28,396 nt of DNA, taken from IMG/VR virus record IMGVR_UViG_3300020446_001207, positions 1 to 28,396 of that record; one strand, given 5' to 3'. The DNA is from a virus. The position numbers were made by a program, and so were the translations under genes. Positions 1 to 28,396 of the stretch are shown piece by piece; within the stretch, counting starts at the first letter, position 1; each line of letters starts with the position of its first letter. The notes below the pieces were generated by a model that had not been told where the DNA came from, made no database searches, and saw only the letters and a list, made by a program, of their open reading frames with translations.

Positions 1-198
1 CTCTGTTGGCCTGTGATCTTTACGATCTGATCTGGCGTATGGCCAGCAATAACTACAACGATAGTTGCAAAAGCGGCCAAGAAGCCAACTAACAGTAAAC
101 AAATCTCTGTATAAAAGCGTCCTCTGTCCGACTTGTACAATGTCGTCAAAAGGAATTTTAGAAAAGTCATAGTTACTCCATTTTAAATTTTCAGACAT
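1..198 (-). CDS. Radical SAM protein, 5' end only (cut by left window edge)
   Basis: Reading the minus strand from an ATG at 198-196 gives 66 open codons that run off the left edge. Residues 44-51 are C-N-Y-R-C-S-Y-C, the CxxxCxxC motif that binds the [4Fe-4S] cluster of radical SAM enzymes, which cleave S-adenosylmethionine to a 5'-deoxyadenosyl radical. The motif is preceded by a short hydrophobic strand (FTVSWLLGRF), as expected for beta-1 of the partial TIM barrel. There is no N-terminal cysteine module before it, unlike most of the other radical SAM proteins here. The start codon has no Shine-Dalgarno sequence close by and lies about 6 nt below a perfect sigma70-type -10 box, so the mRNA may be leaderless. 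Substrate unknown. The family call is firm; everything beyond the first 66 residues is unseen. Confidence 0.85.
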   Translation of the reverse strand, partial: MSENLKWSNYDFSKIPFDDIVQVGQRTLLYRDLFTVSWLLGRFCNYRCSYCWPYARSDRKDHRPTE

Positions 199-203
199 AG
201 TTT

Positions 204-232
204 ATTATAACTTCGTTCGGTTCCTTTGTCAA
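204..232 (-). promoter_or_regulatory. Consensus sigma70-type promoter before the edge radical SAM gene
   Basis: On the minus strand TTGACA (232-227) and TATAAT (209-204) are separated by exactly 17 bp, a perfect match to the bacterial sigma70 consensus in both boxes. Transcription would begin near 197-198, essentially at the ATG of the edge gene. The TGA stop of the upstream nitroreductase-like gene (231-229) lies inside the -35 box, so promoter and coding sequence are interlocked. The box sequences and spacing are seen directly; promoter activity is inferred. Confidence 0.8.
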
Positions 233-879
233 ATTATTAATTTTCTAGGAATAATTTTTTCATAGTGTTCACTATAAAATTTTCCGTCTGTATGTTTCTT
301 ACGATCTTGATACAAAGGATATCCAACTCCTAACATTACTTCAAGATCATATTTGTTTATTTTGTATGGTGATAGTATGTCTGGAAGGGCATCATGATCT
401 ATACAACGACAAAATCCAGTTTTCATTCCTATACTGTGTGCGGCTATACCAATAGCACTAGCTGATACTCCTATTTCTAAATTAGTCGTTACTCGATAAT
501 ATTGATCATCTGCTGGGCGACCTTTTTCTCTTTCTTCTCTCATTTTTGATTTTCTCTGTTTTCTTTTAATAAAAAATAAAAATAACAAATTAGCATCTGT
601 TTGTGGATTTTGTGTCCGACCTTCTTTTAACATTTTTTTTAATGAGGGTGACATATCTTGGGATTCTTCGGGAGAATTAGTAGCCGCTTTTACAAATTTT
701 TTTATGCTGTCTCTATTTCTTATACACACAATTTCAAATGTATCAAGATTTTGTTTTGTTGGTGTAGCATACCCTATTTCTAAAAGCCATTTTGCAGTAT
801 CGTCTGGCACTGCTTTTTCTAGATTAAAATTTCTTTGACATTTTTGAAATTCATTTACTAAGTCTAACATATCATCCAT
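229..879 (-). CDS. Nitroreductase-family-like flavoprotein (copy 2)
   Basis: 216 residues, about the usual length for the FMN-dependent nitroreductase fold. The N-terminal pattern (R-x-F near residue 17, then an LLEIGYATPT helix followed by QN) matches the family segment that contacts the FMN phosphate and ring. Later come NLEIGVSASAIGIAAHSIGM, the central helix typical of the family, then GFCRCI and LGVGYP, the usual last strand. The family performs NAD(P)H-dependent two-electron reductions, and some members act as dehydrogenases or dehalogenases. It shares the GFC-x-CI and GVGYP segments with the gene at 1563-2195, so the two are paralogues on either side of a 2OG-oxygenase-like gene. Its start overlaps that gene by 8 bases, suggesting coupled translation. 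Substrate unknown; the family call comes from motif pattern only. Confidence 0.72.
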   Translation of the reverse strand: MDDMLDLVNEFQKCQRNFNLEKAVPDDTAKWLLEIGYATPTKQNLDTFEIVCIRNRDSIKKFVKAATNSPEESQDMSPSLKKMLKEGRTQNPQTDANLLFLFFIKRKQRKSKMREEREKGRPADDQYYRVTTNLEIGVSASAIGIAAHSIGMKTGFCRCIDHDALPDILSPYKINKYDLEVMLGVGYPLYQDRKKHTDGKFYSEHYEKIIPRKLII

Positions 880-1561
880 TTTTCAATTCCTCTAATGTTC
901 CTTCGAATTGGATAAGCAAACCCATTTTCCAAGGACCTATAAGTTTTCCTGTACTATGAATATTATTACTATTAAAAACAATCATGTTCCCTGGCGTAAA
1001 ATCATACGCTGTGCCTGTAAGTCCGTAGAATAATTCAGGTGTGTGATTAGCAAAATCTAAATACTCACTATAAAAGTTTGTGTCTATAGGTTGGTCAATG
1101 CAGTCATATACTTTATCATCTTCCCAAGGTGTAAGTGGAACTTTTTTGTTAAAATCAAAATTGCCATTCTTTTTGATATCTTTTCTTTTTCCATACCATG
1201 TCTGTCCAAACCCATTATCAGTGTACTGATCAAAAATTATTAATTTTTGTTTAGGATTGTCTACTTCCAAATGTATTGGAATATTAACGTTCATTAATTG
1301 CCACGGTTCGTCACTGTCTACATGTAAACTATACAAGTTTTTATGTTTGTATATGTTTCCTCCTTGACCTTTATTAGTTTTAAAATACTTGCTAAGTATA
1401 GGATTTAAAACTTCATGTAGGTGCTTCCATGGATTATTAATTTTGACTACGTCAGGATTATTTGTTTTATGAACCTGTAAATCAGGGTTATTATCAAAAA
1501 ACTCTTTTATATATTTGCATACATCTAATGGTATACTATTTTCAAAACAAGTGTGTCGCAT
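872..1561 (-). CDS. 2-oxoglutarate/Fe(II) oxygenase-like protein (copy 2)
   Basis: 229 residues. The facial-triad pattern of Fe(II)/2-oxoglutarate oxygenases is visible as H80-x-D82 (YSLHVDSDE) and a distal H202 in the strand after PGNMIVFNSNN. A basic residue follows at K212, near where the 2OG-binding Arg/Lys is expected. A beta-rich jelly roll fits NVNIPIHLEV and KLIIFDQ. The layout (HxD, IPxHLE strand, HTxELFYG, G-x-MIVF, then distal His) parallels the protein at 3351-4088, suggesting homology. Such enzymes hydroxylate, desaturate or demethylate small molecules, sugars, peptides or nucleobases. One base separates it from the gene upstream, and it overlaps the next by 8 bases. Substrate unknown. 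Confidence 0.68.
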   Translation of the reverse strand: MRHTCFENSIPLDVCKYIKEFFDNNPDLQVHKTNNPDVVKINNPWKHLHEVLNPILSKYFKTNKGQGGNIYKHKNLYSLHVDSDEPWQLMNVNIPIHLEVDNPKQKLIIFDQYTDNGFGQTWYGKRKDIKKNGNFDFNKKVPLTPWEDDKVYDCIDQPIDTNFYSEYLDFANHTPELFYGLTGTAYDFTPGNMIVFNSNNIHSTGKLIGPWKMGLLIQFEGTLEELKNG

Positions 1562-1562
1562 T

Positions 1563-2195
1563 CTAAAACCTATATGTTACTACATCATCTAAATTTGCTC
1601 TTTTATGATTATGTTCCCAAAATACATCTTTCATCGTGTTTGTATTAGGATCTAAATATTTTTCTTCGTTACTAGGATATCCTACGCCCATCATTAAATC
1701 TACAGGGTATTCTAAGTTTAATTTTTTGCCTAATTCTTCCTTACGTTCTATACACTGGCAAAACCCAGTAGCAAATCCTTCTGCTTCTAAAGCAAACATA
1801 AGAGTCATTGCTACAATTCCCATTTCCATATAAATTACTCTGTTATCTTTGTATCCGTGAAAATCATATGCTGTAGGTGACCTATCCAACTTTTTTATTG
1901 CTTTGTTAGCATTTCTCATACTAAAAATTAAAAGGATAGGAGCTAGTGTTTGGGGATTGAAAGGATCGTCATTTACTGTAGTATGTGTGTCTCTTTTTGT
2001 GTGTAAAAAAATTTCTTTTCTTAATTCTTTATCACTATAATCTAACACTGTAATATTGTAAGGCATTCTTTTTTGTTTGCTAGGAACTTTCAATAATGCA
2101 TTATTAACAATATTTTTTATTTTATCTTTGTCTACCTTTCGAGTAGTCCAAGTAAAATTTGTTTTTCTACCTTCAAGCACTGTTTTAAAATCCAT
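1563..2195 (-). CDS. Nitroreductase-family-like flavoprotein (copy 1)
   Basis: 210 residues. The C-terminal half shows the nitroreductase pattern: a hydrophobic helix (VIYMEMGIVAMTLMFALEAEG), then TGFCQCI and MMGVGYP. The N-terminal half is more divergent: RKVDKDKIKNIVNNALLKVPS resembles the usual start helix with a PS-x-x-x-x-xPY turn in place of PS-x-x-N-x-QPW, so the FMN-binding residues may be altered. It is a paralogue of the protein at 229-879. Its ATG overlaps the end of the radical SAM gene upstream by 11 bases. An NAD(P)H- or deazaflavin-dependent reductase or dehydrogenase role is possible, but the divergent N-terminus leaves activity uncertain. Confidence 0.68.
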   Translation of the reverse strand: MDFKTVLEGRKTNFTWTTRKVDKDKIKNIVNNALLKVPSKQKRMPYNITVLDYSDKELRKEIFLHTKRDTHTTVNDDPFNPQTLAPILLIFSMRNANKAIKKLDRSPTAYDFHGYKDNRVIYMEMGIVAMTLMFALEAEGFATGFCQCIERKEELGKKLNLEYPVDLMMGVGYPSNEEKYLDPNTNTMKDVFWEHNHKRANLDDVVTYRF

Positions 2196-3354
2196 AATTA
2201 TTCTCCAAATATTCCACTAGTTCGGGATTAAAATCTTTTATATCTGTGTTATAAAATTTATCTAATTTTTTAGTTGTAGACAAAAACATTTCCCATTGTT
2301 CATTATCATATTTACCCTGTTTTATAAACGTGTTAATTAATCTTGTTGCTTTACTATTATCCTTATTTTTTTCTAGTACCCAATCTTTATAAGATTGCGG
2401 AGCACATTGCAAGGATAGATATTTAGGAAACATTACAAAATCTACAGACGTTTCATATCCTTTTTTATTAATTAAAAAATTTAGTGTTTTACTTAAATGG
2501 TTTGCAGTATATAAACTAATTGTACTATGAATTGCAATATTATTTTCACAATTTAACAAACTTTTATATATTTTTGCATTCTTAAAAACTTGCGTATGAT
2601 CAGCACCAACTCTTTGATAATCATTGCTTTTGTCATATGTATCTAAACTAACATTTATTTCTAACATTTTATATTTGTTTAGTTTTTCTACTATACTTTC
2701 ATTTGGAATGCTTGTGCCATTTGTAGCAATTTCTAAATGTATTTCATTTGGATTAGATCGTTGTTCAATATAGTCTAAAAATTTTAAAAAATTAGGTGAT
2801 ATAAAAGGTTCTCCCCCTAATAACTTGATGTAAACTAATCCTGAAAGATCAAGATTATCAAATTTATCAAAAGTTGGTTCTAACTTTTTATGTACTGTAT
2901 CATTTAAAAATTTATCTCTCGCTTGTAATTTACTGCTAAATTTGCTATCACACATACGGCATTGCAGATTACAAATATTGTCTATACTCATTTCAATATA
3001 TCTAATCTGATCAAAACTATCTGTATAACTGTCTTTTAAAAATTTGGAAAAATCTTCATTAGATCTAATTCTTAATGATCTTCTATTCTTAAAAAATTTT
3101 TTATTTTTTTCTTGTAGATAACACTTTCTGCATTCTGGACGCTGTTTGCCTGCTAACATGTCTTGTCTTAAATTTTTTAGATAAGGAGTGTTCATAGCTT
3201 CAATCCCTTGAGCTTTAATTTTATCTAAATTGACATCTATCACGTCTTCCGTAATTTGGTATCTACAGCATGGTTTTATCTTTTCATCCGGACGTACACA
3301 GAGATGAGTCCATGGTAAAATACAAAAAGCATTATTATCTAAAAAATTTTTCAT
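2185..3354 (-). CDS. Radical SAM protein with N-terminal SPASM/twitch-like module
   Basis: 389 residues. Residues 1-80 hold a cysteine module of SPASM type: C11 in FCILPW, a basic strand ending in C29-C30, then C75-x-x-C78 after an LRQDMLAG helix. Such cysteines usually bind an auxiliary iron-sulfur cluster. The radical SAM core follows with CNLQCRMC at 128-135 and a LLGGEPF segment, the GGE motif that binds the SAM amino group. In classical SPASM proteins this module is C-terminal; here it leads. The start overlaps the stop of the upstream gene in a 4-base ATGA. It is closest in layout to the genes at 9529 and 10881. The reaction is unknown; the family modifies peptides, sugars or cofactors by radical chemistry. 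Confidence 0.88.
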   Translation of the reverse strand: MKNFLDNNAFCILPWTHLCVRPDEKIKPCCRYQITEDVIDVNLDKIKAQGIEAMNTPYLKNLRQDMLAGKQRPECRKCYLQEKNKKFFKNRRSLRIRSNEDFSKFLKDSYTDSFDQIRYIEMSIDNICNLQCRMCDSKFSSKLQARDKFLNDTVHKKLEPTFDKFDNLDLSGLVYIKLLGGEPFISPNFLKFLDYIEQRSNPNEIHLEIATNGTSIPNESIVEKLNKYKMLEINVSLDTYDKSNDYQRVGADHTQVFKNAKIYKSLLNCENNIAIHSTISLYTANHLSKTLNFLINKKGYETSVDFVMFPKYLSLQCAPQSYKDWVLEKNKDNSKATRLINTFIKQGKYDNEQWEMFLSTTKKLDKFYNTDIKDFNPELVEYLENNYGF

Positions 3355-4088
3355 CTATCTACATCAATACTAGCAAAACCTATTATACTTCGTTTATATT
3401 CTGTGCTTACATCAGGCAACATTTTTTCTTTAAGGTACCAACTACTGCTGTGCCATCTGCGTGTATCAAAAACCATTGCAGTGCCTACTTCCCATTTATA
3501 TGCACTATGAAAAACTAAATCTGCATATTCTTTGTAATATTCTGTTCCTGGAGGATTGTATTTTAAAACTTCTTGATCAAAAATATAGTCATCTCTATAA
3601 TGAAATATCTCATCATTATCTTGATACCGCATTTCACCTTTCCTAAATTTTAATTTTCTTGGTATATTGCTTATAGTTTCATAATTAACTGTATAAGGTT
3701 GTTTACATGTCCATTCCAAAGGTATAATTATACCTAATACTACATAACAGTCATGTGTAATAAAATCTTTGTTAGGTTTCCAACTGTTTGGAAAACTTAA
3801 ATAATCCGTATGTAAGCCTGCAGGTTCGCCGCTGTGAAAATACTCCCAAGTCCAATCGTAATCTAATTTAAACTGATTGTTCCAATAATTAACAAGATCT
3901 TCTTTAGTTTTTTTACCAACGCTATTAAATTTATTAAAGTCATTACGTCCACTTTTTTTTGCATCTTTACTTTCATATACACTATTTGCTTCCTGCAAAT
4001 ATTTTAAAGGATCAAAACTTAATTTTACAGACCCGTATTTTGGTCTATGACTTTCGTATTCTTGTAAATTTTTAAAACCATCTTTCAT
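3351..4088 (-). CDS. 2-oxoglutarate/Fe(II) oxygenase-like protein (copy 1)
   Basis: 245 residues. H93-x-D95 (GLHTDYLSF) and H213 (FDTRRWHSSSW) match the HxD...H iron-binding triad. R233 in YKRSIIGF is placed to bind the 2OG carboxylate. Between them lies a beta-rich segment (VVLGIIIPLEW) and an HSAYKWEVGTAMVF strand just before the distal His, as in phytanoyl-CoA-hydroxylase-like folds. The N-terminal 60 residues are charged and unassigned. The start shares one base with the stop of the upstream radical SAM gene, and it overlaps the next radical SAM gene by 4 bases. Likely a hydroxylase or related oxidase in the pathway; substrate unknown. A cupin without oxygenase activity cannot be excluded. 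Confidence 0.7.
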   Translation of the reverse strand: MKDGFKNLQEYESHRPKYGSVKLSFDPLKYLQEANSVYESKDAKKSGRNDFNKFNSVGKKTKEDLVNYWNNQFKLDYDWTWEYFHSGEPAGLHTDYLSFPNSWKPNKDFITHDCYVVLGIIIPLEWTCKQPYTVNYETISNIPRKLKFRKGEMRYQDNDEIFHYRDDYIFDQEVLKYNPPGTEYYKEYADLVFHSAYKWEVGTAMVFDTRRWHSSSWYLKEKMLPDVSTEYKRSIIGFASIDVDR

Positions 4089-5203
4089 TATATTATTTCC
4101 TTGTAAACATCATTCACTTCATAGATACTGCCTGGTCGATTTTTTTCTAATTTAGAAGTCCAATGCATCAATTTTGTTTTAAGAGCAGGATTATATCTTG
4201 CTGACTTAATCATTCTAATTAAATTATTCACCCATGGCACACTTTTATAATTTGTTAAGTATTTTAACTTTTCATTAAGTATATTTGTTGGAATAGCATC
4301 TAGGGTTTGATGTGGTATTCCTTCTACCGGCCATACAGTTACGGTGTTTTTTTCTAAAAACCAAGGTGCCCAATCTTCTAGATTAGGTATGTTATATACA
4401 GTGGCAACAATACTGTATTCTACTTTATCTTTACCTAATACTTCTTCATACACTGCACAGTTTTTTTCTATAGTTGCCCAACTAGCACCATGTCTTATAT
4501 ATTCCATTGTTGGTCCTATTCCATCTAAACTTATTTCTACCCGGAGGTTTTCCCACTTGGATAATTTATCCATCCAGGTTTTGTTTGTATTGGTAGCATT
4601 AGTTGTAAATGATAAATCTAGTGTGTTGTTTAATCCTAAATCGCAACAATAATCTAAAAAATCATAAAGGTCTTGCTGTATACTAGGTTCTCCTCCTACA
4701 ACCATTACTTTTTTTAATTTAGACATATCTAAATTTTTATAATCTTTTACTGGCACACTAATCTCTAATTCTATACCTTGTTCCTTGGCAATCATACTAC
4801 TGTTTTTATAACCGCATGTACGACATTTTAAATTGCATAAATTACTAGGTCTATAATCCAAGTAAAGGATATTACTTAAACCTGGTTGCAAGATATCTTT
4901 ATCTTTCCAACTATCTATTAAATCTTGTACGTGCTCGTCTTGATGCAACAGTATACGTCTACTTAGATTTCCTACTCTTTCGTTTTTTCTACATACTTGA
5001 CAAGATTTTCTATATCCTTTGTGTTTTAACATTTTCTTTTTTATTTTTTGTAAATGTTCGCTATTAATATAATCCTTTATAGAACCTTTATGTATATCTC
5101 CGTTCCATTCACAACAGGGTGTGTTTCCTCCCATAACATTTCCGTGTTGCAGGTTTACCCAAGGAGCCCAACAATATGGCTTATGCACGTTCTTCTCTTT
5201 CAA
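4088..5203 (-). CDS. Radical SAM protein with N-terminal SPASM/twitch-like module, non-ATG start
   Basis: Up to 371 residues. The N-terminal cysteine module is C11 (YCWAPW), C30-C31, then C68-x-x-C71. The radical SAM motif CNLKCRTC is at 123-130 and a VVGGEP segment follows. No ATG precedes the conserved CWAPW segment. The possible starts are TTG at 5203, with AAGGA about 10 bases upstream, or GTG at 5188, which overlaps the TAA of the upstream PLP gene as GTGCATAA. The extent given uses the TTG. A non-ATG start would lower translation relative to neighbours. Function within the family is unknown. Confidence 0.87.
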   Translation of the reverse strand: MKEKNVHKPYCWAPWVNLQHGNVMGGNTPCCEWNGDIHKGSIKDYINSEHLQKIKKKMLKHKGYRKSCQVCRKNERVGNLSRRILLHQDEHVQDLIDSWKDKDILQPGLSNILYLDYRPSNLCNLKCRTCGYKNSSMIAKEQGIELEISVPVKDYKNLDMSKLKKVMVVGGEPSIQQDLYDFLDYCCDLGLNNTLDLSFTTNATNTNKTWMDKLSKWENLRVEISLDGIGPTMEYIRHGASWATIEKNCAVYEEVLGKDKVEYSIVATVYNIPNLEDWAPWFLEKNTVTVWPVEGIPHQTLDAIPTNILNEKLKYLTNYKSVPWVNNLIRMIKSARYNPALKTKLMHWTSKLEKNRPGSIYEVNDVYKEII

Positions 5204-6104
5204 CTTTGTTTAATCCTTTATCAGTACCACGTTCATCAAATACGCCTTCGATTAAAAACCTCAAAGGTGTACGCACACCAAATTGATGTTTACCTTTACC
5301 GTCTTTTAACCAACCTACATGTATACTGTCACTTTCTTCTAAATTAAAATCAGCACAAACTTTTTTATACAAATCTCCATAATTGCTCCACCAATAATCT
5401 GTTCCAAAATGTTTCATTGCTTCTACACCTAACCACATGTCACTTACATTAGCATAGGCAAAATCATTCATAATAGCAACAGGCCCATTGATACGTTCTC
5501 TAGTGTAGCGTATGCCTATACGCTGACTGCCCATTCCTAATGCTTTACTTAAACTTACACTTACACTTTGTATAGCAGGATGTTCTATATCAAACTCAAA
5601 ATTACGACACTGGCCAAACCAAGCACCGTCTATATGAACAGGAATTTGATGAGTGTAACAATGTCCTAACAGCTTGTCAAAATCATTGTGATAATTTGTA
5701 GTGATACAGCTAGGATAACTTACTATGAAAACATCACCTTGTTTAAGGTCACTATAGTGTGTTATTTCGTTTACTTTGAAGTCTGTTAAACGCCTATGAT
5801 ACTTGTATTCTCCCTTATAAACAGCTATATTACGCCCGTGTAGTTGGTGTAACTCATCTAACTGATGCGTTGTGCCCAGTATTGCATCTCGGCGTGTAAA
5901 AGCATCTAAACCTGTGTAACTTATATGTCTATGTGCTTTTATCCATTCATCTATAGTGTTTAAAAAAGTTTCTGTATATGCATGTGGATCTCTTGGATAT
6001 GTTTTCATATCCAAATTTTCTCTAAAGTTTGTAAACTTACTAAGGTACATTGGGCGTTGTCTACGAGTACCTAGCATATCAAATGTTATGTCTTCATACT
6101 TCAT
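5181..6104 (-). CDS. Fold-type-I PLP-dependent enzyme (aminotransferase-like)
   Basis: 307 residues, short for this fold (usually about 370-420). D159 in PVHIDGAWFG fits the aspartate that pairs with the pyridine nitrogen of pyridoxal phosphate. K187 in SVSLSKALGMGSQRIG fits the Schiff-base lysine, 28 residues later as in many members. GTTHQLDELHQLHG (77-90) fits the phosphate-binding and following helix region. Small C-terminal domain elements appear reduced after residue 230. The fold includes aminotransferases, desulfurases, decarboxylases and C-C bond lyases, so the reaction is open. An aminotransferase making an amino sugar or amino acid precursor would suit the neighbouring genes. It overlaps its upstream neighbour by 11 bases and its downstream one by 23. 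Confidence 0.75.
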   Translation of the reverse strand: MKYEDITFDMLGTRRQRPMYLSKFTNFRENLDMKTYPRDPHAYTETFLNTIDEWIKAHRHISYTGLDAFTRRDAILGTTHQLDELHQLHGRNIAVYKGEYKYHRRLTDFKVNEITHYSDLKQGDVFIVSYPSCITTNYHNDFDKLLGHCYTHQIPVHIDGAWFGQCRNFEFDIEHPAIQSVSVSLSKALGMGSQRIGIRYTRERINGPVAIMNDFAYANVSDMWLGVEAMKHFGTDYWWSNYGDLYKKVCADFNLEESDSIHVGWLKDGKGKHQFGVRTPLRFLIEGVFDERGTDKGLNKVEREERA

Positions 6105-7347
6105 ATTGATCTAACCACCGCCATAATTTTTTCCAATCAGTACCTCTACGTTTGTCTATATTGTCTAAAGTAGTTTTTAATGATTTAACCTTTTTTGGTT
6201 CATAAGGTTGTGCATTTACTTTTTTCCAAAAACCTTGAAGAAATCTTATTGTTCTAGGATCTGAATGGTTCTTGATAGAACGTTTGAACTGTTTGTCAAA
6301 AAATCCTTTAGGAAAAACTCCTACGTCCATGCCCGGACGACCACTAGCAAAACTCAAACTATGTTTTACTCGTCTAATTTTATTCCATTCCGCAACTTTT
6401 TTACACAAGTCTGGTAGTGTTTGCATTGTTAAACTAATAATTGTTCCGTGAATAAGTATGCTGATAGAATCGTATTCATTTAGTATTGTTAAAAAATTTT
6501 GTTCCCATTTTTTCATGTCTAATCCTGTTCTTATATATTCTTGCTGAGGACCCCAACAATCAAGACTACATACAATTTCAAAATTTTTAATTTTTCCTGT
6601 CTTCTGTAAATTCACTACTTTATCTAAAAGTTTCCGCATTCTTTTGTTTTCAACTTTTAAATTACTAAAAATTATAAAATTTGTATCAGGACAAGGATTA
6701 TTCTCAAAAAAATCTATATTTTGTTCAAATTCAGGTTGAAAAAAGGGCTCACCGCCTAATATTCTGTATTGAACAATATGCTTTGCATTTTTTTCCATCC
6801 ATTTCCAATGTTGCTTTAACATTTCAGGATACTGTTTTCTGCCTTCTTCCATCTCTTTAAATTCAAGCGGGTGTCTCAAATTAAATTTCTTTTCTTCTAC
6901 TTCCCACACTGTACTATATTCGCCACTGCAATATATACAATTTAAATTGCATAAATTGTTAAAATAAACTTCTACCAATCTAGGTGTCAATTTTATTGCA
7001 TTAGATTTTTCTTCAAGTTCTTTAGGAGCTAACCAATCTGGTTGGTTACTTGCATTTAAGTCCATTCTATCACTATGGCCGCCTGCAAGTTCTATGTCTC
7101 TGCAATACTCACATCCGTCTCCCGGCCATTGACCTTTCTGCATAGTTTGTCTGTGTAATAACTTAGTAGGTGTGTTGTGAAAGTTTTCATAATTTTTTGG
7201 TGTTAATTTATCTGATTTTACTCTATGACAACTATTTGTACTTCCTTCCATGAGTCTGATGGTGCTCCAAGTCCACTTGTACATACAAACAGGATCTTGT
7301 AAATTGTACTTGCTTAAAAATTTTGAATTGTATTTGTTATTTTTCAT
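6094..7347 (-). CDS. Radical SAM protein with divergent N-terminal cysteine module
   Basis: 417 residues. CNLNCIYC at 133-140 is the cluster motif, and ILGGEPFFQP is the SAM-binding GGE segment. The N-terminal module is present but altered: C21 in VCMYKW, a single C40 followed by His where others have a CC pair, and C79-x-x-C82. The loss of one of the paired cysteines may change auxiliary cluster ligation. A conserved-looking region rich in basic and aromatic residues ends the protein (KLWRWLDQYEV). It directly follows the PP-loop ATPase gene, sharing one base, and overlaps the PLP gene by 11. Reaction unknown. Confidence 0.88.
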   Translation of the reverse strand: MKNNKYNSKFLSKYNLQDPVCMYKWTWSTIRLMEGSTNSCHRVKSDKLTPKNYENFHNTPTKLLHRQTMQKGQWPGDGCEYCRDIELAGGHSDRMDLNASNQPDWLAPKELEEKSNAIKLTPRLVEVYFNNLCNLNCIYCSGEYSTVWEVEEKKFNLRHPLEFKEMEEGRKQYPEMLKQHWKWMEKNAKHIVQYRILGGEPFFQPEFEQNIDFFENNPCPDTNFIIFSNLKVENKRMRKLLDKVVNLQKTGKIKNFEIVCSLDCWGPQQEYIRTGLDMKKWEQNFLTILNEYDSISILIHGTIISLTMQTLPDLCKKVAEWNKIRRVKHSLSFASGRPGMDVGVFPKGFFDKQFKRSIKNHSDPRTIRFLQGFWKKVNAQPYEPKKVKSLKTTLDNIDKRRGTDWKKLWRWLDQYEV

Positions 7348-8033
7348 TATGTCAACCTATCAAATCCATACCATCTTTCTAAACAGAAAAAACAGTATCC
7401 ACAGTGTATTGGTTCACCTTTTTTTCTAAAGTATGGTGCAGTTTCACAACTAAAAGTATGCGGATATAATTTTTCCATCATATTATACTTGTCATACAAT
7501 TCTTTTACTGCTTTTTTATCTCCACCTGCAAAAAGAAATCCGCTGTCATCAAAATGAGGATGTGTAATATGAACATCTCTTTCTTTATCTCTGTTATCAA
7601 TTGTATACATTAACCTTGATAACGGGAATCCTAATCTTTCATGATTGTCAGTTACAAATTCTATTAACTTGTCTACTGGTGGATTCATTGTGATTCCACT
7701 GTACATACGGAAAATTTTATCATTTCTATTTGCTAACTTTTGCAAATTTTCTTGACCGTTAACATAATTTTCCATTGAGTGTGGAACTAATTTAGTGTAA
7801 TGTTTATAAGGGCGTTTGCCAGTTAAGTTTGCTACAATTTCAATTATTCTTTTTGCAGACTTGATATAATTATTTTTTAAATCAGTATCAAGTGTAATAC
7901 AAATAATATTGACATCATCTCTATCCTTAAACTTATCACATACTGCATAATAAACAATAGAACTATCAGCACCGCCACTAAGTTTTACAAGTAAATTATG
8001 TTTGCCTGGGGGTAAATCTTCTATTACACTCAT
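7347..8033 (-). CDS. PP-loop ATPase, QueC-like, with C-terminal zinc-type cysteines
   Basis: 228 residues from the chosen ATG. SGGADSS at 19-25 is the PP-loop that binds ATP and adenylates a carbonyl oxygen or similar group. C196, C211, C214 and C217, ending in LERWYGF, closely resemble the zinc site at the C-terminus of QueC (7-cyano-7-deazaguanine synthase). I prefer the ATG at 8033 over that at 8045: it has GGAG six bases upstream and forms an ATGA overlap with the preceding stop, whereas the earlier ATG has no ribosome site. No QueD or classical QueE is visible here, so preQ0 synthesis is not shown. An amide-, nitrile- or thio-forming step on another substrate is equally possible. Confidence 0.8.
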   Translation of the reverse strand: MSVIEDLPPGKHNLLVKLSGGADSSIVYYAVCDKFKDRDDVNIICITLDTDLKNNYIKSAKRIIEIVANLTGKRPYKHYTKLVPHSMENYVNGQENLQKLANRNDKIFRMYSGITMNPPVDKLIEFVTDNHERLGFPLSRLMYTIDNRDKERDVHITHPHFDDSGFLFAGGDKKAVKELYDKYNMMEKLYPHTFSCETAPYFRKKGEPIHCGYCFFCLERWYGFDRLT

Positions 8034-8929
8034 GCTGTACTCCATTTTTCTACTATTGCATCTAGTTTACAAGGGCAAGCCTCGTAGTTACATAAAATAG
8101 GATCTTCTGGTAATGTATATCCTGTAAATAGATTGCCAATACTACCGCCAACGTTTTTCGTACAACGTTTCATGTTACCGTCAGGTTCTATCATTAATCT
8201 TTTAATTCCTGCTGTACACATATAGCCTTTAAATTTATGTAATCCTTGATCTAAAACTGTCATAAACTCTTTGTACTGTCCATCAAAATGTAACATTCTA
8301 GGTATTTCCCAATTTATTCCAAAATCCTTCATTTTGTTAAAATAGTTAGTTTTTATCCATTCGCGTTGTTCTTTAGTGTATTTAAAATATTCAGTACCGT
8401 GGATAGACTTTCTTACAAACTTTGGAGTTATTTCTATATTAAGTTTTTTTAATCTTTCATATAATGCTTTAGCACGTTCAAAATTTTCTGGTACAATCAT
8501 TAATGGCACACTTACACTTGCTTTGTGTTGCATGATTTCGGCTACTTGATAAAAATGATCATCATCAGCTTCTTCATAATGCCAACTTAAAAACACAAAA
8601 GCTCTGCGTGTTTTAAATTTTTCCCAATATCTTAATGTGCGACTGGCATTGGTGCCAAATTCAACAAACACTCTGTCATCACTTATTGTATCTACAAACT
8701 CTTGAAATTTAGGCCAAACTGTAGGTTCACCGCCCAGGACTTCTATGTATAAATTTTTATTCTTTGTTTTTAATTTTTCTATTAAATCCAAATAAGGTTT
8801 CCAGTCTTTAGGCCAACGGCTAGTTCCGTCTCTATGATAGTCACTACAATAACTGCAATTAAAATTACAGACATTATGCATAAACATAGTAATTATACAA
8901 CAATCTAAATTTTCGTTAGTTATGTGCAT
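8030..8929 (-). CDS. Radical SAM protein with C-terminal SPASM-like domain
   Basis: 299 residues. CNFNCSYC at 21-28 and VLGGEP define the radical SAM core, which begins close to the N-terminus. A C-terminal SPASM-type tail follows: C238, the strand RLMIEPDGNMKRC ending at C256, a GSIGNL turn, then C280, C285 and C287. This is the classical arrangement, in contrast to the N-terminal modules of most neighbours. The ATG has AAGG about 9 bases upstream and overlaps the SGNH gene by 14 bases. It is paired by a 4-base overlap with the PP-loop ATPase, so the two may act in consecutive steps. Confidence 0.88.
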   Translation of the reverse strand: MHITNENLDCCIITMFMHNVCNFNCSYCSDYHRDGTSRWPKDWKPYLDLIEKLKTKNKNLYIEVLGGEPTVWPKFQEFVDTISDDRVFVEFGTNASRTLRYWEKFKTRRAFVFLSWHYEEADDDHFYQVAEIMQHKASVSVPLMIVPENFERAKALYERLKKLNIEITPKFVRKSIHGTEYFKYTKEQREWIKTNYFNKMKDFGINWEIPRMLHFDGQYKEFMTVLDQGLHKFKGYMCTAGIKRLMIEPDGNMKRCTKNVGGSIGNLFTGYTLPEDPILCNYEACPCKLDAIVEKWSTA

Positions 8930-9542
8930 TTATTCTTACCTTCATAGATCTTGCTAATACTTCGTGTGCTATCGGTCCTGGATGTCTGTCATCTGTTGCT
9001 TTAGGAAGATCATCTGTTAAAGTTTGAAAACACAAATCGATTACATGTACTCTATTCCATTTGGGAGGATTTTGCACATACTCTCTGTTAATAGTAAAAT
9101 GATAATTTTTTACACCTAAACTATCTAGTTGATATTTTGCATAATTCATACATGTCCACATCTGATGCTGTCCATCATAATCACTGTGTGCTCTTTTTAT
9201 ATGATACCATTTATCTTTTGGCAGGGGCATATATGTTTTTGTTGCTGGCAACCCTTGCATTATAGAAATTTCGTCATCTAAAATAATACAATCTCTATTA
9301 GTATAAGTCCACAATATTACAGCAATGTCATCATGCAAAAAATCACAGCGTTGTATTGAATATAAAATTTCTTTATTAGACGCACCTGCAATACCCATAT
9401 TAATAGTTCTTCTTTTTAACAACTTTGCTAGTTTTTTTGGCCAGGCAATGTCACTAGGGTTACTCTCAGGATAAGGACAATCTTCTAATGTATGTCCATG
9501 TGTATAACTGCATCCGAAAGCTACTAATCTAGGCTTTTTCAT
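8916..9542 (-). CDS. SGNH/GDSL-hydrolase-like protein
   Basis: 208 residues from the ATG at 9542, which has AAGGA 8 bases upstream; upstream codons only offer a TTG without support. Four SGNH blocks can be picked out: FGCSYT (Ser12 as nucleophile), GIAGASN (G53 and N56 for the oxyanion hole), LWTYTNRD (N82 region) and D184-x-x-H187 (DDRHP) for the catalytic Asp and His. The family includes esterases and O-acetyl transferases or hydrolases acting on polysaccharides. In this context, acyl or acetyl chemistry on a sugar is plausible. There is no signal peptide, so it should act in the cytoplasm. The start lies inside the end of the radical SAM gene upstream. Confidence 0.75.
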   Translation of the reverse strand: MKKPRLVAFGCSYTHGHTLEDCPYPESNPSDIAWPKKLAKLLKRRTINMGIAGASNKEILYSIQRCDFLHDDIAVILWTYTNRDCIILDDEISIMQGLPATKTYMPLPKDKWYHIKRAHSDYDGQHQMWTCMNYAKYQLDSLGVKNYHFTINREYVQNPPKWNRVHVIDLCFQTLTDDLPKATDDRHPGPIAHEVLARSMKVRINAHN

Positions 9543-10881
9543 CAAACAAATCCTTGTATTGCGGTACAATGTCTAATATATTTTGACCACGTACTTCATC
9601 AAGTCTTTTTGTTTGATCAATAAAATGAGGCAACCACTCTGTAGAATAATCTTCGCTCATCATAAATTTTTCAACACCATTTAAAACTTTGACAAAGTTA
9701 TTTTTTACCTTATCTTCAAACTCTGTTGTCATTACCCAATCTTTGTGTTCTTGATAATACTGTTTTACTTGCTCTTTTAAATAAGGCGGCAAAACTTTAA
9801 CATTAAAATACTTTGGACTATGACACATATGATGCGTAATCACTGGTCTCATCCCAGTCAGCGGATTAAATTTTGTTAAACCACTTTCTACAAGTTTCCA
9901 TTTCATAAATTCAGGCATATGAAAAACATTGTAAGGTGTTACTGTAAATGCAAACCAGGCTTTCAAATTTATACGATCATTTGTTTGTAATGTCATCATA
10001 TTTTTGTACACAGCATCAAACTTTGCAGGAGTTCTTTGATAATTAAAAACATCTCCTGTACCATCTATGCTTACACCGATACGTATTTGTTTAAACTGTT
10101 CCCAAAGATATACCAACCTATCCGGAACCATTGTAAGATTACTATTGTATTCTAATTGGATAGTTTTGCTTTTGCCACTAGCTACAAGTCTTTCTAAACT
10201 TTCTTGGTGTTCTTTTATAATTAACGGCTCTCCACCTACTATGTATAGTTTTTTTGCGTTAGGTGCGTACTGCTCAAAATTACTCCAATACCTGTTATTG
10301 CTTTGAAACCAATCATATTGATTTGTATGCCATTTACCTTTTGCATTTTTTGTAAGTTTAATTTTTTCATGTGTATCTTTATATTCTGTTTTTCCGGTTA
10401 TCTTAACAAAATCGTCATACCATTTATGACTATCAGTTGGTCCGCACATTCTACATTTTAGATTACAAAAGTTTCCGTATCTTATATCTATAAAATCTAC
10501 AGGAACTTTTTTTGGATCTATTGTACCGTCTTCGGCTGTGTGTTCTTTAACGCTTTCAAGATTTACATTGCCAAACCATTTTCCCCAATCTTCATTTTCA
10601 TATTCTCTACGACTTTTGATTCCATTTATTTCTTCTTGGCGGCAACGTTCGCACTCAGGATGCCATTCTCCTTTCATCATAGATTGGCGTACTTCTTTTA
10701 ACATTTCAGCATTTCGAGCCTCGTCCCAATCGTCTTTACCTGCGTTATAAGGAGTACCATCTTTTTTCTTCATGATACCACGTTGAGGACTGTAACTATT
10801 AGTATTACAACAGATACGCAAATCTCCATTATTACGCATGTTGATACTGTTCCAAGGAAGAGGACAAAAAGTACAAGCCAT
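9529..10881 (-). CDS. Radical SAM protein with N-terminal SPASM/twitch-like module (paralogue of next gene upstream)
   Basis: 450 residues. N-terminal cysteine module: C3, C6 (FCPLPW), C24-C25 and C77-x-x-C80. Radical SAM motif CNLKCRMC at 139-146, then IVGGEP. It parallels the 469-residue protein at 10881-12290 along its length: the EDG turn before the core, the CxxxCxxC followed by a D-S pair, and a shared FNVKVLP / LNVKVLP segment near residue 360. The two are therefore tandem paralogues. The start shares one base with the stop of that gene (TAATG), which favours coupled translation and similar amounts of both proteins. Substrate unknown; a heterodimer or two successive steps are possible. 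Confidence 0.9.
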   Translation of the reverse strand: MACTFCPLPWNSINMRNNGDLRICCNTNSYSPQRGIMKKKDGTPYNAGKDDWDEARNAEMLKEVRQSMMKGEWHPECERCRQEEINGIKSRREYENEDWGKWFGNVNLESVKEHTAEDGTIDPKKVPVDFIDIRYGNFCNLKCRMCGPTDSHKWYDDFVKITGKTEYKDTHEKIKLTKNAKGKWHTNQYDWFQSNNRYWSNFEQYAPNAKKLYIVGGEPLIIKEHQESLERLVASGKSKTIQLEYNSNLTMVPDRLVYLWEQFKQIRIGVSIDGTGDVFNYQRTPAKFDAVYKNMMTLQTNDRINLKAWFAFTVTPYNVFHMPEFMKWKLVESGLTKFNPLTGMRPVITHHMCHSPKYFNVKVLPPYLKEQVKQYYQEHKDWVMTTEFEDKVKNNFVKVLNGVEKFMMSEDYSTEWLPHFIDQTKRLDEVRGQNILDIVPQYKDLFDEKA

Positions 10882-12290
10882 TATATTTCCTTAAAAATAT
10901 CTTTCATTTCTGGAAAAGTGTCGGCAAAAGTTATGCCACGCTGTTTATCACACAATGATAAAAATTCTTGCATCTCAGGTAACCTAACACTCCAATCTTC
11001 GCTGTCCATAAAATTTAATATTCCTTCTAATCGTTTAATTCCGTATTCAGCACTACGCCACTTGTCATAATCTACTTTTCCCTTGTGCCATGTTGGAACT
11101 CCTAGTTCCCAATTCTTTTCCCACCAAGGATACCATTCTTCATATTTTTTATGACATTCTTTTTTAAACCATTTAGGTAAAACTTTTACATTTAGATGTC
11201 CTGGCCAATATACAAAATGCTGACTGATGCCACCTGCTCCAAACGGCCACATATTTACTTTCTTAAATCCTTGTTCAAGTTTCCATTGTATAAGATCAGG
11301 CAAATAATATATGTTTAGAGCCTGTACAGCAGACGCTATGGTAACTTCTACATTATTTGTAGTTTCATTATCTAATCTATGAAACGTGTTGACTTGATTT
11401 GTCCAATCACTAGGATAACGTATATAATCATTCATTTTCTTAATACTATCAATTGAATAATGAAAACGCACTAATTTAAAATGGCTCCAAAGTTCAAATA
11501 AATCTTCACGCCATTCTACGCCATTAGAATTATATCTCAATTCTAAGTCTTTAGCATAACCCTTCTTAATAGCATGTTCCAGTATTTCATAATGTTCTTC
11601 AATAATTAAACTTTCGCCTCCTGCAAAATATATCTGTTGCATACTAGGCATTTGTTCATAAAACTGTTTCCAAAACGTAGGATTTTGTTTATGCCAATTA
11701 TAACTACTTCCGTTTGTTGATCCTTTATCTTTCCATTGCATTATTTCTTTTAATGATTCATTTTTTACAGCAGGAAATATTGCTTTGTAATCTTTTATCC
11801 AACCTGAACTATCATGAGGTGAACACATAACACATGCTAATTGGCATTTTGTGCCGAAACGTAGATCAATATATGCTAGATTAGGGGGTACTGATCCATC
11901 TTCATTTGTCTCTTGTAGAATTTTATCCATATCTACTCGTTGGCTCCAGTAGTTTGTTTCCCACATGCGTTTACTTCTATGTCCTGCGGCTTCTTCTTTG
12001 TAACACTTCAAACAACTAGGCGGCTGTTCGCCATTAAGCATTTGCAACCTAACATTTTTCATGTAGTCGCTATTCCATGCAGATTCAAAATCACTTACGT
12101 TGAGATTGTTTGGCTTACCATCATCTGTCTTAAGTATACCAACTTGACCGCCATGTTCTTTGTCATTTGTAGGTCCGACACTACTTGCATTGGCTGTACA
12201 GCATACTCGCATACTACCGTCAGGTCTAGTGCTTAGATGTACCCACGGTAGGATACAAAAAGTTTTTGATGGTGTTTTGTAATCAGGCAT
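10881..12290 (-). CDS. Radical SAM protein with N-terminal SPASM/twitch-like module, GGES variant
   Basis: 469 residues, the longest complete radical SAM protein here. N-terminal module: C12 in FCILPWVHL, C30-C31, then C93-x-x-C96 after a long insert. The core motif is CQLACVMC at 149-156. The SAM-binding segment reads FAGGES instead of the usual GGEP. The C-terminal part is rich in Trp and Tyr (KKYEEWYPWWEKNWELG). A 22-base gap separates it from the gene upstream, one of the few gaps in the chain, and I see no strong Shine-Dalgarno sequence in it. Tandem paralogue of the gene at 9529-10881. Confidence 0.9.
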   Translation of the reverse strand: MPDYKTPSKTFCILPWVHLSTRPDGSMRVCCTANASSVGPTNDKEHGGQVGILKTDDGKPNNLNVSDFESAWNSDYMKNVRLQMLNGEQPPSCLKCYKEEAAGHRSKRMWETNYWSQRVDMDKILQETNEDGSVPPNLAYIDLRFGTKCQLACVMCSPHDSSGWIKDYKAIFPAVKNESLKEIMQWKDKGSTNGSSYNWHKQNPTFWKQFYEQMPSMQQIYFAGGESLIIEEHYEILEHAIKKGYAKDLELRYNSNGVEWREDLFELWSHFKLVRFHYSIDSIKKMNDYIRYPSDWTNQVNTFHRLDNETTNNVEVTIASAVQALNIYYLPDLIQWKLEQGFKKVNMWPFGAGGISQHFVYWPGHLNVKVLPKWFKKECHKKYEEWYPWWEKNWELGVPTWHKGKVDYDKWRSAEYGIKRLEGILNFMDSEDWSVRLPEMQEFLSLCDKQRGITFADTFPEMKDIFKEI

Positions 12291-12312
12291 AATATACGTA
12301 CTTATCTAATTT

Positions 12313-13461
12313 TTAATGAGAAAGCTCTGCTCCTGAAAGAAACATAACTTGCTCTGGACATAAACTTGTTTTATAATCAGTATTATGTAATTTATCTACA
12401 ATATCAGTAGTGCGTTTTAAGGATTTTTGTTTTTCTATGTCTTCTACTTCAAGACATTTTTTAACATATGTATAAACATTTTTTAATCCATGTTTTTCAG
12501 CGTCTTGCAATAATTTTAACTTCATACTTTTTGGAGCGAATTTTACATCTAACTCTGAATCAAGAGGTCTAATCTGCACATCAACATATGGTCCTATGTC
12601 TTTGGATTTGCACCAAATAACATAATTTTCTAAATCTAACATATTGTAAAATTGTAGACAAAAACTTATGTTTAATGGTTTAAATTCTTCATATGAATTT
12701 AATAAATCTATATTTTTATCAAAAGTTTTCCAATCTGCTTGATGTCTAATGTAGTTGTATATTTTTCCTACACCATCTATACTTACTGTAATTTTAGTTT
12801 TTTTAAATTTTTTAATTTTATCTAATAATTTTTTATTAATTTTCGTAGCATTTGTAGTAAATTTTATTTCTAAATTTTTTGCATAATCATTATCTATACA
12901 CCAATCAATAACCTCAAGAAAGTATTTACAAGCAAATGGTTCTCCTCCTGTTACTTTCAATATTTCTAAACCTTCTGAAATTAATTTTTTAGTGTGTTGC
13001 ACTTTTTTTTCTGCTTGTGAATTTGACTTAAAATGAGGATTGGATCTTTGAATATGGTGAGGCATATCATAAGTTTCAACACTAGAATATAATTTTTCTA
13101 ATTGCGAACTAGATGAAGGTATACACATTCTACAAGCTAAATTACAAGTGTTAGTAAATTTTATGTCTAAATATTTTATCTTAACTTGTTTATAATCACA
13201 ATTACGAAATTCTTTTAGTGCCTGTTGCCTATGACTGACTATATTGTTAGACTCATGATCTTTACATATTTTACATATTAAAGGAAATTTACCTTGTATA
13301 AACTCTTGTCTACTTTTTTTGTGTACAGGACTATTTAGACCCTGTTCAATAGTAATTGTTCTCCATTGAGGATCATTGTTATATGTAACACAGCAAGGAT
13401 GTACATATGACGTTGTTCCTATACACTGATGCATCCAAAGATATGGACATTTTAATCTCAT
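12313..13461 (-). CDS. Radical SAM protein with N-terminal SPASM/twitch-like module
   Basis: 382 residues, starting with a short leader straight into the cysteine module: C5 (KCPYLW), C13, C23-C24 and C63-x-x-C66. The core motif CNLACRMC is at 106-113, followed by VTGGEPF. The protein is notably lysine-rich. The ATG overlaps the stop of the upstream radical SAM gene by 4 bases (ATGA). The next gene begins after a 22-base gap. The family is secure, the substrate unknown. Confidence 0.88.
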   Translation of the reverse strand: MRLKCPYLWMHQCIGTTSYVHPCCVTYNNDPQWRTITIEQGLNSPVHKKSRQEFIQGKFPLICKICKDHESNNIVSHRQQALKEFRNCDYKQVKIKYLDIKFTNTCNLACRMCIPSSSSQLEKLYSSVETYDMPHHIQRSNPHFKSNSQAEKKVQHTKKLISEGLEILKVTGGEPFACKYFLEVIDWCIDNDYAKNLEIKFTTNATKINKKLLDKIKKFKKTKITVSIDGVGKIYNYIRHQADWKTFDKNIDLLNSYEEFKPLNISFCLQFYNMLDLENYVIWCKSKDIGPYVDVQIRPLDSELDVKFAPKSMKLKLLQDAEKHGLKNVYTYVKKCLEVEDIEKQKSLKRTTDIVDKLHNTDYKTSLCPEQVMFLSGAELSH

Positions 13462-14534
13462 TTAAATTGCTCCGTAAAAGGGTCAAACTCGGCTCCGCAT
13501 TTCATGGCGCATACTTTTAGTTTTCCTAAACTACAACTTTCATATTTCCAGCTTCGTTGAATAGTATTAAAGATGCCTGTGTCGAATACTTCTTTTAAAC
13601 CGTTCCTTGCATCTATAGCATCTTTGCCGCCTGCAATATCTATATGTGTCCAAATTTGTTCTACATAAGGATCTTTATGCCACCATTTATACATACGTCC
13701 AGCAGTCCAACAGCAAGGCATTGCCAAACCTTCTGCTGTAATGTATATTTCTTTTTTATCCACACACTTAGGTTTAATTGGTGCAACATCATAATATGCA
13801 TCCATGGATCCATATTTTTCAATAATTACATCTTGTTTTTTAAGTGCTTTGTTTTGATATTTAGGATCAGGTTTTTTAAGTTCTGTAGAAGCTTTTCCTT
13901 TTTTATTTACTGCTTGGTGCGTTTCTTTCTTTTTGGAATCTTGCGTAATAAATCTACCTGTTTTTTTTGCAACAAACTTTTCGAATCCCCATTCTTTACT
14001 TAATGCTTCTGCTTCTTCAACTTGATGTTGATTATGTTCAAAAATTAAAAAATCCCATCTAGCTCTGCCTCCACCTTTTACAAATGCTTTCATCGCACGT
14101 TCAACGTTGTCCCAAACAACGCCTTGGCGGTATAAGTGATTTGTAGATCGTAAGCCATCAACGCTAAAGATAACAGCACCACTACCAGCAAAAATTTTTG
14201 CCAATCCCATCCACCAGTTTTCATCTCTTGCTCCGCCGTTAGTATTCATACTTAGCCACATTTTAGGGTTATGTTTTCTAAAATAACGGAATATTTCAAG
14301 TGTATCTTTCGCAACAATAGGATCACCTAAGTTGCCACACATATACATTGTTTTTAACTGAGATATAAATGCAGGACTAAAAATTCTTTTACAGTCTTCT
14401 AATGACAGTTCATCTAAATTTATATGTGGATTAATACCCTCACCGTTCATGTTCCTATCACACATTGGACAGGCGGCCTGGCAGTTTTGTGTTACTTCTA
14501 AATGAACAGTTTGTATATCTTCATATCTATACAT
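13458..14534 (-). CDS. Radical SAM/SPASM protein with GNLGDP variant and Lys-rich insert
   Basis: 358 residues. CQAACPMC at 18-25 is the cluster motif. The GGE position is occupied by CGNLGDP (66-72), a variant seen in a distinct radical SAM subgroup. VIFSVDGL and the R-Q-G-x-x-W-D-N segment are typical of SPASM enzymes. C-terminal cysteines C257, C274-C275, C334, C342 and C346 fit a SPASM domain binding auxiliary clusters. Residues 198-235 form a lysine-rich, probably disordered insert between core and SPASM domain. It is first of the radical SAM genes in transcription order and overlaps the 74-residue gene by 8 bases. Substrate unknown. Confidence 0.88.
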   Translation of the reverse strand: MYRYEDIQTVHLEVTQNCQAACPMCDRNMNGEGINPHINLDELSLEDCKRIFSPAFISQLKTMYMCGNLGDPIVAKDTLEIFRYFRKHNPKMWLSMNTNGGARDENWWMGLAKIFAGSGAVIFSVDGLRSTNHLYRQGVVWDNVERAMKAFVKGGGRARWDFLIFEHNQHQVEEAEALSKEWGFEKFVAKKTGRFITQDSKKKETHQAVNKKGKASTELKKPDPKYQNKALKKQDVIIEKYGSMDAYYDVAPIKPKCVDKKEIYITAEGLAMPCCWTAGRMYKWWHKDPYVEQIWTHIDIAGGKDAIDARNGLKEVFDTGIFNTIQRSWKYESCSLGKLKVCAMKCGAEFDPFTEQFK

Positions 14535-14751
14535 CTAATACTAACTTTACAGTTTTCCCAGGCCCTACTTTACTTGGTAAATCGCCATACTGCTCAATAT
14601 ACCATTCAACCACAGCTCTATACCAGTTATGACTGTTGTGATGGGCTTTTTGATTAAACTGCCATATGTTATTGTTTGTAGCCTGCATAGTGCTTAATGC
14701 CCTAGCACTTTCCTTTTGCAGTTCTCGTAAATTAAGTGATTCTATTGTCAT
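14527..14751 (-). CDS. Small protein of unknown function (74 residues)
   Basis: Not recognised. The ATG overlaps the stop of the methyltransferase-like gene in a 4-base ATGA, and its own stop overlaps the next radical SAM gene by 8 bases, so it is very likely translated. It is probably helical in residues 5-25 and 38-54. A His/Asn/Trp-rich middle (KAHHNSHNWYRAVVEW) and a C-terminal PGKTVKLVLDV follow. It has no cysteine, so it lacks the usual features of a thioether peptide precursor. Position next to a SPASM enzyme allows a role as partner, adaptor or carrier for radical SAM chemistry, but nothing in the sequence proves it. Confidence 0.65.
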   Translation of the reverse strand: MTIESLNLRELQKESARALSTMQATNNNIWQFNQKAHHNSHNWYRAVVEWYIEQYGDLPSKVGPGKTVKLVLDV

Positions 14752-15569
14752 TTTTTACCAATTAACATAAACCTTTTATATCCCCAAAGGTCCTTCTCTC
14801 CTTCGTAAAATATTTCTTTAAATTTAAATTTTTTCTTCATAGAATCTATACTTGTTACACAGTTTATATGTTCTGGTATATCAAATAAGTTATTACTTTG
14901 TATAGCAATAACACTATTTGTTTTAATTTTATAAAACCATTCTTCACTCATATGTTCTGTACTAGTATTTACAATTAAATCGGCACTGATATTTTTATTA
15001 AAAGTTTCACCATTACCCTTTACAAGAGGTACTACACAATGGCTTTCATACTGTGTAATATCTAAAATGTCTTGTGTACATGATTTCATTTTCCAGTTTT
15101 CTATTAGATTGTTGTTAAATATTTCGTCACTAATTTTACCTGCATTTTCATCAAAGTCTATAGTAGTAATGTTATCATAAGAAATACCAAGTGCATCTAA
15201 ATAAAGTCTAAGTTGTCCGTACCAACCAGCTAATAAAATAATATTACTATAATGACTGTTTATTTTTTTTAGCTCTTCAGATATCCAAATTTTACTTTCA
15301 ACTTGTCCTCTGCTGAATCCGTCTTGCAGTGCTATAGGATCATACCCGTATCTAAAATATTTGTGAAATATATCAAATACTTGATCAGGAGCAAATTTAC
15401 GTATGGTTCCTATAAATTCAATCATGCCTTTTTGATTCGTAGTATTAATAACAGGATTATCAGCATACAAAGATTTTTCTAAAAAGGCCATAAAGGTTTT
15501 TGCCTGATTATTGCCAGTATATTCAAAGTATCTATGTAAACCTCTAATCCAGTTGAGAGTTGATTCCAT
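14748..15569 (-). CDS. Class I SAM-dependent methyltransferase-like protein
   Basis: 273 residues. The stretch NIILLAGWYGQ (109-119) resembles motif I of the Rossmann-type SAM-binding fold with a G-W-Y-G loop. ITTIDFDEN follows with the acidic residue expected at the end of beta-2 (D138 or D140). ADLIVNTSTEHM (about 195-206) fits beta-4 with the catalytic-face residues. The first 80 residues look helical and unassigned. Conserved-looking SRGQVESKIWI precedes motif I; I recall similar proteins in marine myoviruses. Substrate unknown: a sugar, protein or small molecule are all possible. It overlaps its upstream neighbour by 26 bases. Confidence 0.68.
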   Translation of the reverse strand: MESTLNWIRGLHRYFEYTGNNQAKTFMAFLEKSLYADNPVINTTNQKGMIEFIGTIRKFAPDQVFDIFHKYFRYGYDPIALQDGFSRGQVESKIWISEELKKINSHYSNIILLAGWYGQLRLYLDALGISYDNITTIDFDENAGKISDEIFNNNLIENWKMKSCTQDILDITQYESHCVVPLVKGNGETFNKNISADLIVNTSTEHMSEEWFYKIKTNSVIAIQSNNLFDIPEHINCVTSIDSMKKKFKFKEIFYEGEKDLWGYKRFMLIGKK

Positions 15570-17160
15570 TAAATTGTTCCTTTAGCCATTCAAAGTCGTT
15601 TATTAACCTAAGATCAGCCCCGCTAGAAAGGCCAAACTCCATACCAGCGGTAGCGCCTGCCAAAGCGTATTTGCCATGCTGTCTATCATGTCCCACGGTT
15701 GTCCAAGTTTTAAGTCTTGCATTTGTTTCATCCTCCTTTTGTCTATCAATTACTTTACTGCTTAATTTTGCACATTCTCTAAATGCACTTTTCCATGTAT
15801 TGAAAGGATCAGTGTTAAATGCAGTAATGTTACTAATCCTTTCCATTTTCTTAAACTTGCTACTAATACTTGTAGTCATATCTACACGACTTACATCTAA
15901 ACGTCTTGTCAATTCTGTAGGCAGTAACTTCACTCCTCCGTAACCGTATTCTAGATCGTTTATAGGATTTATACTACGCCAAACATGTACAGCATCTTTT
16001 TCCGATAAAGGCACTTCATAATCAAATCTAAAACTATCAAGGACTTCTGCATCACCATCTATTATCCACATCATATCTGTTTCACATATTTCAGCGGCCG
16101 CTTTATGTGCATTGGGAATACCTTTCACACCATGAATACGTTTTAAGTTAGGATATTTGTCTTTTAATCTAGCGTAATTTTCATTTGCATTTGGTTCATT
16201 ATATGTAATCATAAACATATCATAATTTTTTTCTTTTATTTTTGCATTTAAAATAAATGGATGTCTAATACGTGGCGGATTTTGATAGACTCTTTTGAAA
16301 AACTTACTTTGTTCTTCGTCAAATGGTGTTTTTGCAATAGGCATTTCTAAATGTTTTATAATTTCATTTCCATAAAACCAAATTAGTTCATCTCGTTCTT
16401 TATCACTTGAAATTGCTTTTATTTGTTTTTCATACAGCCTGTTTAAATATTCAAAATCTCGCACATTTACATAATCCCAATCTGAAAGCATTGTCATATA
16501 TGCACCTTGCCTTGCTCCAAGCACAGCCCAAAGTCCGTTTTTTACGTCTGCTCCTATCATAGTCCATACATATTGTCTATGTCTATTTTTCCAATGTACA
16601 CCTTTAAAATCTTCTAAAGACGGTCTTTCTCCTTCAACCAAACACATTTTTACACCTTCTCTAAATCCTGCTCTCCAGGCTTGATGTGGAGTAAAATTAT
16701 TTTCTACAGTACTCATACATTCACTCATCTGAATATATTCTAAGTCCCAACAAAAATCTACCTGTGCTTGTGGATTATTAGGATCTGCATTTTCATGTGT
16801 TTTCATTTCTAAGACAGTCTGTCTATCCCAACACTTAATACCACCATTACCATACATTAATCCATTAATTACATTGTACCCTGTCCAACTTACTACATTT
16901 CTTTTAATGTTAACTCCTGGAACAAAGTTAACAGTTTGATTAATAAATTCTGGTTGAACAATATTATCACCGTCGACAGTAATAAACCTTTCAGTTTCAC
17001 ATATTTCTGCACAGGCTTTATGTGAGGCATCACTGCCTTCAACTCCGTGGATACGTTTTGCCCAAGGAACTTTTGTTAATATATCTGCATAATTTTTTTC
17101 AGCGTTAGGTTCGTCATAACTTAGATAAACTACATCGCAATCTGCAACATTTAATTTCAT
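15544..17160 (-). CDS. Glycosyltransferase-like protein with two tandem GT-A-type domains
   Basis: 538 residues made of two homologous halves. Residues 13-65 and 319-370 align closely: both have a Y-x-EPNA start, KRIHGV-x-G, HKA-x-AEICET and end in a D-G-D triplet (D63-G-D65 and D368-G-D370). The DXD-like triplet is the usual nucleotide-sugar and metal site of GT-A folds. Later segments also repeat (AWRAGFREG with TWKSAFREC, then a WT-x-x-G-x-D stretch). Proteins of this kind occur in marine T4-like phages. No membrane segment or signal peptide is visible, so it should act in the host cytoplasm. Donor and acceptor are unknown. Confidence 0.72.
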   Translation of the reverse strand: MKLNVADCDVVYLSYDEPNAEKNYADILTKVPWAKRIHGVEGSDASHKACAEICETERFITVDGDNIVQPEFINQTVNFVPGVNIKRNVVSWTGYNVINGLMYGNGGIKCWDRQTVLEMKTHENADPNNPQAQVDFCWDLEYIQMSECMSTVENNFTPHQAWRAGFREGVKMCLVEGERPSLEDFKGVHWKNRHRQYVWTMIGADVKNGLWAVLGARQGAYMTMLSDWDYVNVRDFEYLNRLYEKQIKAISSDKERDELIWFYGNEIIKHLEMPIAKTPFDEEQSKFFKRVYQNPPRIRHPFILNAKIKEKNYDMFMITYNEPNANENYARLKDKYPNLKRIHGVKGIPNAHKAAAEICETDMMWIIDGDAEVLDSFRFDYEVPLSEKDAVHVWRSINPINDLEYGYGGVKLLPTELTRRLDVSRVDMTTSISSKFKKMERISNITAFNTDPFNTWKSAFRECAKLSSKVIDRQKEDETNARLKTWTTVGHDRQHGKYALAGATAGMEFGLSSGADLRLINDFEWLKEQFNGINSQLD

Positions 17161-17705
17161 TTCATTACCACATGTATAAATTCTAAATCTGAACTAGACA
17201 TGAATATGTCTACTTGCTCAGAAGTTTTAATATTTAAACCAGGAACACTGTTATCAATAAACTTTTCGACTGATATTTGACATGTTTCTAACAGTTTCCT
17301 TGCATCATTTTTTTCTGTTAGGTATAAAATTCTATCTCTAGCAAAAAGATTTGGATTTGTGATTAAATATTTCATATAATCATCTGTAAATTTTCCATAT
17401 GCATACCATCTTTCTTTATCTTGTACAATTTGAAATATGTTCATAGAATCTTGTAACTTAAAAAACTTTTTTAAAGGTATTACATTTTCATTTGCAACTT
17501 CTTCGACAAATTCCTTGCCCTTTTTTATAATTTGATATTTTTTATTTTCATTTATAACAATATAATTGTTTATATCTTCTTCTACATTAACAAATTTAGA
17601 ATATAATTCTCTTGATATTTCAACATAAGTGCTAGTTGGGTCAGGATTGTTAGAAATACCTGTAACTTTTCCTGTTTTCATATCAAACATTGCACAAAAA
17701 ATCAT
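17157..17705 (-). CDS. Protein of unknown function between glycosyltransferase-like genes
   Basis: 182 residues, not recognised. The N-terminal part (FDMKTGKVTGISNN, then a beta-rich NNYIVINENKKYQII) looks like a small beta domain. The C-terminal half is helical with acidic and aromatic residues (FARDRILYLTEKNDARKLL). It overlaps both neighbours by 4 bases in the ATGA manner, which supports real translation and ties it to the glycosyltransferase-like genes. No cysteine clusters, signal peptide or membrane segment. Confidence 0.65.
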   Translation of the reverse strand: MIFCAMFDMKTGKVTGISNNPDPTSTYVEISRELYSKFVNVEEDINNYIVINENKKYQIIKKGKEFVEEVANENVIPLKKFFKLQDSMNIFQIVQDKERWYAYGKFTDDYMKYLITNPNLFARDRILYLTEKNDARKLLETCQISVEKFIDNSVPGLNIKTSEQVDIFMSSSDLEFIHVVMK

Positions 17706-18523
17706 GTTTCTAATGCCTCTACGATTTTATCGTCTAAAAATTCATCTTCAGTATAATGAAAAACATTATGTTGCAAATAATTTCCTATAAAAAGTTGTTT
17801 GTTTTTATTAATTTGCCAATTCAAAACATTTGTCCATTTTAACGGAACATTTGCCCAACCTTGAATATGCGGTTTCATGTGTACAAAAGTAATAAAATTA
17901 TTTTTATCAGTAATTTCTTTTTCTATGCCTAATATTTTACAACATATTGAACAACTTACATCCATACTATACCATTTCTGTTTGTATACCGGTGCATATT
18001 CGCTGTAAAATTTTTTCCAATTATGTGTAACCACTTTTAATAAATCAAAAAATGTTTTTGAAAATTTATTTTTTTTAAAATAAAAAATACCACAGTAAAT
18101 ATTTGGTAAATTATTTGCCTGAAATGTTTTTCTGTAGTAATTATTTTTTATCTTTTCGTGTCTATAAGTAGTTACATTAGATACAAAAAATAAATTGTAA
18201 TTTTTAAGATATTTCCACCAATGAGAAATGTCTCCAGTCATAATCATATCTACATCCATAACAATAGTTTGATTATATGGAGTTAAATCATAAAGTTTGT
18301 ATCTATTTTCTAATTTCCAATCACTATCCTTCGCTTCATCATGTTCAATTGGTATTATTTTATCAAACAAAACTTGATACTTCTTTGGTATTTTATCATT
18401 TGTAATAATAGATACCGATTGGTTCTTTGAATATTTGTGTATGCTTACTGCTAATAGACATGCTTGTTTTACATAATCTGTCGTATCGTTATTTTGGGCT
18501 ATTAAACAGAATCCTTTGCTCAT
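17702..18523 (-). CDS. Glycosyltransferase-like protein (DXD family, copy 2)
   Basis: 273 residues. The layout is that of a small GT-A glycosyltransferase: an N-terminal beta-alpha start (GFCLIAQNND), a strand SVSIITND, YDLTPYNQTIVMDVDMI with the DXD motif at D90-V-D92, and a C-terminal His-containing region. It is a paralogue of the protein at 18520-19332, sharing YDLTPY-x-x-T-x-VMD-x-D. It resembles GT8-like or related enzymes but no family is certain. Cytosolic, no signal peptide. Translation is coupled to the upstream copy through a 4-base overlap. Confidence 0.68.
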   Translation of the reverse strand: MSKGFCLIAQNNDTTDYVKQACLLAVSIHKYSKNQSVSIITNDKIPKKYQVLFDKIIPIEHDEAKDSDWKLENRYKLYDLTPYNQTIVMDVDMIMTGDISHWWKYLKNYNLFFVSNVTTYRHEKIKNNYYRKTFQANNLPNIYCGIFYFKKNKFSKTFFDLLKVVTHNWKKFYSEYAPVYKQKWYSMDVSCSICCKILGIEKEITDKNNFITFVHMKPHIQGWANVPLKWTNVLNWQINKNKQLFIGNYLQHNVFHYTEDEFLDDKIVEALET

Positions 18524-19332
18524 TGCATTACCTTGTCAATGTGTTGATTTAGATCAAATTTATTCATCATATGGATATTTTGATTGTTAATACCACATGC
18601 TGTTTGATTTTCAAGAAAGAATTGAAAAGAATTTCCGTTGCCTTTATACAACTTATCTCTATCAGTGGTATAATAATGTGTACCTGGTAAATCTACTTGT
18701 GGATTAGACATTATATGCAATGCTATAGAAAAGGCAAAATCATTTCTGTAGTTGTTGCCTACAACTTGGTACTGTAATCTATAAAAATTCCAATTTTCTT
18801 GTATATGTTTAATTAGGTCAAACAGTATTTTACTGCTTTTATTTGCTTTGGAAAAATAAAACACTGTAGCCCAAAGCATTGGGATTGAATAATCACTCAC
18901 TCGTAATAGAGTTTTATCATCTCTTTCGCTACATAGGTCAATAAAATTTTTTGTAATTTTAATTTTATTATCATTAAAACAATTTAGTAGACTGTCATTA
19001 GATACAATATAGTCAGTATCCATAACTAAAGTTTTTTCATAAGGTGTAAGATCATAAGCATTTGGTCTGCTATGATTGTTCCAAGTTAATTTTTTGTACT
19101 GTGGACCATTATAGAACTTTTTAGTCTGCTCTGTCGATGTTTTATCATCAATTATACTATCGAAAACATCTACATGTTTTTTGTATTGCCTTTGTAGATA
19201 ACTTTTTGAATCGGTAACAAGTGATACCGGTAAGTTCAAAAACTTTTTTACGTTTTTAGCACAAAAAATAGCGTGTTTAGCATAGTCAATATGAGAATTA
19301 TTGTATGCAAAAAGTAGTATTCCGGAAGTCAT
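18520..19332 (-). CDS. Glycosyltransferase-like protein (DXD family, copy 1)
   Basis: 270 residues. GILLFAYNNSHIDYAKHAIFC opens a Rossmann-like domain, LPVSLVTDS is the second strand, and YDLTPYEKTLVMDTDYI carries the DXD triplet D105-T-D107. A further WATVFYFSK segment matches CGIFYFKK in the paralogue at 17702-18523, supporting tandem duplication. The start shares one base with the stop of the 110-residue gene. The nucleotide-sugar donor and the acceptor (fiber, host glycan or small molecule) cannot be read from the sequence. Confidence 0.68.
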   Translation of the reverse strand: MTSGILLFAYNNSHIDYAKHAIFCAKNVKKFLNLPVSLVTDSKSYLQRQYKKHVDVFDSIIDDKTSTEQTKKFYNGPQYKKLTWNNHSRPNAYDLTPYEKTLVMDTDYIVSNDSLLNCFNDNKIKITKNFIDLCSERDDKTLLRVSDYSIPMLWATVFYFSKANKSSKILFDLIKHIQENWNFYRLQYQVVGNNYRNDFAFSIALHIMSNPQVDLPGTHYYTTDRDKLYKGNGNSFQFFLENQTACGINNQNIHMMNKFDLNQHIDKVMQ

Positions 19333-19664
19333 TATGCAATCAAATCCTCAACTTTCCTTTTAGATTTAATTTTCGAGTATTCTTCATAATACTCTGTTGT
19401 TGCTTTTTGATGTTGTATTCTAATATCTAATAAAAATTTCTTTGTATCTACTTTCACTGGTAAATTATTATCATCTATTAGAACATAACTGTCATACTTT
19501 ACCGCGTCTAGGAAAGAAATTAAGTCGGCAGTGATCGTAAATTTACCGCCATTAAAATAATAAACTAAGTTTTGTTGATAATTTTCCCATAACAATCTTT
19601 TTTGATTGTTTAGAGTAGTCATGTAATTACTAAATTCTAATGCTTTATCTAATCTTGAATCCAT
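19332..19664 (-). CDS. Small conserved phage protein, function unknown
   Basis: 110 residues, starting MDSRLDKALEFSNY. I recognise this as a type widespread in marine T4-like myoviruses without assigned function. It is predicted helix, central beta (YYFNGGKFTI), then VLIDDNNLPVKVD and a C-terminal helix rich in Lys, Glu and Tyr. GGAGA lies six bases before the ATG. It is the first gene after the consensus promoter at 19687-19715, so it heads the operon. Confidence 0.78.
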   Translation of the reverse strand: MDSRLDKALEFSNYMTTLNNQKRLLWENYQQNLVYYFNGGKFTITADLISFLDAVKYDSYVLIDDNNLPVKVDTKKFLLDIRIQHQKATTEYYEEYSKIKSKRKVEDLIA

Positions 19665-19686
19665 TATATATCTCCAATATGACTAT

Positions 19687-19715
19687 AGTATATACTAAAA
19701 CGGTCTATTTGTCAA
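19687..19715 (-). promoter_or_regulatory. Consensus-like sigma70 promoter at the head of the enzyme operon
   Basis: On the minus strand TTGACA (19715-19710) is followed after exactly 17 bp by TATACT (19692-19687), one base off the -10 consensus. The expected start near 19680 gives a leader of about 16 nt with GGAGA before the ATG at 19664. The -10 lies in a perfect 10-bp palindrome, AGTATATACT (19687-19696). It sits in the only sizeable gap between the structural genes and the enzyme chain. Sequence and spacing are seen; activity is inferred. Confidence 0.75.
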
Positions 19716-19727
19716 GTTATATATGGA

Positions 19728-20687
19728 TTAAACTAGTTCTGATGTATTTGAATATGATGGGGTTGTGACTTCAACATTAGATCCTGTTGCTCTTAATTGT
19801 TGAATTGTGCTTGTAATTGTACCAGTAACATCTTCATCTTCTGCTGGTCCTGCAGGGCCAATGCCACTAGTAACAGGTTGTTGATCACCTGCGTCATTAT
19901 CTTCAAATCTTACTGAAAATTGTAAGACTTTAGGTTCACCGTCTACTACACTATATCTAGCTTGAATTTCGTATTCATTTTCTGCATAATTACCAGATCC
20001 AACTTTAGTAAAAATAGTTTGATATATTGCTGTTAAATCTGCATTGCCTATTGAAGTAGTTGTACCTGTTCCTGTACAAGTAGTATCTGTTCTTCCAAAT
20101 TTAATTGTACCCATGTTAGATAACATATTAGTCCAATCTGTATTTTTAGAATAACTTGAGCCGCCTGCTCTACTAGCAGAAAATCTTATTTCTCCACCTG
20201 CATTGAAAAAGAATCGACGTTGATTTTCATCTGTAAAAGTAACATCAAAATCATGTGTAATTACTCCGTTCCATGCAGTTGTTCTAGTACTGCTTTCTGC
20301 GGACTCTACACTTGAATTTCCACTGTCTAACAATAATTTATTTGTTTCAATTAAAGCTACTGCTGTTTCATAATCGTTGAAGCCACCATCTGTAGATGTA
20401 AGTGTAGCAGTATCGTCTCCAGTTGCATCAGCACCTATTATTTTTCCAGTTGCAATAGCATCTACAGCACTATCTGATCCAGATTGATGATTATTTGCTT
20501 TGTCAACATCAGTCTTTAAGTTTATCATGTCAGTAGCTTGGACTATGTCAGTCACAGCTACTTGAGCACTAGCTAAGGTTTGTCCATAACCAGAGTCTCC
20601 TGACCCTGTTCCCATTATGTTTGAAACTCTACTCTGTAATGAATTAAACTGTGCCGCTGTAATGTTATCGCCGGTTGCTACTGCCAT
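19728..20687 (-). CDS. Virion structural protein (tail/fiber-associated), unassigned
   Basis: 319 residues, low in charge and rich in Gly, Ser, Thr, Ala and Asp, as are many phage structural proteins. It starts MAVATGDNITAAQFNSLQ, a pattern I associate with structural proteins of marine T4-like phages. The N-terminal 130 residues look helical or extended; the middle has beta strands (THDFDVTFTDENQRRFFFNAGGEIRFSAS). The C-terminal 50 residues include a Gly/Pro/Asp-rich linker. It is last of the structural genes and carries AGGA before its ATG. Exact place in the particle unknown. Confidence 0.7.
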   Translation of the reverse strand: MAVATGDNITAAQFNSLQSRVSNIMGTGSGDSGYGQTLASAQVAVTDIVQATDMINLKTDVDKANNHQSGSDSAVDAIATGKIIGADATGDDTATLTSTDGGFNDYETAVALIETNKLLLDSGNSSVESAESSTRTTAWNGVITHDFDVTFTDENQRRFFFNAGGEIRFSASRAGGSSYSKNTDWTNMLSNMGTIKFGRTDTTCTGTGTTTSIGNADLTAIYQTIFTKVGSGNYAENEYEIQARYSVVDGEPKVLQFSVRFEDNDAGDQQPVTSGIGPAGPAEDEDVTGTITSTIQQLRATGSNVEVTTPSYSNTSELV

Positions 20688-20710
20688 ATTCTCATCCTTT
20701 AAGTACTACT

Positions 20711-20719
20711 TTTATTTAG
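20711..20719 (-). promoter_or_regulatory. Candidate T4-like late promoter, weaker match
   Basis: The minus strand reads CTAAATAAA here, about 24 bases before the ATG at 20687. It is a variant of the TATAAATA late -10 used by T4-like phages. The same spacing and a similar word recur in two other structural gaps, which is the main support. Confidence 0.35.
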
Positions 20720-20725
20720 CAATAA

Positions 20726-22234
20726 TTAAACAGCTATTTCAACCATCTTGATTCCGGCATCATCACTGTCTTCTAAACTTTTACCTACGACACATAATGA
20801 ATTTGGCATAGCACTATCTTCTTTTAATCCTGTTGCTGTGCCAGGAGTAGTTCCTGTTACAAGTATATCACCTTTTTTAACTGGTCCTTCTACTTTACAA
20901 GGGACTCTTCCTTTAAGTGCAATAGCTACTCCGTCTATCTCACTGTTCATTAAATGTGCAGGCTCCGTGGATACTACTCCTGCAAGTCTAGTATCGCAAA
21001 ATCTAGCTGATTCTGTTACTTCTGCTTCACCGCCAAATATCAATACAGTACCTGGCTCATAATCTTTGTCAGCTCTATATTTTTCAGCTAAGTCAGCATA
21101 TTGTGCTGAAGTTGCAGTACCAAATAATTTTCCTGCAAAAATGTCTCCGTTTCCGTCTCTAACAACAAGAGTGTTTGCCGCTTGAGCTACACTACCGCTT
21201 CTGTTATTTCCGCCTACGTCTAATGCTGTAGCTACAGTTGCAGTACCGCTAAATGTATTTGCATATATTGTTGAAAACTTGTTAGATACTCCGCCGATGT
21301 CAACTGTTTCATTTCCTGAATATGCTGATAGATTATTATAACCAGGCATGATTGCACCAGCTGTAAATCTTACAGGCATTTTCTGTGCTGAACTTGAATT
21401 GTTTACTTGTATAAAAATTTCTTGGCCCTGCTCATTTGCAATTAGGCCTTTATCATCACTTACAATTTTAATTTTTACGTCATTAGAATCACCTATTGAT
21501 ACACCACTATCACCAAATTCAACAAGATTAGTAAAGTTTGCGTTAAGTGTCTGTACATAATTTGAAGCCGCAATGCCTCCTAATTTATCTGAATTGGAAG
21601 CTGTACCATAAAATCTATGGCTACTTGTGGTTGCTCCTCCACTTGCATTCTGTGTATTTTTAAGTGTAATACCTTGTCGTACAACATCAAAACCTGGATA
21701 TGAAGAAGCATCTGTTGTACCAATAGTAAACTGTACTGAACTAATTATGTGTACTACTTCGTCAGCAATTACTGACACAATTACAGCTCTATTAGTATCT
21801 GTGTCGTCTCTAATAACTCTACTTTGGAACTGTGTAACGGAATCCCCAACACCTTGTGGACCAACTAAAACAAATGTTGAACCATTGTAAGCGTATAACT
21901 GTTCATTGGTAGTATCCCACCAAAAATCTCCAGTGGACAAACCGGCTGGGGTTGTGCCGGATACTTCTGCTCCACCTGTAGTTCTCCATTTAGTTCCGTC
22001 ATAAAATTTTAATTTACTGTTACCGCTATCAAACCAAACTTGACCGCTAAGTGCTTTAGGTGGCTGATTTGCACCTGAAAAATTCTCTAATAAGAATATA
22101 AAATTCTCGTTTTGTATTTCACCATAGCCAGCATAGTTTTTACCTACTAACTTTAAATCCGTAGTTTGGTCAATAGTACCGTCTTCTACTACTGCTAACT
22201 GGGTGGTATTATATCTGTTAATTGTATACGCCAT
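20726..22234 (-). CDS. Tail-fiber-like virion protein with distinct C-terminal domain
   Basis: 502 residues. Residues 1-130 match the N-terminal module of the next two fiber genes: a DG-x-I-x-x-x-T-x-LKL-x-GKNYAGYGE stretch, ENF-x-x-LLENF, then GQ-x-W-[FY]D and GD-[FIL]-W-[VIW]D repeats ending in LVGP. The middle has beta-strand repeats. The C-terminal 127 residues (from about 376) form a separate domain: YADLAEKYRAD, PGTVLIFGG, DTRLAGVVST, GVAIALKGRVPCKV and GDILVTG. This resembles, distantly, the autoproteolytic chaperone domains (peptidase G2 type) at the end of some phage appendage proteins; I cannot confirm cleavage. Confidence 0.78.
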   Translation of the reverse strand: MAYTINRYNTTQLAVVEDGTIDQTTDLKLVGKNYAGYGEIQNENFIFLLENFSGANQPPKALSGQVWFDSGNSKLKFYDGTKWRTTGGAEVSGTTPAGLSTGDFWWDTTNEQLYAYNGSTFVLVGPQGVGDSVTQFQSRVIRDDTDTNRAVIVSVIADEVVHIISSVQFTIGTTDASSYPGFDVVRQGITLKNTQNASGGATTSSHRFYGTASNSDKLGGIAASNYVQTLNANFTNLVEFGDSGVSIGDSNDVKIKIVSDDKGLIANEQGQEIFIQVNNSSSAQKMPVRFTAGAIMPGYNNLSAYSGNETVDIGGVSNKFSTIYANTFSGTATVATALDVGGNNRSGSVAQAANTLVVRDGNGDIFAGKLFGTATSAQYADLAEKYRADKDYEPGTVLIFGGEAEVTESARFCDTRLAGVVSTEPAHLMNSEIDGVAIALKGRVPCKVEGPVKKGDILVTGTTPGTATGLKEDSAMPNSLCVVGKSLEDSDDAGIKMVEIAV

Positions 22235-22256
22235 TTTTTACCCCTGTTTATAAGTA

Positions 22257-22264
22257 TATTTATC
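22257..22264 (-). promoter_or_regulatory. Candidate T4-like late promoter
   Basis: The minus strand reads GATAAATA in the 39-base gap before the fiber gene, ending about 22 bases from its ATG, with AGGGG as ribosome site between. It matches the T4-like late -10 (TATAAATA) except at the first base. No -35 is needed for such promoters. Confidence 0.5.
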
Positions 22265-22273
22265 GCAAACTAA

Positions 22274-24205
22274 TTAAATTGACGACCTACTAATAAACGT
22301 CCAATTGCCTCCTTGTTGCTGATATGTATATAAAAATCTTGTTGCTGTCAAATTAGCAACACCACTTGCTGTATTACTTGCTTGTATGTCTTGTACAACA
22401 CTTTCTGTTCCTGTGCCAGCCGCATCACGCACAGATATAACTGATTTTTCCAAAACTCCAGTTGAATCAGGTGACTGACTTACAGTAATATTAATACCAC
22501 TAACTACTGTATTACTATAAGACACAGTAACAATCTTTGCAAATGTGTTCACTTGAACTTGTCCTGCTGGTTTAAGTGCTTGAATTAATGCTCCTATGCT
22601 ATTTGTAGGTCCGTTACTTGTATTAATATCATTAGGATCTGTTAAACCTGTAATGTCTAATGATAATAGAATATCTTGCGATGTAAGTTGTGTATCAACA
22701 TAATTTTTAGTTGCGGCATCTTGTGCAGATGCTGGGTCAGCTACTCCGGTAATCTTTTGACTATCAATTGTAATGTCTCCGCCTGCTGTAATAGACAACC
22801 CGGTACCGTTAATTCTACTAATAGTACTTGAATCTATGCTGATATTATCAACGGTTAATTCTGTAAGCGTACCAACTCTAGTAACTCCCGTTGCTAACGT
22901 AACTGTTGCTCCTAGTTCTGTTTTGCTTAAAACATCTGTGCCGTCAAATTTTAAATTTGCAACTGGATTTTCTGGTGTACTTATTAAATTTAAATCTTGG
23001 TTGCTTGTCCAAGACTTTGTTGAGTTACTCCATGTAAAATCTTTAGACCCCTGTGAACTTCTTAGAATTATTCCTCCGTCATCTACTGCGGCATCGTTGC
23101 CTTCAGTACTATCGTCTAGTAATCCTAATTCTATATTTTTATCTTCAACTCTAAGAGTTGAAGCATTTATAAATGTGCTATCACCTTTTACAAGTAGACT
23201 ACCTTGTACTGTAACGTCTCCATTTACATCTAATGTAGCAGTAGGTTGTGCTTTGAAAATACCTACTCTTGACACGTCAGCATCAATATATACAGCATTT
23301 AAAAAGCTACTTCCAGTTCTAACTCTTAAAGCTAAATCAGCATTACTTTGTTGTGTTTCTAAAGTAGTAGTACTTCCTGCAATTTTTAAGATTCCGAATT
23401 CAGTATCACCAACTCCTACACTCAAACCTGCACTGTTTTTAATTCTTAAACTTCCAGTTGTTACACCATTTGCATCTGTTGGTAAAAAGTTAGCCGCTGA
23501 CTTTGTAGCACCTGTATCATCAAGTAAACCTTTAGCACTTGTTGCAACACCTCTCCACCAAAATCCTGAAGTACTTGTTTCTTGGTCCAAGTTTGCAATG
23601 TTAAAGCCTTTGTAAAGTCTTTGTCTTTTTGGTGTAAAAGTATCATTAGGATCTGCACTGAAACCCGGTATACTAAATGCTGTTGGAATAATAAATGTTT
23701 CTGGTGAAAAGACACCAAACAATGTGCCACCTATAAATAATTTTAGAATTGTACGTTGGACATCAGTAGTATCTAATTGGGAAGCAGTTTCAAATCCTGT
23801 TTTTCCTTGCCCTGCATCATAAGTAGGTCCGACTAAAACTAAATCAGTGCCGTCAAACAAATAAAGTTTATTTGCTAGACTATCAATCCAAATATCACCT
23901 GCTGTTAAATTACTTGGTTGCGAACTGCTTACAAAAGATCCTGATGATGATCTAAAAATTGTACCATCATATACTTTAAGTTTTTGATCTTGTTTATCAT
24001 ACCATAATTGTCCAACCATTGGATTTGTAGGTTGAGAAGTACTAGCAAAATTTTCTAAAAGTTTTACAAGATTTTCGTTGAAGTATTCTCCAAATCCTTT
24101 ATAATTTTTGCCAATAAGAGTTATATCAGTAGTGGTAGTATCTATAATACCATCTGTTAAGTCTACTAACAGTTCGCCATCAGTTCTATTAATTCTATAA
24201 CTCAT
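22274..24205 (-). CDS. Tail-fiber-like virion protein (second of three related genes)
   Basis: 643 residues. The N-terminal ~130 residues share the module of the flanking fiber genes (TLIGKNYKGFGE, LLENFA, GQLWYD, GDIWID, LVGP). The middle includes LDVNGDVTVQGSLLVKGD and TLRVEDKNIELGLLDD, the beta-helical repeat style common in T4-like fibers of marine phages, then AQDAATKNYVDTQL, which may form a trimeric coiled coil. The end (YTYQQQGGNWTFISRS) has no tail-collar domain. Likely a trimeric fiber or adhesin segment. It follows the collar-domain gene without a gap, with GGAG before the ATG. Confidence 0.82.
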   Translation of the reverse strand: MSYRINRTDGELLVDLTDGIIDTTTTDITLIGKNYKGFGEYFNENLVKLLENFASTSQPTNPMVGQLWYDKQDQKLKVYDGTIFRSSSGSFVSSSQPSNLTAGDIWIDSLANKLYLFDGTDLVLVGPTYDAGQGKTGFETASQLDTTDVQRTILKLFIGGTLFGVFSPETFIIPTAFSIPGFSADPNDTFTPKRQRLYKGFNIANLDQETSTSGFWWRGVATSAKGLLDDTGATKSAANFLPTDANGVTTGSLRIKNSAGLSVGVGDTEFGILKIAGSTTTLETQQSNADLALRVRTGSSFLNAVYIDADVSRVGIFKAQPTATLDVNGDVTVQGSLLVKGDSTFINASTLRVEDKNIELGLLDDSTEGNDAAVDDGGIILRSSQGSKDFTWSNSTKSWTSNQDLNLISTPENPVANLKFDGTDVLSKTELGATVTLATGVTRVGTLTELTVDNISIDSSTISRINGTGLSITAGGDITIDSQKITGVADPASAQDAATKNYVDTQLTSQDILLSLDITGLTDPNDINTSNGPTNSIGALIQALKPAGQVQVNTFAKIVTVSYSNTVVSGINITVSQSPDSTGVLEKSVISVRDAAGTGTESVVQDIQASNTASGVANLTATRFLYTYQQQGGNWTFISRSSI

Positions 24206-26218
24206 CTACACTCCTGCATATATTATAAAGTTAAGAGCCATATATGGATTCATTACATTCATTGCTTGTCCTAATGTTTGTTGTGTTTCTATTCCACCAC
24301 TATTAGGTAATGCTTGTCCTGCTCCTACACCAGTTGGTGCATCAAATATAATTGCTTCATTATCATTAGGTGTACCAGATACATCTCTTGTAATATAGTA
24401 CTGATCACCACTATCACCTCTAAGATCATGTTTGTGTTCAGGTAAATTATTTACTTGGATATTAACATCTTCGCTTCCACCTTTAGCTCCTAAAACGTCT
24501 GCGGCTAAGTCAGTAACATTGTCTGCTCCTGTGCCGCCCATATCATCTTTACCAAGAGGAAATCTTCCCCTTAAATCTGGTACGCAAAAATATCCTGCTG
24601 TAGGATTAGCATTATAGGTATATCCAATAACATCAAATAACCGTGTGTATGTAGCAATAGCAAGTTCTTGCCCATAACATAATACCCATCCTAAAGGTGC
24701 GGCTGAGCCTGCATAAGGCGTAACAACTCCTACTGGAGTTACCGGTACCGCGGCTAATAAGTTTTGTCTGTTTATTTTTTTAAGTCCAGTATCACCGGTT
24801 ATTCTATTAATTAAAAATTCATCATCACCTTGTGATTCTTGTACATTAGGTTTACTAGTAACAAAAGCATTACTAATACTTGTAGTAAATGTTTTCAAAC
24901 TTCCGCCGGTTTGGCCGTCAAATACTAAATCTGCCGCACTAACATCTCCAGTAATTCTAAAAGTTGAAGAACTAGTTAATTTGTCTGCTGACCCTGCCCT
25001 ACCACTTACAGTACCACTAACATTTCCTGTTAAGTTTCCTACAAAAGTAGTAGCGTACATATTTGCATATTTTAAAGTTGAAGAACCTACATCTCTTAAG
25101 TTGTTTTGTTCAGGAACAATATTTCTAGTTTGTACTGTTCCTAGTACATCTAAGTCTTGTCCAATGTTTAGGTTTTTACTTACACCTAAACCACCTGCTG
25201 TTGTAATTGCTCCTGTTCCAAAATTTGTGCTTTGAGTTGTATCAGTATTTTTGATAACTCCACTTGCTTTTATATTTCCTGTGACATCTAATGCTTCTTC
25301 AGGAGCAACATTATTAATTCCTATTTTTAAATTACTGTCAACTCTTAATGCTGTTTTTAGTATGCCATCATTTTTAACTTTTACATCAATACTTGAACCT
25401 GCAATATTATGTTGAATTATTCCTGCGTTACCTTCAACACCTATATTCAATTCACTGTTAATTCCGTAGTTTATTCCACTATTGTTTTGCACATTGATAG
25501 GAAATGATGTTGTACTTGCTACATCACCTCTTAAAAAATTTCCTGCCGCTACAGTTGTATTTTGTACTATAAGACTTTCAGCTTTCTCTGCTGTACCAAT
25601 GTATTTAGGTACACCATCTCCTGTCAGGTTAAATGTAGAAAGATTTAAACCAGGTACAATAGTTGAAAAACCTTGTATAGTAACTTTTGGTGTGAAACTA
25701 TCATTTGCTATAATAGCAACCGGTTGGGCCGCAACTTCTATTTTTAAAATATTATATGTTAAATCATCTGTACCCACTACAGTGCTAGGTGTTGCACCAG
25801 TAACTAATCCATCACTAAAGTTTGGTCCTACTAATACCCAACCACTTCCTGTATACAAATAAAGTTGTTGATTGTCTGTATCTACCCATAAATCGCCAAG
25901 TAAACTTTGTCCAGCTTGAGGTTCAGTAGTAGCTTTTTTTAATCCTCCTGATGGTACCCAATTAGTTCCGTCAAACACCTTTAGTTGTTCAACACCAGGA
26001 GTGCTATCATACCAAAGCTGTCCTTCAACAGGTGTAGAAGGTTGAGTTGGACTTGCAAAATTTTCTAGTAAATGTAAAAAATTTTCTGCAATAGCTGTAC
26101 CATATGCTGTAGTATTTCTACCAGGTAATTTCAAAGATGTGCTTTGATTTATTGAACCGTCTTCAATAGTTATTGTACCTTTGTTTGCTTGGTCTGTATA
26201 TGGAATGGTGTATGCCAT
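24206..26218 (-). CDS. Short-tail-fiber-like protein with phage tail-collar domain
   Basis: 670 residues. The N-terminal ~130 residues carry the shared fiber module. The middle has beta-helical repeats (LDVTGNIKASGVI, NLNIGQDLDVLG). Residues from about 497 onward form the C-terminal collar region: GVVTPYAGSAAPLGWVLCYG and PDLRGRFPLG are the signature of the phage tail-collar family found in T4 gp12. An E-H-K-H-D segment near 595-597 matches the His-x-His used in gp12 to bind a metal ion in the trimer. The end, MNPYMALNFIIYAGV, is typical of collar proteins. Probably a receptor-binding fiber at the baseplate. Confidence 0.88.
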   Translation of the reverse strand: MAYTIPYTDQANKGTITIEDGSINQSTSLKLPGRNTTAYGTAIAENFLHLLENFASPTQPSTPVEGQLWYDSTPGVEQLKVFDGTNWVPSGGLKKATTEPQAGQSLLGDLWVDTDNQQLYLYTGSGWVLVGPNFSDGLVTGATPSTVVGTDDLTYNILKIEVAAQPVAIIANDSFTPKVTIQGFSTIVPGLNLSTFNLTGDGVPKYIGTAEKAESLIVQNTTVAAGNFLRGDVASTTSFPINVQNNSGINYGINSELNIGVEGNAGIIQHNIAGSSIDVKVKNDGILKTALRVDSNLKIGINNVAPEEALDVTGNIKASGVIKNTDTTQSTNFGTGAITTAGGLGVSKNLNIGQDLDVLGTVQTRNIVPEQNNLRDVGSSTLKYANMYATTFVGNLTGNVSGTVSGRAGSADKLTSSSTFRITGDVSAADLVFDGQTGGSLKTFTTSISNAFVTSKPNVQESQGDDEFLINRITGDTGLKKINRQNLLAAVPVTPVGVVTPYAGSAAPLGWVLCYGQELAIATYTRLFDVIGYTYNANPTAGYFCVPDLRGRFPLGKDDMGGTGADNVTDLAADVLGAKGGSEDVNIQVNNLPEHKHDLRGDSGDQYYITRDVSGTPNDNEAIIFDAPTGVGAGQALPNSGGIETQQTLGQAMNVMNPYMALNFIIYAGV

Positions 26219-26221
26219 CTA

Positions 26222-26836
26222 TTATTCCTCAGCTAGTCCAGAAAGACTTTGTACTCTAACTGTGTAATCTATTTGTATTAATCTATTCAAACTTTTTTGT
26301 ACAGGGTGAAAAATTACATGTGTAATTAAATTGCCTGGTCCATCTGGATTCCAACTTTTTAGTCCTAATTCATCAAATACATATAAACTAGAAGCATCAG
26401 TAGCAGTATCAAAAGCATCCTGTCCCGAAGGTTCACCGTAATCTAAAAGACAAGTAACCAGTACATCAGTATAATTTGTTCCGCTTACATGCCTAGTTTC
26501 AAGTTTGTTTCTCACAGGATCAACATTATTGATACTTCTATCGTCTACTACTTTAGTATATGTTTGATTATATAAACTTGCATTTGTTCCTGTATTATTT
26601 GGAGTCAAATATGTAATAATACCAGTAGGGTCAACACTTGTACCACCGTTTCCGAAACTCATTTCGTAAATCCAGCCTTTGCCTGCATTTGATAAACTTT
26701 CTGCTAAAGCTATACTCATATTCTCATAATGAATAGCATTACGTTTATCCACGAAGACTTTTTGACTTTCTGGGTCGAAAATCTTAATATGTCCTTGAAC
26801 TAATATTCCACTTTTATCTTTTAATGTATCGGTCAT
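26222..26836 (-). CDS. Virion structural protein, conserved in marine T4-like phages
   Basis: 204 residues. The start, with SGILVQGHIKIFDPESQKVFVD and KRNAIHYENMSIALAESL, is a pattern I recognise from structural proteins encoded beside the fiber genes of marine T4-like phages. It is beta-rich, with a final strand pair (LIQIDYTVRVQSLSG). No enzymatic motif. GGATG precedes the ATG. Probably a baseplate or fiber-connecting component, inferred from position. Confidence 0.72.
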   Translation of the reverse strand: MTDTLKDKSGILVQGHIKIFDPESQKVFVDKRNAIHYENMSIALAESLSNAGKGWIYEMSFGNGGTSVDPTGIITYLTPNNTGTNASLYNQTYTKVVDDRSINNVDPVRNKLETRHVSGTNYTDVLVTCLLDYGEPSGQDAFDTATDASSLYVFDELGLKSWNPDGPGNLITHVIFHPVQKSLNRLIQIDYTVRVQSLSGLAEE

Positions 26837-26853
26837 TTGTCATCCTACTGTGT

Positions 26854-26861
26854 TATTTATC
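26854..26861 (-). promoter_or_regulatory. Candidate T4-like late promoter
   Basis: The minus strand reads GATAAATA, partly inside the last codons of the upstream gene and 18 bases from the ATG at 26836. It is the same word and nearly the same spacing as at 22257-22264. Confidence 0.5.
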
Positions 26862-28396
26862 TTGGTAAGTCAACCTTGGTAGATCGCAAGAATCTAGCAA
26901 TATCGGTATCGCTATTGCTTAGTGTCTTTCCTGTATCATTCCAAATCTTTCCTTGTCTCCTTATAACTATAATTTTCTGATTTTCTAATGGTAAATCAAG
27001 TAAAACCAACTCATTACTGCTTTGTAAACTAAACTCTGCTGGTAATGTTATATCACCTTCCGGTGAATCTTGTGCTATTAAATCAGTGTTTGTACCATAT
27101 GTAGTCCTTAAATTAGTATCTAACTGGTAAGATTGTAAAGTATTTTTGCGTAAGCGTCTTCCTGCAACAAAAACTTCAAATTCATTAACATTTGTTGGAG
27201 TAAAATCTAATTCATATGTTTTTGTTGTACCATCTGCTGTAAATATGGTTGTCAAAGTTTCATCTTTATATGGCAAACTCTTTGCCGCATTTTGATCATA
27301 AACTTCTGTTCCTTCACTATAAACATTTTTTACTCCAGTACCTAAAGTTCCTCTTCTTAAATTCTTGAGATACTGTCCGTCTTTTTTCAAGTATTCTATA
27401 CGTTCTCCTTCAACGAAAATCACGCCAGGATTTTTACTATTAGGCGACGGAGCAGGTAATGTTTCGCCATTCTCTACATAAATCTCTCTATCATACCAAT
27501 TTAAATTTTGCAATAATCTAATATTTTTAGTGCCGTCTAACACTTTATAATGGTTTCTGTTCAATATATCTTTAAACTGTCTCCAACCAAATTTGTTTCT
27601 TAGCAGGTTATTAGCATAATGTATTGTTTCTACATTATCGTTTTCATTTAAACCTTGTAAAAGTTTTATATTCATTTTATCTGAAGTCACAACATAATCA
27701 ACAGATGGATTTAATATTTCGCCATTTACTATTACCCAAACATATTGATCATCAACAGCAGGATATCTCAAAGGAACTATACCTGCTCGTAGCTGTCTTA
27801 ATTCATACCAACCAGGAGTACTTGCATCTGGTATTATTTCTGCATTTAGTTGTTCTATTCTTAGGATATCTTCTGGGAAAGTTACAATACCTAAATCATC
27901 TAATCCTAAACTTGTCTGTCCTGTACCAGTCACTGTTTGCACATATGCGTCTGTATTAGATACAGGTTCTCCAGTACCAAAGTTAGGATCATCAATTCTA
28001 ACATTGTTTAAGAAAATTGCATACCTTTCTCCGGCAAGCAAAGGCACTGGCAAATCAATTTTATCTGTACTTCCATCTAATTGGAATGTTTGTGTGCCTT
28101 CTTTGAAACCTGGAAGCAATTCAGTTCTTTCAACTATATCATAACTCTGCCTATCTAATCCTTGACTATCGTGGTTACTAAATTGCCATACAGTAATTTT
28201 ATCACCGATTTGATAATTTGTATTAATATATAATTCGCCAGGTTTTTTAACAAAATTTCCATTTACATCAAAATAACCATATCTGTAATCACCTCCAGAT
28301 AATGTGCTATCATCCCAACCATTTACAAACACCCTCAACTTATCACCTTCAACACCAACATCATCAGCTAATAAAATTGCACTTCCGCTTTGTTGG
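26857..28396 (-). CDS. Large virion structural protein, 3' part (cut by right window edge)
   Basis: 512 codons are visible and the frame stays open to the right edge, so the true start lies outside; the TTG at 28338 is internal. The sequence is a string of beta-rich modules with a recurring short pattern of the type [VI]-F-V-x-G-R-x-L: RVFVNGWDD, YAIFLNNVRIDD, VWVIVNGEILNPSVDY and FEVFVAGRRLRKN. FGWRQFKDILNRNHYK and the ending DIARFLRSTKVDLPR resemble the C-terminus of very large structural proteins of marine T4-like phages. Probably a tail or baseplate fiber-like component. The exact role is not readable. Confidence 0.75.
   Translation of the reverse strand, partial: QQSGSAILLADDVGVEGDKLRVFVNGWDDSTLSGGDYRYGYFDVNGNFVKKPGELYINTNYQIGDKITVWQFSNHDSQGLDRQSYDIVERTELLPGFKEGTQTFQLDGSTDKIDLPVPLLAGERYAIFLNNVRIDDPNFGTGEPVSNTDAYVQTVTGTGQTSLGLDDLGIVTFPEDILRIEQLNAEIIPDASTPGWYELRQLRAGIVPLRYPAVDDQYVWVIVNGEILNPSVDYVVTSDKMNIKLLQGLNENDNVETIHYANNLLRNKFGWRQFKDILNRNHYKVLDGTKNIRLLQNLNWYDREIYVENGETLPAPSPNSKNPGVIFVEGERIEYLKKDGQYLKNLRRGTLGTGVKNVYSEGTEVYDQNAAKSLPYKDETLTTIFTADGTTKTYELDFTPTNVNEFEVFVAGRRLRKNTLQSYQLDTNLRTTYGTNTDLIAQDSPEGDITLPAEFSLQSSNELVLLDLPLENQKIIVIRRQGKIWNDTGKTLSNSDTDIARFLRSTKVDLPR

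Follow-up and report, generated by a model that had tools for sequence, protein, structure and literature searches.

A modular radical SAM gene cluster beside the tail-fibre genes of an uncultured T4-like phage, with a core shared with Bdellovibrionota chromosomes

Genes and elements of the locus

The window analysed here is an entire viral contig of 28,396 bases. Profile searching and open reading frames place PF04055 matches at nine positions within 1-14534 (E ≤ 2.9e-5), all on the minus strand and without internal stops; six of the nine exceed the cut-off, and CX3CX2C is found in all nine, which assigns all of them to the radical SAM (rSAM) superfamily. These results confirm the initial annotation, which had described eight complete rSAM proteins and the start of a ninth on one strand, each with CxxxCxxC. 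The incomplete gene, A, is truncated by the record end to 66 aa, and a full-length relative is present at L222:15914-17023. Because the record is the whole contig, the locus breaks off at base 1, which makes the count of nine a lower bound. The features are as follows.

1..198 (-): A, rSAM (PF04055), conserved core; cut by record end; relatives have a SPASM-like C-terminal tail
204..232 (-): sigma-70-type promoter, TTGACA-17-TATAAT, ending 5 nt upstream of the start codon of A; 12/12 consensus match
229..879 (-): B, nitroreductase-family protein; PF00881, E 4.8e-10
872..1561 (-): C, probable 2OG-type oxygenase; HxD...H by eye, no Pfam match; block-conserved
1563..2195 (-): D, nitroreductase-family protein; PF00881, E 2.2e-9
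2185..3354 (-): E, N-terminal-twitch rSAM; NF033640, 255.6 bits (cut-off 170)
3351..4088 (-): F, probable 2OG-type oxygenase, M-K-H-F block; motif by eye, colinear in relatives
4088..5203 (-): G, N-terminal-twitch rSAM; NF033640, 217.3 bits
5181..6104 (-): H, PLP-type enzyme, M-K-H-F block; motif by eye, no Pfam or PDB match; 14 colinear contigs
6094..7347 (-): I, N-terminal-twitch rSAM; NF033640, 213.5 bits
7347..8045 (-): J, PP-loop protein, QueC/QatC-like; PF06508 E 0.0014 and QatC E 8.9e-4, both below cut-off; SGGxDS
8030..8929 (-): K, rSAM with SPASM-like C-terminal tail, M-K-H-F block; PF04055, 42.6 bits; STM4011-like below cut-off
8916..9569 (-): L, SGNH-type protein; GCSYT...DxxH by eye, no Pfam match
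9529..10881 (-): M, N-terminal-twitch rSAM, starts the M-K-H-F block; NF033640, 355.4 bits
10881..12290 (-): N, N-terminal-twitch rSAM, conserved core; NF033640, 423.6 bits; 148 viral relatives
12313..13461 (-): O, N-terminal-twitch rSAM; NF033640, 246.3 bits; scan found no close relative
13458..14534 (-): P, rSAM with SPASM-like C-terminal tail, conserved core; PF04055, 30.8 bits
14527..14751 (-): Q, helical protein of 74 aa, core member confined to phages; in 52/65 loci; predicted fold pLDDT 89.5
14748..15569 (-): R, putative class I methyltransferase-like protein, core; a conserved neighbour of S in phages and in some of the Bdellovibrionota
15544..17160 (-): S, two-domain GT-A-type glycosyltransferase, core; AlphaFold and Foldseek
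17157..17705 (-): T, operon protein, function unassigned; no family match
17702..18523 (-): U, probable glycosyltransferase; phrog_1903 (function unknown), DxD by eye
18520..19332 (-): V, probable glycosyltransferase; same cluster as U
19332..19664 (-): X, 110-aa conserved protein, first gene of the operon
19687..19715 (-): sigma-70-type promoter, TTGACA-17-TATACT, preceding X; 11/12 consensus match
19728..26836 (-): Y, Z1, Z2, Z3 and Z4, tail-fibre/collar and virion genes (PHROGs), locus boundary

Six of the rSAMs (E, G, I, M, N and O) score 213.5-423.6 bits against NF033640, the NCBIfam model for N-terminal-twitch rSAMs, whose curated cut-off is 170 bits and whose name denotes a subfamily without an assigned reaction; K (23 bits) and P (40.2 bits) fall below that cut-off. 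Between the rSAM genes lie the two nitroreductases and the weakly matched PP-loop protein, together with the PLP enzyme, two 2OG-type oxygenases and the SGNH-type protein, the last four recognized from motifs and without Pfam matches. This interspersion is as first described. A queuosine-like 7-deazaguanine (QueC/QueE) pathway was rejected, J reaching 18.6 of the 22 bits for PF06508 and the QueE models being far under cut-off.

The AlphaFold model of S (pLDDT 92.7) has a GT-A fold, for which Foldseek returned the fucosyltransferase WrtF from the PDB with an E value of 1.8e-5; further matches were RmlT and TarS, with TM-scores of only about 0.4. When N, A, K and H were compared with solved structures, the sole match was a weak one between N and SkfB (E 0.0016).

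Modular architecture in related phages

Comparison with 48 related contigs, each with 5-22 rSAM domains (the densest has 22 on a 72-kb fragment), indicates that the locus is modular, with a conserved core and interchangeable cassettes. The scaffold genes S, R, Q, P, N and A are conserved, and the P-N and N-A intervals are occupied by 0-9 kb of variable tailoring genes. P is upstream of N in 68 of 73 loci (gap -34 to 8,111 nt) and A is downstream of N in 33 of 44 (gap 22 to 9,062 nt). The contents of these intervals interchange between rSAM, 2OG-type oxygenase, nitroreductase, PLP, PP-loop and SGNH-type genes, with up to about 20 additional tailoring enzymes in differing combinations. The order M-K-H is found in 14 of 14 contigs, and F is next in 13 of them; the remaining contig stops inside H. 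The pN/pS values for N, P, A, K, H and S (0.16-0.36) are of a purifying-like kind. A pattern scan for O gave no relatives, and a similar scan for E gave none, yet one E ortholog (566 bits) is present in the nearest contig.

This comparison of gene content and order had been proposed in the initial annotation, which also named lack of co-occurrence elsewhere, or loss of cluster or SAM-binding residues in most relatives, as arguments against a working pathway. Neither outcome was seen: the genes do co-occur elsewhere in conserved order, and the cluster motif is kept. Recurrence of the order in independent contigs rules out chance or misassembly as the source of the rSAM density.

The locus is probably the variable, tail-fibre-linked host recognition cluster (HRC) of an uncultured T4-like phage. 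It forms an island of varying content in the structural region, together with tail fibres and glycosyltransferases, and has a giant virion protein on one side and phrog_1297/phrog_1314 genes on the other; in the HRC definition the bounding genes are VrlC and gp14. The Gp23 major capsid protein is encoded in five related viral contigs, outside the window fragment, which identifies the lineage as T4-like; its capsid is closest to those of jumbo T4-like phages. Cultured phages with the same core were not found: identity did not exceed 27% for the N, P, O and S queries, and the Z5 query gave no match. Sugar-nucleotide and decoration families in the wider cluster include UDP-glucose dehydrogenase, GDP-mannose-dehydratase-like protein, DegT/StrS aminotransferase, FkbM methyltransferase, GNAT, AMP-ligase and halogenase.

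The density of rSAM genes, at first taken to be extraordinary for a phage, has been reported before (PMC2853527, PMC12390700), and related cassettes are also on record (PMC7029224). The Campylobacter phages CP220 and CPt10 carry 11-12 rSAMs and, like the window lineage, are T4-like; theirs is an exchangeable rSAM module with amidinotransferase and nucleotide-sugar-transferase-like genes (PMC2853527), but the similarity to the window rSAMs is weak (best 76 bits). Pelagimyophage "host recognition clusters" contain rSAM cassettes (Zaragoza-Solas 2020, PMC7029224). As in the window, these clusters and that of Pelagibacter phage Mosig EXVC030M are variable islands by a giant virion protein and tail fibres, with glycosyltransferase, rSAM, nitroreductase, aminotransferase and oxygenase genes, and several of the non-rSAM families are common to both. 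They differ in belonging to another phage lineage and in having far fewer rSAMs (2 PF04055 matches in Mosig), and the N-P-A core was not found there. The Sinorhizobium jumbo phage Phosso (PV764938) has a capsid 71% identical to that of the window relatives, a homologous giant virion protein, Z4 and fibre, and an rSAM cluster in the same position, but its 4-5 rSAMs have no recognisable orthology to N, P and A. In the Aeromonas giant phage 332-Vera, reported as Chimallinviridae and likened to the window here by published description, eight rSAM genes lie within a structural and tail-fibre cluster (PMC12390700). We note that rSAM groups adjoining tail genes recur as unrelated sets in Phosso, Mosig, CP220 and 332-Vera.

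The core in Bdellovibrionota and the promoters

In Bdellovibrionota the N-P-A trio is found on chromosomes, frequently together with S. Among 291 genomes of this group, orthologs of N, P and A were found in 15, 16 and 17, respectively; A is present in 15 of the 15 N-bearing genomes and P in 13 (N-A, p = 2.8e-23; N-P, p = 4.4e-18; these values disregard kinship). One chromosome bears a self-contained S-N-A-P cassette with ordinary genes around it (L157), and a T4-like capsid gene is absent from ten such core-bearing genomes. The phage N sequences form a single clade adjoining Bacteriovoracaceae, and the phage core probably stems from a single acquisition from a relative of the Bdellovibrionota. 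Matches in MAGs labelled 'Planctomycetota', 'Rickettsiales', 'Gammaproteobacteria' and 'Chloroflexi' are probably mis-binned phage contigs, since T4-like capsid genes are present there, twice on N's own contig.

Because the same core occupies Bdellovibrio-type chromosomes, the locus looks like a real biosynthetic pathway that probably remodels a cell surface. The earlier suggestion of a dedicated pathway stands as regards conserved co-occurrence, the intact motif, purifying-like selection and a core common to bacterial chromosomes. It does not extend to a fixed set of nine enzymes, and a single unique pathway of that kind is rejected as the interior gene content varies. The literature searched describes neither a product nor the connection with Bdellovibrionota. 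New here are the modular scaffold and slots, the colinear M-K-H-F block, the Bdellovibrionota core, the phage N clade and the promoter classes.

Judged by their motifs, X and A carry sigma-70-type promoters and the neighbouring tail genes T4-late-type motifs, of which late-type GATAAATA precedes Z1 and Z4. The A promoter is kept with two or fewer mismatches in 28 of 44 distinct A upstream regions (15 perfect), and that of X in 11 of 12. The mRNA of A is predicted to be leaderless. Sigma-70-type promoters suggest early transcription, and because their class differs from that of the tail-fibre genes the enzymes are probably made early. The promoter types argue against virion modification, which had also been raised at the outset, as the main role.

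Interpretation

The reading that we favour, at somewhat under an even chance, is an early, variable envelope-glycan pathway. Host RNA polymerase would transcribe the enzyme genes soon after infection. P, N and A would build an unusual core unit, which may be an amino-, deoxy- or C-modified sugar or cyclitol, and S and the neighbouring transferases would attach it to a glycan, while the decoration added by the cassette enzymes would vary from phage to phage. An envelope altered in this way might block adsorption of competing phages or keep progeny from being lost to spent receptors. The scaffold and slots, the M-K-H-F block, the chromosomal S-N-A-P cassette, the N-A and N-P co-occurrence and the fold of S are consistent with a glycan, as are the sugar-nucleotide and decoration genes, the promoter classes, the low pN/pS and the rSAM groups beside tail genes elsewhere. 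Set against it are the SPASM-like tails of P, A and K, a Q protein without a cellular counterpart, the low TM-scores of S and the fact that no flippase or polymerase family is among the 25 of 40 census families listed. A more ambitious version, possible but doubtful, is that an undescribed three-rSAM core (N, P and A) with a dedicated glycosyltransferase, native to Bdellovibrionota and captured once by phages, is an early platform on which interchangeable cassettes yield numerous versions of a decorated glycan or glycoside that belongs to a new class.

rSAMs with SPASM-like tails frequently act on peptides. Modification of proteins, chiefly cross-linking, methylation or epimerisation of the adjacent tail fibres so as to alter receptor binding, would account for such tails in P, A and K, for the adjacency to fibres in several phage lineages, for NCBIfam near-matches that are mostly peptide maturases and for a variability that fits host-range variation. 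We consider it unlikely, given that enzymes and fibres are apparently under different promoter classes, that the core includes a glycosyltransferase and that it also occurs on the chromosomes of bacteria that lack such fibres. Early-type promoters would suit a diffusible aminocyclitol-, nucleoside- or amino-acid-like molecule acting on host machinery or competitors, and the mixture of genes is natural-product-like (Trp halogenase, AMP-ligase, DegT/StrS aminotransferase, aminotransferase III, amidinotransferase-like protein and B12-rSAM). Such a molecule leaves the glycosyltransferases and the tail-fibre linkage unexplained, with no export or resistance genes evident except one TctA, and appears quite improbable.

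A ribosomal peptide (RiPP) pathway is brought to mind by Q, a short conserved ORF immediately before the rSAM-SPASM gene P. Q, the ORF tested, does not have the leader and variable or unfolded core of a precursor; it is conserved end to end, predicted to be compact and helical, and absent from Bdellovibrionota loci, and none of the NCBIfam models for RiPP maturases reaches its cut-off among the window proteins, so that this pathway can hardly be credited. Help to host metabolism at low oxygen, suggested in print for CP220/CPt10 (PMC2853527), seems just as remote: the window has probable oxygen-using 2OG-type enzymes (from motif alone), no core metabolic pathway was recognised and hypervariable cassettes by fibres are ill-suited to a housekeeping role. 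The locus might instead be a hotspot that merely accumulates genes, in keeping with its large presence/absence variation and the lack of a close relative for O. This is contradicted for the core because the core genes co-occur in bacteria; with the fixed scaffold, colinear block, intact motifs and low pN/pS, we regard it as very unlikely overall.

In our view, difficult radical chemistry has a large and untapped reservoir in these phages. The minimal four-gene bacterial cassette, S-N-A-P, turns the puzzle of many rSAM genes in a phage into a pathway that can be reconstituted. A role of such clusters in host recognition or superinfection exclusion becomes testable with isolates that have rSAM clusters in this position, namely Phosso on Sinorhizobium and Mosig on Pelagibacter.

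Gene content and conservation

The window, one entire viral record of 28,396 bases, is filled by 29 genes, all of which lie on the minus strand and are lettered here upward from base 1:

A, minus strand: radical SAM (rSAM), cut by the record end
B and D, minus strand: nitroreductases
C and F, minus strand: 2OG-type, from motifs by eye only
E, G, I and K, minus strand: rSAM
H, minus strand: PLP-type, from motifs by eye only
J, minus strand: PP-loop
L, minus strand: SGNH-type, from motifs by eye only
M, N, O and P, minus strand: rSAM
Q, 14527-14751, minus strand: 74-residue protein
R, S, T, U, V and X, minus strand: genes between Q and the tail-fibre genes
Y and Z1-Z3, minus strand: tail-fibre genes
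Z4 and Z5, minus strand: virion genes

The initial annotation had counted nine radical SAM genes, and nine window genes indeed match PF04055, each with CX3CX2C. Six (E, G, I, M, N and O) exceed the cut-off of NF033640, a model named for an extra Fe-S 'twitch' domain ahead of the radical domain. The presence of CX3CX2C in 168/168 rSAM proteins of the two main clusters is a consequence of filter construction; the motif is missing from only four other HMM matches in relatives, one being a 183-residue fragment. Raw pN/pS medians are 0.17 (N), 0.16 (A), 0.21 (K), 0.20 (H), 0.22 (Q), 0.33 (P), 0.36 (S) and 0.50 (M), values which are rough because synonymous sites are near saturation.

Scanning IMG/VR with N gave 148 relatives, from which 80 loci were retained. 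Among the longer related viral contigs, five encode a T4-type capsid, and for one of them, G008, the nearest capsids are those of jumbo T4-like phages: Phosso of Sinorhizobium (71%), 2.275.O of Vibrio (70%) and GAP32 (67%). In 48 of these related fragments there are 5-22 PF04055 matches each (median 12), compared with 1 in GAP32, 0 in Vibrio 2.275.O, 4 in Phosso and 11 in CP220. We note that a giant virion protein of ~4,500-5,300 residues adjoins the tail fibres in related contigs (G001 94736-109534, G002 50838-66719, G003 107144-121060 and the start of G018), and that Phosso has a homolog of it.

Core scaffold and variable slots

In ten relatives whose genes were called, the locus begins beyond the giant virion protein, Z4-Z1 and Y; X, V, U, S, R, Q and P come next, then N and A, and in some contigs the far end is a block with a further fibre gene and phrog_1297/phrog_1314 genes. 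Of the loci with sufficient flank, 68 of 73 have P upstream of N and 33 of 44 have A downstream of it. Variable genes occupy the P-N gap (from overlap up to 8.1 kb) and the N-A gap (up to 9.1 kb). The genes had been taken as one set, and they do occur together elsewhere: M-K-H is in identical order in all 14 contigs matched by a scan with H, a set which includes a few near-duplicates. N precedes this block in 13 of the 14 and F follows it in 13, the remaining contig stopping inside H; J, I, L, E, D, C and B are optional in these contigs, yet their order is fixed. A scan with O itself found no relative elsewhere. One phage contig has a TctA transporter gene inside its cluster (L143:6468-7898; PF01970, E 1.5e-93), and tryptophan-halogenase family genes (PF04820, E 1.4e-109) lie in or near the rSAM clusters of related phages (L126:7982-9538 and the L113:17675-19090 region).

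Bacterial counterpart and promoter classes

When the N alignment was scanned against about 85,000 species genomes, matches above 50% identity were almost exclusively in Bdellovibrionota, and the others look like phage contigs within MAGs. In Bdellovibrionota N, P and A adjoin, often with S and sometimes with R, in ordinary chromosomal surroundings; one locus (L157) is a bare S-N-A-P cassette. Q is missing from the Bdellovibrionota loci. Of 291 genomes of this phylum, 15 carry N, 16 P and 17 A; A is present in 15/15 N carriers and all three genes in 13 (hypergeometric p = 2.8e-23 for N-A and 4.4e-18 for N-P, kinship ignored). Phage and bacterial A are 59-68% identical. The phage sequences form a single clade in the N tree (100/98), next to which (99/94) stand Bacteriovoracaceae, Halobacteriovoraceae and one other bacterium. 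The tree suggests that the phages got N from a bacterium and not the reverse, which is likely but not proven because the rooting is by a distant outgroup.

Five contigs of this phage group (L146, L147, L155, L156 and L159) apparently lie inside MAGs of unrelated phyla, and T4-like capsid genes are present in four of the five MAG genomes. A B12-binding rSAM of phage clusters (L114:13833-15341 and relatives) scores 757-828 bits against Bdellovibrionota proteins (L153, L173, L175, L176), hinting at further gene exchange. More tandem clusters of N-terminal-twitch rSAM genes lie on Bdellovibrionota chromosomes (L165, L174, L176 and others).

The T4-late type motif NATAAATA lies 9-35 nt upstream of the tail genes Z4 and Z1 and, in six contigs, of the first Y gene; the window Z4 and Z1 upstreams carry GATAAATA. 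The scanned form HATAAATA is rare, with 1 window site versus 23.5 in mononucleotide shuffles (coding bias uncontrolled), and among the ten related contigs covered its sites recur directly upstream of virion genes. A promoter of the TTGACA-17-TATAAT type precedes X in 11/12 distinct upstreams and A in 28/44 (15 perfect; in the window, a consensus sigma-70-type promoter at 204-232, minus strand). When upstreams were shuffled, a promoter with no more than one mismatch arose in 0.6% of the A trials and in none of the X trials. Such promoters are rare or absent before N, P, Q and R, as expected of genes within an operon. The -10 box lies only 5-6 nt from the ATG of A in 26 upstreams, and a leaderless A mRNA, conserved in the phages, is predicted. 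From the analogy with T4, the enzymes are predicted to be transcribed early and the fibres late.

Possible product and role

The S domain (predicted fold pLDDT 92.7) matches GT-A glycosyltransferases, namely the fucosyltransferase WrtF (E 1.8e-5), RmlT, TarS and ArnC, with TM only about 0.4. Q is predicted to be helical and is conserved along its full length, highly so in phages; its predicted fold has no PDB match. Among 96 non-rSAM proteins, which represent almost every cluster once, a Pfam census found nitroreductases, Asp/Arg hydroxylases, Trp halogenases, class III and DegT/StrS aminotransferases, FkbM and other methyltransferases, GNATs, UDP-glucose dehydrogenase, GDP-mannose-dehydratase-like proteins, AMP-ligase, aldehyde dehydrogenase and others. 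Such a repertoire is more in keeping with decorated sugars or glycosides than with a peptide.

This kind of locus is already known. Pelagimyophages have rSAM cassettes in their host recognition clusters (Zaragoza-Solas et al., PMC7029224). CP220/CPt10 have 11-12 rSAMs, with an exchangeable five-rSAM module containing a glycine amidinotransferase (Timms et al., PMC2853527), 332-Vera has eight within a structural cluster (PMC12390700), and in Mosig and Phosso rSAM genes adjoin the giant virion protein and fibres. In the literature searched there was no account of the core-plus-slots structure, the Bdellovibrionota link, such rSAM numbers or the promoter split.

Two alternatives to an envelope modification are live, namely that the rSAM set modifies the fibre proteins beside which it lies, and that the locus makes a diffusible molecule. 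The analysis shows the conserved core, the cassette slots, the shared cellular core, the GT-A fold and, at the sequence level, the promoter classes. In the envelope reading that we propose, the enzymes would be synthesised early, N, P and A would build a core unit, S and its neighbours would transfer it, and cassette enzymes would vary it; the changed envelope may then act on other phages or on progeny release.

Follow-up and report, generated by a model that had tools for sequence, protein, structure and literature searches.

The window analyzed here, a 28.4-kb virus record from a marine phage, encodes a PP-loop protein that its predicted fold and C-terminal QueC-type cysteines mark as a genuine member of the QueC superfamily. 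The substrate motifs of QueC have been lost and, judged from these motifs, the protein is not QueC. It belongs to a large family without a name, present in at least 318 viral loci and a few bacterial genomes. Across this family PP-loop genes are associated with radical SAM genes, including as fusions, and the radical SAM gene that precedes the PP-loop gene in the window lies in a conserved module. The record is possibly a fragment, so gene absences from it weigh little alone.

The PP-loop protein and its family

Both open reading frames were confirmed on the minus strand. The PP-loop gene (7347..8045) encodes 232 aa with the motifs SGGADSS, GITMNPP, DKK and SCE-x14-CGYCFFCLER. The protein has 228 aa if the ATG at 8031-8033 is used, and a start at this Met5 (8033) is more likely. 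The radical SAM gene, of family c1 (8030..8929), encodes 299 aa with CNFNCSYC and twitch/SPASM-like cysteines at the C-terminus. The ATGA overlap reported in the initial annotation is seen at 8030-8033 on the minus strand, and it is a real stop/start overlap if the PP-loop protein starts at Met5. It is retained at the homologous junction of contig L039, where the proteins are 77% (radical SAM) and 46-49% (PP-loop) identical to those of the window.

The structure model of the PP-loop protein (pLDDT 89.7) best matches QueC 3bl5 (Z 13.2), Cap9 (13.1), QueC 2pg3 (12.7), QatC (11.9) and LarE (11.7). The structural alignments with QueC, Cap9 and QatC also cover the C-terminal region with the cysteines. 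Searches of Pfam and PDB from the protein by itself gave too little signal, and a 28-member alignment was needed; in profile-profile comparison the family matches QueC at 97-98%, most strongly over the cysteine region. The QueC likeness first proposed is thus borne out by fold and metal-site residues, in the model, in the structural alignment and in the comparison of profiles. Neither profiles nor structures placed the protein clearly in a PP-loop family of other known function, the outcome named in advance as speaking against that proposal.

Sequence searches also return NcsA-type thiolases and TilS, and Foldseek alone puts both above QueC, with NcsA 6scy first. NcsA 6scy is likewise the best single profile match among PDB sequences (E 6e-5). 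Together with the Z score of LarE, these matches would suit a sulfur-transfer enzyme like TtuA/NcsA or LarE with cysteines that bind an Fe-S cluster. This is improbable, because the 6scy match spans only the generic N-terminal ATP-binding half, which accounts for the thiolase matches, and the cysteines are C-terminal and align with those of QueC, QatC and Cap9. The VIA-align comparison, the alignment of the cysteines and the profile-profile match favor the QueC superfamily.

The SGGADSS loop occupies residues 23-29, and an SGGxDS loop is found in 27 of 28 family members. The SGG, K177 and all four cysteines (C200-x14-C215-xx-C218-xx-C221 in the window) are invariant in the 28-sequence alignment, in keeping with the QueC-like cysteines of the initial annotation. 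Canonical QueC has a spacing of x7-x8 and the zinc motif C(x)8CxxCxxC. The x14 of the window protein compares with x7 in three comparison QueCs, and by its sequence this is a QueC-type site with longer spacing and a putative metal site.

QueC (7-cyano-7-deazaguanine synthase, PF06508/TIGR00364) and the PP-loop protein have in common the fold (Z 12.7-13.2), SGGxDS, the conserved Lys, the C-terminal four-Cys site and a length of about 230 aa. However, a motif comparison found no YxQxHxxE, VPxRN or YPDC in the window protein, which carries LDTDLKNN, GITMNPP and SCE. A VPxRN-like pattern occurs in 1/28 family members versus 8/8 comparison QueCs, a YPD-type motif in 0/28 versus 6/8, and SCY in 0/28 versus 7/8. 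A family-specific GhTxNPP loop replaces the substrate motifs and SCY becomes SCE; SCE and a GhTxN-type loop are each present in 26/28. The lost motifs serve substrate and ATP in QueC, and residues that are essential in the E. coli enzyme (PMC13329287) have disappeared with them and with the tyrosine of SCY. With these recognition residues lost, the PP-loop protein probably acts on a substrate other than that of QueC. The window protein also falls below the QueC cut-offs, far below for TIGR00364 (14.4 bits, cut-off 150.3) and less so for PF06508 (18.6, cut-off 22). Some relatives exceed the latter, for example that of L025 with 25.3 bits.

Three family members (those of the window, L008 and L108) gave no match among 50,697 GenBank phages, and no cultured model came to light. 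Of 11 MAGs searched, 10 encode a separate QueC with a strong match (E 3.4e-46 or better) in addition to the phage-type PP-loop protein. Three MAG contigs (L024, L027 and L028) may be mis-binned phage DNA, judged by gene content that in L028 includes a match to the small protein described below. Only the Bdellovibrionia contigs are therefore good cellular evidence for the family.

The radical SAM protein and the preQ0 question

QueE is a small radical SAM enzyme without C-terminal auxiliary-cluster cysteines. The c1 protein has such cysteines, read from the sequence as CX12GX4C followed by CX4CXC; C238, C280, C285 and C287 are invariant and C256 nearly so. They uphold the conserved tail that was initially called SPASM, although twitch/SPASM-like is the better term. 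The scores of c1 are under the QueE cut-offs (TIGR03365 20.9 bits, cut-off 206; TIGR03963 31.5, cut-off 260) and below every NCBIfam cut-off seen. Its model is closest to BlsE (Z 17.6), the radical SAM decarboxylase of cytosylglucuronic acid (PMC3715490), and QueE reaches only Z 11.1. On cut-offs, cysteines and fold match, c1 is not QueE. BlsE, DesII, BtrN and SkfB have the fold in common with c1, including the C-terminal auxiliary-cluster-like region, but the identity with BlsE is 13%. The peptide-acting SkfB (Z 16.3) and SuiB (15.1) score near BlsE, and EpeE and anSME are also among the closest folds.

QueD and FolE had been described as absent. The window lacks QueD, and none of the ORFs scanned encodes FolE, which by itself counts for little in a possible 28.4-kb fragment. 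Among 12 large related contigs FolE is found in five and QueD in three, and the two lie close together in G010. None of the 12 has a TGT or a full-length canonical QueC match, counts that are subject to incomplete contigs and to hosts that may supply the enzymes. Nucleobases or nucleosides of phage DNA or host tRNA might be modified in a way related to preQ0/7-deazaguanine, which would fit the superfamily fold, the metal-site residues and these FolE and QueD genes. This is nevertheless distinctly unlikely, given the missing essential residues of QueC, a radical SAM protein that is not QueE, and the lack of TGT and canonical QueC in all 12 contigs and of QueD in nine. A preQ0 pathway for this island, with neither queD nor tgt context, is not supported; the suggestion of a different substrate holds.

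The island and the coupling of the two families

The island holds eight radical SAM genes beside tail-fibre-type genes, and tail-fibre PHROGs were found in the window. All of the following genes are on the minus strand. Two nitroreductase-family flavoproteins (229..879 and 1563..2195) flank a second predicted 2OG/Fe(II) oxygenase (872..1561; by motif, with no Pfam match). The N-twitch radical SAM genes Tw389 (2185..3354), Tw371 (4088..5203) and Tw417 (6094..7347) score 255.6, 217.3 and 213.5 bits against NF033640 (cut-off 170). Between the first two lies a predicted 2-oxoglutarate/Fe(II) oxygenase (3351..4088; HxD...H motif; 13/15 loci). A predicted PLP fold-type I enzyme (5181..6104; 15/15 loci, median 76% identity), a core partner of c1, is recognized by the motif SLSKALG only, with no match in Pfam, PDB sequences or GenBank phages. 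The start of Tw417 overlaps the PP-loop stop by TAATG. An SGNH-hydrolase-like protein (8916..9569; motif, no Pfam match) is inserted between c1 and Tw450 (9529..10881), a core N-twitch-type radical SAM (15/15 loci, median 70%). Then follow Tw469 (10881..12290; also core and N-twitch-type, 14/15 loci, median 76%), N-twitch-type Tw382 (12313..13461) and a radical SAM gene of family c4 (13458..14534; PHROG 21308). An unlisted ORF for a 74-aa conserved small protein (14527..14751) separates c4 from a methyltransferase predicted from sequence (14748..15569; no Pfam/PHROG match). A predicted glycosyltransferase (15544..17160) has a weak PF13641 match (E 0.01). No tRNA was found in the window, and a promoter/terminator scan of it was uninformative.

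Proteins related to the small protein occur in 471 viral loci. It was rejected as an obligate PP-loop substrate on co-occurrence: of the 12 large contigs with a PP-loop gene seven lack it, and the PP-loop protein is missing from 3 of 8 contigs picked for having it. The weak similarity seen in Vibrio phage 1.121.O (E 0.03) was put down to chance, with no radical SAM gene annotated nearby.

The conserved module around c1 consists of a twitch radical SAM, c1 itself, the PLP enzyme and a 2OG oxygenase. The steady neighbours of c1 are the twitch radical SAM and the PLP enzyme. The PP-loop gene directly follows c1 in only 2 of 19 contigs with a c1 orthologue (another gene does so in 17), which makes this exact pair largely a local feature. 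Among 15 loci with the module, five lack the window type of PP-loop protein or have something else in its place. The median identity of the PP-loop protein is 42%, versus 70-76% for the radical SAM core.

At the family level the coupling is supported by adjacency, co-occurrence and fusions. The PP-loop gene adjoins a radical SAM gene on either side in 74 of 85 viral members, where shuffling the labels inside each island predicts 61.8 (p 0.0002, a value that ignores shared ancestry). A radical SAM gene lies upstream in 8 of 11 members on MAG contigs (3.4 expected). Twitch radical SAMs and the PP-loop family occur together in all 12 large contigs. A contig has up to 17 N-twitch matches, about 10 of them over the curated cut-off. 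Three divergent single-ORF fusions of 830-836 aa (71-76% identical) join a twitch radical SAM to the PP-loop protein. Some PP-loop members lie beside terminase/head genes with no radical SAM gene within the fetched stretch. The pairing in the initial annotation therefore stands for the families and not for the specific pair, which differs in 17 of 19 contigs.

The host recognition cluster of pelagimyophages is an island between VrlC and gp14 of a T4-like genome, with tail fibres and glycosyltransferases. Of the large related contigs, 11/12 carry gp23. As far as the available parts of the accounts of this cluster (PMC7029224) and of radical SAM-rich T4-like marine genomes (PMC5332604) go, they describe a variable island that is associated with tail fibres and carries glycosyltransferases and radical SAM cassettes, as here. 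One published genome has 12 radical SAM genes. Those parts describe neither the PP-loop family nor its fusions, and neither the conserved module nor the small protein. A literature search returned no paper that combines PP-loop proteins, QueC, phages and radical SAM enzymes. The non-syntenic island of pelagimyophages, as described there, gains and loses radical SAM cassettes (PMC7029224). If the island is a hypervariable one for host recognition, c1 and the PP-loop gene might be neighbours through the shuffling of cassettes, with no functional link between them. We regard this as rather unlikely: it fits the rarity of direct adjacency and the divergence of the PP-loop protein, and hence the specific pair, well. 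It fits the families less, given the fusions, the adjacency above shuffled expectation and the ATGA junction conserved in L039.

Proposed function and implications

By analogy with PP-loop enzymes such as QueC and Cap9, the PP-loop protein may be an ATP pyrophosphatase of the zinc type. It would adenylate an acidic group of its substrate, most likely a carboxylate. Attack by ammonia or an amine would give an amide or an amide linkage. This would be an exchangeable tailoring step in a pathway that the phage encodes and in which twitch/SPASM radical SAM enzymes predominate. Further steps would fall to the PLP enzyme, 2OG oxygenases, nitroreductases, methyltransferase and glycosyltransferase. The product would more likely be a decorated sugar or small molecule of the virion or host surface than 7-deazaguanine. 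Metal, class of substrate and role at the surface are presumptive, and we put forward carboxylate activation within such a tailoring pathway tentatively, at a little under even probability.

Sugar and tailoring enzymes recur in related islands (UDP-sugar dehydrogenase, ATP-grasp, carbamoyltransferase and aminotransferases), and a UDP-GlcNAc 2-epimerase adjoins a Bdellovibrionia PP-loop member. These and the likeness to BlsE count for the tailoring pathway. The PP-loop members without a nearby radical SAM gene, and the loci in which the window type is absent or replaced, count against it. No WbpG-type N-acetyl sugar amidotransferase model was among the NCBIfam matches of the PP-loop protein at E 1; the WbpG-type motif is CxxC(x)6CxC.

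SkfB and SuiB scores so near to that of BlsE count against a sugar or small molecule, and a peptide substrate is possible. SPASM/twitch radical SAM enzymes often act on peptides. The PP-loop protein could ligate a group to a polypeptide like Cap9 or as proposed for QatC, with the twitch/SPASM enzymes modifying the same polypeptide; candidates are the N-terminus of a tail fibre and a small peptide. Cap9 (type IV CBASS) and QatC (qatABCD) are, like the PP-loop protein, superfamily members with diverged roles and are among its nearest folds. Cap9 shares the CE at the first metal-site cysteine, which SCE resembles (PMC13329287), and QatC the longer cysteine spacing. The closest folds of c1, the adjoining tail-fibre-type genes and the small protein in the module also favor a polypeptide. 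On the other side, the base-binding motifs of Cap9 (YxQ, RN, YxDC) are absent, as are the length and extensions of QatC from a protein of 232 aa at 18.3 bits for NF041925 (cut-off 280). The small protein is not an obligate substrate, and no CD-NTase, QatABD or QatB-like partner was seen in clustering and partial Pfam scans. The context is phage-borne, whereas that of Cap9 and QatC is anti-phage. Peptide modification thus appears unlikely, if still to be reckoned with.

The queC, queD and queE genes are reported to be among the commonest viral auxiliary genes (PMC9301287), and virus surveys count QueC-like genes as evidence of preQ0 synthesis. With a PP-loop family that lacks the QueC signature and has some members above the PF06508 cut-off, some of these calls could be wrong. 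The family is a widespread further branch of a superfamily that immune systems have already co-opted for protein modification. In the radical SAM-PP fusions the presumed coupled chemistry would reside in a single protein and could be probed directly. Marine T4-like phages may, with somewhat less than an even chance, encode a hitherto undescribed modular biosynthetic machine. Many N-twitch radical SAM enzymes, exchangeable QueC-superfamily ligases that are sometimes fused to them, PLP enzymes and oxygenases would together produce a decoration or metabolite of a new class in the course of infection.

Gene layout and the radical SAM protein

The radical SAM gene (c1, 8030-8929, 299 aa) and the QueC-like PP-loop gene (7347-8045, 232 aa) both lie on the minus strand, as the initial annotation stated. 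The rSAM stop and PP-loop start overlap in an ATGA at 8030-8033, provided that the PP-loop protein begins at the fifth codon. The homologous junction in a related locus (L039) is also ATGA. The genes of the island (229 to 17,705) are all on the minus strand and are separated by short overlaps or gaps, save one of 213 bases. Eight of them encode radical SAM proteins. Tail-fibre and virion-structural matches are found in the right-hand part of the window, which is the whole 28,396-base virus record and may be a fragment.

A 74-aa ORF at 14527-14751 (minus strand) is shorter than usual length cut-offs. Its conservation is 57-78%, 23 alignment columns being invariant, and relatives of it occur in 471 viral loci. 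It follows a methyltransferase in 37 of 42 distinct loci and precedes a radical SAM gene of a second family (c4; 13458..14534 here) in 24. Pfam and PHROG searches returned no family for the protein.

The closest NCBIfam model to the c1 protein is the STM4011-family at 57.5 bits, far under its cut-off of 200, and the protein's scores against QueE models are 20.9 and 31.5 bits. Its structure model (pLDDT 88.7) is nearest in fold to BlsE (Z 17.6), followed by SkfB (16.3), SuiB (15.1), DesII (15.0) and MoaA (14.6), with QueE at 11.1. The C-terminal tail carries CX12GX4C and CX4CXC. The fold ranking, QueE scores and tail cysteines together indicate a predicted twitch/SPASM-like enzyme rather than QueE.

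Relationship of the PP-loop protein to QueC

Single-sequence searches gave weak matches only, to QueC, TilS, NAD synthase and QatC. At least 318 encoding loci were confirmed when relatives were sought in viral contigs. Invariant in a 28-member alignment are SGG..S, Y33, T51, K177, S199-C200, C215, C218, C221 and E223. The AlphaFold2 model (mean pLDDT 89.7) aligns best in VIA-align with QueC 3bl5 (Z 13.2, 163 residues, 3.2 A), followed by Cap9 (13.1), QueC 2pg3 (12.7), QatC (11.9) and LarE (11.7), Z gaps below 1 being ties. Foldseek by itself ranked the thiolase NcsA first. A role in thiolation is rated improbable. Bacterial and archaeal MAGs supplied eight QueC-type proteins, which the family profile matches at 97-98% probability, most strongly across the C-terminal cysteine region. 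The VIA-align ranking and this profile comparison place the protein, as modelled, in the QueC superfamily.

Canonical QueC is defined by SGGxDS, YxQxHxxE, VPxRN, YPDC and a C(x)8CxxCxxC site, and Y35, R99, Y131 and Y189 are essential in the E. coli enzyme (Libby et al., PMC13329287). By simple pattern counts, VPxRN-like patterns occur in 8/8 comparison QueCs but 1/28 phage family members, YPD-type in 6/8 versus 0/28, and SCY in 7/8 versus 0/28. In the phage family SCE and a GhTxN-type loop are each found in 26/28; a loose Y.Q pattern (7/28) is uninformative. A strong separate QueC is present in 10 of the 11 MAGs bearing family members. Three of 12 large related virus contigs have QueD and five have FolE; neither TGT nor full-length canonical QueC was found in any. 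The pairing had been read as suggestive of the QueE-QueC step of preQ0 synthesis; with the QueC motifs lost and c1 not QueE, that frame is not upheld. Nucleobase chemistry more broadly, which the superfamily placement would suit, is likewise improbable.

Family-level coupling and a local pair

The rSAM and PP-loop families are coupled, with limits. PP labels were shuffled among non-rSAM genes within each island. Viral PP genes adjoin rSAM in 74 of 85 cases (61.8 expected, p 0.0002), and those on MAG contigs have rSAM upstream in 8 of 11 (3.4 expected, p 0.0002), shared ancestry being ignored in both. One ORF (L060, 14228-16720) comprises a twitch-rSAM (residues 4-428) and a PP-loop (584-827), and two other divergent contigs also carry this fusion intact, at 71-76% identity. 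Both families occur in 12/12 large contigs, where twitch-rSAM matches reach 17 per contig, about 10 above the curated cut-off. Adjacency above the shuffle, fusions and co-occurrence thus bear out the wider association, of which a literature search found no description. Its limit is that 15 of 86 loci hold a PP gene without rSAM in the fetched stretch, some beside terminase or head genes.

Several arrangements were also observed. The single-ORF fusions of N-twitch rSAM and QueC-like PP-loop measure 830-836 aa in three divergent sequences (L060; L142, L143, L144). Tandem N-twitch rSAM domains share an ORF in L067 (3780-6452) and an 889-aa frame in G009/G010. Lone PP-loop members with no nearby rSAM adjoin terminase large subunit or head-completion genes (L102-L110, L061-L063). 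Bdellovibrionia contigs (L025, L026, L029) hold chromosomal cassettes of PP-loop, twitch-rSAM and c4-type rSAM, with B12-rSAM in some, and membrane-protein pairs without a Pfam family. Two MAG contigs, L027 and L028 (NAT137 Chloroflexi MAG), resemble mis-binned marine phage; L028 also carries the 74-aa protein.

The exact pair is a real and interesting feature but mostly local. Orthologues of c1 (65-78% identity) occupy 22 loci in 19 contigs. A twitch-rSAM precedes c1 in 16 of these contigs, and a PP-loop gene directly follows it in two, the window and L039. That this particular pair are unlinked neighbours is a rival reading, rated as rather unlikely. In 15 dereplicated loci the module core comprises two N-twitch genes (Tw469 in 14, Tw450 in 15), c1 (15), the predicted PLP enzyme (5181..6104; 15) and the predicted 2OG oxygenase (3351..4088; 13), with median identities of 70-76% (oxygenase 52%). 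The PP-loop type closest to that of the window is present in 10 of the 15 at a median of 42%, and is therefore an exchangeable accessory gene of the module.

Possible chemistry and setting

Eleven of the 12 large related contigs carry gp23-type capsid genes and are therefore T4-like. In pelagimyophages, tail fibres, glycosyltransferases and rSAM cassettes are grouped in a large host recognition cluster that is not syntenic (PMC7029224), and 12 rSAM genes are reported for one T4-like genome from the ocean (PMC5332604). UDP-sugar dehydrogenase, ATP-grasp and aminotransferase genes are present in related islands as well. Carbamoyltransferase and tryptophan halogenase genes lie in or near related phage islands (L071 6470-7954; L087 3434-4939), and a UDP-GlcNAc 2-epimerase adjoins a Bdellovibrionia PP member.

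For the PP-loop protein, computation shows the predicted fold, the residues of the metal site, the loss of QueC motifs, the association with rSAM genes and the fusion. By analogy with the PP-loop class, ATP would adenylate an oxygen of the substrate with departure of pyrophosphate, and an amine or ammonia would then displace AMP. The readings considered are not mutually exclusive. Protein modification is rated unlikely. The leading, still tentative, reading is that the PP-loop protein may form an amide on a carboxylate, within a pathway that tailors a sugar or small molecule.
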